From positions 4,157,501 to 4,221,500 of the forward strand of contig NZ_CP055263.1 in assembly GCF_014217835.1 (NCBI RefSeq): 64,000 bases of DNA, given 5' to 3'. Below are positions 1 through 64,000 of the stretch, piece by piece. The translations under genes and the position numbers were made by a program. Under the pieces are notes generated by a model, which was given only the letters and a program-made list of their open reading frames with translations, did no database searches and was not told where the DNA came from. Every line of letters begins with the position of its first letter. The stretch's first letter is position 1. The stretch comes from Metabacillus sp. KUDC1714. Its GTDB lineage: Bacteria > Bacillota > Bacilli > Bacillales > Bacillaceae.

Positions 1-1
1 C

Positions 2-37
2 TTTACAGTTGTATACTTAATGGGAATGGTGGGATAA
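2..37 (+). CDS. ctaE: 3' end of cytochrome c oxidase subunit III (partial)
   Basis: Only the last eleven codons are in the window; they read FTVVYLMGMVG followed by TAA. A hydrophobic C-terminus immediately before ctaF is what is expected for subunit III of the caa3-type oxidase, which sits just upstream of ctaF in Bacillus. The call rests on this tail and on the following genes; the rest of the gene lies outside the window. Confidence 0.7.
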   Translation, partial: FTVVYLMGMVG

Positions 38-41
38 ATTG

Positions 42-374
42 ATGGCAAATAATCAAAATTCAGCAAACCCAAGAGTAGACTTAGCCTATCGTCGTAAGAA
101 AAATAAAGAGGAAATGAAGCATCAGGTAGTAACGTTTGCAATGATGATTTTCTTTACAATTGTTGCATTTATCGCTGTTGGTTATGAAGGAGTTGGTGAA
201 TGGTTTAAAGTTCCATTTATTATCCTTTTAGCAGTGATACAGGTTATTTTTCAGCTTTATTACTTCATGCATATGAGTCATAAAGGACATGAAACGGCAG
301 CGTTATTTTTATACTCAGGTATTGGTGTAGCTGCATTAACAGTATTAACATTTGTTACAATAATTTGGTGGTAA
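42..374 (+). CDS. ctaF: Cytochrome c oxidase subunit IVB (caa3-type)
   Basis: A 110-residue membrane protein, the small subunit IV of the caa3 terminal oxidase, which passes electrons from cytochrome c to oxygen and pumps protons. Three membrane segments are visible (about residues 30-50, 58-78 and 85-110), with the family-like QLYYFMHMSHKG between the second and third. A TTG lies one codon upstream at 39, but the GGTGGG ribosome site at 28-33 is better spaced for this ATG. It follows the ctaE stop by four bases, so it is translated from the same mRNA, and an intrinsic terminator closes the operon right after it. Confidence 0.92.
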   Translation: MANNQNSANPRVDLAYRRKKNKEEMKHQVVTFAMMIFFTIVAFIAVGYEGVGEWFKVPFIILLAVIQVIFQLYYFMHMSHKGHETAALFLYSGIGVAALTVLTFVTIIWW

Positions 375-383
375 TATTAATGA

Positions 384-422
384 AAAGGAGCAATTAGCTA
401 TATGCTGATTGCTCTTTTTTGA
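384..422 (+). terminator. Intrinsic terminator after ctaF
   Basis: GAGCAATTAGC pairs with GCTGATTGCTC across a short TATAT loop and is followed by six T residues. It ends the ctaC-F type operon before ctaG. Confidence 0.85.
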
Positions 423-482
423 ATTCTTGGCTCTAAGCTTTTGTTCAAGTATCAGAATTTATAGCTTATCTTATTAGTTTTG

Positions 483-618
483 GTGTCTAGCTCCAGCGCC
501 TAGACCCTCGGAGTAATAAGCCATTCAGGAATTGAAGATAAAGAACGTCTTAACGTCTTCTATTCCTGAGCAACTTATGCCTGTCGTCGCGTCTGATAAA
601 GACACTTGTGCTTTCTTA
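483..618. repeat. Dispersed palindromic repeat, family 1, copy A
   Basis: This fills most of the 325-base ctaF-ctaG gap. It carries the family signature CTAGCTCCAGCGCCTAG, then an inner inverted repeat built from TTCAGGAATTGAAGA and TCTTCTATTCCTGA, then CTTATGCCTGTCG, and ends in a degenerate cgcttgcgctttt-like tail. Related copies lie at about 21042, 46760, 47871, 51627 and 56056. It has no coding potential. Confidence 0.75.
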
Positions 619-699
619 TTTGTCATAGAACGTTCATTGATACGTGATAATTGGATGTGTATAATAGTCGTGAAGGACTAGCTAAAGGAGCTGATTTGT

Positions 700-1602
700 A
701 TGAGCTTTGAAATTTTTGGATTTCGTGCATTATGGAGTCCATATTATTTGGTTGTAATGATTTTAATAATGGTATTATACTTTATGATAATTGGACCATG
801 GCGTTCAAAATTTAAAGATCATACTCCAGTAACGACAAAACAACAAATTTTGTTTGTAACAGGTATTATTGCTTTATATGTAAGTAAAGGAAGTCCAGTT
901 GACTTGTTGGGCCATATTATGTTTAGTGCACACATGACTCAAATGGCTATTTTATATTTGGTTGTACCACCTTTACTTATCCTAGGTATCCCAGATTGGT
1001 TATGGAAGGCAATTATTTATCGACCTTTTATTAAGCCTTTAATCAAAGTATTTACTAAGCCAATTATTGCATTGATACTTTTTAATAGTATATTTTCGAT
1101 TTACCATATCCCAATGGTATTTGACTTTGTAAAAACTGATCCTTTATACCATGCAGCAATGACGACTTTTATCTTTATTACAGCGATGTTTATGTGGTTA
1201 CCTTTACTAAGCACACTCCCAGATTGGAAATCGCTTACAGGAATAAAAAAAGTAGGGTATATTTTTGCTAATGGAATTTTATTGACACCTGCATGTGCTT
1301 TGATTATTTTTGCAACTGATCCTATGTATGCAACATACTCTGAACCACAAGCATGGTTAAATGCACTACAATTATGTGTTCCAGCTGATATGCTTGCCGG
1401 TCTTAATTTAACAGGTCCTGAAATGTTTAATACATTACCAACAGTCGAGGATCAACAGCTTGGTGGAGTACTCATGAAGATTATTCAAGAAATCGTTTAC
1501 GGGTCAATCCTTGCTTATATCTTTTTCCAATGGGCTCGTAAGGAACGTCAAAAAGATGAGCTTGATTTGAAAAAAAACTTTTCGCCTGAACCAGTTAAAT
1601 AA
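700..1602 (+). CDS. ctaG: Cytochrome c oxidase assembly factor CtaG (caa3 type)
   Basis: A 300-residue polytopic membrane protein of the caa3_CtaG family, needed for assembly of an active caa3 oxidase. About seven hydrophobic segments are visible, with a family-typical FSAHMTQMAILYLVVPPLL stretch near residues 75-95 and a charged C-terminal tail (residues 280-300). The ATG is preceded by AAAGGAG at 684-690. It has its own terminator and is separated from ctaF by a terminator and a repeat, so it is probably transcribed on its own. Position directly after ctaF matches B. subtilis. Confidence 0.93.
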   Translation: MSFEIFGFRALWSPYYLVVMILIMVLYFMIIGPWRSKFKDHTPVTTKQQILFVTGIIALYVSKGSPVDLLGHIMFSAHMTQMAILYLVVPPLLILGIPDWLWKAIIYRPFIKPLIKVFTKPIIALILFNSIFSIYHIPMVFDFVKTDPLYHAAMTTFIFITAMFMWLPLLSTLPDWKSLTGIKKVGYIFANGILLTPACALIIFATDPMYATYSEPQAWLNALQLCVPADMLAGLNLTGPEMFNTLPTVEDQQLGGVLMKIIQEIVYGSILAYIFFQWARKERQKDELDLKKNFSPEPVK

Positions 1603-1608
1603 AATTTT

Positions 1609-1656
1609 GAGGGTGAGTCAAAACAATGGTCAGCCAGTTTTTATCACCCTCATTTT
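1609..1656 (+). terminator. Intrinsic terminator after ctaG
   Basis: GAGGGTGA (1609-1616) pairs with TCACCCTC (1644-1651), with a second AAAAC/GTTTT pairing inside the loop, followed by TTTT. Confidence 0.75.
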
Positions 1657-1706
1657 AATGAATAAAAACGCTACATAAACTTTTTTATTGAAGGAATGGA
1701 CTAAAA

Positions 1707-2174
1707 ATGAATACAACATTACCTATATTACCAACCATTAGTACAACGTTTATTGTGTTAAGTGCAATAACTGTAGCAATTGGTTGGTACTTAATTAAGC
1801 AACGGAAAATTGAAGCACATATGAAGGCCATGACAGTTGCGGCAATTTTTGCTTTAATCTTTTTCATAATCTATGCTTCTAGAACGATTTTTATTGGAAA
1901 CACTGCTTTCGGAGGCCCTGCTGATATTGAAATATATTATACAGTTTTTCTAATTTTTCATATAACCTTAGCAACTGTGGGTGCGGTATTTGGTATCATT
2001 TCGTTGGTAACTGGGTATAAGAAAAACTTGAAGGCACATCGTAAGTTAGGTCCGATTACAAGTGTTGTTTGGTTTTTTACTGGTATTACAGGTGTTGCTG
2101 TTTATTTATTACTGTATGTTTTTTATAGTGGTGGGGAAACAACATCAGTCATTAAAGCAATCTTAGGGTTTTAA
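1707..2174 (+). CDS. DUF420 family membrane protein (YozB-like)
   Basis: A 155-residue protein with about five membrane segments. Histidines at the ends of membrane segments, as in LIKQRKIEAHMKAM, LIFHITLATVGAV and KAHRKLG, are typical of DUF420, a family often found beside cytochrome oxidase genes and suspected to take part in oxidase or heme-related assembly. That role is inference from context; no activity can be read from the sequence. The ATG follows GAAGGA at 1690-1695. It has its own terminator, so it is likely monocistronic. Confidence 0.8.
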   Translation: MNTTLPILPTISTTFIVLSAITVAIGWYLIKQRKIEAHMKAMTVAAIFALIFFIIYASRTIFIGNTAFGGPADIEIYYTVFLIFHITLATVGAVFGIISLVTGYKKNLKAHRKLGPITSVVWFFTGITGVAVYLLLYVFYSGGETTSVIKAILGF

Positions 2175-2184
2175 ACATATTTTC

Positions 2185-2226
2185 AAGGTGGTTTAGAATA
2201 AACTGTTCTAAACCACCTTTTTTTTT
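2185..2226 (+). terminator. Strong intrinsic terminator after the DUF420 gene
   Basis: AAGGTGGTTTAGAATA pairs almost perfectly with TTCTAAACCACCTTT, followed by a run of T. One of the longest stems in the window. Confidence 0.92.
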
Positions 2227-2324
2227 GTATAGGATCTAAATTAAGTAAACAAAAGTTTGTGTATAGGTTCAATCGTATCTCTTATTGATGATGACCAAAA
2301 ATCAAAAAGAGGGGAGAGAATGTT

Positions 2325-2840
2325 TTGATTGAAATTTTAACGAATCGGCTAATGATCATACCTTGTTCACTTGATATTGCCAAATCATTAGTGTTTCATC
2401 GAAAGGAGCTAGATAAACGTTCTCCAATTGAATTCCCATTTGGTTGGCCTTCTTCTTTTGTAAAGGGCTTTCTTCCTTACTATATAGAATGCTTAGAAAC
2501 AAAGGAAAAGGCAAATGATTGTGGACTTTGGTTAATTATTTTGTACGAAGAGAAGAAAATAATTGGTGATATTTTATTGCTAGGTAAGCCTTCTAAGGAA
2601 GGAGAGGTAGAATTGTGTTATCATGTGGAGGATAAGTCTGTAGATGAAACCATTGCCTATGAAGCTGTAGATGCTTTCATTGATTGGTTAACGTATCAAA
2701 AATCAGTTAAAAAGGTTGTAATGGAGTGTGATGTACAACAAGATCTCTCAATTAGACTTTTTGATAAATTAGGAATGGTCTGCACGAAAAAAGATGGTCG
2801 TTTTTTAAAATGGGAAATTCAAAAAAAGGATTTGGAATAA
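2325..2840 (+). CDS. GNAT-family N-acetyltransferase (RimJ/RimL type)
   Basis: A 171-residue protein that opens IEILTNRLMIIP, the usual start of RimJ/RimL-like acetyltransferases, which move an acetyl group from acetyl-CoA to an amine. The middle part (GDILLLGKPSKEGEVELCYHV, residues about 80-100) fits the GNAT central strands, and a C-terminal helix-strand pair follows (VQQDLSIRLFDKLGM). The start is TTG, fixed by GAGGGGAG at 2309-2316; an ATG four bases earlier is out of frame and stops at once. Substrate unknown. Not part of the conserved cta-ylb order. Confidence 0.8.
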   Translation: MIEILTNRLMIIPCSLDIAKSLVFHRKELDKRSPIEFPFGWPSSFVKGFLPYYIECLETKEKANDCGLWLIILYEEKKIIGDILLLGKPSKEGEVELCYHVEDKSVDETIAYEAVDAFIDWLTYQKSVKKVVMECDVQQDLSIRLFDKLGMVCTKKDGRFLKWEIQKKDLE

Positions 2841-2929
2841 ACAACTGTTATTCAATGAAAATGTATGAGCAGAGACACAGGTGGATTGTGGGCATATTCC
2901 CCCTCTCCACCAATTAGGAGTGAAGTTCA

Positions 2930-4105
2930 TTGATACGAGTTATTACTAATGAAGACTACGAAAACGTTTTAAAACTATCTGAATTTGCGTTTCAATATAC
3001 TATATCTGAGCAAGAACTAGAGAGTACAATAAAAAAACTGGATAAGCAGTACATAATAGGTGACTTTGAAAAAGATGACCTAAAAGCAAAACTTCATATT
3101 TATTCTCTAGAAGTTAATATTAAAAATAGAGTATTTAAAATGGGAGGAGTTGCTTCGGTTGCGACATGGCCTGAAGTAAGAAGAACTCGAAAGGTTACAC
3201 AGTTAATAGAAGAGGGACTCCACTGGATGAATATGAAGGAATTTGATATCTCGTATTTGCATCCGTTTTATGTTCCTTTTTATAGAAAATTTGGTTGGGA
3301 ACTAATTTGTACTGATAAAACATATACGATCCAAAAAGAAGATTTGATGTTTTTACATAGTCAAAGTGGGAATATTGTTAGAAAGTCAAAAGAAGAGGCT
3401 CTTCCTTCTTTAATGAGCCTGTATCGTTCGTTTACAGAAAACAATAATAGCATGTTAATAAGAGATAAAAGCTGGTGGACAGATGTCGTTTTAAACAAGG
3501 GAGAACATGTTGTTTTTCATGTTAATGAAGAAAATGAAGCAGATGGTTACATGATTTATTCATTAGAGAATCGTGAATTAATTGTTCATGAAGTGATTGT
3601 TTTAAATGAATCTATGAAAAAGGATTTCTGGAATTTTATATGTCAGCATGATTCAATGGTATCAACAGTTAAATGGAAATCATATGAGGGAGACCCTTTG
3701 ACTTTGATTCTACCAAATCCAAGAGTTCAAACCGATATTCATCCATATTTTATGGGGAGAATTGTTAACGTACAAAGGTTTTTAGAGAAGTATCCGTTTT
3801 TTATTCAAGGGGAAAAGCCACTAATTCTTCATGTGTCAGATCCAGTCTGTAACTGGAACAATGGATCTTTCTTTCTCGAAGGTGAGGCAATTAAGATTTT
3901 TCAAAAAGAGAAAGGTATATGCAATAATTCACCAAGGAAAGGTTTAAGAATGGATATTGGAATTTTGACAGCAGTGTTACTTGGTCATCAAGACCCGATT
4001 CAGCTTTATAAGCTAGGAACGATACAAGGAGAAGAACAACAACTAAAATTATTAATAGACATCATACCTCCTTTAGGATCATCTTTACTGTTTGATTTTT
4101 TCTAA
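2930..4105 (+). CDS. Eis-like GNAT N-acetyltransferase
   Basis: A 391-residue protein with the layout of the Eis family: an N-terminal GNAT domain (residues about 1-145, with MGGVASVATWPEVRRT as the acetyl-CoA binding region and YRKFGWEL near the end), a second GNAT-like part, and a C-terminal SCP2-like domain (about residues 280-391) ending in a phenylalanine, as expected where the terminal carboxylate acts in catalysis. Eis enzymes acetylate amines including aminoglycosides and polyamines; the substrate here is unknown. TTG start with AGGAG at 2916-2920. A long AT-rich tail follows before the terminator. Confidence 0.82.
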   Translation: MIRVITNEDYENVLKLSEFAFQYTISEQELESTIKKLDKQYIIGDFEKDDLKAKLHIYSLEVNIKNRVFKMGGVASVATWPEVRRTRKVTQLIEEGLHWMNMKEFDISYLHPFYVPFYRKFGWELICTDKTYTIQKEDLMFLHSQSGNIVRKSKEEALPSLMSLYRSFTENNNSMLIRDKSWWTDVVLNKGEHVVFHVNEENEADGYMIYSLENRELIVHEVIVLNESMKKDFWNFICQHDSMVSTVKWKSYEGDPLTLILPNPRVQTDIHPYFMGRIVNVQRFLEKYPFFIQGEKPLILHVSDPVCNWNNGSFFLEGEAIKIFQKEKGICNNSPRKGLRMDIGILTAVLLGHQDPIQLYKLGTIQGEEQQLKLLIDIIPPLGSSLLFDFF

Positions 4106-4229
4106 TCCAAAATATCGATTAAAATTAACCAATAATGGTAAAAAGCAAAGCCTCATTTATAGAGTTTTTTGCTTTTATAGCAGCACAAGCTGAAAGATAG
4201 AATGGTGTAATGAACCGAAAATATGGAAA

Positions 4230-4264
4230 CAAAAAGCAAAGGAATTAAGTCCTTTGCTTTGTTA
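4230..4264. terminator. Bidirectional terminator between the Eis-like gene and the YugN-like gene
   Basis: AAAGCAAAGGA pairs with TCCTTTGCTTT. A T-rich tail follows on both strands, so it can end the plus-strand acetyltransferase mRNA and the converging minus-strand mRNA; the stem lies two bases from the minus-strand stop codon. Confidence 0.8.
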
Positions 4265-4618
4265 TTGTACCTTTTGAATTTCCTCGGATACTTGTTTTAA
4301 TAGACTTTTACTAGTGTTTAAAACACCAGCTGGAAAGTCTTCGCCTTCACCATATTCAACACCGTGTGGGTAATAATGTTTACCTAAAAGTGGGGTGATT
4401 AATTTAACCACTGCATGCCGACCACCAATATCACCTTCTACAGAGTAGCCTTGAACACGAAGATAGTAAACCTCGCCTTTAGCTTCGATTTTGCGGTCGT
4501 AAGTAACTCGTTCATAATCCCATTGACCTGCCAATACAAGCCCATTCTCATCCATTATTTCATTTAAACGAGATAAATCAATTGTTACTCCTTCTAAACC
4601 TGTGCCTTCTATTCTCAT
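4262..4618 (-). CDS. YugN-like family protein
   Basis: A 118-residue soluble protein recognised as YugN-like (MRIEGTGLEGVTIDLSRL start, then GQWDYERVTYDRKIE and GKHYYPHGVEYGE). The family has no established function. It lies where B. subtilis has ylbA, and could be that orthologue, but I do not assert the symbol. The ATG is preceded on the minus strand by AGGAGGGA-type sequence. It is convergent with the Eis-like gene and shares its terminator. Confidence 0.75.
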   Translation of the reverse strand: MRIEGTGLEGVTIDLSRLNEIMDENGLVLAGQWDYERVTYDRKIEAKGEVYYLRVQGYSVEGDIGGRHAVVKLITPLLGKHYYPHGVEYGEGEDFPAGVLNTSKSLLKQVSEEIQKVQ

Positions 4619-4914
4619 ATGTATGTCCCTCCTAAAGCCTTTTCACCATTTATATTATAGCTTAATTCTCTTAAAAAGATAATATCTCCATTTTTAATAA
4701 TAGTATGAATGCCCTTAACTTGCAACGCTTAGTTGTAGATTAAGACAGACAAAATAAAAAAGAGTATTACAATGGATATTTCATTCTTAATAGCCAGCAA
4801 GATATCCCTACCTCAAATAAATATGCAGTCTTCTTTATTATATTAAGTTAGCAAAGTTATTTTAGAGTTAAAATTCTTTTTCTGGTAAAACTATCTGTGA
4901 AAGGAGGAGGTTAT

Positions 4915-5538
4915 ATGAAAAAGTACATACAGCGTTTTGTGCTTTTATTTTTATTAATTGGGCTATTCACGTTTCCTCAACATGCATTTGGACAAACTAC
5001 TACTCATACAGTAAAAAGTGGTGATACGTTATGGATTATTGCACAACGTTACCAAGTTGGATTATCTGAGATAATCGGTGCGAACCAACAGTTTAAAAAT
5101 CCCAATTTAATTTATCCAGGTCAGAAGGTTTACATCCCACAAATAAGTGGAACAAAATCAATAGAAGAACAAGTTATCTCGCTAACAAATGTTGAAAGAC
5201 AAAAAGCTGGATTGCCAGCGTTAAAAAACAATTGGGAATTATCAAGAGTTGCTCGCTTTAAATCAGCGGATATGAGAGACCGAAATTACTTTAGTCATGA
5301 TTCACCTACATATGGATCTCCTTTTACCATGATGAAAAACTTCGGAATTTCTTACAGAACAGCAGCTGAAAATATCGCTGCGGGGCAACGTACTCCTGAT
5401 GAAGTAGTTAGAGCTTGGATGGATAGTCCTGGTCATCGGGCAAATATTTTAAAACGTGACGTAACTGAAATAGGTGTTGGGTATGTACAAGGTGGGTCAT
5501 ATGGACATTATTGGACTCAGATGTTTATAGGAAGGTAA
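4915..5538 (+). CDS. Secreted LysM and CAP/SCP domain protein
   Basis: A 207-residue exported protein. A signal peptide (KK start, hydrophobic core, cleavage near HAFGQ) is followed by one LysM module (residues about 32-78: HTVKSGDTLW to YPGQKVYIP) that should bind peptidoglycan, and a CAP domain (about 90-207) with HDSPTYGSPF, AENIAAGQ and the SPGHRANIL motif. It resembles YkwD/SafA-associated proteins of bacilli. Such proteins are secreted or placed in the spore coat or wall; the exact role is unknown. The GTG at 4897 lies inside the AAGGAGGAGG ribosome site, so ATG 4915 is chosen. It is followed by ylbB after 18 bases and is probably co-transcribed with it. Confidence 0.85.
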   Translation: MKKYIQRFVLLFLLIGLFTFPQHAFGQTTTHTVKSGDTLWIIAQRYQVGLSEIIGANQQFKNPNLIYPGQKVYIPQISGTKSIEEQVISLTNVERQKAGLPALKNNWELSRVARFKSADMRDRNYFSHDSPTYGSPFTMMKNFGISYRTAAENIAAGQRTPDEVVRAWMDSPGHRANILKRDVTEIGVGYVQGGSYGHYWTQMFIGR

Positions 5539-5556
5539 TAGTAAGGAGGAAAATCG

Positions 5557-5982
5557 ATGCAAACCGTGAAAGATATTATGACGTCAAATATTGAGTATTG
5601 TACACCATTAGATAATGTATATGAAGTAGCTGTGAAAATGAAGGATTTAAATGTAGGAGCAATTCCGATTGTAGAAGATCAAAAGTTAATCGGCATGATT
5701 ACAGATCGAGATTTAGTTGTTAGAGGCATTGCAGAGAAACATCCAGGATCTAATCAAGTGACAAATGTTATGAGTGATCATATTTACTCGATTGAATCAA
5801 ATGCATCTTTAGATGAGGCTGCACATATGATGGCCAAGCATCAAGTTAGACGATTGCCTGTCGTGGATAATGGAAAGCTGGTTGGAATCGTTTCATTAGG
5901 TGACCTTTCAAAAAACTATACAACAGGTGAAGAAGCTGGCGATGCCTTATCAGATATATCAGAATCATATGAAAGTAATTGA
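5557..5982 (+). CDS. ylbB: Paired CBS-domain protein YlbB
   Basis: A 141-residue protein made of two CBS modules (residues about 7-60 and 72-125; GAIPIVED, GMITDRDLVVRG, RRLPVVDNGKLVGIV). Such pairs bind adenosine nucleotides or related ligands and act as sensors. Alone, without an enzyme domain, its partner is unknown. AAGGAGG at 5543-5549 sets the start. The place before ylbC matches B. subtilis. A terminator follows. Confidence 0.85.
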   Translation: MQTVKDIMTSNIEYCTPLDNVYEVAVKMKDLNVGAIPIVEDQKLIGMITDRDLVVRGIAEKHPGSNQVTNVMSDHIYSIESNASLDEAAHMMAKHQVRRLPVVDNGKLVGIVSLGDLSKNYTTGEEAGDALSDISESYESN

Positions 5983-5987
5983 AGTTG

Positions 5988-6020
5988 AAATAGGCACCTT
6001 CTTTTGGGTGTCTATTTTTT
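5988..6020 (+). terminator. Intrinsic terminator after ylbB
   Basis: AAATAGGCACC pairs with GGTGTCTATTT and runs into a T tract. Confidence 0.85.
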
Positions 6021-6044
6021 TAGTTGGTTTTTTTCTATGAGATT

Positions 6045-6215
6045 TGCTTTTAAAACAAAAACTAATTCAGGTTGATTGGAACTGATTGTGAGACTCCTGC
6101 AGACTTTTACGCTAAGGAGGCTCACCGCCTTCCCCGCGGAAAACGAGCTTCTCTCGCTGCAATAACCACACCGTATTACTTGGTAAATACCCACAAAGTT
6201 TGCGAAAACAGCTTT
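6045..6215. repeat. Dispersed repeat, family 2, copy A (degenerate)
   Basis: It fills half of the 450-base ylbB-ylbC gap. Landmarks are GGTTGATTGGAAC, GTGAGACTCCTGC, AGGAGGCTCACCGCC, CCGCGGAAAACGAGC and ACAAAGTTTGCGAA. The same landmarks occur in reverse order and on the other strand at 9410-9620. GC content is far above the surroundings. The type, a GC-rich palindromic element widespread in bacilli, is recognised; no protein is encoded. The rest of the gap (to 6410) shows nothing I recognise. Confidence 0.75.
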
Positions 6216-6431
6216 TTCGTTAGAAATTAATTTCGTTTTTAGAAAAGTTTTGTTAATTTGGAACTATTTTGTTCAATATGTTAGGAAATTACGGAATCAT
6301 ATAATATACTTTGTTTAACAGACTTTTTATCGGGAATATTAGTAATACTACTTTACATGTCAAATAAAAAGTATATCAATAAGAAGTTTTCATATAATGA
6401 TAGAAAGAAGAGTAGTTAGGAGGGGCTTAAA

Positions 6432-7508
6432 CTGCGGATTATCATTCGAACGGTTGTCATATTTTTTATTATATTTATAAGTTATACGTTATTTATCTAT
6501 TTCGGACAATACACTCCCAGCGAACAGCACGAGGAAGAAAATGTCCAAATTTCAAATGAAGAATTATCAAAGGAAAAAGAAGCTGTCACAAAAGATGGAA
6601 CAGCTAACCTTCCAGCTGACGGGATATTGTCCTTAATGAATAAATCATCTGAGGAAATAACAGCTTTATTTGGTGAGCCAGATCGAATCGATCCTTCAGC
6701 ATATGATTATGATTGGTGGATTTATGAACAAGCAAATGACAAGTATATGCAAATAGGAATCTTAGATCAAAAGGTTGTTACTGTGTATGGAATCGGTAGT
6801 GAGGTAAATGCCAAGCCTTTTAAAATTGGACAACCTGTTCAAGAGGTATTTAAAATCGCGCCAGTTTCGCCAAGTTTGTCACTAGAATATGTAGGAAACT
6901 CTTATCGTTTTGAGTTTTCAGAAGAAGATATGAATACGAGACCTACAGTTAAACTCGGAGATGTCTTTGTGCAATTATATATTGATAAGTTTGATGGGAT
7001 ATTATCAAGTATACGGGTTTTGGATCCAGAAACGTTTATTAAACAGCGCTCATATGAAGTAACATATCGTGGTGAATTAATTGAAGCTAAAGAAAACAGT
7101 GAAGAAAAATGGGAGAGAATTGAGAGTGGCTCAGAGCAACAAATATTATCGATTACAAATGTGATTCGTACAAGACATGGGATTCCATTGGTTAATTGGG
7201 ACGATGTAACATCACAAGTTGCTTTTTTACACAGTGAGGATATGAAGTTAAATAATTATTTTTCCCATGAATCTCCAACTGAAGGAACCTTGGTTGATCG
7301 CCTTGCTGAATTTAATGTGAAATATGAAATGGCAGGAGAAAATATTGCTGCACAATATGTGGACGGGATTGCAGCTTCAGAAGGCTGGTTGAATAGTAAA
7401 GGTCACCGTGAAGCATTGCTAAATGAGGAATTTACGCACTTAGGTGTTGGTGTTGACGGGCTATATTATACGCAAAACTTTATAAAAAAATGGGAACAAG
7501 TGGAGTGA
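6432..7508 (+). CDS. ylbC: YlbC: membrane-anchored CAP-domain protein, CTG start
   Basis: A 358-residue protein with an N-terminal membrane anchor (IIIRTVVIFFIIFIS, residues about 3-25), an acidic linker, a CAP-associated N-terminal domain (about 75-205, starting NKSSEEITALFGEPDRID), and a C-terminal CAP domain (about 230-358: HSEDMKLNNYFSHES, AGENIAAQ, SKGHREALL). The first ATG, at 6636, lies past the anchor. An in-frame stop sits at 6417, directly followed by AGGAGG (6418-6423), and CTG 6432 is eight bases downstream, so CTG is the best start. This gives a length close to B. subtilis YlbC. Function unknown; likely outside the cell at the membrane surface. Confidence 0.85.
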   Translation: MRIIIRTVVIFFIIFISYTLFIYFGQYTPSEQHEEENVQISNEELSKEKEAVTKDGTANLPADGILSLMNKSSEEITALFGEPDRIDPSAYDYDWWIYEQANDKYMQIGILDQKVVTVYGIGSEVNAKPFKIGQPVQEVFKIAPVSPSLSLEYVGNSYRFEFSEEDMNTRPTVKLGDVFVQLYIDKFDGILSSIRVLDPETFIKQRSYEVTYRGELIEAKENSEEKWERIESGSEQQILSITNVIRTRHGIPLVNWDDVTSQVAFLHSEDMKLNNYFSHESPTEGTLVDRLAEFNVKYEMAGENIAAQYVDGIAASEGWLNSKGHREALLNEEFTHLGVGVDGLYYTQNFIKKWEQVE

Positions 7509-7510
7509 AG

Positions 7511-7546
7511 AAAAGGGTGGTTACAACAATGTAGCCATCCTTTTTG
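7511..7546 (+). terminator. Intrinsic terminator after ylbC
   Basis: AAAAGGGTGGTTACA pairs with TGTAGCCATCCTTTTT across four bases and ends in T. Confidence 0.85.
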
Positions 7547-7926
7547 TGTTTAGGAAACCAATTACCCCAATACTTAACGAGCAGTAAATCGAAGCACGAT
7601 TAAGTTTTTAAGGAGAAAGTTGGGGTGAGGGGGAAACTACTCTTAAAAATCTACGTCGATGGACAGGTTATCAAAGTCAGTCGAAGTTCACAGAATCTGG
7701 CGTTTTAAGAGTGAAAAGTTACGCAGCCATTCAATGGAGAATCCCACTGAATCAAGTCTCACTTTAGCTTAAGATAGGCACGTCGTTTTTGCATATGCTA
7801 ATCAAAGAAAGCAGACAAATACCCTTTTTCTTTTATCGTTCAGATAGAATTTACCGAATTTCGTCTTTTTTTTACAAACATTACTCTGTTTCTTTATAAA
7901 AAATTTTCTTGTTTTAATATCCCCAA
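7547..7926. other. 380-base intergenic stretch with unexplained inverted repeats
   Basis: No credible open reading frame. ACTCTTAAAA at 7639-7648 is a perfect inverted match of TTTTAAGAGT at 7703-7712, and ACCCCAA near 7564 can pair with TTGGGGT near 7619. No known riboswitch or repeat is recognised. It lies between two genes that converge on it, so it may simply be untranslated tail. Confidence 0.4.
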
Positions 7927-8415
7927 TTAACTTCTATTGATAATAAAAAAGCTTGCCGTACTATGTGCGATAAGGGTTCCGTCGTCTCGGAAAACCTTTC
8001 CTTCAGTTACAACTGTTTTATTTCCCTTATGAATTGTGTTAGTCCTACATATTAATTCTTTTCCAACACCTGGTGCTACATAATTTATTTTAATTTCTGT
8101 TGTTACAGCAGTTTTGTCAGGAGGTAGTAAATGATGAACAAGTCCACCCATTGCTGAGTCAAGTAACGTTGCTGTAATACCACCATGGACAATGTTTAAT
8201 GAGTTTTGAATAATAGGTGTATTTGGAATCCTTATTGTAAATTGATTGTCTTTAAACTCGCCTTCTGCATGAAGTAACGCACCGATATAAGAGCCCTTTT
8301 CATGATATTGCTTCCTTTTTAATCCACTAAGTAAAAGTTCTAGTACATATAGATCCTCGTTATCTGCATTTTGTAATACCTCGTTTGTTAATTGTATTAA
8401 CTCGTCCTTTGTCAT
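7927..8415 (-). CDS. PaaI-family hotdog-fold thioesterase
   Basis: A 162-residue protein with the hotdog thioesterase pattern: NIVHGGITATLLDSAMGGLV (residues about 75-95) holds the HGG and catalytic acidic positions of the PaaI class, followed by TAVTTEIKINYVAPG. These enzymes hydrolyse acyl-CoA thioesters, often phenylacetyl-type or other aryl/acyl-CoA; the substrate cannot be told. The N-terminal 40 residues form an extra helical segment. AAGGAGAGG precedes the ATG. It runs against its neighbours and is not part of the B. subtilis ylb order. Confidence 0.82.
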   Translation of the reverse strand: MTKDELIQLTNEVLQNADNEDLYVLELLLSGLKRKQYHEKGSYIGALLHAEGEFKDNQFTIRIPNTPIIQNSLNIVHGGITATLLDSAMGGLVHHLLPPDKTAVTTEIKINYVAPGVGKELICRTNTIHKGNKTVVTEGKVFRDDGTLIAHSTASFFIINRS

Positions 8416-8627
8416 ATGGCTAACCCTCTCCTTTTGCTAGTGATAGTTTACCAAAATTTTCTTTGCTGTAGCAATTGTTTCTAAAGACTCTTTTCTATTT
8501 GTTTGTTTTAAACCTGCTTTAAGTATTTCATGAGAAAACTCCGAAATCTGCCTTTCTAAAATGGGCGAACATTATTGCTGTTTTTCAATAACATATTATA
8601 GGCAAATGTATCAATGAGGTGAAGATA

Positions 8628-9020
8628 ATGGCATCAAAAAAACCACATCCATCTGTTCAAAAATTTAAAGAATTTGTGAAAGAACATCCAAAGCTTGTAC
8701 AAGAGGTAAGAAAGGGAAATAAGGAATGGCAGGAAGTATTTGAGGATTGGTATTTACTTGGTGAGAAAGATGTTGTATGGAAACAATATAAAGATGAAAA
8801 TAGCGAGGAGCAATCAGAAGAAAAAAAAGCTGATTTTATGTCTCAAATGTTTTCAGCGGTAAAAAATATGGATATGAACACAGTTAACCATCATATTTCA
8901 AATATGAGTAGTACGATATCAACGATTCAAGGATTGTTTGATCAATTTGGACTATCAAAAAGTTCAGGGCAAAAATCATCAGGTAGTAATCAACAACCCT
9001 TCTCATTTAGAAAGGATTAA
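8628..9020 (+). CDS. ylbD: YlbD, putative spore coat protein
   Basis: A 130-residue protein recognised as YlbD-like (PHPSVQKFKEFVKEHPKLV start, then WQEVFEDWYLLGE). B. subtilis YlbD is listed as a putative coat protein. The second half is polar, with MSSTISTIQGLFDQFG and a serine/glutamine-rich tail. A GTG at 8619 lies within the GAGGTGA ribosome site (8616-8622), so ATG 8628 is preferred. It is followed by ylbE after 61 bases. Confidence 0.82.
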   Translation: MASKKPHPSVQKFKEFVKEHPKLVQEVRKGNKEWQEVFEDWYLLGEKDVVWKQYKDENSEEQSEEKKADFMSQMFSAVKNMDMNTVNHHISNMSSTISTIQGLFDQFGLSKSSGQKSSGSNQQPFSFRKD

Positions 9021-9081
9021 TAGGCACGCCTAATTAATGTGTGTCAGGAAATAAAACCGAGGCACATGTAGGAGGGGTTGG

Positions 9082-9321
9082 ATGAGAAAAGAAATTCAGG
9101 AACATATTCGCGCTAATAAAGAACGACAGACATTTATCCGAGAACAGCCACATTGGTTTCGTAAACTGTCTAGAAATCCTAATGACCTAGAGTCATTAGA
9201 AATAGAAATGATGAACTATTATCAAAAAACAATTCCTCATAAAGTACAGCAATTTTCTAATTCAGTTCAAATGGCACAAATGATGATTGCGATGTTTCAA
9301 ACAATGAGACAACAGGATTAA
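9082..9321 (+). CDS. ylbE: YlbE-like protein
   Basis: A 79-residue protein, the same size as B. subtilis YlbE, with an arginine-rich start and the pattern REQPHWFRKLSRNP followed by an amphipathic helix and a methionine-rich end (QMAQMMIAMFQTMRQQD). No function is known. TAGGAGGGG at 9069-9077 is a strong ribosome site. It lies directly after ylbD in the expected order and is closed by a terminator. Confidence 0.85.
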   Translation: MRKEIQEHIRANKERQTFIREQPHWFRKLSRNPNDLESLEIEMMNYYQKTIPHKVQQFSNSVQMAQMMIAMFQTMRQQD

Positions 9322-9345
9322 ACGGCTTTTTTAAGTCGTTTTTTC
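9320..9345 (+). terminator. Intrinsic terminator after ylbE
   Basis: AACGGCTT pairs with AAGTCGTT (one G-U pair) and is followed by T residues. Confidence 0.65.
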
Positions 9346-9409
9346 TTATGGCTCTTATCTAAGAGATTGTTGCTTTTAAAACGAAAACTGTTTTAGTCAA
9401 TTAAAGTTA

Positions 9410-9620
9410 AAAACAAAGGCTGATTCGCAAACTTTGTTGCTTTTAAAATAGTATTGGGTTGGTTGATTGCAGCGAGAGGATGCTCGCTTTCCGTGGGGCG
9501 GGCGGTGAGCCTCCTCAGCGCGAAGCGCCTGCGGGGTCTCATCTGTCCCGCTACTCCCACAGGAGTCTCGCATATCCGTTCCAATCAACCTAATCAGTTT
9601 TGTTCAAAAACAACAATCTT
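9410..9620. repeat. Dispersed repeat, family 2, copy B (inverted relative to copy A)
   Basis: It fills most of the 377-base gap before the lipoprotein gene. Core: GGTTGATTGCAGCGAGAGG, GCTTTCCGTGGGGCGGGCGG, GTGAGCCTCCTCAGCGCG, GCGCCTGCGGGGTCTC, CAGGAGTCTCGC, TCCAATCAACC. Read on the minus strand it lines up with copy A at 6045-6215, including the flanking AT-rich parts (caaagtttgcgaa, acaaaactga). Much higher GC than the surroundings. Two short minus-strand reading frames inside it are not believed to be genes. Confidence 0.82.
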
Positions 9621-9698
9621 TTAGAAGAGAGCCAAAACAAAAGAAATATTCATGATTTTATCCTTATTTGTAAACAATACAAAAAAGGAGGCGATAAA

Positions 9699-10127
9699 AT
9701 GAAACGGTTATTAGCTCTTGTATTCATATTAATTGGAATGACAGGTTGTGTAGAAGACAAGCCACGTCCTGAGGGAAATGTAATATTAGTCCCTCTCCAT
9801 GTGACGAATGTTTCTAATGATGTAGTTGAGGTTGTAAGTCAAAGTCAACTGGCTTCCTTGAATATAAAACATTATGTACGAAATAAAGATGTATATGTAG
9901 AATGTTATATTCCTAATTTTTCTTTTAAAGAAAAGGGCGGTAATAAAGTAAGTGGAGAAGGTCATATTGAAGTATCTGTAGATGGGAAAAAGATTGATGA
10001 CATGAATACTGCAGCCTTTATTGTAAAGGGATTAAACAGAGGTGTACATGAAATGATGGTGGAGGTTGTTCACAATGATTCAACAACTTATGATTTAAAA
10101 AAAATATGGACGGTTTCGATCCAATAA
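9699..10127 (+). CDS. Small predicted lipoprotein, function unknown
   Basis: A 142-residue protein with a clear lipoprotein signal: KRLLALVFILIGMTGC, where cysteine 17 would be lipidated after cleavage, probably by LspA (encoded at 60249 in this window). The mature part looks like a beta-sandwich (VPLHVTNVSNDVVEVVSQS, VECYIPNFSF, GEGHIEVSVDGKKIDD, GVHEMMVEVVHNDS), reminiscent of secreted Ig-like or FixH/YtkA-like folds, but I do not recognise a family. AAAAAAGGAGG precedes ATG 9699. The upstream in-frame extension to 9600 lies in repeat DNA and is rejected. It sits between ylbE and ylbF. Confidence 0.75.
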   Translation: MKRLLALVFILIGMTGCVEDKPRPEGNVILVPLHVTNVSNDVVEVVSQSQLASLNIKHYVRNKDVYVECYIPNFSFKEKGGNKVSGEGHIEVSVDGKKIDDMNTAAFIVKGLNRGVHEMMVEVVHNDSTTYDLKKIWTVSIQ

Positions 10128-10168
10128 TATATGTGACAAGGTAGATGATTTTCATTTTCTTCTATTCA

Positions 10169-10177
10169 TGGTAAAAT
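10169..10177 (+). promoter_or_regulatory. Candidate extended -10 promoter for ylbF
   Basis: TGGTAAAAT is a TGn-extended -10 element; a weak TTTTCA -35 lies 17 bases upstream. The same nine bases occur ahead of pbpB and ylmD. Confidence 0.45.
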
Positions 10178-10201
10178 GAATGCTGGAGGTGCAAATACTC
10201 T

Positions 10202-10651
10202 ATGTTTGCTACTATTGAAAGCATGTTACTACTAGATGAAGCGGAACAACTTGCAAGCTTGGTTCTCAAGTCGGTGCCGGCAGAAGAATATCGTCGTAGT
10301 TTCTATAGATTAAAAAATGACAAAGATGCTCAACAGCTCATTTCTCAATTTGCGAAAACGAAGGACTTATATGAAGATGTCCAGCGCTTTGGTAAATACC
10401 ATCCGGATTATCGAAAGATATCAAAGGATATGCGTGATATAAAAAGAGAACTCGATTTAAATCAGAGTGTGTTCAATTTTAAAAAAGCAGAAAATGAACT
10501 GCAAGCATTACTTGATGAAATAAGTGTTCAAGTTGGCCAAGCCGTTTCTGTGAATATTAAAGTTCCGACAGGTAATCCCTTCTTTGACACTGGGTCAAGC
10601 TGTGGAGGAGGTTGTGGTTCTGGTGGAGGGTGTGGCTGTAAGGTGTCATAA
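10202..10651 (+). CDS. ricF: YlbF/RicF, subunit of the Ric (RicAFT) complex
   Basis: A 149-residue protein of the YlbF/YmcA helical family. In B. subtilis it joins YmcA (RicA) and YaaT (RicT) in a complex that binds iron-sulfur clusters, speeds Spo0A phosphorylation and adapts RNase Y for mRNA processing. Residues about 5-110 are the helical core (RSFYRLKNDKDAQQLISQF), and the C-terminus holds a cysteine/glycine cluster (SSCGGGCGSGGGCGCKVS, five cysteines) that fits cluster binding. GGAGGT at 10185-10190 sets the start. A terminator follows the stop directly. Confidence 0.92.
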   Translation: MFATIESMLLLDEAEQLASLVLKSVPAEEYRRSFYRLKNDKDAQQLISQFAKTKDLYEDVQRFGKYHPDYRKISKDMRDIKRELDLNQSVFNFKKAENELQALLDEISVQVGQAVSVNIKVPTGNPFFDTGSSCGGGCGSGGGCGCKVS

Positions 10652-10681
10652 AACGAGTTAAATACACTCGTTTTATTTTTT
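10650..10681 (+). terminator. Intrinsic terminator after ylbF
   Basis: AAAACGAGT pairs with ACTCGTTTT, followed by ATTTTTTTT. Confidence 0.88.
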
Positions 10682-10796
10682 TTGAAAATTCCATGAAGGA
10701 ATATTGTTAGAATTGAAAATTTTTGCTAGACTTTTAAAGTGGAGCGATAAATAGTTAAAGGGAAAAGTTCTTTTATATAAATAAGGGAGAATCAAT

Positions 10797-11069
10797 ATGT
10801 TTGAAAAACGTCAAGGTATAGTCGTTTGGCTTCACTCATTAAAGCATATAAAAATGCTTAGGAAATTTGGAAACGTTCACTATGTTTCAAAACGATTAAA
10901 ATATGTTGTTTTATATTGCAATATGGATATGGTGGAGCAAACTGTACAAAAGCTTACTTCCTACTCGTTTGTGAAACATGCAGAACCATCCTATAAGCCT
11001 CATTTAAAACTTGAATTTGAATCTAAAGTGGATAAAGCGAAGGAATATGATTATAAGATAGGTTTATAA
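10797..11069 (+). CDS. ylbG: YlbG, DUF2129/UPF0298 family protein
   Basis: A 90-residue protein with the family pattern [20 protein letters not shown], then [15 protein letters not shown] and [14 protein letters not shown]. subtilis YlbG has the same size and neighbours. The function is not known; the sequence suggests a small alpha/beta soluble protein. A weak GGGAG ribosome site lies ahead of ATG 10797. It is followed by a long hairpin terminator. Confidence 0.88.
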
Positions 11070-11184
11070 CTTGTGAAATAAACATTTAAGAAAAGCGCAA
11101 GGCTTCTTGATCAGTTCCCAAGGGTGTAAGTGCTGGAACATAAAACCAAAACTGAGTAAGAAAAGTTATAAATTCTGATTCGAT

Positions 11185-11250
11185 AAAAAGGGTTGTCTTC
11201 AGAAAGAATTACATGTAAATGTCTTTCTTTCCTAAAGGACAGCCCTTTTT
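11185..11250 (+). terminator. Long hairpin terminator after ylbG
   Basis: AAAAAGGGTTGTC pairs with GGACAGCCCTTTTT, and AGAAAGA with TCTTTCT inside. It may work in both directions, because the next gene is convergent. Confidence 0.75.
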
Positions 11251-11338
11251 ACGTTATTGGAAACAAATAAAATCTTAATTGAACTGCAGCAATATATGAA
11301 GTACAGGACGTGCTTTTGCTATTTGTTTTTTCAGCTTC

Positions 11339-11728
11339 CTATTGCATTGGTGGGATATAATGATTTAACCTTAATATCCCAATCAAATGCTGATAATAAA
11401 GTTCAAGCTCATTAAACATATTTGATGGTTTAACATCAATTTGAATAATGTCTTTGTTTAAATAAGCTGAAAGAACTTCAAATAACTCATAGCGTTTATT
11501 TTCCTTAACGTGTGGATTTGGAATCCCTTCACGACAAATATAAAGAGCCTGGAATTTCCCTTGATCAGTCGGTTGCATAATTACAACTAAGGAAGTAACC
11601 GCTTTTTCATTAACTTTTGTATGTAAGGCAATTAGCTTAGACACACGATGTTTGTTAGCTCTTGCTGTTTCAATAAGTTCATAAATATCAGAATAGCCTT
11701 CACCTAACTCAATAAATCGTTGAATCAT
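11339..11728 (-). CDS. Conserved hypothetical protein, minus strand
   Basis: A 129-residue soluble protein that I cannot assign to a function. It starts MIQRFIELGEGYSDIYELIE and has an alpha/beta look (SLVVIMQPTD, QALYICREGIP, LFEVLSAYLNKDIIQIDVK, ELELYYQHLIGILRLNHY). A gene in this place and orientation, between ylbG and rsmD, seems common in bacilli from memory. ATG 11728 is chosen over the upstream ATG 11779 because AGGGGGAAG lies just ahead of it. It is convergent with ylbG. Confidence 0.7.
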   Translation of the reverse strand: MIQRFIELGEGYSDIYELIETARANKHRVSKLIALHTKVNEKAVTSLVVIMQPTDQGKFQALYICREGIPNPHVKENKRYELFEVLSAYLNKDIIQIDVKPSNMFNELELYYQHLIGILRLNHYIPPMQ

Positions 11729-11833
11729 ATAACTTCCCCCTAAAATATTATATACGTCCATTTTAAACTGAATTTTCACTATAACATGAAGATGTTAAAA
11801 TGAGAAGTATAGTAAAAATCATAGTTTTGTACG

Positions 11834-11990
11834 AAAAAAAACCCTACAGATATACTCTGTAGGGTCCTTCAAAACCTTTTCACATGTAAAAGGTTGAAGG
11901 CAAAGGGAGAGGAGAAACCGGAGGAAGAACTTATGGGGAAACGTAAGTCTTCTCCGCGGTTGGCAACAACATCAACGAATCGATGTTGTT
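11834..11990 (-). ncRNA. csfG: CsfG-like sporulation small RNA (ylbG-ylbH intergenic RNA)
   Basis: About 157 bases on the minus strand, with no reading frame and three stacked hairpins: AACAACATC/GATGTTGTT (11965-11990), a stem between about 11919 and 11958, and one between 11867 and 11899. These are followed by a perfect 10-bp terminator stem ACCCTACAGA/TCTGTAGGGT (11841-11865) with its T run on the minus strand. The place between ylbG and ylbH, facing away from ylbH, fits the conserved ylbH intergenic RNA motif, which as I recall corresponds to CsfG, a forespore small RNA under sigma-F/sigma-G control. Identity rests on place, orientation, length and promoter, not on an alignment. Confidence 0.72.
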
Positions 11991-11997
11991 ACTACTC

Positions 11998-12025
11998 ATT
12001 ATCACCAAATGGTTTTTCCATATAC
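11998..12025 (-). promoter_or_regulatory. Candidate sigma-F/sigma-G promoter for the csfG-like RNA
   Basis: Read on the minus strand: GTATA (12025-12021), 14 bases, GGTGATAAT (12006-11998). This fits the GYATA and GGnRAnAnT boxes of forespore sigma factors and has the same spacing as the candidate before sigG at 48854-48881. The RNA would start about 8 bases downstream. Confidence 0.55.
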
Positions 12026-12198
12026 ATAAAAGAAAAAATTTTTTCTAAACTTCTTTCACAATGATCAGATATTGTAACATATAGAAGTGCTATGGTAGGA
12101 TAAAGTGAATCTTCTACAAGTATAGAGATTTTCACATACATAGAGATCCATAGAAAATCCTTTGTAGAGATGTAAATAAAAAAGTAGTGGTGACAGAT

Positions 12199-13253
<1,055 letters not shown>

Positions 13254-13256
<3 letters not shown>

Positions 13257-13284
13257 AAGGTGAGGGAAGAACCCTCACCTTTTA
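13254..13284. terminator. Bidirectional terminator between coaD and ylbJ
   Basis: AAAAGGTGAGGG pairs perfectly with CCCTCACCTTTT over five bases. T runs are present on both strands, between two convergent genes. Confidence 0.9.
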
Positions 13285-13297
13285 CATTGTTGAAACA

Positions 13298-14521
13298 CTA
13301 TGGCGTTTTAGTAAACACATTGCGTTTACCATATAAGTAAACATAAACACATAATGAAAGAATGGTGATAAGTGGTCCTACATGTAAAATTGTTTCCCAA
13401 TAGTCAATAGCCCACTTAGGACTATGTCTCATAAAAAAGACGGGTAATTCATTAGAATGATAAGATTGTAAATTTAAATAAAGTGGTTTAAATAAAAAGA
13501 ATGCAATAATCGCAGAGTAAATACCTTGCAAAATTCGCGCTATGAAAAATGGCTGAAAGCGAATATCTGTATCAGCTAATATACTTGCAACCTGTGCTTG
13601 AATGGATAAACCACCAAAAGCTAATATAAAGCTGGCAACCATTACTTTATCTAATAAATTTGCTGTAGATTCACTAACAAACTGATTACCTAAAGTGATT
13701 TCAAAGATTCCTGTAATAAGTGGTACACTTAGATCAGTAGAAATATGTAATAAAGTTAATCCTCCAGAAAAAACGATCGCAATCCATTCAGTTACATGGA
13801 TTAGTGATAATATTTTGTTGAAAACAGAGAAAAGAATGATAAATCCACCAATCATAAGCAGTGTTTGGATAGAAGAGATCACAGCATCCCCAAGCATTTT
13901 TCCAAGAGGTCGAGATTCCTTTATTCTAGTTAAATGTAACTCTCTAAAGGCTAATTTTAACGGTGGAAAAATCATGTGCTTTTTTTCAGTTTTTAGTGAT
14001 GAGTCAATTCCCCCATAATATCTCATCGTGAGACCTACACATAAATTACCTAAATAGTGTGCAGCAGCTAATAATATGCCTAGGGAAGCATCATTAAAAA
14101 AGCCAACAGCTACCGCTCCGAAAATAAATAGGGGATTAGATGAGCTTGTAAAAGAGACTAATCGTTCTGCTTGTAATGCCGTTATTTGTTTTTCCTGCCG
14201 TATTCTAGCAGTAAGCTTTGCACCTGCTGGATTGCCAGATGCCATTCCCATCGCCCAAACAAAGCCACCAACACCTGGTACACGGAAGATCGGTCGCATT
14301 AGAGGCTCAAGTAATACACCAATAAACTTTACAACTCCAAAACCAATGAGTAATTCTGATACAATAAAAAAGGGGAGTAAAGATGGAAAAACAACTTCCC
14401 ACCAAATTGTTAATCCTCTGATGGATGCTTCTAGCGATTCTTTAGGATTAAGGATGATTGCAATCGTTAGTCCACCTATAAAAGTAGCAAAAAAAATTGT
14501 TTTAAGTTTTGAAAGACTCAA
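13298..14521 (-). CDS. ylbJ: Sporulation integral membrane protein YlbJ
   Basis: A 407-residue polytopic membrane protein of the nucleoside-recognition/SpoVV-like family. The conserved part WWEVVFPSLLPFFIVSELL and RPIFRVPGVGGFVWAMGMASG (residues about 38-95) is visible, and about eight membrane segments follow. In B. subtilis YlbJ is made in the mother cell and is important for spore formation, with a proposed role in dipicolinic acid transport. The start is TTG 14521, eight to nine bases after AGGAGG (minus-strand 14536-14531); the ATG at 14566 is 15 codons upstream without a better site. The length then matches B. subtilis. Confidence 0.88.
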   Translation of the reverse strand: MSLSKLKTIFFATFIGGLTIAIILNPKESLEASIRGLTIWWEVVFPSLLPFFIVSELLIGFGVVKFIGVLLEPLMRPIFRVPGVGGFVWAMGMASGNPAGAKLTARIRQEKQITALQAERLVSFTSSSNPLFIFGAVAVGFFNDASLGILLAAAHYLGNLCVGLTMRYYGGIDSSLKTEKKHMIFPPLKLAFRELHLTRIKESRPLGKMLGDAVISSIQTLLMIGGFIILFSVFNKILSLIHVTEWIAIVFSGGLTLLHISTDLSVPLITGIFEITLGNQFVSESTANLLDKVMVASFILAFGGLSIQAQVASILADTDIRFQPFFIARILQGIYSAIIAFFLFKPLYLNLQSYHSNELPVFFMRHSPKWAIDYWETILHVGPLITILSLCVYVYLYGKRNVFTKTP

Positions 14522-14594
14522 ATTGTGATGCCTCCTAAACATACGGGTCATAATAGGTATACGCACAAATGTGGATGAAGCACTTTTCCAAGTT

Positions 14595-14623
14595 GTTGTA
14601 CAAACCTCTTTAGTTCAATATAC
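14595..14623 (-). promoter_or_regulatory. Weak sigma-E-like promoter for ylbJ
   Basis: On the minus strand, GTATATT (14623-14617) is separated by 14 bases from TGTACAAC (14602-14595). This resembles the sigma-E boxes KMATATT and CATACAMT with one and three mismatches. The remaining 14624-14842 gap shows no other clear signal. Confidence 0.3.
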
Positions 14624-14842
14624 GAGAATAGGTGCACATTTTAGACCATAAGAATGAGCTATACCATTGTTTTGAAAAATAAAAGTGCAAAGAATTGGAT
14701 GAATCGGCTATTTTACTCATATCTTTATAAAAAAATATTTTTATCGTAAGACTTTGTTAAATCTTAATGTTGTATTTTATAGGGTCAACGCAACAATCTC
14801 TTATAAAATTTGCTAATAATGAACTAAAAGGAGGGTATCTCC

Positions 14843-15643
14843 TTGACAAAGGAGCCAAAGATTGGACTAGCGCTTGGATCAGGTGGTGCAAGAGGGTTTG
14901 CACACTTGGGGGTATTAAAGGTATTACATGATGAAGGAATTTCTATTGATTTAATCGCTGGAAGCAGTATGGGAGCACTAGTTGGTAGCTTCTATGCTTC
15001 AGGCATAAGTATAGACAGATTGTATCAATTTGCCTTAGCTTTTAAGAGGAAGTATTACTTGGATTTTACAGTTCCAAAAATGGGTTTTATTGCAGGTAAT
15101 CGTGTAAAGGAATTAATTCGCTTATTTACACATAGAAAAACATTTGCTGAATTAGATATTCCAGTAGCTGTTGTCGCTACGGATTTATATGATGGAAAAA
15201 AGGTTATATTTAAAGATGGACCTGTAGCAGATGCAGTTAGAGCTAGTATTGCTATACCAGGTATCTTTGTTCCAGAAAAAATTGATGGTAGACTATTAGT
15301 AGATGGAGGTGTTGTTGACAGAGTACCTGTTTCGGTTGTAAAGGAAATGGGGGCAGATATTGTGATCGCAGTTGATGTTTCACATGTAAAGCGAAATGAG
15401 GATATAACGTCAATATTTGATGTGATTTTGCAAAGTCTCGATATTATGCAGGATGAGCTTGTTCATCATCGGGAAATCGCATCAGATGTTATGATACGTC
15501 CTCATGTCGAACAATATAATTCTCGAGCTTTTACAAATATAAAGGAAATTATTGAGATAGGTGAGAAGGAAGCTATTCAGCATATAGAAAAAATACATAG
15601 GCTTATAGCACAGTGGAAGGAGACAAACAGTCATGAAAAGTAA
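14843..15643 (+). CDS. ylbK: Patatin-like phospholipase YlbK
   Basis: A 266-residue patatin-fold hydrolase. It has the oxyanion loop GSGGARG (residues 12-18), the GSSMG nucleophile elbow with Ser42, and the catalytic aspartate in VDGG (Asp154), so the Ser-Asp dyad is intact. The family hydrolyses acyl esters of phospholipids or proteins; the true substrate is unknown. TTG start with AAAGGAGGG at 14827-14835. The 3' end overlaps the start of ylbL by 11 bases, so the two are translationally coupled. Confidence 0.9.
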   Translation: MTKEPKIGLALGSGGARGFAHLGVLKVLHDEGISIDLIAGSSMGALVGSFYASGISIDRLYQFALAFKRKYYLDFTVPKMGFIAGNRVKELIRLFTHRKTFAELDIPVAVVATDLYDGKKVIFKDGPVADAVRASIAIPGIFVPEKIDGRLLVDGGVVDRVPVSVVKEMGADIVIAVDVSHVKRNEDITSIFDVILQSLDIMQDELVHHREIASDVMIRPHVEQYNSRAFTNIKEIIEIGEKEAIQHIEKIHRLIAQWKETNSHEK

Positions 15644-16658
15644 AACTATATTTCGTTCTCTTATCTTGTTAGCAATGATTGTACTAATCATGACATTTAT
15701 TAAGCTTCCTTATTACGTAACACAACCAGGAATGGCTTCAGAACTAGAGCCGATCGTGGAGGTTCAAAATGGATTTGAAGATGAAGAGGGAAGCTTTTCT
15801 TTAACAACTGTTCGGTTTGGAAGAGCAAATCCGTTAACTTATATGTGGGCAAAGCTACATGATTATTATTACATCCATCCTCTAGAGGAAATTAAAAGAG
15901 AAGATGAGACAGATGAAGAGTACTATAATAGACAATTACATATGATGGAAGCATCACAGGAATCAGCGATTACTATTGCTTATAAAAAAGCAAATAAACA
16001 AGTTGATTATACATTCCACGGTATATATGTTGATGGAATTGTAAAAGACATGCCTGCTGCAGATGTCCTAAAAGTGGGAGATCGAATTTATAAAGTGGAC
16101 AATAAGGATTTTCAAACGGCAGAAGAATTTATCGAGTATGTTGGTAAAAAGAAAGCCGGAGATGAACTAGCAATTACCTTTGAAAGAGAAGAAAAGCAAA
16201 AACAAGCAAAAATTAAGCTGGCACCATTTACAGAGGATCCTAAAAAGGTAGGGATTGGAATTTCACTAATCACGGATCGACAAATAGAAGTAGAGCCGGA
16301 TATTAAACTAAATACAAAGGAAATAGGAGGGCCTTCAGCAGGATTGATGATCTCACTTGAAATATATAACCAGCTAACAGAAAAGGATTTGACGAAAGGC
16401 TATGATATCGCAGGTACAGGAACAATTAACACAGAAGGAGAAGTTGGTCCAATCGGAGGGATATCACAAAAAATTGTTGCCGCAGACAAAGCAGGGATAG
16501 AAATTTTCTTTGCACCAAATGAAAATGACAGCCCTACATCAAATTATAAAGAGGCTATAGAAGTTGGAGAAAAGATCAAAACAGAAATGAAGATAATTCC
16601 GATTGATACATTTGAAGAAGCAGTAGAATATTTAACGAAACTTAAAGAGAAAGGATGA
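15633..16658 (+). CDS. ylbL: YlbL (DdcP), membrane-anchored PDZ-Lon-type protease
   Basis: A 341-residue protein with an N-terminal anchor (residues about 7-25), a PDZ domain (about 125-190: GIYVDGIVKDMPAADVLKVG) and a C-terminal Lon-type serine protease domain. The catalytic serine is in GGPSAGLM (Ser235) and the lysine in ISQKIVAADKAG (Lys280). In B. subtilis this protease acts with CtpA to clear the SOS division inhibitor YneA, allowing recovery after DNA damage. The start overlaps ylbK. The terminator stem begins within the last codons. Confidence 0.92.
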   Translation: MKSKTIFRSLILLAMIVLIMTFIKLPYYVTQPGMASELEPIVEVQNGFEDEEGSFSLTTVRFGRANPLTYMWAKLHDYYYIHPLEEIKREDETDEEYYNRQLHMMEASQESAITIAYKKANKQVDYTFHGIYVDGIVKDMPAADVLKVGDRIYKVDNKDFQTAEEFIEYVGKKKAGDELAITFEREEKQKQAKIKLAPFTEDPKKVGIGISLITDRQIEVEPDIKLNTKEIGGPSAGLMISLEIYNQLTEKDLTKGYDIAGTGTINTEGEVGPIGGISQKIVAADKAGIEIFFAPNENDSPTSNYKEAIEVGEKIKTEMKIIPIDTFEEAVEYLTKLKEKG

Positions 16659-16683
16659 TTAATGATCATCCTTTCTCTTTTTA
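16644..16683 (+). terminator. Intrinsic terminator of ylbL, target of intron copy 1
   Basis: AAAGAGAAAGGATGAT pairs perfectly with ATCATCCTTTCTCTTT, and TT and AA follow. The 5' strand of the stem overlaps the ylbL stop codon. The group II intron begins at 16685, directly after the stem and T-rich tail. Confidence 0.92.
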
Positions 16684-16684
16684 A

Positions 16685-18574
16685 GTGCGCCCAGCATGGG
16701 TGCAGTCTATAGGGTGAAAGTCCCGAACTGTGAAGGCAGAAGTAGCAGTAGCTTAACGCAAGGGTGTCTGTGGTGACGCAGAATCTGAAGGAAGCGAGCG
16801 GCAAACCTCCGGTCTGAGGAACACGAACTTCATATAAGGCTAGATACCATTGGATGAGTTTGCTTAACAAAACAAAGTCCTTTCTGCCGAAGGTGGTATA
16901 GAGTAAATGAAGCAGATAGATGGAGTGAAAGACTGTACTCTTACCTGGGGAGGTCTGACTGATAAGCCAAGCACTCTTGGTAACCTATCTAGTGATAGAT
17001 AGCTGAACAGTCAGAAGTCAGCAGAGGTCATAGTACCTTTCAAACTCGAGAATGAAAGGGAAGGACTGAACAAGTTAGGAAGGATGAGAACTAGGCGTTC
17101 ATAAGTAGTGTAGAAGCAGACAATCTCTTACGAGACTTACTTGAAGGAAGAAGTGGTGAATACACAGGGGACTTCAAGAGGGTGGAGCTACTAATGGCAC
17201 AAATAGAACATCTCATTCACGTAGAGAGGATATATCTTAATGTTAATGGAACGAATTCTATCACGAGAAAACTTACTGAACGCTCTTAAACGAGTGGAAC
17301 GTAACGGAGGCAGTCACGGTGTAGACAAGATGTCGACCCAATACCTGCGTTCGTATATTGTCGAGCACTGGGACGAATTGAGAAAGTCTCTCCAACAGGG
17401 AACCTATGAACCTCAACCCGTTCGTCGTGTCGAAATCCCGAAACCAAACGGCGGAGTTAGATTACTAGGAATCCCTACCGTGATAGACCGTTTCATTCAA
17501 CAAGCGATTACTCAAACATTAACCCCAATTTATGACCCAACATTTTCTGAAAACAGTTATGGGTTTCGTCCACAAAGGCGAGGGCATGACGCTGTACGGA
17601 AAGCGAAAAGATACATCGAAGATGGTTATAGGTGGGTAGTCGACATAGACTTAGAGAAATTCTTCGATAAAGTGAACCATGACAAACTCATGGGGCTACT
17701 GTCAAAGCGTATTGACGATAAAGTTCTACTAAATCTTGTTCGAAAATATCTCAATGTCGGGATTATGATGGGTGGCGTGGTCTCACAAAATACAGAGGGA
17801 ACTCCACAAGGAGGTCCGCTAAGTCCACTACTTTCAAATATCATTCTAGATTTGTTAGATAAAGAATTAGAGAATAGAGGGCATAAATTCGTGAGGTATG
17901 CGGATGATTGTAATATTTACGTGAAATCTAAGAAAGCTGGCTTACGAACAATTGCGGGTGTAACGTCTTTCATTGAAAAGAAGCTTAGTTTAAAGGTAAA
18001 TCGTGAGAAATCAGCCGTAGATCGACCATGGAACCGAAAATTCTTAGGCTTTAGTTTTACTAACAGAAAAGAGCCGAAAATACGTATATCCAAACAAAGT
18101 ATCAAGAGATTTAAACAGAAGGTTAGGGAAATAACGTCAAGAAAATCACCGATACCAATGGATGTAAGAATAAAGAAATTAAATCAGTATTTAGTGGGTT
18201 GGTGTGGGTATTACGCATTGGCAGATACTCCAAGTATCTTTAAAGGTTTGGAAAGTTGGATTCGAAGAAGACTGAGATTGTGTTACTGGAAACAGTGGAA
18301 ACTTCCTAAAACAAGGATAAGGAAACTTATAGGACTAGGAATTGATAAACACAAAGCATATGAATGGGGAAATAGCAGAAAGGGCTACTGGCGAATAACC
18401 AGTAGTCCAATCCTTCACCGTGCCCTCAATAACTCTTTCTGGAGAAAAGAGGGTCTCAAAAGTCTATCTGAACGATACGAAACTTTACGTCACACTTAAT
18501 TTGAACCGCCGTATACCGAACGGTACGTACGGTGGTGTGAGAGGTCGGGGGTTAGTCACCCCCTCCTACTCGAT
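16685..18574 (+). mobile_element. Group IIC intron, copy 1 (intact)
   Basis: About 1,890 bases. It starts GTGCGCCCAGC, which fits the GUGYG group II consensus; domain I-III RNA lies in 16685-17239, the ORF in domain IV (17240-18499), and domain V at about 18504-18538 (CCGCCGTATACC, a GAAC loop and GGTACGTACGG). A CGC-type triad is visible, as in class C. Domain VI is about 18540-18574, with a bulged A near CCTACTCGAT. Insertion right after an intrinsic terminator is the hallmark of group IIC. The 3' end is placed at 18574 or 18575 because the two copies diverge after CGATT. Copy 2 at 49728-51617 has the same length. Confidence 0.93.
17240..18499 (+). CDS. ltrA: Group II intron reverse transcriptase/maturase (intact)
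   Basis: A 419-residue intron-encoded protein that helps splicing and copies the intron into DNA. Reverse transcriptase blocks in order: ENSYGFRPQRRGHDAV, VVDIDLEKFFDKVNHDKL (first catalytic Asp), GTPQGGPLSPLLSNI, and FVRYADDCNIYVKS, whose YADD box holds the catalytic aspartates. A maturase X domain follows (YLVGWCGYYALADTPS to the end). There is no HNH endonuclease domain, as usual for class C. ATG 17240 is preceded by GAGAGGA. Codon use is less AT-biased than that of neighbours. Confidence 0.93.
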   Translation: MLMERILSRENLLNALKRVERNGGSHGVDKMSTQYLRSYIVEHWDELRKSLQQGTYEPQPVRRVEIPKPNGGVRLLGIPTVIDRFIQQAITQTLTPIYDPTFSENSYGFRPQRRGHDAVRKAKRYIEDGYRWVVDIDLEKFFDKVNHDKLMGLLSKRIDDKVLLNLVRKYLNVGIMMGGVVSQNTEGTPQGGPLSPLLSNIILDLLDKELENRGHKFVRYADDCNIYVKSKKAGLRTIAGVTSFIEKKLSLKVNREKSAVDRPWNRKFLGFSFTNRKEPKIRISKQSIKRFKQKVREITSRKSPIPMDVRIKKLNQYLVGWCGYYALADTPSIFKGLESWIRRRLRLCYWKQWKLPKTRIRKLIGLGIDKHKAYEWGNSRKGYWRITSSPILHRALNNSFWRKEGLKSLSERYETLRHT

Positions 18575-18590
18575 TTGCAGTGACTTTTAT

Positions 18591-19808
18591 TTAGTTATTT
18601 TCTAATCTAATCGGTGGAGTGGCATATTCAGTTCTTAAGAGCTTTGAGCGAAGCGGTTCAGGAAATATCATATTATATGTAGCTGCAGCCTTTATATCTA
18701 ACTCCAGCAAAGGATGTTGAAAGGTTGATAGCTTAGATATAATCGGAAGTTCAATCTGTTTTTTTATAGAGTTTAAATATCCCTGACCTTTTGAAGACAT
18801 ACCTAATAACCTTATATATGGTGATGTTTCGCTCTGGTCGATATAACTCATCTGTTGTTTGGTTGTTTTCGTTAATAAATGTGTGCATAACCTTTGTAGT
18901 CTAGTCCATGTATACCGTTTCGTTTTGATACGTTCCATAAAATCTTGAAAACTAACAGCAGAATGTATGTTTTTTTTGATTCTGTTTTCTAAACCTTCTT
19001 CTACTTCATAAATCGTGAGTAGATCCTCTTCACTCATGGTCATAATAGAATACTTTAGTAAGTGAAAATAATATTCCCAATTGTGTAAGAGATCTTGTTG
19101 GTCTTTGTATTTGTCCATGACTTTTACCGTTTCCTTAGGAACATAATTTGCTACCTGATCTTTGTTTGCAAATATTGCTTTTCGAATACTTGTCGCACTA
19201 GCTATGGTAGAAGAGACAAAATCTTGTTCATGGTAACCGGCTGATGACCGTTTAATTGTATAAGGTTTTATTTTCGCTTGCTGTTGATGAATTGATTTTA
19301 CATAATGAAATCCAAGGATATTGTTGGGTAAAGATAAATCTAAAATTTCATGTCCGTTAGATAAGGATTGGAATGCAAGAGTTAATGCTGTAGGGTAACT
19401 CACACCAGTTTTAATATGGTGTTGGATTAACTCCTCATATTGCTTTTTGTTATGTATAAGAAATTCATTTGCAAGAAGGAAGGAAGAAATGTCTCCAGAT
19501 TCACTACCAAAGCATAGTGATTGACATTGTAAGGCCTCTAGGATAGAAACGGAACCATTTGCAAACGTCTCCGCTTTTTGTGTAGCAAATGCATAAGGTA
19601 ATTCAACAACCAAATCTACTCCACTATGTATAGCCATTTTCGTTCTATCCCATTTTGAGACAATAGCAGGTTCTCCTCTTTGCAGAAAGTTCCCACTCAT
19701 GACAGCAATAACAATATCTGCATTTGTTTCTTTAATGGATTGTGTTAAATGATAGTAATGTCCATTATGAAAAGGATTATATTCTACGATAAGGCCTAAG
19801 GCATTCAT
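18591..19808 (-). CDS. tmcAL: tRNA(Met) cytidine acetate ligase TmcAL
   Basis: A 405-residue nucleotidyltransferase-like enzyme (YlbM in B. subtilis) that uses acetate and ATP to form N4-acetylcytidine at the wobble base of elongator tRNA-Met. The N-terminal nucleotide-binding part is clear: GLIVEYNPFHNGHYYHL with the HNGH motif, VMSGNFLQRGEPAI, and DLVVELPYAFATQKAE (residues 5-85). ATG 19808 follows a weak GGTGATC. Intron copy 1 ends 16 bases from its stop codon, so the natural gap to ylbL has been invaded; no terminator for this gene is visible on the minus strand before the intron. Confidence 0.93.
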   Translation of the reverse strand: MNALGLIVEYNPFHNGHYYHLTQSIKETNADIVIAVMSGNFLQRGEPAIVSKWDRTKMAIHSGVDLVVELPYAFATQKAETFANGSVSILEALQCQSLCFGSESGDISSFLLANEFLIHNKKQYEELIQHHIKTGVSYPTALTLAFQSLSNGHEILDLSLPNNILGFHYVKSIHQQQAKIKPYTIKRSSAGYHEQDFVSSTIASATSIRKAIFANKDQVANYVPKETVKVMDKYKDQQDLLHNWEYYFHLLKYSIMTMSEEDLLTIYEVEEGLENRIKKNIHSAVSFQDFMERIKTKRYTWTRLQRLCTHLLTKTTKQQMSYIDQSETSPYIRLLGMSSKGQGYLNSIKKQIELPIISKLSTFQHPLLELDIKAAATYNMIFPEPLRSKLLRTEYATPPIRLENN

Positions 19809-20145
19809 ATGATCACCACGTTCTAGAATTTTATATAGATGCTGATATCCATTATAGGTTAAACGATGATAACTATAAACACTTTGTATCTCATTATTTA
19901 TTAACTCTTTTTAAGCTCACTGTTGATTTTGGCACTTTGTCGATTGGTGCATAATGCATACAGCGGAAATCAACAACCAAGTTTAATAGTGCTATTTATT
20001 TTAATAAAATTGTAGAAAGAACTTGCAAAGCAGTCATAGGATGATTAAAATAAGACATGCTAAATAAGCCGTATTTGAGTGGTACAAGATATTCGTTTTG
20101 TAAAAATGCGATAATCATGTATACTTATACTGTAAAGAAAAAATA

Positions 20146-20174
20146 TTGACAAATATTATTGCGAAGGCTATAAT
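20146..20174 (+). promoter_or_regulatory. Consensus sigma-A promoter of ylbN-rpmF
   Basis: TTGACA (20146-20151), 17 bases, TATAAT (20169-20174): a perfect housekeeping promoter, giving a short leader before ylbN at 20203. It suits a ribosomal protein operon. The rest of the 394-base divergent gap (19809-20145) shows nothing I recognise. Confidence 0.93.
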
Positions 20175-20202
20175 TACCTTTGTTGCCTTGAGGTGATACA
20201 CA

Positions 20203-20721
20203 TTGAAATGGACAATTAGTCAACTAAATCAATTGCAAAGCAAGGGTTTGAAAATTGAAGAAGAAATCGATTTAAGTGAGCTTGTCACTAGTCATCAAGA
20301 CATTCGTGATATTTCTCCTGTAAGCGTTAGTGGAAGAGCCGACATTAGCTCAAGTAAAGTAACGTTCCATTTATCAATTTCAGGTTCAATGGTTCTGCCT
20401 TGTTCTCGAACATTAGTGGATGTACAATATCCATTTTCAATTGATACAACAGAAACATTTTTATTAAAACCAGCAGACTATGATACGGAAGAGGATTTTC
20501 ATCTTGCTGAGGGTGATATTGTTGATCTAACACCTATTATCAAAGAAATCCTTATATTAGAAATTCCGATCCAGGTATTCTGTGATGATGGTGCAAATGA
20601 AGAAGGAGCTGCTCCTCAATCAGGGAAAGATTGGGAAGTTATTACTGAGGAAGATCAGAATAACAAGATTGACCCTAGACTTGCTGGATTAGCAAAATTC
20701 TTCGAAAATGAAGAAAGTTAA
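20203..20721 (+). CDS. ylbN: YceD/DUF177 family protein YlbN
   Basis: A 172-residue protein of the YceD family, which almost always precedes rpmF and is linked to 23S rRNA/ribosome accumulation. Visible parts: VSGRADISSSKVTFHLSISG, LPCSRTLVDVQYPF, and the acidic C-terminal end with DPRLAGLAKFFE. In this copy a single FCDDG cysteine region remains of the family's CxxC-like segment. TTG start, set by AGGTGAT at 20191-20197. It is driven by the perfect sigma-A promoter just upstream and followed by rpmF after 77 bases. Confidence 0.9.
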   Translation: MKWTISQLNQLQSKGLKIEEEIDLSELVTSHQDIRDISPVSVSGRADISSSKVTFHLSISGSMVLPCSRTLVDVQYPFSIDTTETFLLKPADYDTEEDFHLAEGDIVDLTPIIKEILILEIPIQVFCDDGANEEGAAPQSGKDWEVITEEDQNNKIDPRLAGLAKFFENEES

Positions 20722-20798
20722 TATACTATAGCTTATAGCACAGAATGAACCGGTTTTACCGGATTCACAATGCAATGCTCTTTAAGGAGGTGGGAATA

Positions 20799-20972
20799 AT
20801 GGCTGTACCTTTTAGAAGAACTTCTAAAACAAGAAAAAGACTACGTCGTACACATTTTAAATTACAAGTACCTGGTATGGTAGAATGCCCAAGCTGCGGT
20901 GAAAGCAAACTAGCTCACCGTGTATGTAAAGCTTGTGGAACATACAAAGGAAGAGACGTTGTAAGCAAATAA
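20799..20972 (+). CDS. rpmF: 50S ribosomal protein L32
   Basis: A 57-residue protein starting [18 protein letters not shown], with a zinc ribbon: CPSC at about residues 29-32 and CKAC at about 42-45. This is therefore the zinc-binding C+ form. AAGGAGGTGGG precedes ATG 20799; the upstream in-frame extension to 20745 is not used. It lies in the conserved ylbN-rpmF pair and ends at a strong terminator. Confidence 0.97.
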
Positions 20973-20990
20973 TTATTTGTTACAGCTAAT

Positions 20991-21026
20991 GAAGCGTGAG
21001 GATCAATCGATCTTCACGCTTTTATT
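20991..21026 (+). terminator. Intrinsic terminator after rpmF
   Basis: GCGTGAGGATC pairs with GATCTTCACGC (one G-U) over a short loop and is followed by TTTTATT. Confidence 0.88.
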
Positions 21027-21041
21027 ATTGTTAATGAAAAT

Positions 21042-21160
21042 TATAAAATTCTTGAACTGTGGGTATTCATAAGCCAATTTAGAATAGAAGGCAAAGTGCG
21101 CCTTCTATTCTAATTCGTCTTATTTGCCCTAGGCTGAACGAGGCGCTTGCGCTTTTGTTC
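21042..21160. repeat. Dispersed palindromic repeat, family 1, copy B (5' part shortened)
   Basis: It begins with ataaaattcttgaact as in copies E and F, lacks the CTCCAGCGCCTAG block, and retains the inner palindrome TTAGAATAGAAGGC/GCGCCTTCTATTCTAA and the tail GGCGCTTGCGCTTTTGTTC. It fills the gap between rpmF and the enoyl-CoA hydratase gene. Confidence 0.8.
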
Positions 21161-21194
21161 TTGTGAAAATCAGTAAATGGAGAGGAGGATATGT

Positions 21195-21962
21195 ATGAAT
21201 AAACTTGTGATGAATGAATATGAAGAAGGAATTATCGAACTTAAGCTTAATCGGCCTTTGAAGTATAATGCTGTAGACCTGGAAATGATGGATGAATTAA
21301 AAGCTAGTCTTAATTCTTTATATAAAAGAAACGATATAAAAGCAATGGTTATAACAGGAGAAGGAGAGAAGGCATTTTGTTCAGGTGGTGATGTAGAAGC
21401 CTTTCATCATTTGAAAACAAAGGACGAAGCCTACCATATGCTTTCGAAAATGGGGGAATTACTTTATCAAATTATGACATTTCCAATTCCAACCTTTGCC
21501 TTTATGAATGGAATTGCCTTAGGTGGCGGCTGTGAAATTGCTACAGCTTGTGACTTTCGCATCGCAAAACAAGGTATTTCACTTGGGTTTATTCAAGGTT
21601 CTTTAGCAATAACGACAGGGTGGGGAGGATCCACTATGTTACATGAAAAATTAGCATATGATAAGGCAATGACAATGCTTTTATCTGCAAGAACAATGCT
21701 TGCTGAGGAAGCGCATTCTTTAGGGTTTATCCAAAAGATTGTTTCAGATACAAATGCTCGAATCGAGGCATATCAATTTATACATGAGTCATTAGTTGAT
21801 CACCCTAATGTACTAAGAGCATATAAATCTGTAAAAGTAAATCAGTGGATCAATACTCAATTACATGTAAGAATGATGTCTGAAATCAATAGATGTGCTG
21901 AACTATGGGAGATGGAAGACCATCTTAGTGCTGCTACTTTATTTTTAAATAGAAAGAAGTAA
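21195..21962 (+). CDS. Enoyl-CoA hydratase/isomerase family protein
   Basis: A 255-residue crotonase-fold protein. The oxyanion-hole parts are present: EKAFCSGGDVEAF (residues about 60-72) and MNGIALGGGCEIATACDFRI (about 103-122), where the Glu after GGGC is one of the usual catalytic acids. The stretch TTGWGGSTMLHEKL takes the place of the second catalytic region. The family hydrates, isomerises or hydrolyses acyl-CoA esters; the substrate is unknown. ATG 21195 is six bases after AGGAGG. Not in the B. subtilis order at this place, though other bacilli appear to have it here. Confidence 0.87.
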   Translation: MNKLVMNEYEEGIIELKLNRPLKYNAVDLEMMDELKASLNSLYKRNDIKAMVITGEGEKAFCSGGDVEAFHHLKTKDEAYHMLSKMGELLYQIMTFPIPTFAFMNGIALGGGCEIATACDFRIAKQGISLGFIQGSLAITTGWGGSTMLHEKLAYDKAMTMLLSARTMLAEEAHSLGFIQKIVSDTNARIEAYQFIHESLVDHPNVLRAYKSVKVNQWINTQLHVRMMSEINRCAELWEMEDHLSAATLFLNRKK

Positions 21963-22110
21963 CTTAAATAGTTTGTTTACAAAGTGTTTTTGGTCTTGTC
22001 TTAGTCTCGCTTATCTAGAGTCTTTTTTAAAAGTAATAGATTGTATTTAGTCTATCTATTCTACTAGTTGCATATGTATAGAAAAAAAGTGACTATTGGA
22101 GGGATTATAG

Positions 22111-22725
22111 ATGACTACTACGCGTCAAGATGCTTGGACTCATGATGAAGATTTATTGTTGGCTGAGGTTGTACTAAGGCACATTCGAGAAGGTGCAACA
22201 CAGCTTGCTGCCTTTGAAGAGGTTGGTCGAAAGTTATCAAGAACCGCTGCTGCTTGTGGGTTTAGGTGGAATTCTCATGTTCGCAAACAATACAAAACAG
22301 GCATTGAGGTAGCGAAGAAACAAAGAAAAGAGCTTAGGACTGTTCCTCAACAAGAAGAGGAGCCACTTAAGGAGCCAATCGCTCAAGAAGAAAGCAAATC
22401 GCCTAGTGTACAATCTAAAAATGCAATTAAGGATCTCATCACGTTTCTCCAACAATATGAAGAAGCACCATCTATGCAAGAGATTCAACAAGAAAATAGA
22501 CAATTAACAGGTAAAATTAAGATATTAGAAGAAGAAGTGGCCAAATTACAACATGAAAAGGAATCACTCATAAATAACTTAGAAGTAATTGAAGAAGATT
22601 ACCATGCATTAATTGAAATTATGGATCGTGCAAGAAAGATGGTTATTCTTCAAGAGGATGAAAGAAATAGAAAAGTGAAATTTCAAATGGATAAAAACGG
22701 AAATTTAGAAAGAGTTGAGAAATAA
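22111..22725 (+). CDS. gerR: GerR (YlbO), RsfA-family sporulation transcription factor
   Basis: A 204-residue regulator. Residues about 5-60 form a Myb/SANT-like DNA-binding domain (RQDAWTHDEDLLLAEVVLRH, then RTAAACGFRWNSHVRKQY). The middle is proline/glutamate-rich, and residues about 125-185 are a coiled coil (ENRQLTGKIKILEEEVAKL). In B. subtilis GerR is made under sigma-E in the mother cell and represses some early sigma-E genes. TGGAGGGATTATAG precedes the ATG. It stands alone with its own terminator; I could not fix a clean sigma-E promoter in the 148 bases upstream. Confidence 0.88.
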   Translation: MTTTRQDAWTHDEDLLLAEVVLRHIREGATQLAAFEEVGRKLSRTAAACGFRWNSHVRKQYKTGIEVAKKQRKELRTVPQQEEEPLKEPIAQEESKSPSVQSKNAIKDLITFLQQYEEAPSMQEIQQENRQLTGKIKILEEEVAKLQHEKESLINNLEVIEEDYHALIEIMDRARKMVILQEDERNRKVKFQMDKNGNLERVEK

Positions 22726-22734
22726 AGGGCTAAG

Positions 22735-22771
22735 CAGGGGCTGACTCTCAAGTAGAAGTCAGCCCCTTTGT
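22735..22771 (+). terminator. Intrinsic terminator after gerR
   Basis: AGGGGCTGACT pairs perfectly with AGTCAGCCCCT across ten bases and is followed by TTTG. Confidence 0.85.
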
Positions 22772-22854
22772 CATAAAAAAGCACTTAGTATTTTGCCAAT
22801 ATATGCAATTCCGAAGCTATTTACTTGTCAGAAGCTCGCAAGCACTAGGATATA

Positions 22855-23319
22855 TTATTGTTCACTGACACCTGAAGGATACCAGACTAATGGGTTTTCT
22901 CCTTTGTCACGTTCCATTTCGTATTTAACTTGTTCAAAGTTCATTTTAGACCAAAAGTCTCCTGATTTAACTCGTGGATTTGTTTTAATAGGTAAATTAA
23001 ATGATTTTGCGTAGTCGACAAGTGCTCTTCCATAGCCTTTACCTTGGTAATTTGGTAAAACTTCCAGCTTCCATAGCTCCAAAAAGTCCTGTTGCGGGCT
23101 AAAATATTGATCGAATCTCTTGTTTACACGATAAAGACTCATTCGTGCGACTAGCTTGTCACCGTAATAAATGCCGTAGAACGGTGAGTCGCTATCATTT
23201 TCAATTATATTTGACTGCAGATCCTCAAGCATAGAAAGCTCTTGTATTCCATATTCTCTAAATTTCTTAAATTCCTCTAAGGTTTTATAATTAACTAACA
23301 ATCTTTCAACTTTTAACAT
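22855..23319 (-). CDS. ylbP: YlbP, GNAT-family acetyltransferase
   Basis: A 154-residue GNAT protein. The acetyl-CoA site is LWKLEVLPNYQGKGYGRALVDY, cut here as EVLPNYQGKGYGRAL (residues about 97-115), matching the R/QxxGxG/A motif; a typical C-terminal FWSKMNFEQVKYEMERD follows. Its substrate is unknown. ATG 23319 is chosen because AAGGGGGA lies ahead of it; the longer frame to 23427 has no ribosome site. It is convergent with gerR, as in B. subtilis. Confidence 0.87.
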   Translation of the reverse strand: MLKVERLLVNYKTLEEFKKFREYGIQELSMLEDLQSNIIENDSDSPFYGIYYGDKLVARMSLYRVNKRFDQYFSPQQDFLELWKLEVLPNYQGKGYGRALVDYAKSFNLPIKTNPRVKSGDFWSKMNFEQVKYEMERDKGENPLVWYPSGVSEQ

Positions 23320-23587
23320 AGCAAATTCCCCCTTGATGCACATCAAATTATATCGTTTTGGTAAAGAATATTTTGATTTTAATGATAATAACAATACAAT
23401 TATTATAGCATGACAAATGTTGTTCATGTAGTTTTTTAGTTAACCGCTTCCAGTAAATTAATTTACAAATGGATTCAATTGCTTTTTCTAGTGGAAAAAA
23501 GCAAAAGTGTGGTACATTCGACGTTTCATTTGATATGATTGAGCTGATAAATGTAAAACTTAGCAAAGTAAATAGTAGGTGGGAACA

Positions 23588-24478
23588 ATGGATATAGGAA
23601 TTATTGGTGCGGGTTCATTAGGCTTGCTTTATAGTTATTATCTCAGTAAGAACCATACAGTTACCCTTTATACGAATCAAAAGCAACAGGCTGATCAGAT
23701 AAATTCAAATGGTTTGTTGATGGTAAAGGATGGAATAAACACTAGGGTAATGATAAATGCTGATTCAACAAGGAATTATAAAGAAGAGCTCTTAATTGTG
23801 ACTGTAAAGCAATACGATATCGCTTCTATTATTGCAGAAATAAACAATCTTACACCAAGAACGATATTGTTCCTTCAAAACGGTATGGGGCATTTACCGT
23901 ATTTGTCAGCTCTATTAAAGCATCACATTATATTAGGTATCGTTGAACATGGTGCAATACGACTTGATGATCACACAGTCCAACATACTGGAGTAGGTAA
24001 GACAAAAATCGCTTATTATAATAGAGATAACAGTCAAAACTCATTGATTCAACAATTGCAAATCAATCAACAATCACTATTTCCGATTGAAATGGAAGAT
24101 AACTGGAGGAAGATGCTTTCTGAAAAATTGGTAGTTAACGCTACAATAAATCCATTAACATCTGTATTAAAAGTGAGAAATGGTGTATTAATCGAAAACG
24201 ATCATTTTATGAAATTGTTAAAAGTACTTTTTAATGAAGTCATACAAGTATTGGGACTGTCGAATGAAGCACTACTTTGGGAGCATGTATACAACATCTG
24301 TGAAAACACCGCACAGAATCAATCATCAATGTATAAAGATATCCAAAACGGACGTCAGACGGAAATTGATGCAATTCTAGGTTATTTAATTCAGCAAGCA
24401 ACTAACACTCAAAAACCAATTCCACACATTACATTTTTATATCATGCTATTAAAGGGATTGAGATAGGTAATGATTGA
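23588..24478 (+). CDS. panE: 2-dehydropantoate 2-reductase family protein (YlbQ/PanE)
   Basis: A 296-residue ketopantoate reductase-like enzyme that uses NADPH to reduce 2-dehydropantoate to pantoate in the vitamin B5/CoA pathway. The Rossmann GIIGAGSLGLLYSYYL start is clear, and the C-terminal half has the KLVVNATINPLTSVL helix with the expected Lys/Asn and SSMYKDIQNGRQTEIDAILG with the conserved Ser and Glu. A GTG at 23579 lies inside the AGGTGGG ribosome site, so ATG 23588 is used. It overlaps the next gene by eight bases. Confidence 0.9.
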   Translation: MDIGIIGAGSLGLLYSYYLSKNHTVTLYTNQKQQADQINSNGLLMVKDGINTRVMINADSTRNYKEELLIVTVKQYDIASIIAEINNLTPRTILFLQNGMGHLPYLSALLKHHIILGIVEHGAIRLDDHTVQHTGVGKTKIAYYNRDNSQNSLIQQLQINQQSLFPIEMEDNWRKMLSEKLVVNATINPLTSVLKVRNGVLIENDHFMKLLKVLFNEVIQVLGLSNEALLWEHVYNICENTAQNQSSMYKDIQNGRQTEIDAILGYLIQQATNTQKPIPHITFLYHAIKGIEIGND

Positions 24479-24863
24479 AATAATGAAATGGATGATCTCA
24501 TTTGCATTTGCTATACCTTTAGTTAATCTCGTTCTATTCTTTTTAATATTACGAATAGTTGTTAAGAATAAAAAGAAATCCATTTTGTTGACCTTAGACT
24601 TATCAACCCTATTCTTTATTGTATCTGTCCATTTTCATTTAATAACCATATTTGAGCAATCATTTCTAATTTATATCATTTTAGGATTATTATGTTTATC
24701 CATATTTGTTTATTATCTCGAATCCAATAGATCGAAGCCTCCTTCAATGACCATTGTTACAAAAAAGGTATGGCGGCTCTCATTTATCTTCTTTTTTATT
24801 AGTTACCTTTTTTTAACTATATACGGTATTGCAGCTGAAATTATTAAAAATGCATTTATTTAA
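24471..24863 (+). CDS. DUF3397 family membrane protein
   Basis: A 130-residue protein with four membrane segments (residues about 8-30, 40-60, 64-82, 103-125) and the family-like DLSTLFFIVSVHFHLITIF stretch in the second. Its function is unknown. It overlaps the end of panE by eight bases, so the two are coupled. It is probably in one transcript ahead of bshC, though bshC follows 114 bases later. Confidence 0.8.
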   Translation: MIEIMKWMISFAFAIPLVNLVLFFLILRIVVKNKKKSILLTLDLSTLFFIVSVHFHLITIFEQSFLIYIILGLLCLSIFVYYLESNRSKPPSMTIVTKKVWRLSFIFFFISYLFLTIYGIAAEIIKNAFI

Positions 24864-24977
24864 GTGTAAAAAAATTAGGAAATTGATGGGGATTTGTAAG
24901 CAAAGTTTTTTCGTTTCAGCAACATAAGTGCTATACTCATCCTGTTATAATATTAACCTAGAAAGGAAGTTACATAT

Positions 24978-26606
24978 ATGGAGATTCTTGAACTCTCCCT
25001 GCGCTCTTCAAATCAATTTATGAATGACTTTAACGATCAGAAATTAAACAATGAAACATTCTTTGATTATAATATTCATACTAAAGAGGTTTTTCATAAT
25101 AGAGTTGCGGATTTAAAAAATCGTTCCTTTCAGCGTGAAGAGATTTCAGCTTATTTGAAGCATTACGCAAAACGATTTTCAGAGAATAATGAGAAAGTAT
25201 TAGAAAATATTGAGAGATTAAAACACCCTGAAAGTGTTGTTGTGATTGGTGGTCAACAAGCAGGGCTTTTAACCGGACCATTGTATACAATACATAAAAT
25301 TATCTCGATTATCGTATTAGCTAAAAACCAAGAAAAGGAACTTGGGATTCCTGTTATTCCTGTTTTTTGGATTGCTGGAGAGGATCATGATTTTGCAGAA
25401 ATTAATCATATATTCGCTGCTAAGGATCATGTTCCTAAGAAATTTGCGATTAAAGATTCTCCTCTTAAAAAACAATCTGTAAGTGATTTGACATTAAACC
25501 AGTCTAAGACCTTGGATTGGCTTGAACAAGTTTTTGAAGCATTTGGAGAAACAGATTATTCAAACAATTTACTAGATCAATTAATAAACTGTGTGAAACG
25601 CTCCACAACGTATGTAGAATTTTTTGAACATGTAATTATGAAGCTTTTTCGAAATGAAGGATTAGTTCTTGTTAATTCAGGGGATTCGGGTCTTCGTCAG
25701 CTGGAGAAGTGTTGTTTTCAATCAATTATCGATAACAATAGCAGTTTGTATGATGCAGTTAAAATCCAGCAAGAAGAAATGCGCTTACAAAGCTACAGTC
25801 CAATCATAGAAATGCCTGAAAATAGTGCAAATCTTTTTTATCATCATGAAGGAGAGCGTTTCCTTATAGAAAGAAAAAATAATGAAGAGTTTGTCGTACC
25901 TGGTATTGGTTTAACATTATCAAAAGCAGAATTAAACGATATCATAGAAACATATCCTCAAAAGCTGAGCAATAATGTTGTTACACGACCTATTATGCAG
26001 GAATACTTGTTTCCTACACTCGCATTTATTGCAGGGCCAGGAGAGGTTACATACTGGGCAGAATTAAAACGTGTATTTTCATGTGTAGAACTGAAGATGC
26101 CACCTGTTTTACCACGAATAATGATCACTTTACTTGAACGTTCTATTGAAAGAAATATGGCAGAAGCTGAATTGACGCTAGATGATGTTTTACATAATGG
26201 AGTAGAAAAATCAATCGAGACTTACCTAAAGTCAGTATCACCGGTTGATATGAATCCGCTTGTTGAAGAGGCCAAAAAGCAGGTTTCAGACATCCATGAA
26301 AAGCTAATAAAGTCGGCTCTAAAAATTGATAATAGCTTAGAACCGATGTTGAAAAAGAATGGTGCATTTATTCAAGAACAACTAGATTTTTTAAATCGTA
26401 GCGTAGAGAAAAGAAAACAACAGCAGCATGAGGTTCAGCTTTCGAAGTTTAAAGCGATTGAATTATCTTTGGTTCCAAATTTAAATCCACAAGAAAGAAT
26501 GTGGAATGTATATTACTATTTAAATAAATTTGGACCGGATTTTGTTGGAGAATTGCTAAAATTGTCATATTCCTTTAATGATAAACATAAAATTGTCAAA
26601 ATTTAA
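24978..26606 (+). CDS. bshC: Bacillithiol biosynthesis cysteine-adding enzyme BshC
   Basis: A 542-residue enzyme (YllA) that adds cysteine to glucosaminyl-malate in the last step of bacillithiol synthesis, the main low-molecular-weight thiol of bacilli. Family parts: SVVVIGGQQAGLLTGPLYT (residues about 88-106), VIPVFWIAGEDHDFAEI (about 128-144), FPTLAFIAGPGEVTYWAEL (about 345-365), and a long C-terminal coiled coil (about 420-500). It lies just ahead of mraZ, as in B. subtilis. GAAAGGAAG precedes the ATG. Confidence 0.95.
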   Translation: MEILELSLRSSNQFMNDFNDQKLNNETFFDYNIHTKEVFHNRVADLKNRSFQREEISAYLKHYAKRFSENNEKVLENIERLKHPESVVVIGGQQAGLLTGPLYTIHKIISIIVLAKNQEKELGIPVIPVFWIAGEDHDFAEINHIFAAKDHVPKKFAIKDSPLKKQSVSDLTLNQSKTLDWLEQVFEAFGETDYSNNLLDQLINCVKRSTTYVEFFEHVIMKLFRNEGLVLVNSGDSGLRQLEKCCFQSIIDNNSSLYDAVKIQQEEMRLQSYSPIIEMPENSANLFYHHEGERFLIERKNNEEFVVPGIGLTLSKAELNDIIETYPQKLSNNVVTRPIMQEYLFPTLAFIAGPGEVTYWAELKRVFSCVELKMPPVLPRIMITLLERSIERNMAEAELTLDDVLHNGVEKSIETYLKSVSPVDMNPLVEEAKKQVSDIHEKLIKSALKIDNSLEPMLKKNGAFIQEQLDFLNRSVEKRKQQQHEVQLSKFKAIELSLVPNLNPQERMWNVYYYLNKFGPDFVGELLKLSYSFNDKHKIVKI

Positions 26607-26619
26607 ATAAAAGTTTTTT

Positions 26620-26652
26620 GAAAATCCTGTTATTACAGGGTTTTTTTTTTGT
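26620..26652 (+). terminator. Intrinsic terminator after bshC
   Basis: AATCCTGT pairs with ACAGGGTT across four bases and runs into eleven T. It isolates the dcw cluster from bshC. Confidence 0.85.
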
Positions 26653-26674
26653 GTAAACAAAGGTAAAATAGGAA

Positions 26675-26722
26675 GTGGAGATAAGTGGGGGAAAGTGGTG
26701 AGTTGAGGGGAGAAAGTGGGGG
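26675..26722 (+). promoter_or_regulatory. MraZ operator: tandem GTGG boxes with 10-bp period
   Basis: GTGG-type boxes start at 26675, 26685 and 26695, a GAGGGG variant at 26705, and another at 26716, i.e. about one helical turn apart (GTGGAGATAA, GTGGGGGAAA, GTGGTGAGTT, GAGGGGAGAA, GTGGGGGCAA). MraZ proteins are known to bind tandem TGGG-type repeats ahead of their own gene and repress the dcw operon. A weak AGGTAAAAT -10 element (26661-26669) lies just upstream. Confidence 0.8.
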
Positions 26723-26730
26723 CAACGAAC

Positions 26731-27162
26731 ATGTTTATGGGAGAATACCATCACACCATCGATTTAAAAGGCAGAATGATTGTCCCAGCTAAGTTCAGAG
26801 ATGGACTAGGAGAAACGTTCGTTATCACTAGAGGCCTCGACCAATGCTTATTTGGTTACCCAATGAGTGAATGGAAGCAAATTGAAGAAAAACTTAAAGC
26901 TCTCCCGCTAACCAAAAAAGATGCTCGTGCATTCACCCGTTTTTTCTTTTCAGGTGCGACTGAATGTGAATTAGACAAACAAGGTCGTGTCAATCTCGCT
27001 ACACCATTACTGCAATATGCAAAATTAGAGAAAGAGTGTGTTGTGATCGGCGTTTCAAATCGAATTGAACTATGGAGCAAGTCCAACTGGGAAAGTTATG
27101 TTGCTGAACAAGAAGATTCTTTTGAGGAAATTGCTGAAAATATGATTGATTTTGATATATAA
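26731..27162 (+). CDS. mraZ: Transcriptional regulator MraZ
   Basis: A 143-residue protein with two SpoVT-AbrB-like half domains ([20 protein letters not shown] at residues 1-20 and [19 protein letters not shown] at about 75-93), which assemble into a DNA-binding ring. It represses the division and cell-wall operon that it begins. The operator repeats lie directly upstream. ATG 26731 is used rather than the GTG at 26716, which lies in the last operator box; the ribosome site GTGGGGG is shared with that box, so bound MraZ would also cover it. Confidence 0.95.
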
Positions 27163-27236
27163 TCTTCACTTAAGCAAAAATGAGTAGCAGAGTGGACAAG
27201 CTAATAGAAAATTGATTTGAAAAGGTGGTACAACTT

Positions 27237-28175
27237 ATGTTTGAACATACAACCGTTCTATTGAAGGAAACAGTCGACGGCTTACAAGTTAAGGAAGATG
27301 GTACATATGTTGATTGTACGTTAGGTGGTGCTGGTCACAGTAGCTATCTTCTTTCTAAATTATCGAAAGATGGGCACCTATTTGCATTTGATCAGGATGA
27401 TATCGCATTAGCAAATGCTAAAGAAAAATTATCATCTTATGAAGGAAAGGTAACATTTATAAAAAGTAACTTCCGATACCTTACAGAAAAACTTGCAGAG
27501 CATGGTATTGAAAAGGTTGATGGGATTATTTTTGATTTAGGTGTCTCTTCACCACAATTGGATAATCCAGAAAGAGGATTTAGCTATCATCATGATGCTC
27601 CATTGGACATGAGAATGGACCAACAATCAGATGTATCTGCTTATGATGTTGTGAATCACTGGTCTTATGAAGATTTAGTAAGAATCTTTTTTAAATATGG
27701 TGAGGAAAAATTCTCAAAACAAATTGCGCGAAAAATTGAAGCACATCGGGAAAAAGAGCCAATTCGTACAACTGGAGAACTAGTAGAGATTATTAAAGAG
27801 GGGATACCAGCTCCGGCTCGCAGAAAAGGTGGACATCCTGCAAAACGTATTTTCCAAGCAATTAGGATTGCTGTAAACGATGAATTGAAGGTCTTTGAGG
27901 AGGCAATTGCACAATCAATTGAATTACTTAAACCAGAAGGAAGAGTAAGTGTCATTACTTTTCACTCTTTAGAAGATCGTATTTGCAAATCAGCCTTCAA
28001 GGAAGCGGCAACTCCACCTGAGCTTCCCCGTAACATGCCGTATTTACCTGAAGGTTACGAGCCTAAAATAAATATTGTTACAAGAAAACCAATCGTTCCA
28101 TCTGAAATAGAATTAGAAGAAAACAACCGAGCCAGATCAGCTAAGTTAAGGATCGCTGAAAAAATTAAAAACTGA
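27237..28175 (+). CDS. rsmH: 16S rRNA (cytosine-1402-N4)-methyltransferase RsmH
   Basis: A 312-residue methyltransferase (MraW) that methylates C1402 of 16S rRNA together with RsmI. SAM motif I is [12 protein letters not shown] (residues about 24-35), and [14 protein letters not shown] and [15 protein letters not shown] follow, as does [14 protein letters not shown] 27237 is eight bases after AAAGGTGG; the GTG at 27225 lies within that site. Second gene of the dcw cluster, 74 bases after mraZ. Confidence 0.96.
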
Positions 28176-28253
28176 AGCACCATAGTCGAATATGACTTTT
28201 GAGCTGGTAAAACCCCAAATATTATTGTAGTAAAATAAAAGGAGGTTGCATGT

Positions 28254-28622
28254 ATGAGTAATTTAGCGATGAAATTAGAACAGCAAAGACAGGAAAAACA
28301 ACAGCAGCAACATATGCCTGTATCAGAACCAATTATTATTAAACGAAGAGCTTCAATAACAAATGGGGAAAAAATACTGATGATCTTAGTTGTTGGTCTT
28401 TTTATTATAGCTGCAGTAAATATTGTTACTAAAAGCTATACAGTATATCAAGCGAATATTGAAATACAGAAAACCGAAGCTAAAATAGAAGAACAAACAA
28501 AGCTAAATAGTGACCTCCACGTACAGGTTGAAGAGTTAAGTACATATGATCGAATTTGGGAAAAAGCTAAAGAGTTAGGTTTGAAATTAGATCAAAACAA
28601 TGTGAAAAGTGTACAAGAATAA
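28254..28622 (+). CDS. ftsL: Cell division protein FtsL
   Basis: A 122-residue bitopic membrane protein: a glutamine-rich cytoplasmic part (residues 1-40), one membrane segment (about 43-62: ILMILVVGLFIIAAVNIV) and an extracellular coiled coil (about 65-115). It forms a complex with DivIC and DivIB and helps activate PBP2B at the septum; it is unstable in B. subtilis and so limits division. AAAGGAGG precedes the ATG. A terminator hairpin separates it from pbpB, which is unusual. Confidence 0.92.
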   Translation: MSNLAMKLEQQRQEKQQQQHMPVSEPIIIKRRASITNGEKILMILVVGLFIIAAVNIVTKSYTVYQANIEIQKTEAKIEEQTKLNSDLHVQVEELSTYDRIWEKAKELGLKLDQNNVKSVQE

Positions 28623-28637
28623 CACAGATATAAGGGG

Positions 28638-28684
28638 AAAAAGCTGAGTTACACTAGTTATAAACGTGTAACCAGCTTTTTTTC
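28638..28684 (+). terminator. Hairpin between ftsL and pbpB
   Basis: AAAAAGCTGAGTTACAC pairs with GTGTAACCAGCTTTTTTT (one mismatch), followed by seven T. This is a full intrinsic terminator inside the division cluster, and may act as a partial terminator or attenuator. Confidence 0.85.
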
Positions 28685-28704
28685 ATCACTCGATTGTTTC
28701 TATG

Positions 28705-28713
28705 TGGTAAAAT
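28705..28713 (+). promoter_or_regulatory. Candidate extended -10 promoter for pbpB
   Basis: TGGTAAAAT lies 24 bases before the pbpB start and just after the ftsL terminator; no good -35 is seen. The same nine bases precede ylbF and ylmD. Confidence 0.45.
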
Positions 28714-28736
28714 AAACACACGAGTAGGAGGTCCTT

Positions 28737-30926
28737 ATGAAGCTAACAGAGAAAAACACAAATATGAACAGAGGGGCAGCATTTCTATCTTTACTATTTG
28801 CACTGCTCTTTTTCACAATTTTTATCCGCTTTTTTTACATACAAGCAACTGGATCTGTCCATGGTGAAGCCCTTGCGGCAAAAGCAGAGGAATTATATGA
28901 AAGTCAACGAACAATTGAAGCTGAACGAGGAAAAATACTAGATAACAAAGGTGAAGTTATAGCTGAGGATAAAGCCTCATATAAGCTTGTCGCAATTCTT
29001 GATGATAAAATGACAACTAATCCAAAAAAACCACAGCATGTTGTTGATATACAGGAAACTGCTCAAAAGCTTGCTCCTTTAATTGAAATGAAAGTTAGTA
29101 AAGTAGAAGAGATTCTTTCAAAGGATTTAGATCAAGTCGAATTTGGAGCAGCAGGTCGTGATATAAGTCATACAATGAAAGAAGAAATAGCTAAATTAGA
29201 GCTTCCTGGTATTTCTTTTATTCGGGATACACAACGTTTTTATCCTAATGGTTTATTTGCCTCTCATTTAATAGGATATGCTCAAAAACAAGAGGACACG
29301 GGCGAAACAGTAGGGATGATGGGACTTGAAAAAACCCTTGAGAAATACCTACAAGAAGAAGACGGTTATGTAAAATACGAAAAGGATCATTATAATTGGA
29401 AGTTGCCAAATAGTAATGATGAAATCATTGCTCCGACAAATGGTAAAGATGTTTATTTAACAATTGATCAAAAGATTCAAACCTTTTTAGAAGACTCTAT
29501 GAATCAAGTTGTTGATGAATTCTCACCAGAGAAAATCATAGGTGTTGTTGCAGATCCAAAAACGGGAAAAATCTTGGCTATGGCTCAACGACCGAGCTTT
29601 GATCCAAATATAAGGAATATTACATCTTATACTAATGATGTGATATCCTATGCCTTTGAACCTGGTTCAACAATGAAAATTTTTACGCTTGCTGCGGCCA
29701 TTGAAGAAGGCGTTTATAATGGGAATGCAATGTTCCAGTCAGGATCTTACGATGTAGAAGGACCAGATATTAATGACCATAACAGTGGGCGTGGATGGGG
29801 ACCGATCACCTATAACGAAGGAGTTCAGCGCTCCTCAAACGTCGCGTTTTCTATTATTGCCGATAAGCTACTAGGAGTCGACCGCTTATATCAATATTTA
29901 AATAAGTTTGGTTTCACATCAAAAACTGGAATTGATCTTCCGAATGAAGCTACTAGCAAAATAAACTATAATATGCATCGTGATAAAGTAACAACAGCAT
30001 TTGGCCAAGCATCAGCAGTTACGCCGATTCAGCAAATTCAGGCTGCTACTGCGATTGCAAATAATGGAAAAATGATGAAACCATATGCAATTGAAAAAAT
30101 TGTTAACCCAGATGACGATACAGTTGTGAAAGAAACGAAACCTAAAGCTGTAGGTCAGCCTATTTCAGAAAAAACAGCAAAAGAAGTATTAGATATATTA
30201 GAAACCGTTGTTAGCTCTGAAAAGGGGACAGGAAAGTCATTTCGCATCGAAGGATATAAAGTTGCTGGAAAAACAGGAACTGCCCAAATTTATTCACCAT
30301 CAGGTGGGTATTTATCAGGAAATGATAATCATGTGTTTTCATTTTTAGGAATGGCTCCAAAAGATGATCCTGAATTAATCGTTTACGTGGCAGTGCAAAA
30401 GCCGAAATTAGAAGGGAAAGCCGGTTCAGTTCCTGTCTCAATGATTTTCAATACTGTCATGAAGAATAGCTTACAGTATTTGCAAATTGATCCAACTGAA
30501 GAAATGGAGAGCGCAGATAAAAGCAAAACAGTAGAGGAAGGAATCAAGCTTCCTACACTGGTAGGAATGAAGCCTACTGATGCAGAACACCAGTTAGAGG
30601 AATTAGGGCTAGAGCCGATCATTCTTGGTAACGGACAAGAGATTATCGCTCAATACCCCGAGGTAGAAACACCTATCATCGTAAATGAGAAAGTGTTACT
30701 GCAAACTTCTGAAAATGTAAAAATGCCTAATATGACTGGTTGGTCTAAGAGAGATGTAATGAAATTGGGTAATCTGATAGATTTATCAGTTAATTCCGAA
30801 GGTTCTGGCTATGTTACTAAGCAAAGTATAAAGAAGGATAGTGTATTGAAAAAAGGCGATGTATTATCCGTAACTTTAAAGACAACTATAGTTAAGAAAC
30901 AAACTGAAGAAAAAGAAGAGGACTAA
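28737..30926 (+). CDS. pbpB: Penicillin-binding protein 2B (septal transpeptidase)
   Basis: A 729-residue class B penicillin-binding protein that crosslinks septal peptidoglycan and is essential for division. Order: short cytoplasmic tail, membrane anchor (residues about 14-35), dimerisation domain (about 60-230), transpeptidase domain with SxxK in EPGSTMKIF (Ser311), SxN in RSSNVAF, and KTG in GKTGTAQIYS, then two PASTA modules (about 605-725). AGGAGG directly precedes the ATG. In B. subtilis the active Ser is at almost the same position. Confidence 0.96.
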   Translation: MKLTEKNTNMNRGAAFLSLLFALLFFTIFIRFFYIQATGSVHGEALAAKAEELYESQRTIEAERGKILDNKGEVIAEDKASYKLVAILDDKMTTNPKKPQHVVDIQETAQKLAPLIEMKVSKVEEILSKDLDQVEFGAAGRDISHTMKEEIAKLELPGISFIRDTQRFYPNGLFASHLIGYAQKQEDTGETVGMMGLEKTLEKYLQEEDGYVKYEKDHYNWKLPNSNDEIIAPTNGKDVYLTIDQKIQTFLEDSMNQVVDEFSPEKIIGVVADPKTGKILAMAQRPSFDPNIRNITSYTNDVISYAFEPGSTMKIFTLAAAIEEGVYNGNAMFQSGSYDVEGPDINDHNSGRGWGPITYNEGVQRSSNVAFSIIADKLLGVDRLYQYLNKFGFTSKTGIDLPNEATSKINYNMHRDKVTTAFGQASAVTPIQQIQAATAIANNGKMMKPYAIEKIVNPDDDTVVKETKPKAVGQPISEKTAKEVLDILETVVSSEKGTGKSFRIEGYKVAGKTGTAQIYSPSGGYLSGNDNHVFSFLGMAPKDDPELIVYVAVQKPKLEGKAGSVPVSMIFNTVMKNSLQYLQIDPTEEMESADKSKTVEEGIKLPTLVGMKPTDAEHQLEELGLEPIILGNGQEIIAQYPEVETPIIVNEKVLLQTSENVKMPNMTGWSKRDVMKLGNLIDLSVNSEGSGYVTKQSIKKDSVLKKGDVLSVTLKTTIVKKQTEEKEED

Positions 30927-30937
30927 ATGGTGATTTT

Positions 30938-30973
30938 ATGGATTGGCCTACTATAAGGTCAATCCTTTTTTTT
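30938..30973 (+). terminator. Intrinsic terminator after pbpB
   Basis: GGATTGGCCT pairs with AGGTCAATCC across six bases and is followed by eight T. It separates pbpB from sporulation gene spoVD. Confidence 0.9.
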
Positions 30974-31085
30974 TAGAAGTGTTTATTAGACTTTAAGACA
31001 CCAGAGTTTCCTTTATTTCTATTGTTCTAACTCCTGTCGTACAAGCATATATTTGAACGAGCCTAGACAAGGGGGAGTAGAGGAT

Positions 31086-33029
31086 ATGCGTGTTTCGAAT
31101 GTAACCGTTAGAAAGCGTCTTGCATTAACGTTGCTATTCGGTTTGTTAATTTTTTTAGTGATTGATATACGTCTAGGGTATGTTCAATTTTTTCTTGGAT
31201 CTTCATTAACTTCTGGTGCAAAAGATCTATGGAGTAGAAATATACCGTTTGAACCTGAGCGTGGGGAAATTTTAGATCGTAACGGTGTTGAACTTGCAAC
31301 AAATATGAGTGCTCCTACCATATATGTTGTCCCAAGACAAATTGAAAATCCTGCAGATACCGCTAAAAAGCTGGCAGCCGTGTTAAATATGTCGGAGGAG
31401 AAGGCATATAAACATGTCACTAAAAAAGAATCGATTGAATGGATTAATCCTGAAGGTAGAAAAATATCTCATGCAAAGGCAAATGAAGTAAGAGAGTTAA
31501 ATTTAAAAGGGGTTTACATAGCTGAGGATTCCAAGCGCTACTATCCGTTTGGTAGCTATTTATCACATGTTCTTGGCTTTGCTGGGATTGATAACCAAGG
31601 TTTATTAGGTTTAGAATCCTATTATGATAAGCAGTTAAAAGGTGAAAAAGGATATGTGAAATTTTTCTCAGATGCAAAAGGCCAAAGGATGCCAGGTGAA
31701 GCGGATGACTATACAGCACCAGTTGATGGCAACAATTTAAAGCTTACGATTGATACTCGAGTCCAAACAATTATTGAGCGTGAATTAGATAATGTGCAGG
31801 CAACGTATAATCCTGATGGTATTATAGCCATTGCAATGAATCCTAATAATGGCGAGATTTTAGCGATGTCAAGTCGGCCAGATTTTGATCCTGCTAAATT
31901 CCAGGAAGTTGATCCAACAGTATACAATCGGAATTTACCTGTTTGGAGTAATTACGAACCTGGTTCTACATTCAAAATTATTACTTTAGCGGCAGCACTT
32001 GAAGAAGAAAAGGTGAATCTTGAAAAAGACACGTTTAATGATAGTGGATCTGTTGAGGTTGATGGTGCTAGATTACGGTGTTGGAAAAGAGGGGGACATG
32101 GTCACCAAACATTCCTAGAAGTCGTTCAAAATTCCTGTAACCCTGGTTTTGTTGAACTAGGACAAAGACTTGGAGAAGAAACACTCTTTAAGTACATTAA
32201 AGACTTTGGCTTTGGGCAAAAAACAGGTATTGACTTACAGGGTGAAGGTAGAGGTATTTTGTTTAATCCGGAAAAAGTTGGACCTGTTGAGCTTGCGACA
32301 ACCGCATTCGGACAAGGGGTATCTGTTACCCCGATTCAACAGGTGGCGGCTGTATCAGCAGCAGTAAATGGGGGGATATTATATACACCATATATTGCTA
32401 AGGAATGGGTAGATCCCGTAACAAATGAAGTGATTAGTAGACAAACACCGGAAGCGAAGAAACGAGTCATTTCTGAGGAAACATCGAAAGAGATTCGTTA
32501 TGCACTTGAAAGTGTAGTTGCACTTGGGACAGGGAGAAATGCATATGTAGACGGTTATCGAGTTGGTGGGAAAACAGGTACAGCCCAAAAGGTTAAAGAT
32601 GGAAGATATATGGAGAACAACCATATCGTTTCATTTATTGGATTTGCTCCTGCTGACGATCCACAAATTGTTGTCTATGTAGCAGTTGATAATCCTAAAG
32701 GTACGATCCAATTCGGGGGTACTGTTGCTGCTCCAATTGTAGGTAATATTATGCGTGATGCATTACCAGAGCTAGGTGTAAAACCTAGAAAGGAACAAAT
32801 TGAAAAGGAATATAAATGGCTGGACACAAAATTAGTCGAAATACCGAATATTATAGGGTTGACTAAACAAGAACTATCGGAGCAATTTGTTAATTTGAAG
32901 CTTGATGTAGCAGGAGAAGGAGATGTTGTTGTGCAGCAATCCCCAAATGTTGGTGTAAAAGTGAAAGAAGGTTCGACATTACGTGTTTATTTAGGTGAAA
33001 GTGAAAAGAAATTTGATGATAAAGAATAA
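31086..33029 (+). CDS. spoVD: SpoVD, sporulation-specific class B penicillin-binding protein
   Basis: A 647-residue transpeptidase for spore cortex peptidoglycan, working with SpoVE in the mother cell. It has a membrane anchor (residues about 10-30), dimerisation domain, transpeptidase domain with SxxK in EPGSTFKII (Ser294), SCNPGF in place of SxN, and KTG in GGKTGTAQKV, and one C-terminal PASTA module (VEIPNIIGLTKQEL). ATG 31086 gives MRVSNVTVRKRL as in B. subtilis; the longer frame from 31053 is rejected. A weak sigma-E-like CGTACAAG lies upstream near 31038. Confidence 0.96.
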   Translation: MRVSNVTVRKRLALTLLFGLLIFLVIDIRLGYVQFFLGSSLTSGAKDLWSRNIPFEPERGEILDRNGVELATNMSAPTIYVVPRQIENPADTAKKLAAVLNMSEEKAYKHVTKKESIEWINPEGRKISHAKANEVRELNLKGVYIAEDSKRYYPFGSYLSHVLGFAGIDNQGLLGLESYYDKQLKGEKGYVKFFSDAKGQRMPGEADDYTAPVDGNNLKLTIDTRVQTIIERELDNVQATYNPDGIIAIAMNPNNGEILAMSSRPDFDPAKFQEVDPTVYNRNLPVWSNYEPGSTFKIITLAAALEEEKVNLEKDTFNDSGSVEVDGARLRCWKRGGHGHQTFLEVVQNSCNPGFVELGQRLGEETLFKYIKDFGFGQKTGIDLQGEGRGILFNPEKVGPVELATTAFGQGVSVTPIQQVAAVSAAVNGGILYTPYIAKEWVDPVTNEVISRQTPEAKKRVISEETSKEIRYALESVVALGTGRNAYVDGYRVGGKTGTAQKVKDGRYMENNHIVSFIGFAPADDPQIVVYVAVDNPKGTIQFGGTVAAPIVGNIMRDALPELGVKPRKEQIEKEYKWLDTKLVEIPNIIGLTKQELSEQFVNLKLDVAGEGDVVVQQSPNVGVKVKEGSTLRVYLGESEKKFDDKE

Positions 33030-33035
33030 ATTGCA

Positions 33036-33081
33036 AGAAAGCATGACATTCGCTTGATTCTAGATGTCACGCTTTCTTTCT
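33036..33081 (+). terminator. Intrinsic terminator after spoVD
   Basis: AAGAAAGCATGACAT pairs with ATGTCACGCTTTCTT (one mismatch), followed by T-rich sequence. The rest of the gap to murE (33082-33356) shows no other clear feature beyond AT-rich, promoter-like DNA. Confidence 0.82.
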
Positions 33082-33356
33082 GTTTTTCATTTTCTTAAGC
33101 ATTAATATTCTAAATAATAAAACTTCTAAATATAGACCTGCTTTTTCAAAAGAAAATGAAACGAAGGATGGCTCTTTTTTTATAAGTAAGATAAAATAAG
33201 TACGGAGAACATTCTGTATATGCTTCAATCAACCAAAAAGCTTTGGTAAATAGCTCGTTTTCTTTATAAAGTTGAATGAATGGTAACATAAGTTAATGAT
33301 TCTTATCTACATTCAATTAAACGTGCATAGACCTTGTAGTGAAAGTAGGAATAATA

Positions 33357-34826
33357 ATGAAATTAAACGAATTGCTTACATATTTACACGAACATGAAAT
33401 TGTTACGAAAGAAAATCCGATGATCACATCAATTGAGATGGACTCTAGGGAAATTAAGAAGGGTAGCTTATTTATTTGTATTAACGGCTATACAGTTGAT
33501 GGTCATGATTATGCCAGAAAAGCTCAAGAAAGTGGAGCGGTGGCGATTCTTGCTGAAAGACCATTGGACGATTTACAAATTCCAGTAGTTTTAGTGAAAG
33601 ATTCAAAAAGAGCAATGGCTGTGTTGGCGGATATTTATTATGGTCAGCCTACACATAATATGCATCTTATTGGTGTTACTGGAACGAATGGAAAAACGAC
33701 AACAACACATATAATTGAAAAAATACTTAATGAAGCAACTAAAAAAACAGGGTTAATCGGAACCATGTACATAAAAATAGCAGATGAATTAAAAAATGTA
33801 AAAAACACGACTCCGGAAAGCTTGACTCTTCAAAAAACGTTCCATGAGATGAGAGAGAAAGAGGTAACACATGCGATAATGGAGGTTTCCTCTCATGCGC
33901 TTCATTTAGGAAGAATTCACGGCTGTGATTTCAATGTTGCAGTCTTTACAAATTTAACCCAGGACCATCTAGATTATCATAAAACGATGGAATCTTATAA
34001 GTATGCTAAAGGCCTTCTCTTTGCTCAATTAGGTAATCGTTTTGATCATGAAGATGTAAAAATTGCCGTTTTAAATGCCGATGAAGAGGCATCTGAAGAA
34101 TTTATAAAAATGACTGCTGCAAAAATTTTGACGTATGGAATTGAAACCTCTGCAGATGTGATGGCAAAAGAAATTAAAATGACGTCAAAAGGTACAGAAT
34201 TTGACTTGTTTACACCAGTAGGTACAAAAAAAGTAACGATCAATATGGTTGGAAAATTTAGTATTTATAATGTTCTAGCAGCAGTTTCGGCTTGTTTAGC
34301 ATCATCTATTGACTTAGATACAATTATCCAAGCAATTGAAGTAATGGAGGGTGTTAGAGGGCGTTTTGAACTTGTTGATGGAGGGCAAGACTTTACTGTT
34401 ATCGTTGACTACGCTCATACTCCAGATAGTCTAGAAAATGTTTTACAAACGATAAAGCAATTTGTAGAAGGCAAAATCTTTTGTGTTGTTGGCTGTGGAG
34501 GAGATAGAGATAGAACGAAAAGACCGCTTATGGCTAGAATTGCTACTGAATATAGTGATGAGCCAATTTTCACTTCTGATAATCCGAGGAGTGAAGATCC
34601 ATCCATGATTCTTAAAGATATGGAAGCTGGAGTTAGTGGAGAACATTATCATTTGATTTCTAATCGTGAAAAGGCAATCCACTTCGCAGTTGAACATGCT
34701 AAAAAGGGAGATGTAATCTTAATTGCAGGGAAAGGGCATGAAACATACCAAATCATTGGCAACGAAACATTCGATTTTGATGATAAAGAGATTGCGTTAA
34801 AGGCAATCAATAATCAAAATAAGTGA
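33357..34826 (+). CDS. murE: UDP-MurNAc-L-Ala-D-Glu:meso-DAP ligase
   Basis: A 489-residue ATP-dependent Mur ligase that adds the third residue of the peptidoglycan stem peptide. The P-loop is GTNGKTTTT (residues 109-117). The specificity motif DNPR (408-411, in [10 protein letters not shown]) indicates meso-diaminopimelate rather than lysine. GTAGGA precedes ATG 33357; the GTG at 33339 has no site of its own. It is set apart from spoVD by a terminator and a 327-base gap. Confidence 0.96.
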
Positions 34827-34958
34827 AAAATAGCAAAACTGGTGCTCATACCCAAGAAAACTAATCTATTTATGAAATGAAATGAATAAAATGATGTAGT
34901 TCAGGCCTCATTTCTTTCATAGAATAGGTAACAAAGGATAGAAAGAGAAGTTGATAAA

Positions 34959-35078
34959 ATGAATGATTTTAGATTTGAGAAACATATTAAAGAAAATAGC
35001 TCATATGATATTCTCGTAAATTACCTACACGTAATTTGGGGAAAAACGAATAAAGATGGGGGGGAGCCTACATGCTAG
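34959..35078 (+). CDS. Possible 39-codon small ORF before mraY
   Basis: An ATG-started frame of 39 residues ([20 protein letters not shown] and on), preceded by a poor AGAGAAG site, whose last codons overlap the mraY start. It uses the 245-base murE-mraY gap. It could be a translated leader that couples to mraY or simply chance; no homologue is recognised. Note that murF is not in this place, as is also true of B. subtilis. Confidence 0.25.
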
Positions 35079-36046
35079 AGCAGGTTATATTAATTACACT
35101 CGTAATGGGATTCTTAATAAGTGTACTATTATCTCCCATCATTATTCCTTTTCTTAGGAGGTTGAAGTTCGGCCAGAGTATTAGAGAAGAAGGACCTAAA
35201 TCACATCAAAAGAAATCAGGAACTCCTACAATGGGTGGAGTAATGATCATATTCTCGATTATCATTACAACAATTGTGATGACAGGGAAATTTTCTCAAC
35301 TAAGTGTTGAGATGTATTTATTACTGTTTGTAACTGTTGGTTACGGTTTACTAGGATTTTTAGATGATTTTATAAAGGTTGTCATGAAAAGAAACCTTGG
35401 GTTAACCTCAAGACAAAAATTACTCGGCCAGGTGATTATTGCAGTCATCTTCTATATTATCTTTACACAATATGGATTTTCAACCGAGATTGGTTTACCT
35501 GGTACCTCACTTTCATTTGATTTAGGTTGGGGCTATGTTGTACTTGTCATCTTTATGCTGGTAGGTGGATCAAATGCAGTTAACCTAACTGATGGATTAG
35601 ATGGTTTATTATCAGGAACTTCTGCAGTAGCGTTTGGGGCATTTGCCGTACTAGCATGGAATCAATCTCAATATGATGTTGCGATTTTTTCAGTTGCGGT
35701 AGTTGGTGCAGTACTTGGATTTTTAGTCTTTAATGCACATCCTGCTAAGGTATTTATGGGGGATACGGGTTCACTTGCACTAGGTGGTGCAATAGTAACG
35801 ATTGCAATCTTAACAAAATTAGAAATATTGCTTGTTTTAATCGGTGGCGTGTTCGTAATTGAGACATTATCGGTTATTATTCAGGTTATATCATTTAAAA
35901 CAACAGGTAAAAGAGTATTCAAAATGAGCCCACTGCATCATCACTACGAATTAGTTGGATGGTCAGAATGGAGAGTAGTTGTTACGTTCTGGACAATTGG
36001 GCTTGTCTTCGCAGTGCTTGGAATCTATATCGAGGTGTGGTTGTAA
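35072..36046 (+). CDS. mraY: Phospho-MurNAc-pentapeptide translocase MraY
   Basis: A 324-residue membrane enzyme with about ten segments that joins phospho-MurNAc-pentapeptide to undecaprenyl phosphate, making lipid I. The catalytic aspartates lie in [10 protein letters not shown] and [10 protein letters not shown], and the HHH motif in [13 protein letters not shown] near the C-terminus. GGGGGGGAG precedes the ATG. It ends directly at the murD start without a gap, so the two are coupled. Confidence 0.97.
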
Positions 36047-37402
36047 GTGAAAAGGATTAGTGATTATTTACATAAAGAGGTATTAGTTATAGGGTTAGCA
36101 AAAAGCGGCTTAGCGTCCGCTAAATTATTACATCAGCTTGGTGCAAATGTAACAGTAAATGATTTGAAAGCAACTGATACAGATGCAGCGGTCGAGGAGT
36201 TAAGAGACCTTGGAATTCAGGTTGTTTGTGGAGATCATCCACTTTCATTAATAAAGGATAAGACGATTGATTTAGTCGTGAAAAACCCTGGAATACCATA
36301 TTCAAACCCTTTGGTAGCTCTTGCTGTGGAAAAAAATCTCCCAGTTATTACTGAAGTGGAGTTAGCTTATAAAATATCAGAAGCTGATATTATTGCTATT
36401 ACTGGTTCAAATGGAAAAACAACAACAACAACATTAATTTATGAAATGCTTAAAGAAGATCAAAAACAACCTTTAATTGCAGGGAATATTGGGACAGTTG
36501 CATGTGAAGTTGCACAAAATGCTACTAGCGACAATGTTATTGTGATGGAATTGTCATCCTTTCAACTATTAGGAACAATTGAATTTAAACCTGCTATTGC
36601 CATTATTTTAAATATCTTTGAAGCACATTTAGATTATCACGGAACGAAAGATGAGTACGTGTTTGCAAAGGGGAAAATTTATCAGAATCAATCTGGGTCT
36701 GATGTATCAATAATTAATTTAGATGATCAGGAGGTTTGTGAGCGTTCTGAAAAATCTCATGCAGAGAAACTGTTTTTCTCGACAACAAGAGAACTCGAAA
36801 GTGGTACATATATCAAGGATGAAAGTATTTGGTTTAAAAATGAACGCGTAATTTATTTAAAAGATATCGTTTTACCAGGTGTTCATAATCTAGAAAATAT
36901 ATTAGCTGCTGTTTCCGCCGTCAAATTAAAAGGTGTTTCAAATGAATCAATTAAAAAGGTTCTTACGTCATTTACAGGTGTAAAACACAGACTTCAATTT
37001 GTAGATACAATTGAAAGTCGCCGTTTTTATAATGATTCAAAGGCAACAAATATTCTAGCAACTAGTAAAGCACTACAGGCGTTTTCTATGCCGACTATTT
37101 TACTAGCAGGTGGTCTTGACCGCGGAAATGAATTTGATGAGCTGAAGCCTTACTTGGATAACGTGAAAGCAATGGTTCTCTTTGGGGAAACTGCACCTAA
37201 GTTAGAAAGAATAGCAAATGAAAGTGGAATAGAAGTCATCAAACGTGTCGATAATGTGGAACAAGCAGTATCTGCGGCATTTCAAATTTCCGAAGAAGAA
37301 GATGTCATACTTTTATCTCCAGCATGTGCAAGCTGGGACCAGTACAAAACTTTTGAGGAAAGAGGAGACATTTTTATTCATGCCGTGCATAAGCTTAAGT
37401 AA
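36047..37402 (+). CDS. murD: UDP-MurNAc-L-alanine:D-glutamate ligase
   Basis: A 451-residue Mur ligase that adds D-glutamate to UDP-MurNAc-L-Ala in the cytoplasm. The P-loop is GSNGKTTTT (residues about 120-128), the central domain has ELSSFQLLG and [11 protein letters not shown], and the C-terminal domain has [16 protein letters not shown]. The start is GTG immediately after the mraY stop; the ribosome site GAGGTG lies within the mraY 3' end. Confidence 0.96.
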
Positions 37403-37490
37403 GGGCTTGTACAATTTTTTTTAGACAATGAAAATGGCGCTTGCACTTTTCTTAATAGCCCTTAAATAAAAGGTACAGGGGTGTTCGGCG

Positions 37491-38591
37491 TTGACAGCAA
37501 AAAGGTCTACACCAGACTTTATATTAGTTATCCTTACGTTGCTTCTTTTAACAATCGGTCTCATTATGGTGTACAGTGCCAGTGCGGTGTGGGCGACGTA
37601 TAAATTCGATGATTCTTTCTTTTTTGCTAAGCGTCAGCTTTTATTTGCCGGGGTTGGTGTCATCGCAATGTTCTTCTTAATGAATGTTGATTATTGGACA
37701 TGGAGATCGTGGGCGAAAATGTTAATCATTATTTGCTTTTTTCTCTTAATTGCCGTTTTGATCCCAGGAATTGGCATGGAGCGAAATGGATCAAGAAGTT
37801 GGATAGGGGTCGGTGCATTTTCTATCCAACCTTCAGAGTTTATGAAACTGGCGATGATCGCTTTTTTAGCGAAATTTTTGTCGGAAAACCAAAAGAAAAT
37901 CACTTCATTTAAAAAAGGGCTAGTGCCTTCCTTAGGACTTGTTTTTACTGCGTTTGGTATCATTATGTTGCAACCAGATTTAGGTACAGGAACAGTTATG
38001 GTCGGAACCTGTATTGTTATGATTTTCGTATCAGGGGCAAGAGTCATTCATTTTGTCTGGCTCGGACTATTAGGTGTAGCAGGATTTGTTGCACTTGTAT
38101 TATCTGCTCCATATCGGATTAAACGGATTACATCATTTTTAGATCCTTGGGAAGATCCACTTGGTAGTGGTTTTCAAATCATCCAGTCTTTGTATGCAAT
38201 AGGACCTGGTGGATTATTTGGTTTAGGTCTAGGGCAAAGTAGACAGAAGTTTTTCTACCTGCCAGAACCACAAACTGATTTTATCTTTGCAATATTAGCT
38301 GAAGAACTAGGGTTTATTGGAGGATCTCTCGTACTTTTACTTTTTGGCTTGCTCCTTTGGCGAGGAGTGAGAATTGCGCTCGGTGCTCCTGACTTATATG
38401 GAAGCTTTTTAGCAATCGGAATTATCACAATGGTCGCAATCCAAGTTATGATCAATGTGGGGGTTGTAACAGGGCTAATGCCAGTAACGGGGATTACGTT
38501 GCCATTCCTAAGCTATGGAGGATCATCGCTTACCTTAATGTTAATGGCGATTGGTGTTTTATTAAATGTAAGTAGGTACTCTAAATTTTAA
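37491..38591 (+). CDS. spoVE: SpoVE, SEDS-family spore cortex glycosyltransferase
   Basis: A 366-residue SEDS protein with ten membrane segments, polymerising glycan strands for the spore cortex as partner of SpoVD. Marks: LIMVYSASAVWA (residues about 25-36), QPSEFMKLAMIAFLAKFL (about 113-130), and FLSYGGSSLTLMLMAIGVLLN near the end, with the QPDLGT motif at about 162. TTG start with AGGGGTG upstream. The length equals B. subtilis SpoVE. FtsW would be very similar, but place between murD and murG and the sporulation neighbours support SpoVE. Confidence 0.93.
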   Translation: MTAKRSTPDFILVILTLLLLTIGLIMVYSASAVWATYKFDDSFFFAKRQLLFAGVGVIAMFFLMNVDYWTWRSWAKMLIIICFFLLIAVLIPGIGMERNGSRSWIGVGAFSIQPSEFMKLAMIAFLAKFLSENQKKITSFKKGLVPSLGLVFTAFGIIMLQPDLGTGTVMVGTCIVMIFVSGARVIHFVWLGLLGVAGFVALVLSAPYRIKRITSFLDPWEDPLGSGFQIIQSLYAIGPGGLFGLGLGQSRQKFFYLPEPQTDFIFAILAEELGFIGGSLVLLLFGLLLWRGVRIALGAPDLYGSFLAIGIITMVAIQVMINVGVVTGLMPVTGITLPFLSYGGSSLTLMLMAIGVLLNVSRYSKF

Positions 38592-38669
38592 TTTCAGAAA
38601 CAATCACCAAGGGTTTATCATTTATCTAAGGAACCTTCATGTATGGATTCACTTAATAATGACATAATG

Positions 38670-38742
38670 AGGCTGACGATAGCGAAGAGACAGACTTTAG
38701 GCTAATATCTATGCCTTTAGTTAGTATCTTCATAGTCAGCCT
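38670..38742 (+). other. Imperfect hairpin between spoVE and murG
   Basis: AGGCTGACGATAGCGAAGA can pair with TCTTCATAGTCAGCCT around a loop that has its own weak palindrome. There is no T run, so it is not a plain terminator; it may be a degenerate terminator or mRNA-processing structure. Confidence 0.4.
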
Positions 38743-38822
38743 TAATCACGTTTCCATGTGAAAAGCATTGGCGTCAAACGATATACATACTAAAAAAATT
38801 CCATTAAAATGGGGGAGCTATC

Positions 38823-39917
38823 ATGAAAGTAGTTGTTAGTGGTGGAGGAACAGGCGGGCATATTTATCCTGCGCTTGCATTAATAAATGAAATAAAGAAA
38901 CATAATTCTAATGTTGAATTTTTATATATAGGGACTGAAAATGGGTTAGAAAAAGGCATTGTTGAGCGGTCAGAAATTGACTTTAAAGCAATTGAAATTA
39001 CGGGCTTTAAACGGAGGCTTTCATTTGAAAATGTAAAAACAGTAACGCGGTTTTTAAAGGGCGTCTCAGTTAGTAAAAAATACTTAAAAGATTTTAAGCC
39101 AGATGTTGTCATTGGGACTGGAGGTTATGTATGTGGTCCTGTTGTATATGCAGCATCTAAACTGAACATCCCGACGGTTATTCACGAACAAAATAGCCTA
39201 CCAGGTGTAACAAATAAATTTTTAGCACGTTATGTCAATAAAATTGCAATCTGTTTTGAAGATGCAAAAAAGTATTTTCCAGAGCATAAAGTAGTATTAA
39301 CAGGTAATCCAAGAGCTTCAGAAGTTTTAGGTCAAGACCCAGAAAAAGGGAGACGATCGTTAGGTCTAAAAGACAATCTTAAAACAGTGTTAATTTTTGG
39401 AGGAAGCCGTGGGGCAAAAGCAATTAATGAAGCTGTTTTACAAATGATACCGGCACTTGCAAAAAAGCCGTACCAGGTCGTTTATGTCACTGGGGAGGTC
39501 CATTATGATAAAGTAATGGAGGAAATGAGGTCATTAAAGGATTCATCAAATGTCATCATTAAACCGTTTATCCACAACATGCCAGAGGTTTTATCAGCTG
39601 TTGATTTAATTGTCTCTAGAGCGGGCGCGACCTCATTAGCAGAAATAACAGCATTAGGATTACCGAGTATATTAATTCCTAGTCCGTATGTAACAGCTAA
39701 CCATCAAGAAAAAAATGCTAGCTCATTAAGTGATCATGAAGCTGCAATTATGCTTCGCGAACAAGAACTAAATGGAAACTTATTACTATCGAAAATTGAA
39801 GGAATTTTACTAAACGATATGAAATTAACTGAAATGAAAAGAGCATCAAAAGAATTGGGAATTCCAGATGCTGCTTTGCGAGTTTATCAAGTAATGAAGG
39901 AAATTTCAATGAAATAA
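38823..39917 (+). CDS. murG: UDP-GlcNAc:lipid I N-acetylglucosaminyltransferase MurG
   Basis: A 364-residue membrane-associated GT-B glycosyltransferase that converts lipid I to lipid II. It shows [13 protein letters not shown] at the N-terminus (residues 7-19), [12 protein letters not shown] (about 124-135), the UDP-GlcNAc binding part [18 protein letters not shown] (about 262-279) and [21 protein letters not shown] precedes the ATG. It is followed by murB after 19 bases. Confidence 0.96.
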
Positions 39918-39936
39918 ACGCATTTAGGAGGTTGTT

Positions 39937-40845
39937 ATGTCTACTTTATATCAAGATTTAATTGAAGCGAATATCGGAAAGGTCCTTGAGAATGAACCTT
40001 TAGCAAAGCATACAACGATGAAAATTGGTGGCCCTGCAGAGATTTTTATAGAACCGAGCAACAGTGAACACCTAACTAAAGCTTTCCGCATTATAAAAAA
40101 ACATAATGTAAAGTGGAGAGCTATTGGCAGGGGATCAAATCTTCTTGTTGCAGACCAGGGAATTGAGGGTGTTGTAATTAAGCTTGGTTTAGGAATGGAT
40201 GATTTTGAATTAAATGGAGATACCCTTACTGTTGGCGGTGGATATTCTATCATAAAACTTGCAACAATTATTAGTAAAAAAGGTTTATCAGGTTTAGAAT
40301 TTTCCAGTGGAATACCAGGATCAATTGGTGGTGCCGTGTACATGAATGCTGGGGCACACGGAGCCGATATGTCAAAAATTCTTGTTAAAGCACATATTTT
40401 GTTTGAAGATGGTACGTTGGAATGGTTAACAAATGAAGAGATGAAGTTTTCCTACAGAACTTCTATTCTCCAAGAGGAAAGACCTGGAATATGCATCGGT
40501 GCGGTTTTAAAATTGCAAAAAGGGGAAAAAGAAAATATTGTCGCTGTTATGCAAAAAAATAAAGATTACAGGAGAGATACTCAGCCTTGGAATTATCCAT
40601 GTGCAGGAAGTATTTTTCGAAATCCCCTACCGAATTATGCAGGTCAACTAGTGGAGGACGCTGGATTGAAAGGTTATCAAATCGGTGGTGCAAAAATCTC
40701 AGAAATGCACGGAAACTTTATCGTAAATGCAGGTGGAGCAACAGCACAAGATGTGTTAGATCTTATTGATTTTGTCAAAAAAACCATCTATGAAAAATAT
40801 GAGGTATCGATGGAAACAGAAGTTGAAATAATAGGTCTTAAATAG
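39937..40845 (+). CDS. murB: UDP-N-acetylenolpyruvoylglucosamine reductase MurB
   Basis: A 302-residue FAD enzyme that reduces UDP-GlcNAc-enolpyruvate to UDP-MurNAc with NADPH. FAD-binding parts: [28 protein letters not shown], and [19 protein letters not shown]. The catalytic serine lies in [10 protein letters not shown] and the glutamate near the end in METEVEIIG. It is of the shorter type II form usual in bacilli. AGGAGG precedes the ATG. It sits between murG and divIB as in B. subtilis. Confidence 0.96.
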
Positions 40846-40958
40846 GCACAAACCTCCCAATAATTTCATTTCCTGTGTTATAATAACCATTAAGATCCAT
40901 TGGTCAATGAGTTACGTTAAAATGATATATTTTGTCGTTAAAAATGACTTTTTTATAG

Positions 40959-40995
40959 ATAAAACAAACGGCATATAAAATGCCGTTTGTTTTAT
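40959..40995. terminator. Intrinsic terminator after murB
   Basis: AAAACAAACGGCAT pairs perfectly with ATGCCGTTTGTTTT across four bases. The T-rich stem end can serve on both strands. Confidence 0.85.
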
Positions 40996-41153
40996 CGTTT
41001 AACATATATAGCGACTTTTCGTATGTTTTCGAAAAAAAATAACCAATTGTTAAGTTGTTTTTTTCCGTAATCAAAACGAGTGCTATGAAAGACAATGTCA
41101 AAAAATTGAATCAAAGATTGCCTAGAGTGTCTGCTAGGATGGGGTGAAAATGA

Positions 41154-41942
41154 TTGGAAAAAAAAGTTGTTTCGTTAGAGGACCGCATACCAAAGTTACA
41201 GCAGCAGCGAAAACAGAAGACAAACCGTAGACTAATTTCATTTTTATCCGTGTTTTTTCTCTTGATTTTGCTTGTAATCTACTTTCAATCTCCCTTAAGT
41301 AAGGTTGCGAGTATATCTGTTAAAGGAAATAAAACGGTTGATTCGGAAAAGATCATTGAATTGAGTGGAATAACCACCTCATCTGGTTTTTGGAGTATCA
41401 ATACAGATCAAGTAACAAATGCTGTCGAGAGTCTTTTACAAATAAAAGATGTAAAGGTAGAGAAGAAATTACCTAACGATATTGTTTTAGTTATTGAAGA
41501 GCATGACAGTATTGCTTATCTTGAAAAGGAAGGTTCCTATTTACCTATTCTTGAAAATGGACAAGTATTAAAGGATAAAAAGGAGACAGCTCCTGCAGAT
41601 GCTCCTGTTTTAATTGATTGGAAACGTGATGAAGATATACAGGTTATGATAAGTGAATTAAAAAAACTATCACCAGGCGTTTTTAATTCAATCTCTGAGA
41701 TCCATCATACTCCTGGGAAAACCGATCCTTGGTTAGTTCGACTTTATATGAATGATGGTTATGAAGTGATTGCTTCAGTTCGTACTTTTTCAAAGAAAAT
41801 GGACGCATACCCTTCTATTGTTAGTCAACTTGATGAAAACAGCATAGGAGTTATTCATTTGGAAGTAGGCTCTTACTTTGAATCCTATAAACCGCTACAG
41901 ACAGAGGAGGAAGCTGAAAGTGAAAATGAAACTGAGGGGTAG
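41154..41942 (+). CDS. divIB: Cell division protein DivIB (FtsQ)
   Basis: A 262-residue bitopic membrane protein of the divisome. A basic cytoplasmic part (residues 1-28) and a membrane segment (about 29-48) are followed by a POTRA domain (KVASISVKGNKTVDSEKII, about 52-120) and the FtsQ/DivIB beta domain (to about 245), with an acidic tail. It forms the FtsL-DivIC-DivIB complex. TTG start with AGGATGGGG upstream. It overlaps the ylxW start, so translation is coupled. Confidence 0.93.
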   Translation: MEKKVVSLEDRIPKLQQQRKQKTNRRLISFLSVFFLLILLVIYFQSPLSKVASISVKGNKTVDSEKIIELSGITTSSGFWSINTDQVTNAVESLLQIKDVKVEKKLPNDIVLVIEEHDSIAYLEKEGSYLPILENGQVLKDKKETAPADAPVLIDWKRDEDIQVMISELKKLSPGVFNSISEIHHTPGKTDPWLVRLYMNDGYEVIASVRTFSKKMDAYPSIVSQLDENSIGVIHLEVGSYFESYKPLQTEEEAESENETEG

Positions 41943-42636
41943 TTATGTTATTTTATCCCTTGTCCTTCTCGTTTTAGGGTTTTTAATTTCTTACTCATAT
42001 CAGCTTACAAAAGAAAGAAATCAAAATCGAACAATATCTGCTGAACAATGGGATAAAGAGTATGAAACAAGATCTTTACTTATTAACAATGAAGAAATAA
42101 ATCGAGATTTACAAAAGGAATTATATGCAAAACAAGAGGAAGTTAAGCAAATTGAAGAATCATTAAAGGATCAAAAGCAGGTTTATTATAATCTTGTAGA
42201 AGATGTAGAAAAATATCGTATGTATGTGGGCGATTTACCAGTGGTTGGAAAAGGAGTGCAAGTGACGTTAGAGGATGCATCTTATATACCTGAAGGCGAT
42301 AATGTTAATAATTATATCGTGCATGAGAGTCATATATTTAATGTTATTAACGAACTTTATATTTCAGGTGCAGATGCTATCTCCATTAACGGCCAAAGAT
42401 TATCAAGTGATTCCTATATATATTGTAATGGACCTGTTGTAACTGTTGATGGAAATCAATTTCCCGCTCCTTTTGTTATTTCTGCAATAGGTGATCCTAA
42501 TGTCTTACTCTCAGCGTTGAATATTGCTGGTGGTATTATCGATCAATTAGCTTATGATCATATTGTGGTAACAGTTGAAAAAAATGAGGAAATTAAAATG
42601 GATCCTTTATTACAAGAGCAAAAGACCCAGTCATAG
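41920..42636 (+). CDS. ylxW: DUF881 family protein YlxW
   Basis: A 238-residue protein with one N-terminal membrane segment (residues about 8-25), a coiled coil (about 50-90) and a C-terminal DUF881 domain (DLPVVGKGVQVTLEDA, ELYISGADAISINGQRLSS, PFVISAIGDP). Its function in division or the wall is unknown. GTG 41920 is nine bases after AGGAGG (41905-41910), while an in-frame ATG at 41926 is 15 bases away, so GTG is preferred. It overlaps divIB by 23 bases. Confidence 0.88.
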   Translation: MKMKLRGSYVILSLVLLVLGFLISYSYQLTKERNQNRTISAEQWDKEYETRSLLINNEEINRDLQKELYAKQEEVKQIEESLKDQKQVYYNLVEDVEKYRMYVGDLPVVGKGVQVTLEDASYIPEGDNVNNYIVHESHIFNVINELYISGADAISINGQRLSSDSYIYCNGPVVTVDGNQFPAPFVISAIGDPNVLLSALNIAGGIIDQLAYDHIVVTVEKNEEIKMDPLLQEQKTQS

Positions 42637-42698
42637 GAGTATCTACATACTGTTTTAAAGAGAGAAAGAATACATGTAAAGACAGATAGGTGGATGAT

Positions 42699-43427
42699 TT
42701 GAAGCAAACGAATTGGAAAAAGGGTATGAGTTTTTCTTTTTTAACGATGATATTTGGATTAATGCTTGCGATTCAATTTCAAACAATTAAAGAACCTATT
42801 GTACGAGATACACGTGATATGTGGCAGCTTAGGGAAGACTTAAAAAAGGAACAACAATTGCAAGTTGAACTGCTTTCTGAAATAAGAAAATATAATGAAA
42901 TTATCGAAACATATGAAGCAGAAGAAAATCAAAATCCAGAAGTAGCTTTAAAAGAAACATTAAATGTATTAAAAGAAGAGGCAGGTCTAACTGAAGTTAC
43001 CGGACCTGGTATTATCATTACAATTAACAGATTGTTTTCTGAAGAATTGATTGGTGAACCGTTACCAAATATCTCACCTGAACTGTTAAAACGCTTAATA
43101 AATGAATTAAATTCTTATGATGCCGAAGAAATTTCGATTCAAGGAAGGCGAGTAATTAATTCTACAGTGATAAGAGATATTAATGGACAAACGAAAATGG
43201 ACAACTATAGCTTACATACATATCCAATTGAGATTAAAGTAATCTCAGAAAATGCTGATAAGCTCTATAATCGGATGAACGCTTCGACAACTGACGAAGA
43301 TTTTGCGATTGATAACTTGAGTCTATCCGTTTCTAACCCAATTGATAGCATGACAATACCTGCATATGAAGATACAATTCGTGTTAAAAATATGAAGCCA
43401 TTAGAAATCGAAGAAGGGGGAAAATAA
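42699..43427 (+). CDS. ylxX: DUF881 family protein YlxX
   Basis: A 242-residue paralogue of the upstream YlxW with the same design: membrane anchor (residues about 10-27), coiled coil (about 40-75) and DUF881 domain (EVTGPGIIITINRLF, ELNSYDAEEISIQGRRVIN). TTG 42699 is six bases after AGGTGG; a GTG at 42690 lies inside that site. It is followed after one base by sbp. The two DUF881 genes probably arose by duplication, as in B. subtilis. Confidence 0.87.
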   Translation: MKQTNWKKGMSFSFLTMIFGLMLAIQFQTIKEPIVRDTRDMWQLREDLKKEQQLQVELLSEIRKYNEIIETYEAEENQNPEVALKETLNVLKEEAGLTEVTGPGIIITINRLFSEELIGEPLPNISPELLKRLINELNSYDAEEISIQGRRVINSTVIRDINGQTKMDNYSLHTYPIEIKVISENADKLYNRMNASTTDEDFAIDNLSLSVSNPIDSMTIPAYEDTIRVKNMKPLEIEEGGK

Positions 43428-43428
43428 A

Positions 43429-43791
43429 ATGTGGCTTCCTATATTAGGTCTTATTCTTGGTGTCTTTTTAGGATTGATATCAGAGATGCGTATTCCCCCA
43501 GAGTACTCAAATTATTTATCAATAGCTATATTAGCTGCACTTGATACATTGTTAGGTGGAATCCGAGCACATCTTCAAGATATTTACGATGAAACGGTGT
43601 TCGTTTCAGGTTTTTTCTTTAACATTATTTTAGCTGCAAGTTTAGCTTTTCTCGGTGTTCATCTTGGTGTAGACTTATACTTAGTAGCTGTCTTTGCATT
43701 TGGTGTAAGACTTTTCCAAAATATTGCGGTTATTAGAAGAATTTTGATATCAAAATGGTCTATTTCTAGAGGAAAGTTGAAAAAAAATTGA
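43429..43791 (+). CDS. sbp: Small basic membrane protein Sbp (DUF1290)
   Basis: A 120-residue membrane protein with three to four hydrophobic segments, almost the same length as B. subtilis Sbp. Recognised by EMRIPPEYSNYLSIAILAAL and GGIRAHLQDIYDETVFVSGF. Its function is unknown, but it stands ahead of ftsA in many bacilli. It starts one base after the ylxX stop. Confidence 0.92.
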   Translation: MWLPILGLILGVFLGLISEMRIPPEYSNYLSIAILAALDTLLGGIRAHLQDIYDETVFVSGFFFNIILAASLAFLGVHLGVDLYLVAVFAFGVRLFQNIAVIRRILISKWSISRGKLKKN

Positions 43792-43816
43792 ATATTTAAA
43801 AGGGAATATCAAGTAT

Positions 43817-43845
43817 TTGACGAATAAACACTATTAAGGCAAAAT
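43817..43845 (+). promoter_or_regulatory. Candidate sigma-A promoter of ftsA-ftsZ
   Basis: TTGACG (43817-43822), 17 bases, CAAAAT (43840-43845), about 115 bases ahead of ftsA. B. subtilis has several promoters in this gap, one of them for sigma-H; I cannot place a sigma-H promoter here with confidence. Confidence 0.45.
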
Positions 43846-43959
43846 CAAGAAAATATTCAAAAAATAATTTTGTTACAAACATGTAAAACTAGATTCATTG
43901 TCATGTTGTTCTTCAACGAATAGAATAGAAAGTATTGATAGATAAGGAGGTGCCTTAGA

Positions 43960-45246
43960 ATGAACAACAATGAATTATTTGTAAGTCTTGACATCGGTAC
44001 ATCCAGTGTTAAAGTAATTATTGGTGAAATGACGAATGATGCTTTAAACATTATAGGTGTAGGTAATGTAAAATCAGAAGGTTTAAGAAAAGGATCTATA
44101 GTTGATATAGATGAAACCGTTCATTCTATAAAAAAAGCGGTAGAGCAAGCTGAAAGAATGGTAGGAATCTCCTTAAAGAGAGTAGTTGTAGGAGTAACAG
44201 GGAATCATGTGCATTTGCAAGATTGCCATGGAGTCGTAGCGGTCTCAAGCGAAAATCGCGAAATATCTAATGAAGATGTAAGAAGAGTAATCGAGGCAGC
44301 TCAAGTAATTTCCATTCCTCCAGAACGAGAAATAATTGATGTAATCCCAAGACAATTTATTGTTGATGGATTAGATGAAATCAATGATCCTAGAGGAATG
44401 CTAGGTGTTCGTTTGGAAATGGAAGGCACAATTATTACAGGTTCTAAAACGATATTACATAATTTGTTACGATGTGTAGAACGCGCTGGCTTAGAAATTA
44501 CTGATATTTGTTTACAACCACTAGCTGCTGGTTCTGTAGCGTTGTCTAAGGATGAGAAAAATCTTGGAGTAGCTCTTATTGACATCGGTGGTGGATCTAC
44601 AACCATTTCTGTGTTTGAGCAAAATCACCTTTTTGCAACGATTGTTCTTCCAATTGGTGGAGAACATATTACAAAGGACTTATCAATCGGTCTTCGTACA
44701 ACAACAGATGAAGCCGAACGAATTAAAGTTAAATATGGACACGCTTTTTACGATCATGCATCTGAAGATGAAGTGTTTGAAGCTACTATTATTGGATCAG
44801 ATCAAAAGCGAGACTTTAATCAATTAGAAATAGCTGATATTATTGAAGCAAGACTTGAAGAGATATATGAGTTAATTCTATATGAATTAAAAAGACTAGG
44901 TGTAAGTGAGTTACCAGGTGGGTTTGTATTAACTGGTGGAACAGTTAGAATGTCTGGAGTCCTTGAATTAGGACAAGCTGTCCTTCAAAACAGTGTAAGA
45001 ATAGCTAGTCCGGATTATATTGGAGTGAGAGAACCTCAATATATGACTGGTGTAGGCTTAATACAATTTGCACATAAAAATGCTAAAATTCAAGGGAGAA
45101 AGATTGGTTCTAACGTTTCAGTGAATGCTGTTGAAGTAGCAGCTGCAAAGGAACCATCACATCAACAACGTACAACACAAAAGCAACAGCCAGAAGATAA
45201 AAAAGTAAACAAAGTAAAGAAGTTCTTTGGCTACTTCTTTGAATAG
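43960..45246 (+). CDS. ftsA: Cell division protein FtsA
   Basis: A 428-residue actin-like ATPase that ties FtsZ filaments to the membrane. The ATPase fold shows SLDIGTSSVKVIIGE (residues 9-23), ALIDIGGGSTTISVFE (about 205-220) and GFVLTGGTVRMSGV (about 324-337). The C-terminal amphipathic membrane helix is KVNKVKKFFGYFFE. AAGGAGGTG precedes the ATG. It is followed by ftsZ after 41 bases, in one operon. Confidence 0.97.
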   Translation: MNNNELFVSLDIGTSSVKVIIGEMTNDALNIIGVGNVKSEGLRKGSIVDIDETVHSIKKAVEQAERMVGISLKRVVVGVTGNHVHLQDCHGVVAVSSENREISNEDVRRVIEAAQVISIPPEREIIDVIPRQFIVDGLDEINDPRGMLGVRLEMEGTIITGSKTILHNLLRCVERAGLEITDICLQPLAAGSVALSKDEKNLGVALIDIGGGSTTISVFEQNHLFATIVLPIGGEHITKDLSIGLRTTTDEAERIKVKYGHAFYDHASEDEVFEATIIGSDQKRDFNQLEIADIIEARLEEIYELILYELKRLGVSELPGGFVLTGGTVRMSGVLELGQAVLQNSVRIASPDYIGVREPQYMTGVGLIQFAHKNAKIQGRKIGSNVSVNAVEVAAAKEPSHQQRTTQKQQPEDKKVNKVKKFFGYFFE

Positions 45247-45287
45247 TTCACATCAATTAGTTATTTGATGGATTAGGAGGATTTCGC

Positions 45288-46433
45288 ATGTTGGAGTTTG
45301 ATACAAATATTGACGGCTTAGCTACCATCAAGGTAATCGGTGTAGGTGGCGGTGGTAATAACGCTGTTAATCGAATGATAGAGCATGGTGTTCAAGGTGT
45401 TGAGTTTATTGCTGTCAACACTGATGCACAAGCTTTAAATTTATCTAAAGCAGAAATTAAAATGCAAATCGGTTCAAAGCTTACTCGTGGATTAGGAGCA
45501 GGTGCAAATCCAGAGGTTGGTAAAAAAGCTGCTGAAGAAAGTAGAGAGCAGGTTGAAGAAGCATTACGAGGCGCGGATATGGTATTCGTTACTGCTGGAA
45601 TGGGCGGAGGAACAGGAACTGGTGCTGCACCTGTAATCGCTCAAATTGCAAAGGATTTAGGTGCGCTAACAGTTGGTGTTGTTACAAGACCATTTACATT
45701 TGAAGGTCGTAAACGTGCGATGCAAGCTGCGGGTGGAATTTCATCAATGAAGGAATCTGTTGATACACTTATTGTAATCCCTAATGACCGATTACTTGAG
45801 ATCGTTGACAAAAATACACCAATGCTCGAAGCTTTCAGAGAAGCAGATAACGTATTACGTCAAGGTGTTCAAGGTATTTCAGACTTAATCGCAAAACCAG
45901 GACTTATTAATCTTGATTTCGCAGATGTCAAAACAATTATGTCTAATAGAGGTTCTGCACTAATGGGGATTGGTGTAGCTACTGGAGAAAGTCGTGCTAC
46001 TGAGGCTGCTAAAAAGGCTATTTCAAGTCCATTACTTGAGACATCAATTGATGGTGCTCAAGGTGTTCTTATGAATATTACTGGTGGCAATAATTTAAGC
46101 TTATACGAGGTTCAAGAAGCAGCAGATATTGTTGCATCTGCTTCAGACCAGGAAGTTAATATGATCTTTGGATCTGTTATTAATGAAAACCTAAAGGATG
46201 AAATTATTGTAACCGTGATTGCAACTGGATTTGCAGAACAAGATGTTAACCCTTTAAAACAACAAACGCGTCAATTTGGTGGAGGGAGTAACACAGGTAC
46301 AAACCCAGCGCCAAAACGTGAGATAAAGCGTGAAGAACCACTTCATGAAACAACATCTCGTAATAATGTTCAACAATCGGATGAAGCTTTAGATATTCCT
46401 ACATTTTTAAGAAATCGTAACAAACGACGATAA
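45288..46433 (+). CDS. ftsZ: Cell division protein FtsZ
   Basis: A 381-residue tubulin-like GTPase that forms the Z ring. GTP-binding parts: [12 protein letters not shown] (residues about 18-29), the tubulin signature [10 protein letters not shown] (about 105-114), and [14 protein letters not shown] [11 protein letters not shown] (about 208-218) with the T7 loop aspartates. A variable linker (about 316-365) ends in the conserved C-terminal peptide [14 protein letters not shown] that binds FtsA, SepF and ZapA-type partners. TTAGGAGG precedes the ATG. Confidence 0.98.
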
Positions 46434-46445
46434 TCGATTATGAAT

Positions 46446-46488
46446 AAAAAAAGAGTGCTAATTCAATGATGAATTGCACTCTTTTTTT
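46446..46488 (+). terminator. Intrinsic terminator after ftsZ
   Basis: AAGAGTGCTAATTCA pairs with TGAATTGCACTCTT (one bulge or mismatch), with A run before and T run after. It closes the ftsAZ operon. Confidence 0.92.
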
Positions 46489-46587
46489 ATGTGATTTGCT
46501 AAGTTATCGAAAATGGCTGAATAATATAGTTTCCTTATTCTAAATTTAACTTTTTCTACTTTTGTCTCTGTTTATTCCTTACAAACG

Positions 46588-46599
46588 ACTCGACAAAAA
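46588..46599. promoter_or_regulatory. Possible 0A box ahead of spoIIGA
   Basis: ACTCGACAAAAA, read on the other strand as TTTTTGTCGAGT, differs by one base from the Spo0A box TGTCGAA. The spoIIG operon of B. subtilis is activated by Spo0A from 0A boxes, but this one lies about 265 bases ahead of the gene and no matching sigma-A promoter with a long spacer was found. Confidence 0.25.
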
Positions 46600-46759
46600 T
46601 TCTAATAATCTATCAAAAATACTTACACTTTCTCGGCAGTAAGTGACAGACTTCATGGCTGTGACGATTTATACTAAATTCTAACAGGTCCTCTTATATG
46701 ACCGAATCTAATTGGGCTTTTTGAAAGGATTAAAAGAATTGGTTTAATACTTAGTTTGG

Positions 46760-46839
46760 GTGTCTAATTATAGCGTCTCTCCCCTCGAGGTCATAAGCGT
46801 TATAATGTACGAGGCTAATCAAGAGAGCTTACGCTTTTA
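46760..46839. repeat. Dispersed palindromic repeat, family 1, copy C (remnant)
   Basis: TGTCTAATTATAGCG, CCCCTCGAGGTCATAAGCG, ACGAGGCTAATCAAG and GCTTACGCTTTTATAAC are recognisable; the inner palindrome is gone. It lies just upstream of spoIIGA within a 427-base gap whose first 270 bases hold only the ftsZ terminator and AT-rich DNA. Confidence 0.6.
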
Positions 46840-46860
46840 TAACAGGGAAAGGAGTAACAG

Positions 46861-47793
46861 ATGTCTATCTATTTAGACGTTATTTGGCTCTTAAACTTTT
46901 CCTTTGATTTGTTTCTGCTTTTATTAACAGCCATTGCATTGAAAAGGAAAATATTCAAACTACGAATACTTCTATCAGCTCTTTTAGGTTCAAGCATTGT
47001 CCTTATGATGTTTTCACCATTAGCTTTTATAGCTACACATCCAATAGGGAAAATGATCATTTCAATGATGATGGTTTTACTAGCATTTGGTTTTAAACGA
47101 TTTCGTTACTTTTTTCAAAGCTTGCTAACCTTTTATTTTGTCACTTTTATGGTAGGTGGCGGCATGATAGGTGCACATTATTTTTTGCAGGCAGAAATGA
47201 GTTACTTGGATGGGGTTTTAATGACAAATTCAACTGGATTCGGACACCCAATAAGCTGGTTGTTTGTACTTATAGGTTTTCCAGTTGTATGGATCTTTTC
47301 AAGAAATCGCCTTGAAGGTTTAGAGGCAAAAAAAATCCATTTCGATCAATTGGTGACTGTTACGATAAGAGTGGAATCAACTCAGTTTACATTAAATGGG
47401 TTGGTTGATAGTGGGAATCAGCTTTTTGATCCGATAACAAGAAGTCCAGTAATGATTATTGATACTTTGAAGGCTCAGAACTACATACCAAAGCCTTTGG
47501 TAAATCAAGCCATCCAAGATGATGTAATGAAATCGATGAGTGAGAGTGGCAATGAAAGTCACCCTTGGGAACATCGAGTGAGAATAATTCCATATCGAGT
47601 TGTTGGGAGTGAGCATCAATTCTTATTAGGTTTTAAACCTGATGAAGTGTGGATAGAAACGAAAAACGAAAAAATTAAGGTACATAAAACGATTGTAGGG
47701 TTGAATCGAACAAAATTGTCCTCTGAAGATGAATATGAATGTATTGTCCATCCAAAGATGCTTCAAGGTCAATCTATCGAGCACGTATCTTAA
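46861..47793 (+). CDS. spoIIGA: SpoIIGA, pro-sigma-E processing protease
   Basis: A 310-residue protein: five membrane segments (residues about 5-150) and a cytoplasmic aspartic protease domain with the DSG motif in LVDSGNQLFDP (about residue 181). After a signal from SpoIIR in the forespore, it removes the pro-sequence of sigma-E in the mother cell. GGAAAGGAG precedes the ATG. In B. subtilis sigE follows almost at once; here a 261-base gap with a repeat lies between them. Confidence 0.95.
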   Translation: MSIYLDVIWLLNFSFDLFLLLLTAIALKRKIFKLRILLSALLGSSIVLMMFSPLAFIATHPIGKMIISMMMVLLAFGFKRFRYFFQSLLTFYFVTFMVGGGMIGAHYFLQAEMSYLDGVLMTNSTGFGHPISWLFVLIGFPVVWIFSRNRLEGLEAKKIHFDQLVTVTIRVESTQFTLNGLVDSGNQLFDPITRSPVMIIDTLKAQNYIPKPLVNQAIQDDVMKSMSESGNESHPWEHRVRIIPYRVVGSEHQFLLGFKPDEVWIETKNEKIKVHKTIVGLNRTKLSSEDEYECIVHPKMLQGQSIEHVS

Positions 47794-47870
47794 AAGAACA
47801 CTTTCTTCTATTTTACTCTGATTCTTTTATTTTAGAAGTTAAGAAATTATAAGTTTTTTTACTTTAGTTT

Positions 47871-48037
47871 GTGTCTAGTTCCACCACTATGAGCGAGACA
47901 CTTCTGCATTTCTAATGTCTAGCACCAGTGCCTAGCCCTTCGAGTCATAAGCCACTCATGAATGGAAGGTAAGGAATACCTTCTATTCATGAGCGTCTTA
48001 TGCTAGTCGGGGCTTAGTCTAGGCACTTCCGCATTTC
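47871..48037. repeat. Dispersed palindromic repeat, family 1, copy D, inside the spoIIG operon
   Basis: It starts with a partial unit GTGTCTAGTTCCACCA...GAGACACTTCTGCATTTCT, followed by a fuller unit: GTCTAGCACCAGTGCCTAG, CCTTCGAGTCATAAGCC, inner palindrome CTCATGAATGGAAGGT/ACCTTCTATTCATGAG, then GTCTTATGCTAGTCGGGG and TCTAGGCACTTCCGCATTTCT. It separates spoIIGA from sigE. No terminator or promoter is obvious, so read-through is expected. Confidence 0.82.
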
Positions 48038-48054
48038 TAAGAAGGGGGAGGAAA

Positions 48055-48774
48055 ATGAAAAAGTTAAAATTACACATTACTTACCTATGGTATAAGCTAT
48101 TAATCAAGCTAGGACTCAAATCAGATGAGGTTTATTACATCGGTGGCAGCGAAGCCTTACCACCACCTCTCTCAAAGGATGAAGAGGAAGTACTTTTACA
48201 AAAGCTGCCTACAGGTGATCAGGCAGCTAGAGCGATTCTGATTGAAAGAAACTTACGCCTAGTTGTGTATATTGCTCGTAAATTTGAAAATACGGGTATT
48301 AATATCGAGGATTTAATTAGTATTGGAACAATTGGCTTAATAAAGGCTGTAAATACGTTTAATCCGGAAAAGAAAATCAAGCTTGCTACGTATGCTTCTA
48401 GGTGTATCGAAAATGAAATTCTCATGTATTTACGAAGAAATAATAAATTGCGATCAGAGGTTTCTTTTGATGAACCTTTGAATATCGATTGGGATGGAAA
48501 TGAATTACTTTTATCAGATGTATTAGGAACTGAAGATGACATTATTACAAAGGACCTTGAAGCAAATGTCGATCGTAAATTATTAATGAAAGCTCTTCAA
48601 CAACTTAATGATCGAGAAAAACAAATTATGGAACTTCGCTTTGGATTGCAGGGTGGTGAAGAAAAGACACAGAAAGATGTTGCTGACATGCTTGGCATCT
48701 CACAATCGTATATTTCAAGGTTAGAAAAACGGATAATAAAAAGATTACAAAAGGAATTTAATAAAATGGTTTAA
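48055..48774 (+). CDS. sigE: RNA polymerase sigma-E (pro-sigma-E)
   Basis: A 239-residue sigma-70 family factor that runs early mother-cell gene expression in sporulation. The N-terminal pro-sequence (about 27 residues, amphipathic, [17 protein letters not shown]) precedes the mature start near [12 protein letters not shown] and is removed by SpoIIGA. Region 2 has [12 protein letters not shown] and [14 protein letters not shown]; region 4 is [27 protein letters not shown] precedes the ATG. It is followed by sigG after 144 bases. Confidence 0.97.
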
Positions 48775-48853
48775 AAAAAAATTTTAACCTAACTTTTCCT
48801 TATTGTATCAATTAAAATTCGCATTTCTATCCTTCCTAACTCGAATAGCTTGT

Positions 48854-48881
48854 GCATATTTTTTCCTCTCGAGGAGATACT
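48854..48881 (+). promoter_or_regulatory. Candidate sigma-F/sigma-G promoter of sigG
   Basis: GCATA (48854-48858), 14 bases, GGAGATACT (48873-48881). This fits GYATA and GGnRAnAnT. sigG is known to be started by sigma-F and amplified by sigma-G. The spacing equals that of the candidate promoter for the csfG-like RNA. Confidence 0.65.
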
Positions 48882-48918
48882 TAACACTGTACAGCAACTC
48901 CTGTTAGGAGGGAAAGAA

Positions 48919-49698
48919 GTGACAAGAAATAAAGTCGAAATTTGTGGAGTAGATACCTCAAAGCTTCCAGTCCTTAAGAACGAGAAAATGAGAGAGCTAT
49001 TTAAGCAAATGCAAAGCGGAGACTTATCAGCAAGAGAAGAGCTGGTGAATGGCAACTTAAGATTGGTACTCAGTGTAATCCAGCGATTTAACAACAGAGG
49101 AGAATTTGTTGACGATTTGTTTCAAGTTGGCTGTATTGGATTAATGAAATCAATCGATAATTTTGACTTAGGCCAGAATGTCAAATTTTCAACATATGCT
49201 GTACCAATGATCATCGGAGAAATTCGTAGATATTTAAGGGACAACAATCCAATTCGTGTCTCCCGTTCACTTCGTGATATCGCTTATAAGGCTCTTCAGG
49301 TTAGAGAAAGACTTATGAGTGAGACATCAAGAGAACCAACTGCTGAGGAAATCTCAAAGGTGCTAGAGGTTCCACATGAAGAAATTGTTTTTGCGCTTGA
49401 TGCCATTCAAGATCCCGTTTCATTATTTGAACCTATCTATAATGATGGGGGAGATCCAATCTTTGTGATGGACCAGCTAAGTGATGAAAAAAATCGTGAT
49501 ATTCAATGGATTGAAGAATTAGCTTTAAAAGAAGGAATGAGACGACTTAATAGTCGTGAAAAGCTAATTCTTAGAAAACGATTTTTTCAAGGAAAAACAC
49601 AAATGGAAGTTGCCGAAGAAATCGGAATTTCTCAAGCTCAAGTTTCTAGGTTAGAAAAGGCTGCTATTAAACAAATGAATAAAAATATTCAAAACTAA
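48919..49698 (+). CDS. sigG: RNA polymerase sigma-G
   Basis: A 259-residue sigma factor for late forespore genes. It opens TRNKVEICGVDTSKLPVL, the conserved N-terminal part seen in B. subtilis; region 2 is NGNLRLVLSVIQRFNNRG and DDLFQVGCIGLMKSID, and region 4 is EVAEEIGISQAQVSRLEK. GTG start with TTAGGAGGG at 48905-48912; the ATG at 48850 is upstream of or inside the promoter and is rejected. It is followed at once by a terminator into which intron copy 2 has inserted. Confidence 0.96.
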   Translation: MTRNKVEICGVDTSKLPVLKNEKMRELFKQMQSGDLSAREELVNGNLRLVLSVIQRFNNRGEFVDDLFQVGCIGLMKSIDNFDLGQNVKFSTYAVPMIIGEIRRYLRDNNPIRVSRSLRDIAYKALQVRERLMSETSREPTAEEISKVLEVPHEEIVFALDAIQDPVSLFEPIYNDGGDPIFVMDQLSDEKNRDIQWIEELALKEGMRRLNSREKLILRKRFFQGKTQMEVAEEIGISQAQVSRLEKAAIKQMNKNIQN

Positions 49699-49725
49699 GA
49701 CTGCTCCTTGTGAGTGGTCTTTTTT
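49697..49725 (+). terminator. Intrinsic terminator of sigG, target of intron copy 2
   Basis: AAGACTGCTC pairs with GAGTGGTCTT (inner mismatch) over CTTGT and is followed by five more T. The intron begins three bases on, after AA, just as at the ylbL site. Confidence 0.85.
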
Positions 49726-49727
49726 AA

Positions 49728-51617
49728 GTGTGCCCAGCATGGGTGCAGTCTATAGGGTGAAAGTCCCGAACTGTGAAGGCAGAAGTAGCAGTAGCTTAAC
49801 GCAAGGGTGTCTGTGGTGACGCAGAATCTGAAGGAAGCGAGCGGCAAACCTCCGGTCTGAGGAACACGAACTTCATATAAGGCTAGATACCATTGGATGA
49901 GTTTGCTTAACAAAACAAAGTCCTTTCTGCCGAAGGTGGTATAGAGTAAATGAAGCAGATAGATGGAGTGAAAGACTGTACTCTTACCTGGGGAGGTCTG
50001 ACTGATAAGCCAAGCACTCTTGGTAACCTATCTAGTGATAGATAGCTGAACAGTCAGAAGTCAGCAGAGGTCATAGTACCTTTCAAACTCGAGAATGAAA
50101 GGGAAGGACTGAACAAGTTAGGAAGGATGAGAACTAGGCGTTCATAAGTAGTGTAGAAGCAGACAATCTCTTACGAGACTTACTTGAAGGAAGAAGTGGT
50201 GAATACACAGGGGACTTCAAGAGGGTGGAGCTACTAATGGCACAAATAGAACATCTCATTCACGTAGAGAGGATATATCTTAATGTTAATGGAACGAATT
50301 CTATCACGAGAAAACTTACTGAACGCTCTTAAACGAGTGGAACGTAACGGAGGCAGTCACGGTGTAGACAAGATGTCGACCCAATACCTGCGTTCGTATA
50401 TTGTCTAGCACTGGGACGAATTGAGAAAGTCTCTCCAACAGGGAACCTATGAACCTCAACCCGTTCGTCGTGTCGAAATCCCGAAACCAAACGGCGGAGT
50501 TAGATTACTAGGAATCCCTACCGTGATAGACCGTTTCATTCAACAAGCGATTACTCAAACATTAACCCCAATTTATGACCCAACATTTTCTGAAAACAGT
50601 TATGGGTTTCGTCCACAAAGGCGAGGGCATGACGCTGTACGGAAAGCGAAAAGATACATCGAAGATGGTTATAGGTGGGTAGTCGACATAGACTTAGAGA
50701 AATTCTTCGATAAAGTGAACCATGACAAACTCATGGGGCTACTGTCAAAGCGTATTGACGATAAAGTTCTACTAAATCTTGTTCGAAAATATCTCAATGT
50801 CGGGATTATGATGGGTGGCGTGGTCTCACAAAATACAGAGGGAACTCCACAAGGAGGTCCGCTAAGTCCACTACTTTCAAATATCATTCTAGATTTGTTA
50901 GATAAAGAATTAGAGAATAGAGGGCATAAATTCGTGAGGTATGCGGATGATTGTAATATTTACGTGAAATCTAAGAAAGCTGGCTTACGAACAATGGCGG
51001 GTGTAACGTCTTTCATTGAAAAGAAGCTTAGTTTAAAGGTAAATCGTGAGAAATCAGCCGTAGATCGACCATGGAACCGAAAATTCTTAGGCTTTAGTTT
51101 TACTAACAGAAAAGAGCCGAAAATACGTATATCCAAACAAAGTATCAAGAGATTTAAACAGAAGGTTAGGGAAATAACGTCAAGAAAATCACCGATACCA
51201 ATGGATGTAAGAATAAAGAAATTAAATCAGTATTTAGTGGGTTGGTGTGGGTATTACGCATTGGCAGATACTCCAAGTATCTTTAAAGGTTTGGAAAGTT
51301 GGATTCGAAGAAGACTGAGATTGTGTTACTGGAAACAGTGGAAACTTCCTAAAACAAGGATAAGGAAACTTATAGGACTAGGAATTGATAAACACAAAGC
51401 ATATGAATGGGGAAATAGCAGAAAGGGCTACTGGCGAATAACCAGTAGTCCAATCCTTCACCGTGCCCTCAATAACTCTTTCTGGAGAAAAGAGGGTCTC
51501 AAAAGTCTATCTGAACGATACGAAACTTTACGTCACACTTAATTTGAACCGCCGTATACCGAACGGTACGTACGGTGGTGTGAGAGGTCGGGGGTTAGTC
51601 ACCCCCTCCTACTCGAT
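49728..51617 (+). mobile_element. Group IIC intron, copy 2 (same length, RT interrupted)
   Basis: 1,890 bases, nearly identical to 16685-18574. I see three differences: GTGTG instead of GTGCG at the 5' end (position 49731), G-to-T at 50406 giving a stop in the reverse transcriptase, and ATT-to-ATG at about 50997 (Ile to Met). The RNA domains, including domain V and VI, are unchanged as far as I can read, so the RNA could still fold and splice if maturase is supplied from copy 1. It stands right after the sigG terminator. Confidence 0.93.
50283..51542 (+). pseudogene. ltrA: Group II intron reverse transcriptase with nonsense codon (E42*)
   Basis: The frame corresponds to the intact 419-codon gene at 17240, but codon 42 is TAG (50406-50408) in place of GAG. 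The remaining 377 codons stay open, with all RT blocks and the X domain unchanged apart from one Ile-to-Met. A TTG at 50421 could restart but has no good ribosome site and would lose the first 46 residues. Full-length protein would need suppression of the stop or supply from copy 1. Confidence 0.9.
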
Positions 51618-51626
51618 TAGCGTAAA

Positions 51627-51783
51627 TTATAAAATTTTTAAACTGTGTATAAGCGCACGACATCCAGCTCCAGCGCCTAGCCCCTCTAGGGTCTAGCTAA
51701 TTTAGAATTGAAGGCAAAGAACGCCTTCTATTCTAAATCATCTTATTTTCCTGAGGCTGATCAAGGCGCTTGCGCTTTTGTAC
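51627..51783. repeat. Dispersed palindromic repeat, family 1, copy E
   Basis: It starts ataaaatttttaaactg, then AAGCGCACGACATCCAGCTC, CAGCGCCTAGCCCCT, inner palindrome TTTAGAATTGAAGGC/GCCTTCTATTCTAAA, GAGGCTGATCAAGGCGCTTG and CGCTTTTGTACTT. It begins only about ten bases after the intron's 3' end and is very close to copy F. It fills most of the gap to ylmC. Confidence 0.85.
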
Positions 51784-51890
51784 TTACATCCAAATAAAAA
51801 TTTTTGGATTCATTTGAATAGTTTATACTTCCTTAAACATAGATATGTAATAGGTGACGTTTTTGGGTATAAGGTAAAGGAGGCAGACTG

Positions 51891-52145
51891 ATGTATATAT
51901 CTGAATTTCAAACTAAGGATGTTGTAAACGTTTCTGACGGTAAAAAGCTAGGGAATATAGGTGACTTTGATATAAATGTGACTACAGGAAAAATACAAGC
52001 AATCATTATTAATGGTCATGGAAAAATGTTAGGTTTTTTCGGAAAAGACGAGGAATTCGTCATTCCATGGCGAAATATAGTGAAGATAGGTGAAGATGTC
52101 ATTCTTGTTAGAATGAATCGACAAATTGAGAGTTCTGATGAATAA
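51891..52145 (+). CDS. ylmC: YlmC/YmxH family sporulation protein (PRC-barrel)
   Basis: An 84-residue protein with a PRC-barrel fold (KDVVNVSDGKKLGNIGDFDI, then EFVIPWRNIVKIGEDVILV). YlmC and its paralogue YmxH are linked to sporulation from their expression in B. subtilis; the molecular role is not known. AAAGGAGG precedes the ATG. In B. subtilis ylmA stands between sigG and ylmC; here that place is taken by the intron and a repeat. Confidence 0.9.
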   Translation: MYISEFQTKDVVNVSDGKKLGNIGDFDINVTTGKIQAIIINGHGKMLGFFGKDEEFVIPWRNIVKIGEDVILVRMNRQIESSDE

Positions 52146-52169
52146 TTTGTCAATCATGCTAAACGTAAT

Positions 52170-52178
52170 GGGTAAGAT
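52170..52178 (+). promoter_or_regulatory. Candidate extended -10 promoter for the ylmD-ylmE-sepF block
   Basis: TGGTAAAAT, with a distant TTGTCA upstream that is spaced too widely (20 bases) to be a good -35. It lies 61 bases ahead of ylmD. Confidence 0.4.
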
Positions 52179-52238
52179 GTGGTAAAATAAGTGCGAAAGA
52201 TCGTTTTTTAATGTCGAAAACAAAGGGTTGAATATTAA

Positions 52239-53060
52239 ATGACAGCAGAACCATTTCAACAAATAGACACATCCTTTTTAACACTGTCACAATGGGAAAA
52301 ACTTATAGATGGTCTAACTGTTGGATTCTCAACAAAAACGGGTGGAATTAGCAGTGGGTCATTCTCCACTCTAAACCTTGGCCTTCATGTAAATGATCAT
52401 CAAGAAACAGTTGTAAAAAATAGAGGGATTTTAGCTGCAAAAACTTCCTTTCCGATAAACAACTGGGTATTTGCTGAACAAACTCATTCTACACATATTG
52501 AAAAAGTATCAAAACTTGATTGTGGTAGAGGTTTAACAGCTTATGATGATGGTCTTTCAAATTGTGATGGATTCTATACAAATGAAGTAGGCGTTATGCT
52601 GTCATTATGTTTTGCAGATTGTGTCCCTCTTTTTTTTATTGCTCCCGAAAAGTCATTAATAGGTGTTGCACATGCTGGCTGGAAAGGAACAGTAAATGAT
52701 ATAGGGGGCTTGATGATTAGTAGATGGATTCATGATGAGGGCGTTAATCCTAAAGAAATTCGAGTAGCGATAGGGCCCTCAATAGGAGCATGCTGCTACA
52801 CTGTAGATTACCGGGTAATTTCAGCAATTAATAAAAATATTGTTGAGAAATATCCATTACCTTATACCTTGGTATCTGAAGGTCAATATAAATTAGATTT
52901 AAAACAGCTTAACAAATACTTACTACTTGAATCTGGAGTAAAAGAAGAAAACATAACGGTTTCACAGCAATGTACAAGCTGTGAAGAAGATGTGTTTTTC
53001 TCCCATCGTCGAGATAAAGGAAAAACAGGTCGAATGTTAAGCTTTATTGGAATAAATTAA
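52239..53060 (+). CDS. ylmD: YlmD, YfiH/PgeF-type (laccase-domain) enzyme
   Basis: A 273-residue protein of the multicopper polyphenol oxidase-like YfiH family. The family's conserved active-site residues are visible: AEQTHSTHIEKV (His), CFADCVPLFFIAPEK (Cys), VAHAGWKGTVNDIGG (His and Trp) and IGPSIGACCYTVD. Members of this family have been shown to act as purine nucleoside phosphorylase/adenosine deaminase-like enzymes, so the older laccase name may mislead. A weak AAAGGG precedes the ATG. It begins a run into ylmE. Confidence 0.9.
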   Translation: MTAEPFQQIDTSFLTLSQWEKLIDGLTVGFSTKTGGISSGSFSTLNLGLHVNDHQETVVKNRGILAAKTSFPINNWVFAEQTHSTHIEKVSKLDCGRGLTAYDDGLSNCDGFYTNEVGVMLSLCFADCVPLFFIAPEKSLIGVAHAGWKGTVNDIGGLMISRWIHDEGVNPKEIRVAIGPSIGACCYTVDYRVISAINKNIVEKYPLPYTLVSEGQYKLDLKQLNKYLLLESGVKEENITVSQQCTSCEEDVFFSHRRDKGKTGRMLSFIGIN

Positions 53061-53078
53061 GGAGGATTAACTCTTGAA

Positions 53079-53765
53079 ATGAACGTGCAGGACAATTATC
53101 AAACCATTAGAAGAAATATTGACAGCATATGTGAACGTACTGGACGAAATCCGAAAGAGATTAAAGTGATTGCTGTAACAAAATATGTGAGTGTAGAGCG
53201 AGCAAAAGCGGCAATTGATGCTGGTGTTTATCATTTAGGTGAAAACCGTGAAGAAGGACTTCATCACAAATATGAAGAGATAGAAAACAAGGCTATATGG
53301 CATTTTATTGGTTCTCTCCAAACTAGAAAAGTGAAAAATATCATCGACAAGGTAGAATACATACATTCATTAGACCGTCTTTCTCTTGCTAAGGAAATTG
53401 ATAAACGTGCCCAAAAGCCCATGAAGTGCTTTGTACAAGTAAATGTATCTGGAGAAGAATCAAAGCATGGTTGTTCTCCAGAAGATGTCATAAGATTTGT
53501 AACAGAGCTTGAGTCCTTAAATAATATACAAATTGTAGGATTAATGACAATGGCGCCATTTACTGACGATAGACAACTTATTAGGACATGCTTTAAACAA
53601 TTAAAAAATCTCCAATTAGAAGTACAAGCTTTACAACTCCCTTTTGCACCTTGTCATGAACTATCAATGGGGATGTCAAACGATTTTGAACTGGCGATTG
53701 AAGAGGGAGCTACCTTTATTCGCATAGGTACTTCACTCGTTGGAAATGAAAACGGAGGTGTTTAA
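53079..53765 (+). CDS. ylmE: YlmE, YggS/PROSC-family PLP-binding protein
   Basis: A 228-residue PLP-binding TIM barrel without known catalytic activity, thought to handle free pyridoxal phosphate. [20 protein letters not shown] holds the PLP lysine (about residue 36); [29 protein letters not shown] and [23 protein letters not shown] follow. AAGGAGG at 53059-53065 is 13 bases from the ATG, rather far. It ends within the sepF ribosome site, so the two are coupled. Confidence 0.92.
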
Positions 53766-53766
53766 T

Positions 53767-54213
53767 GTGTCGATTAAAAATAGATTTAAGAGTTTTTTTG
53801 CATTAGATGATGAAGAGTATGAATATGTAGAAAATGAAGATCAGCAAAACGAATATGAAGAACAGCAACAGATCGCACATAAACCGCAATCACAAACACA
53901 AAAGCAAAATGTTGTTAGTTTGCAAAGTCTTCAAAAGTCCTCTAAAGTTATTTTATGTGAACCAAGAGTGTATGCGGAAGCACAAGAAATTGCAGATCAA
54001 CTAAAAAATCGCCGAGCTGTTGTAGTGAATCTTCAAAGTATTCAACGAGATCAGGCAAAACGAATTGTTGATTTTCTTAGTGGAACCGTCTATGCTATCG
54101 GTGGTGATATTCAACGAATTGGTATGAATATCTTTTTATGTACACCTGATAATGTAGATGTATCAGGATCTATTTCAGAGTTAGTATCAGAAGAAGAACA
54201 TCAAAGGTGGTAA
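53767..54213 (+). CDS. sepF: Cell division protein SepF
   Basis: A 148-residue protein that binds the membrane through an N-terminal amphipathic helix ([12 protein letters not shown]) and bundles FtsZ. An acidic/glutamine-rich linker (residues about 12-60) leads to the SepF domain (about 62-140: [40 protein letters not shown]). GTG 53767 is five bases after GGAGGTG; it starts one base after the ylmE stop. The longer frame from 53740 lies in ylmE and is rejected. Confidence 0.93.
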
Positions 54214-54220
54214 TCACAAG

Positions 54221-54484
54221 ATGAATATATTATTTAATTTAATTGTTACATTGTTAACGTTTTATTCGTATGCGATTATTGTGTACATTTTATTGTCCTG
54301 GTTCCCAGGTGCGAAAGAATCTGGTTTTGGACAATTTTTAGCTAAAATATGTGATCCATATTTAGAACCCTTTCGCAAGATAATACCACCATTAGGAATG
54401 ATTGATATCTCTCCAATCGTAGCAATTTTGGCTTTGAGATTTGCACAGTCTGGCGTGGCTGCACTTTTTAGAATGATTGGCTAA
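54221..54484 (+). CDS. ylmG: YlmG, YggT-family membrane protein
   Basis: An 87-residue protein with two YggT-like hydrophobic segments (residues about 4-26 and 60-84) around the conserved [20 protein letters not shown]. The role is unknown; the family is found next to sepF in many Gram-positives and cyanobacteria and has been linked to division or osmotic stress. It starts seven bases after sepF. A terminator directly follows. Confidence 0.9.
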
Positions 54485-54508
54485 GGGACTTTTTGGTCCC
54501 TCTTTTTT
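54483..54508 (+). terminator. Short intrinsic terminator after ylmG
   Basis: AGGGAC pairs with GTCCCT over six bases, followed by CTTTTTT. The stem is short but GC-rich, and overlaps the ylmG stop. Confidence 0.7.
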
Positions 54509-54567
54509 CATACATAACATAATACATATTTTAACCATGCAATATAGTGTAACTGGAGTTGTAACCT

Positions 54568-55344
54568 ATGGATCAAATATATCAACATTTTCGTGGTGAA
54601 GAACGACATTTTATCGATCAGGTTCTAGAATGGAAGGAAACCGTGCAAAATCAATATAGTCCAAAGCTATCAGATTTTTTAGATCCTCGAGAACAAGAAA
54701 TTGTAGCTTCAGTAATTGGTGAAAATTCAGATGTAAAGGTTTCTTTTTTAGGTGGTGTAGAAGTCACTGAACGAAAAAGAGCTTTAATATACCCGGACTA
54801 TTTTCTGCCAGAACAAGAGGATTTTAAGTTAACTCTTTTTGAAATACAATATGCTAGCAAATTTATCAATCTTCAGCATCGTCAGGTTCTAGGATCGCTT
54901 ATGAGTCTGGGACTAAAACGTTCAAAATTTGGTGATATTCGTATTAATCAAGACATTGTGCAGCTAGTATGTGCAAGTGAGATTGCAGAATATTTAAAAG
55001 CTAACTTCCAAGAAATTGGTCGAGCTAAAATTAGTTTGAAGGAAATATGTTTGAACAAATTAATCCCCCAAATAGAAGAGATGCAAGAGCTAATTATGAC
55101 GGTATCATCACTGCGACTTGATGTTGTATGCTCAGGGGTTTATAACATTTCACGGCAAAAAATCCAGCCACTTATTACAAATGGACTTGTTAAAGTAAAT
55201 TGGAAAACGGTTGATTCCGTATCATTTGAATGTCGCGATGGAGATACACTCTCCGTACGTGGATATGGTCGCAGTGAAATAACAGCTGTTGAAGGGAAAA
55301 CGAAAAAAGACAAGTGGAGATTAATTGTTAATAAACAAAAATAA
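54568..55344 (+). CDS. ylmH: YlmH, S4-domain RNA-binding protein
   Basis: A 258-residue protein with an N-terminal region related to RNA-binding YlmH (FRGEERHFIDQVLEW, FLGGVEVTERKRALIYP) and a C-terminal S4 domain (residues about 180-245: SSLRLDVVCSGVYNISRQK, VKVNWKTVDSVSFECRDGD). In B. subtilis YlmH has been tied to rescue of stalled large ribosomal subunits as an RqcP-like factor; this is family knowledge. TGGAG precedes the ATG by a moderate distance. It is followed by divIVA after 136 bases. Confidence 0.92.
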   Translation: MDQIYQHFRGEERHFIDQVLEWKETVQNQYSPKLSDFLDPREQEIVASVIGENSDVKVSFLGGVEVTERKRALIYPDYFLPEQEDFKLTLFEIQYASKFINLQHRQVLGSLMSLGLKRSKFGDIRINQDIVQLVCASEIAEYLKANFQEIGRAKISLKEICLNKLIPQIEEMQELIMTVSSLRLDVVCSGVYNISRQKIQPLITNGLVKVNWKTVDSVSFECRDGDTLSVRGYGRSEITAVEGKTKKDKWRLIVNKQK

Positions 55345-55480
55345 TAAGTTTACATGACCTTATCCTTATAAAAGTAAAATATTTTTGCCTAAATAACAGG
55401 ATTTTCAACAAACCTGTCGAATTATGATTTATAATGTTGACAAGGATTAACTATTTAACTACATATTGGAGGTGGCATCC

Positions 55481-55987
55481 GTGCCTTTAACACCGTTAGA
55501 TATCCATAATAAGGAGTTTAATAAAGGATTTCGTGGATATGATGAAGACGAAGTAAATGAATTTTTAGATCAAGTAATAAAAGATTATGAAATGATCATC
55601 CGCGAAAAGAAAGAGCTTGAATCACGCGTTATAGAACTAACTGAAAAATTAGGTCACTTTACAAATATTGAAGAGACATTGAATAAATCAATTATCATAG
55701 CTCAAGAAGCAGGAGAAGACGTTAAGAGAAATGCCCAGAAAGAATCAAAGCTAATAATTAAAGAGGCTGAGAAAAATGCGGATCGTATAATTAATGAATC
55801 ATTATCGAAGTCTCGGAAAATTGCAATGGAAATTGAAGAGCTTAAAAAGCAATCAAAAGTATTTAGAACGCGATTCCAGATGTTAATTGAAGCACAACTT
55901 GATCTATTGAAAAATGATGATTGGGATCATTTATTAGAGTATGAAGTAGAACCAATTTTTGGTGAAGCAGAAGAAACTAAAAGCTAA
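55481..55987 (+). CDS. divIVA: DivIVA, cell-division initiation/polar protein
   Basis: A 168-residue coiled-coil protein that binds negatively curved membrane and places MinCD at division sites; in sporulation it helps anchor the chromosome origin at the pole. The N-terminal membrane-binding part is PLTPLDIHNKEFNKGFRGYD, with the Phe-Arg in the FRGYDEDEV motif, and two coiled-coil parts follow (residues about 30-60 and 68-135). GTG 55481 is seven bases after GGAGGTGG. A TATAAT at 55430-55435 may be its -10 box, without a good -35. Confidence 0.94.
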   Translation: MPLTPLDIHNKEFNKGFRGYDEDEVNEFLDQVIKDYEMIIREKKELESRVIELTEKLGHFTNIEETLNKSIIIAQEAGEDVKRNAQKESKLIIKEAEKNADRIINESLSKSRKIAMEIEELKKQSKVFRTRFQMLIEAQLDLLKNDDWDHLLEYEVEPIFGEAEETKS

Positions 55988-56055
55988 ACTTGACTTTTTC
56001 ATTTTTTTTCGCATATAATACGAAAACATAGAGGTTTTTCTTATCGTTTAAGAAA

Positions 56056-56215
56056 TAATAAAATTCTTGAACTTAGGATAAGCGCACGACATCCAGCTCC
56101 AGCGCCTAGCCCCTCGAGGTCATAAGCTAATTTAGAATTGAAGGCAAAGAACGCCTTCTATCCTAAATCATCTTATGCTTGTCGGGGCTGATCAAGGCGC
56201 TTGCGCTTTTGTTCA
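56056..56215. repeat. Dispersed palindromic repeat, family 1, copy F (best preserved)
   Basis: ataaaattcttgaactta, AAGCGCACGACATCCAGCTC, CAGCGCCTAGCCCCTCGAGG, TCATAAGC, inner palindrome TTTAGAATTGAAGGC/GCCTTCTATCCTAAA, CTTATGCTTGTCGGGGCTGA and TCAAGGCGCTTGCGCTTTTG. The outer parts also pair (CGAGGTCATAAG with CTTATGCTTGTCG; GCGCCTAGCCCC with GGGGCTGATCAAGGCGC), so the whole unit is one long imperfect hairpin. It lies between divIVA and the ileS leader. Confidence 0.88.
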
Positions 56216-56267
56216 TTAACAACCTTATAGTAAAACGGTGAAAGGGATAGTAATCCTTTACAATTCT

Positions 56268-56478
56268 TATATAGCGAATCGAGGATGGTGTAAGCTCGAC
56301 ATAAGGAAAAAGGATGAAGATCACCCTAGAGTTCCATGCTGAACATATTTGTAAGTAAGCACAGGCGAATCATTCTCGTTACGAATGCTTGAGTGGATTA
56401 GTTTTAATGAATTAATCTAATAGGGTGGTACCGCGAGATAAACCTTCTCGTCCCTTGTGGGATGAGAGGGTTTTTTGT
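56268..56478 (+). promoter_or_regulatory. T-box leader of ileS
   Basis: The stem I base is GAATCGAGGATGGTGTAAGC, and the likely specifier codon is ATC (Ile) at 56320-56322 in GAAGATCACCC. The T-box sequence AGGGTGGTACCGCG is at 56422-56435. The terminator is CCTTCTCGTCCC/GGGATGAGAGG with six T (56443-56476). Uncharged tRNA-Ile should bind and favour the antiterminator, raising ileS expression. Confidence 0.93.
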
Positions 56479-56651
56479 GTTTTCTAAAGAAAGTTGTACC
56501 ACAAAACAGGTAATTGGGAAATTGTCAGATTCTTGTTAGTCTCTCTTCGACCTTTCACAAAAAAATAAAATTCATCCTGAAGTGAAGACACTATTACAAG
56601 GCAGCAAACTTTTTCGGAAAAAATTAACTATTAAAAGCTGGAGGAATGAAA

Positions 56652-59414
56652 ATGGATTATAAAGATACCTTGTTAATGCCAAAGACGGAATTTCCAATGC
56701 GTGGAAACCTTCCAAACAGAGAACCACTAATGCAAGAAAAATGGGAGCAAATGAATATTTACAATAAAGTACAAGAACGAACGAAAGATCGACCACTGTT
56801 CATTTTGCATGATGGTCCTCCTTACGCAAATGGTGATATTCATATGGGGCATGCACTTAATAAAATTTTAAAGGATTTTATTGTTCGTTATAAATCAATG
56901 ACAGGCTTCTGTGCTCCATATGTTCCAGGTTGGGACACTCATGGATTACCAATTGAAACTGCATTGACTAAAAATAAAAAAGTAAAAAGAAAAGAAATGT
57001 CGGTCGCTGAGTTCCGTAAGCTATGTGAAGAGTATGCTTGGGAACAAATTAATGGGCAACGTGAACAGTTTAAACGTCTTGGTGTACGTGGTGATTGGGA
57101 TAACCCATATGTTACGTTAAAGCCTGAGTATGAAGCTCAGCAAATCAAAGTATTCGGTGAGATGGCTAAAAAAGGTTATATTTACAAAGGCCTTAAACCA
57201 GTTTATTGGTCACCTTCAAGTGAATCTGCTCTAGCGGAAGCTGAGATCGAATATGCCGATAAACGCTCTCCATCAATTTATGTGGCATTCCCAGTTCAAG
57301 ATGGGAAAGGTGTTTTAACAAATGATGAAAAAATCATCATCTGGACGACAACACCATGGACAATTCCAGCAAATTTAGGTATTTCCGTCCACCCAGAATT
57401 AGATTATAGTGTTGTAGCTGTAGATGGTGAAAAATTCGTTGTTGCTTCAGCCCTAGTTGAATCTGTGGCAAACACTATTGGATGGGAAAATTATGAGGTT
57501 GATCGTACAATTAAAGGTGCAGCGCTTGATCGTGTGATTGCTAAACATCCTATTTATGATCGCGAGTCTCTTGTCATGCTTGGAGAACACGTAACGAGTG
57601 ATGGTGGTACTGGCTGTGTTCATACTGCACCAGGTCATGGGGAAGATGACTTTATTATTGGTAGTCAATACGGTTTAGATGTTTTATGTCCTGTTGATGA
57701 AAAAGGATATATGACAAAAGAGGCTGAAGGCTTCGAAGGATTATTCTATGACGAAGCAAACAAACCAATTACTGAAAAGTTAAAAGAGACTGGTTCATTA
57801 TTAAAGCTGCAATTCATTACCCACTCATACCCACATGATTGGAGAACAAAAAAACCAACGATCTTCCGTGCAACTGCTCAATGGTTTGCATCAATTAAAG
57901 ATTTCCGTGATGATCTATTAAAGGCTGTTAATGAAACAAAATGGGTTCCAGCATGGGGAGAAACTAGACTTTATAATATGGTACGTGATCGTGGAGACTG
58001 GTGTATTTCACGTCAACGTGCATGGGGAGTACCAATTCCAGTATTTTATGCTGAAAATGGTGAACCAATTATTACTGATGAAACAATTGAACATGTATCA
58101 AACCTTTTCCGTGATAAAGGATCAAATATTTGGTTTGAACTTGAAGCAAAAGATCTCCTGCCAGTGGGCTTTACACATGAAGGAAGTCCAAATGGTACAT
58201 TCACTAAAGAAAATGATATTATGGATGTTTGGTTTGATTCAGGTTCATCACATCAAGCAGTTCTTTTAGAAAGAGATGACCTTCAAAGACCAGCTGATTT
58301 ATACCTTGAAGGATCTGACCAATATCGTGGTTGGTTTAACTCTTCTTTATCAACAGCTGTTGCTGTAACTGGTAAAGCACCATATAAAGGCGTATTAAGC
58401 CATGGTTTTGCGCTTGATGGTGAAGGACGAAAGATGAGTAAATCACTTGGAAATACGGTATTACCTTCAAAAGTAATGAAACAACTAGGTGGAGATATTT
58501 TACGATTATGGGTAGCATCAGTTGATTATCAAGCAGATGTAAGAGTATCTGATGCGATCTTAAAACAAGTTGCAGAGGTTTATCGTAAGATCCGTAATAC
58601 TTTCCGTTTCTTACTTGGTAATTTAGCAGACTTTGATCCGGCTACAGATAAAGTCAGCCTAGAAAATCTCCGTGATGTCGACCGTTATATGCTTGTGAAG
58701 TTAAATAAGCTAACAAAGCGTGTAAAAGACTCATATGACCAGTATGAATTCGCTGCAATCTATCATGCAGTTCATAATTTCTGTACAATTGAATTAAGTT
58801 CATTCTACTTAGATTTTGCTAAGGATGTACTTTATATTGAATCAAAAGAAAACCAAGAACGTCGTGCTATTCAAACTGTGCTTTATGAAACACTGTTGTC
58901 TCTTGTTAAATTAGTCACACCTATTCTTCCACATACAGCTGATGAAGTTTGGGAGCATATTGACTCAGTAACAGAAGAAAGTGTTCAATTAGTTGATATG
59001 CCAGAGGTTAAAAGCTATCCACAAGCTGAAAAGCTGGAGAAAAAGTGGGATGCATTTATGGCATTACGTGATGATGTCTTAAAGGCATTAGAGGTAGCTC
59101 GTAATGAAAAAGTAATTGGGAAGTCATTAACTGCGAGTATTTCACTTTATCCTAATGCTGAAGCAAAAGAATTGCTTGAATCTGTAGAAGAAGACTTAAA
59201 ACAATTATTTATTGTTTCAGGTTTTGAAATTGCTGGTGCGTATGAAGAAGCACCAGAAAATGCAGAAGGCTTCGATTCAGTGAAAATTGTCATCACACAA
59301 GCTGAAGGTGAAACATGTGACCGTTGTTGGATTGTAACACCAGAAGTAGGCCAGGTTTCAGAACACCCAACCCTTTGCCCACGTTGTGCAGGGATTGTGA
59401 AAGAACATTATTAA
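56652..59414 (+). CDS. ileS: Isoleucyl-tRNA synthetase
   Basis: A 920-residue class I aminoacyl-tRNA synthetase. HIGH is HMGH at residues 64-67, KMSKS begins at Lys594, the editing (CP1) domain includes the [14 protein letters not shown] stretch, and the C-terminus has a zinc finger (CDRCWIV and LCPRCAG). This is the IleS1 bacterial type. ATG 56652 is preferred over ATG 56646, which lies two bases from GGAGG. It is controlled by the T-box upstream and followed by a long palindrome. Confidence 0.97.
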
Positions 59415-59434
59415 GTATTAACTAGTTTTGACCG

Positions 59435-59500
59435 AGGGTCAGACCCCTTCAGAGCGTAGTGCTAAGTATTTTAGTCTACACTTTATAGGGGTCTGACCCT
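59435..59500. repeat. Palindrome AGGGTCAGACCCCT / AGGGGTCTGACCCT after ileS
   Basis: Two 14-base arms (59435-59448 and 59487-59500) are perfect inverted repeats around 38 bases; each arm is itself nearly palindromic (GGGTC.GACCC). There is no T run, so a terminator role is doubtful. The GGGTCAGACCCC motif looks like REP/small IS-associated palindromes that I recall from other Firmicutes. No transposase is nearby. Confidence 0.75.
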
Positions 59501-59696
59501 GTCTGTTTAACAAGCCCATTTTTAATCAAAAATGTTTAAACAATAAAAACAAAGGGTAAAAAATACCCATTCACCAAAATTATTCGAAATTTTTTTAGCA
59601 TGCATTTCAATCACAGGAAAATTCTTAATAGGGTGAGCATGGATTTCTCGGGATAAACTATAGATACATCATGAGAAGGATAAGGAGTTGTCCATC

Positions 59697-60059
59697 TTGA
59701 ATCAATTTTTTGGGATCCGTTATGAATTGCAAGTGATGAGAGAAGAACTGCGAACTAGGTTGTTTGATCACAGTTTGTTTGAAATGACTTGTGATGATCA
59801 TCAAGGAAAAGATACTACTTTGATGCATCATATTAAAGAGGAACTTCAAGATGTAGAACGTGCCTTAATGAAATTTGATAAAGGTATTTACGGATATTGC
59901 GAAGAAACAGGTGAAGAAATTCCTTTTGAGAAATTAAGGATACTCCCAACAGCTAGGACAAAATATGATTTTTATTTCCAGGAATTATTTGAACGTAAGT
60001 CTCTCCCACAATACGATTATACACATGAAGAAACATATATTACTGGTAGTGATTTTTAA
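59697..60059 (+). CDS. ylyA: YlyA, TraR/DksA-like sporulation-linked protein
   Basis: A 120-residue protein with the DksA/TraR-like core: a helical N-terminal part with LQDVERALMKFDKGIYGYC (about residues 48-66), then EETGEEIPFEKLRILPTART, where the usual zinc-finger cysteines are mostly missing. B. subtilis YlyA is reported to interact with RNA polymerase and adjust sigma-G-dependent genes. TTG 59697 is nine bases after AAGGAG; the TTG at 59688 is too close. A possible weak terminator follows. Confidence 0.83.
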   Translation: MNQFFGIRYELQVMREELRTRLFDHSLFEMTCDDHQGKDTTLMHHIKEELQDVERALMKFDKGIYGYCEETGEEIPFEKLRILPTARTKYDFYFQELFERKSLPQYDYTHEETYITGSDF

Positions 60060-60076
60060 GTCACTGTCGACGTTGG

Positions 60077-60120
60077 GGCTCAAATTTTCTCTGTAAGAGG
60101 AGTAGGTTTGGGCTTTTACT
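60077..60120 (+). terminator. Weak hairpin after ylyA
   Basis: GGCTCAAA pairs with TTTGGGC (G-U pairs) and TTCTCT with AGAGGA inside, followed by TTTTACTTTT. Confidence 0.5.
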
Positions 60121-60248
60121 TTTGATAAAAAAATAGTAGCAACAAGCTAGCACTATCCAAGTAGTGCTTAAAACCTCAATATATGATACAATTCATAAGG
60201 ATAAATGTCACATTTAGCAAAAAAGGAAAGAGGAGAGTTGAGGAATTC

Positions 60249-60716
60249 GTGTTCTATTACATAATTGCAGCAATAATAATTTTGATTGATCAAGTAACGA
60301 AATGGTTTATTGTCAAAAATATGCAGCTTGGAGAGAACATAACCGTAATCGAAAATTTTTTATATATTACATCCCATCGAAATCGGGGAGCAGCATGGGG
60401 AATTTTACAAGGACAAATGTGGTTTTTTTATATCATCACAACAATAGTGATTGTTGGTATCATCTATTATATAAAAAAACATACAAAGGAAAATAAGGTA
60501 ATGGGAATAGCGCTTGGTTTAATGCTAGGTGGAGCAATTGGTAATTTCATTGACCGTTTATTCCGTAAAGAAGTTGTCGATTTTATAAATACATATATCT
60601 TTTCATATGACTTCCCAATCTTTAATGTTGCCGATTCTGCATTATGTGTGGGTGTTGTATTGTTATTTATTCATATGTTGTTTTTTGAAGGGAAACAAGA
60701 GAAGGAGCAAGCATAA
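60249..60716 (+). CDS. lspA: Lipoprotein signal peptidase LspA
   Basis: A 155-residue membrane aspartic protease (signal peptidase II) that cleaves prolipoprotein signal peptides ahead of the lipidated Cys. Four membrane segments; the catalytic aspartates lie in [18 protein letters not shown] and [14 protein letters not shown], with the conserved [12 protein letters not shown] near residue 45. GTG 60249 follows TTGAGGA and gives the B. subtilis length; the 22-codon upstream extension is rejected. It abuts the next gene directly. Confidence 0.94.
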
Positions 60717-61631
60717 ATGGACATCATTGAATTACAAGTTAGTGAAGAGCATAAACATGAACGGATTGATAAATTCTTGTCAACATACAATGACGAGTGG
60801 TCGCGTTCTCAAGTTCAACTCTGGATAAAAGATGGTTCAGTTAAAGTAAATGATAAGGAAATAAAAACGAATTATAAATGTCAACTTGCTGATAAAATCG
60901 TCGTATCAATCCCAGAACCTGAACCATTAGACGTTATTGCTGAGGATATGGACCTCGATATTTATTATGAAGATCAAGATGTACTCGTTGTAAATAAGCC
61001 TAAAGGGATGGTTGTTCATCCAGCACCTGGTCATTTAAGTGGGACACTTGTAAATGGGTTAATGGCTCATTGTCAGGATCTTTCTGGTATAAATGGTGTA
61101 CTTAGACCAGGAATCGTACATCGAATTGACAAGGACACCTCTGGTTTGTTAATGGTTGCAAAAAATGATATGGCACATGAATCATTGGTTGCGCAATTGG
61201 TTGAGAAGTCTGTAACAAGAAGATATAAAGCAATCGTTCATGGGAGTATTCCGCATGACCATGGAACAATCAATGCTCCAATTGGTCGTGATAAGGTTGA
61301 TCGTCAAAGTATGACTGTTACAAATGTGAGCAGTAAAGATGCTGTAACACATTTTCATGTAATTGAGCGCTTTGAGAACTTTACCTTTGTAGAATGTCAG
61401 CTTGAAACGGGAAGAACCCATCAAATCCGTGTTCATATGAAATATATAGGCTATCCATTAGTTGGAGATCCGAAATATGGTCCGAAAAAGACGTTGCCTA
61501 TTAATGGACAGGCACTTCATGCCGGTGTGTTAGGCTTTGAACACCCGCGCACTAAAGAATACCTTGAATTTGAAGCACCTTTACCAGATGAATTTGAGCA
61601 AGTTTTAGATCAAATAAAAAATAATCGTTGA
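60717..61631 (+). CDS. ylyB: RluA/RluD-family pseudouridine synthase YlyB
   Basis: A 304-residue enzyme that converts uridine to pseudouridine in large-subunit rRNA, probably the RluD-like positions. An N-terminal S4 domain (residues about 12-75: HERIDKFLSTYNDEWSRSQV) is followed by the catalytic domain with HRIDKDTSGLLMVAKN (catalytic Asp at about residue 139) and ETGRTHQIRVHMKYIGYPL. GAAGGAG precedes the ATG, and it starts right after lspA. The pyr promoter overlaps its stop codon. Confidence 0.93.
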   Translation: MDIIELQVSEEHKHERIDKFLSTYNDEWSRSQVQLWIKDGSVKVNDKEIKTNYKCQLADKIVVSIPEPEPLDVIAEDMDLDIYYEDQDVLVVNKPKGMVVHPAPGHLSGTLVNGLMAHCQDLSGINGVLRPGIVHRIDKDTSGLLMVAKNDMAHESLVAQLVEKSVTRRYKAIVHGSIPHDHGTINAPIGRDKVDRQSMTVTNVSSKDAVTHFHVIERFENFTFVECQLETGRTHQIRVHMKYIGYPLVGDPKYGPKKTLPINGQALHAGVLGFEHPRTKEYLEFEAPLPDEFEQVLDQIKNNR

Positions 61632-61656
61632 CACATTTCTACATGTTTGGCATAAT
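61628..61656 (+). promoter_or_regulatory. Sigma-A promoter of the pyr operon
   Basis: TTGACA (61628-61633), 17 bases, CATAAT (61651-61656). The -35 box overlaps the TGA stop of ylyB. It is followed by the PyrR-controlled leader. Confidence 0.9.
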
Positions 61657-61685
61657 AGTTTTAACTTAATAAGAACCTTTAACAC

Positions 61686-61797
61686 AGTCCCGTGAGGCTG
61701 AGAAGGAAAACGGAAATGATGACTATGGTCATATTTATGCCATTAGTCTATCTATGTCTTCGTAAACCCTCTCCCAAAACGGTGAGAGGGTTTTTCG
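61686..61797 (+). promoter_or_regulatory. PyrR attenuator 1, ahead of pyrR
   Basis: The PyrR-binding loop AGTCCCGTGAGGCT (61686-61699) differs slightly from the usual AGTCCAGAGAGGCT. The terminator is AAACCCTCTC/GAGAGGGTTT (61764-61793) with T run. In the presence of UMP/UTP, PyrR binds the anti-antiterminator and stops transcription. Confidence 0.9.
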
Positions 61798-61818
61798 TTT
61801 TTCAAGGTTACTTTTTAA

Positions 61819-62409
<591 letters not shown>

Positions 62410-62424
62410 AACCCTTTAAAGAAT

Positions 62425-62525
62425 AGTCCAGAGAGGCTACAAAGGGGAACAAAAAGGCTCAGGTCGCAGTATGCGAATGACGATCTTTTTGTACCTCTTT
62501 GCACCTTTTTGCAAAGAGGTTTTTT
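62425..62525 (+). promoter_or_regulatory. PyrR attenuator 2, between pyrR and pyrP
   Basis: The binding loop AGTCCAGAGAGGCT (62425-62438) matches the consensus. The terminator is CCTCTTTGC/GCAAAGAGG (62494-62519) with six T. Confidence 0.93.
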
Positions 62526-62588
62526 GATTTAAAAGTAAACCCTTCACACATTCTAACAACATGAAAACTCATTACGGAGGTCCTAATC

Positions 62589-63872
62589 GTGAAAGAAGAA
62601 CAAATTATACTAGATGTAAATGATACACCTAAGCCAATGACTTGGTTAGCATTAAGCTTTCAGCATTTATTCGCGATGTTCGGAGCGACTATATTAGTAC
62701 CATATCTCGTAGAATTAGATCCTGCTGTGGCACTTATCTCAAGTGGGTTAGGTACAATTGCGTTCTTACTTATTACAAAGGGAAAAGTACCTGCATATCT
62801 TGGTTCATCTTTCGCATTCATTACACCAATTATTGTTGCAAAGGCTGCAGGTGGTGTTGGAGCCGCGATGGTAGGAAGCTTCTTAGCTGGATTGGTTTAC
62901 GGGATTATCGCCTTGATTATAAAAGGTACTGGTCATAAATGGATTATGAAAATACTTCCACCAGTTGTAGTAGGACCTGTTATTATCGTTATCGGTTTAG
63001 GATTAGCTGGCACTGCAGTTGGAATGGCAACGAATGATCCAACAGGTGAATATAGTTTACAGTACTTTTCAGTAGCGTTAGTAACTTTGCTAATCACAAT
63101 CTTATGTTCGATCTTCTTAAAAGGATTTTTCAACTTAATACCTGTACTAATAGGGATCACAGGTGGTTACTTATACTCATTAGCAATTGGCATTATAGAC
63201 TTTTCAAAAGTAACTGCTGCTGGTTGGATACAAGCTCCAAACTTTGTTATCCCATTTGTCGACTACACTCCATCAATATCATTTGAAATCATTCTATTAA
63301 TGGTACCAGTGGTAGTTGTCACAATTTCTGAGCATATCGGACACCAATTGGTCTTAGGGAAAGTTGTGGGGAGAGATTATATCGAAAATCCTGGTTTACA
63401 CCGTTCGATTTTAGGTGATGGGGTCGCAACAATGATCGCAGCGTTAATAGGTGGACCTCCAAATACGACATACGGTGAAAACATTGGCGTACTTGCTATT
63501 ACAAGGGTTTATAGTGTGTTTATCATAGCAGGTGCCGCAGTTTTGGCTATCATCTTTGGATTCATCGGAAAAATATCTGCTTTTATTAGCACAATCCCTA
63601 CACCAGTTATGGGTGGTGTATCGATACTTCTTTTCGGAATAATTGCTTCATCTGGACTTAGAATGATGATTGACAGCAAGCTTGACCTAGGTAGTAAACG
63701 AAACCTGATCATCGCATCTGTTATTCTAGTTATTGGGATTGGTGAAGCAACTTTAAAGATTGGAAACCTTGATTTACATGGAATGGCTTTAGCGGCAATC
63801 ATTGGAATCATCCTAAATCTTGTTTTACCTTATGATAAAGAAGAAACAATCAATAATAATGAAATAGCATAA
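62589..63872 (+). CDS. pyrP: Uracil permease PyrP
   Basis: A 427-residue NCS2/NAT-family transporter with about 12-14 membrane segments that brings uracil into the cell. Family parts: TWLALSFQHLFAMFGATILV (residues about 18-37), SSFAFITPI, EHIGHQLVLGKVVGRD, and GDGVATMIAALIGGPPNTTYGENIGV (cut: GGPPNTTYGENIGV, about 290-303), the NAT signature region. GTG start with GGAGGTCC upstream. Second gene of the pyr operon. Confidence 0.95.
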   Translation: MKEEQIILDVNDTPKPMTWLALSFQHLFAMFGATILVPYLVELDPAVALISSGLGTIAFLLITKGKVPAYLGSSFAFITPIIVAKAAGGVGAAMVGSFLAGLVYGIIALIIKGTGHKWIMKILPPVVVGPVIIVIGLGLAGTAVGMATNDPTGEYSLQYFSVALVTLLITILCSIFLKGFFNLIPVLIGITGGYLYSLAIGIIDFSKVTAAGWIQAPNFVIPFVDYTPSISFEIILLMVPVVVVTISEHIGHQLVLGKVVGRDYIENPGLHRSILGDGVATMIAALIGGPPNTTYGENIGVLAITRVYSVFIIAGAAVLAIIFGFIGKISAFISTIPTPVMGGVSILLFGIIASSGLRMMIDSKLDLGSKRNLIIASVILVIGIGEATLKIGNLDLHGMALAAIIGIILNLVLPYDKEETINNNEIA

Positions 63873-63895
63873 ATTTGCTTAGATCTTTTAAAGAA

Positions 63896-63999
63896 AGTCC
63901 AGAGAGGCTTGGAAGGGTGTAAGGCAATGTAAGGTATACCAATACCTGAATTTGCTCTACCTTTAAACACTCTGATGGATATGAATCAGGGTGTTTTTT
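63896..63999 (+). promoter_or_regulatory. PyrR attenuator 3, after pyrP
   Basis: The binding loop AGTCCAGAGAGGCT is at 63896-63909; the terminator is ACACTCTGAT/ATCAGGGTGT with six T at the very end of the window (63967-63999). In B. subtilis this third attenuator precedes pyrB, so pyrB is expected just outside. Confidence 0.9.
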
Positions 64000-64000
64000 A

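Follow-up and report, generated by a model that had tools for sequence, protein, structure and literature searches.

Sequence comparisons in Metabacillus sp. KUDC1714 indicate, with a probability of about 93%, that one group IIC intron came to occupy five or more sites on the chromosome after this lineage had split from that of its near relative G052, each time by reverse splicing at a terminator with an AA|T tail, and that the two copies found in the 64,000-bp stretch of DNA analysed here (the window) are two independent landings. The identity and number of the copies, the star-like pattern of their differences, the hairpin and IBS1/EBS1 match at their targets and the absence of the intron from the same sites in G052 were all observed directly. 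The result is a clean case of a terminator-targeting retroelement burst, with five near-identical copies and target sites that lack the intron in a close relative.

The two window copies (copies 1 and 2, Table 1) are 1,890 bp long each, lie on the same strand and are separated by 33,043 bp from start to start. Base-by-base comparison gave exactly three substitutions and no indels, in line with the equal length, same orientation and about three differences of the original prediction. The substitutions are located at offset 4 (16688 C in copy 1, 49731 T in copy 2), offset 679 (17363 G and 50406 T) and offset 1269 (17953 T and 50996 G). The immediate flanks of the two copies are unlike, except for ...TTTTTAA on the 5' side and a T on the 3' side.

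Table 1. Features of the window related to the two intron copies.
Feature	Position	Strand	Basis and remarks
Intrinsic terminator of ylbL, 5' exon and target of copy 1	16644..16684	+	Hairpin 16644-16680, T-run to 16682, AA 16683-16684; RNAfold -22.5 kcal/mol
Group IIC intron, copy 1, complete, maturase gene open	16685..18574	+	Rfam RF02001, RF01998, RF00029; GTGCG start, ...CGAT end
EBS1 (TTAA), domain I loop of copy 1	16864..16867	+	4/4 pairing with IBS1 TTAA (16681-16684); pairing covaries in related introns
Intron-encoded protein of copy 1, 419 aa, RVT_1 and GIIM maturase, no endonuclease, private M238I	17240..18499	+	TIGR04416 428 bits, Pfam
Domains V-VI, 3' end of copy 1	18504..18574	+	RF00029, 45.6 bits
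Nucleotidyltransferase gene, convergent with ylbL, last base 17 bp from intron end	18591..19808	-	NCBIfam, Pfam
Division/sporulation block between the copies: mraZ, rsmH, two spoVD/PBP-like genes, murE, mraY, murD, spoVE/ftsW-like gene, murG, murB, ftsA, ftsZ, spoIIGA, sigE, sigG	26716..49698	+	NCBIfam; part of the frames searched
Intrinsic terminator of sigG, target of copy 2	49697..49727	+	Hairpin 49697-49721, T-run, AA 49726-49727; RNAfold
Group IIC intron, copy 2	49728..51617	+	Pairwise comparison, Rfam, genome copy search
EBS1 (TTAA) of copy 2	49907..49910	+	Domain I loop, pairing and covariation
Maturase frame of copy 2, broken at codon 42 by an in-frame stop (50406-50408)	50283..51542	+	Model search, codon comparison
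Domains V-VI, 3' end of copy 2	51547..51617	+	RF00029

Judged from their sequence, both window copies are group IIC introns, as had been proposed: the assignment is based on the Rfam core, an RT/maturase without endonuclease, the intron ends, the terminator target and the EBS1-IBS1 pairing. Rfam models for the domain I-IV motifs and for domains V-VI scored identically in both copies (RF02001, 140.9 bits; RF01998, 78.4 bits; RF00029, 45.6 bits). The consensus ends of such introns are GUGYG at the 5' side and AY at the 3' side, and all five copies of this genome start with GTGCG or GTGTG and end in GAT. In the 419-aa maturase, Pfam placed RVT_1 at residues 66-272 and GIIM at 288-358; no endonuclease or any further Pfam domain was detected at an E-value of 0.001. 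A model search of the maturase frames found a single TAG, in copy 2, the frames of the remaining four copies being free of stops. Copy 2 is probably unable to make the full maturase, and the other copies could supply maturase in trans for its RNA; the ribozyme and four of the five maturases are presumably still functional. This stop codon, which begins at 50406, had gone unnoticed in the original prediction, as had three more full copies elsewhere in the genome.

The genome, a single contig of 5,764,082 bp, contains five full copies: the two in the window and three at C1:3734804-3736693 (+), C1:1040943-1042832 (-) and C1:5684264-5686153 (-), which are at least 437 kb away. With five copies scattered over the chromosome, it is plausible that the presence of a pair in the window is incidental. 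Eight sites vary among the copies, and at every one of them a single copy alone differs, so that a minority base in two or more copies was found at 0 of 8 sites. Relative to the majority, there is one change in copy 1 (1269, M238I), one in L002 (67), two in L003 (508; 847, Y98H), two in copy 2 (4; 679, the stop at codon 42) and two in L005 (217, 494). Pairwise distances range from 2 to 4, that of the window pair being 3.

At 5 of the 8 sites (4, 67, 679, 847 and 1269), the majority base is also that of the three outgroup introns compared, and at 217 and 494 one of the three differs. At site 508 two of the three carry the L003 base, so the base of the other four copies may be the derived one. 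The star of private changes thus appears not fully polarised, and sequencing or polishing errors in repeated copies might mimic or hide some of these changes.

A tie between the window copies, either through local duplication or through gene conversion keeping them alike, would account for their having just three differences in 1,890 bp. However, no base is common to the window pair alone, the three copies at least 437 kb away are equally alike (2-4 differences), the flanks differ, and frequent conversion predicts minority bases held by two copies, of which there were none. This explanation is therefore very improbable. Because the window pair is no closer than the other pairs and carries private changes only, it is not special, and gene conversion or a special tie was rejected. 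The original prediction had left a choice between recent copying and gene conversion: the recent copying holds, and the conversion does not, the pair being two of five star-like copies.

All five introns are co-directional with replication, if the origin is placed at dnaA (C1:1958909) and the terminus is assumed to lie half-way. Since most genes of such genomes are co-directional with replication anyway, five out of five is not significant, and an orientation bias of the introns was dismissed.

Both window copies are located behind intrinsic terminators, those of a SepM-family protease gene (NCBIfam; the ylbL of the original prediction) and of sigG. This placement had been predicted, with a gap of two to three bases; RNAfold recovered hairpin and T-run at both places, and the gap was found to be two bases (AA) after the T-run in both copies. 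The ylbL terminator has a 17-bp stem and that of sigG a 10-bp stem, the -14.3 kcal/mol of the latter referring to the folded 55 nt with a small second hairpin included. For the 55 bases upstream of L001-L005 (L001 is copy 1, L004 is copy 2) the energies were -22.5, -15.8, -23.3, -14.3 and -20.9 kcal/mol. The search for genome copies away from terminators gave the same picture, with hairpin, T-run and AA on the 5' side of all five copies (RNAfold). The +1 base is T in all five; the position of EBS3 was not located. In a strict hairpin test four of the five copies pass and L002 fails because its stem is bulged, RNAfold still giving -15.8 kcal/mol.

A domain I loop, GC-TTAA-CA, provides the EBS1 sequence UUAA; in 5/5 copies the upstream exon ends in UUAA, and these four bases pair with EBS1. 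It is this UUAA loop that would make the intron choose terminators with AA|T after the U-tract. Taken by itself, the motif TTTTTAAT shows no enrichment in the window (22 occurrences, 20.0 expected). A consensus terminator scan of 16000-19900 returned 2 sites against 2.3 in shuffles, and gave the ylbL palindrome on the minus strand only, not on the plus strand.

Target choice was analysed in a wider sample, the best 80 of at least 568 named maturase relatives, which show 59-74% identity and are nearly all from Bacillota; the 5' end of the intron was recognised in 74 of the 80. The hairpin test was applied to 76 introns, the five own copies and those relatives with at least 40 upstream bases; loci left out had no recognised 5' end (L007, L012, L017, L019, L029, L086) or fewer than 40 upstream bases (L008, L041, L057). 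Hairpin and T-run were found in 69 of the 76, compared with 50 of 2,262 control stretches, which were random places in the same loci and not picked as gene ends, so that the contrast would shrink against intergenic DNA. Among the seven failures of the strict test, L002, L016, L035 and L044 have no stem under the rules used; L045, L074 and L083 fail on too few T, their stems being long and perfect or near-perfect.

EBS1 and IBS1 were compared in 75 readable loci (4 of 79, L021, L030, L057 and L073, are omitted from the count): all four positions pair in 48, three in 21 and two in 6. The 48 full matches compare with a mean of 5.4 and a maximum of 15 in shuffles. Copies within one genome are not independent, and the test was repeated with one intron per lineage, using 43 hand-made groups; about 24 of the 43 showed full matches (shuffles, mean 2.4, maximum 8). 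This four-base covariation, which involves 24 distinct EBS1 sequences, makes the choice of target predictable.

The joined flanks of the five sites were searched in 21 genomes of the genus, own included. This genus is probably Metabacillus, the L091 stretch of its member G057 being contained in the Metabacillus litoralis record L012. G052 is without this intron at all five sites, which points to a recent retrotransposition burst. Four of the sites have no intron in G052 (Rfam on three, the L003 site by eye), and the sigG site has a different IIC intron. The upstream flanks in G052 are 92-98% identical at four sites, and the joined L002 site is 88% identical. The ylbL hairpin is present, and behind it lies an unrelated insert of about 230 bp; the L002 and L003 sites are empty, with their hairpins in place; the L005 site is empty as well, with hairpin and downstream flank aligning (80%) and about 580 extra bases between the hairpin and the upstream gene.

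The different IIC intron of G052 lies at the sigG terminator after TTTTTTAT (locus L232, G052:C1:474000-488200, start at reverse-complement position 462). Pieces of its maturase show 44% and 49% identity to the own maturase. It is split by an insertion, with long frames that by eye resemble tyrosine recombinases, and its loop reads AUAA, the complement of TTAT (by eye).

At Rfam gathering scores, the ylbL site was free of group II introns in 19 loci (G052 and 18 genus members, no locus being obtained from G071), and the sigG site in 18 of 19 loci, G052 being the exception (no locus from G055); a few of the loci are cut by contig ends. A hairpin like the sigG terminator is kept in 16 of the 18 intron-less genus loci (by eye), and L167 and L169 have a different one. 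Genomes of the genus have between 0 and 26 group II RT matches, fragments counted, so five copies are not exceptional.

The search for a donor in 80 genomes of the family, own included and with at most 4 candidates scored per genome, turned up no likely one: full-length matches outside the own genome were of at most 75%. Shorter outside matches, under the same limit of candidates, reached 91% for 257 bp in G057 and 100% for 74 bp in G078. G078 is from a different genus within the family. Three 74-bp stretches on its contigs C90, C70 and C66 are 100% identical to the last 74 intron bases; two of them lie at contig ends, and a 5' match has 86% identity over 73 bases. This could reflect recent transfer or a chimeric intron, or the end may simply be conserved.

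The original prediction had placed the mur-fts-sigE/G block between the two copies, and NCBIfam matched its genes there. Loss of this block would be lethal. Recombination between the 1,890-bp direct repeats across the block is possible; such a risk comes with repeats of any kind, and the importance of those round the block is confined to the duplications that they might give rise to. The position of direct repeats of this length, 33,043 bp apart, round division and sporulation genes could also mean that the pair serves, or has been selected, as a recombination handle which duplicates or inverts the block. However, in G052 this intron is missing from both borders, and the order and distance of the borders are kept, ylbL and sigG being on one contig in the same orientation, 32.1 kb apart; no duplication was seen in the window. 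A recombination handle is likewise very improbable, slightly more so than a tie between the copies. Least probable of all is that one window copy is an assembly artefact, a repeat collapsed or wrongly duplicated: 1.9-kb repeats are hard for short reads, but the genome is one contig, the flanks are unlike at all five places and copy 2 has changes of its own at offsets 4 and 679.

Downstream from copy 1, the convergent nucleotidyltransferase gene, which we take to be ylbM, is parted by 1.9 kb of intron from the palindromic ylbL hairpin. This hairpin is probably a terminator shared with the convergent gene. To judge from the gene order, with copy 1 between gene and hairpin, the transcripts of the gene may run antisense through the intron. 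The consensus scan of 16000-19900 gave one weak candidate for a minus-strand terminator inside copy 1, which was not above chance.

The preferred explanation, independent landings of one intron, would proceed as follows. A group IIC intron with an endonuclease-less RT/maturase would have reached at least five chromosomal sites after the lineage split from G052. At each landing, the intron RNP would reverse-splice into the DNA strand that forms the terminator hairpin. Copies 1 and 2 would be separate landings behind ylbL and sigG, and would bracket the mur-fts-sigE/G block by chance. By analogy with what has been published on class C introns that lack an endonuclease, the reaction may use single-stranded terminator DNA at replication forks.

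The original prediction had attributed the choice of terminators to a known rule of IIC introns. Indeed, PMC8919778 and PMC4424553 report that class C introns insert after terminators, and PMC8919778 cites Robart 2007 for a preference for the template of the lagging strand. That IIC introns target terminators has been published before, and the introns described here are an ordinary instance of the group.

B.h.I1, named in PMC4424553, is a bacterial group IIC (class C) intron. Introns of the B.h.I1 type share with those of the window a small ribozyme, an RT and maturase without endonuclease and a site behind a terminator hairpin. The host of B.h.I1 is H. halodurans, and the maturase of locus L082 from Halalkalibacterium halodurans is 66% identical to the own maturase, with EBS1 reading CUAA there and UUAA here. 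A IIC intron of Geobacillus stearothermophilus, reportedly the subject of a 2018 paper by Mohr et al. (listed among the references of PMC8919778) with "highly proliferative" in its title, is said to be present in several copies per genome; the likeness lies in the IIC class and the proliferation. The group IIC-attC introns of integrons, as presented in PMC4424553, are also of class C and also use a hairpin-type DNA target, but the targets here are terminators and not attC sites. Within the limited literature collection searched, no paper was found that deals with group II introns and Metabacillus together.

These results raise a broader proposal, the odds of which we judge to be even: class C introns may read a lineage-specific four-base code in the terminator tail, EBS1 picking terminators with a complementary U-tract end and so predicting which gene ends are hit. 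Popular terminators such as that of sigG would be captured repeatedly by different lineages (UUAA here, AUAA in the sister G052), even beside essential sporulation and division genes. The use of one terminator by two IIC lineages in sister species and the lineage-varying four-base tail match are useful additions to the terminator-targeting rule.

Other group II remnants were observed in the genome. One, at C1:5030933-5031124 (L006; RF02001, 33.2 bits), is a degraded IIC-like 5' part that adjoins, on the minus strand, a strong hairpin (by eye). RT fragments at C1:2967612-2968099 lie next to a match to domain model RF02005, and another, different domain V is located at C1:1420559-1420635.

An imperfect palindromic repeat of about 170 bp, with the core CAGCGCCTAGCCCCTC, occurs in the window at about 51624-51786 and about 56050-56215, with weaker core matches at 493 and 47925. 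A link between this abundant repeat and the introns was considered and set aside. It follows the intron at two of the five sites, copy 2 and L003; in the stretches of G052 inspected, it was found at neither the L003 site nor the sigG site. The core has 49 exact occurrences in the genome, 42 of which are co-directional with replication (terminus assumed half-way). Loci for inspection were available for 30 of the 49 cores, and in 15 of these 30 a terminator-like hairpin was found in a 90-base stretch whose end lies 40 bases before the core, compared with 24 of 1,200 random stretches. No paper of the limited literature collection searched contained a 14-base piece of the core. The repeat is also frequent in relatives within the genus.

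Rfam searches of the window also identified RNA leaders: a ylbH leader (11832-11959), a T-box (56229-56458) and three PyrR-binding leaders (61672-61800, 62409-62529 and 63881-64000).
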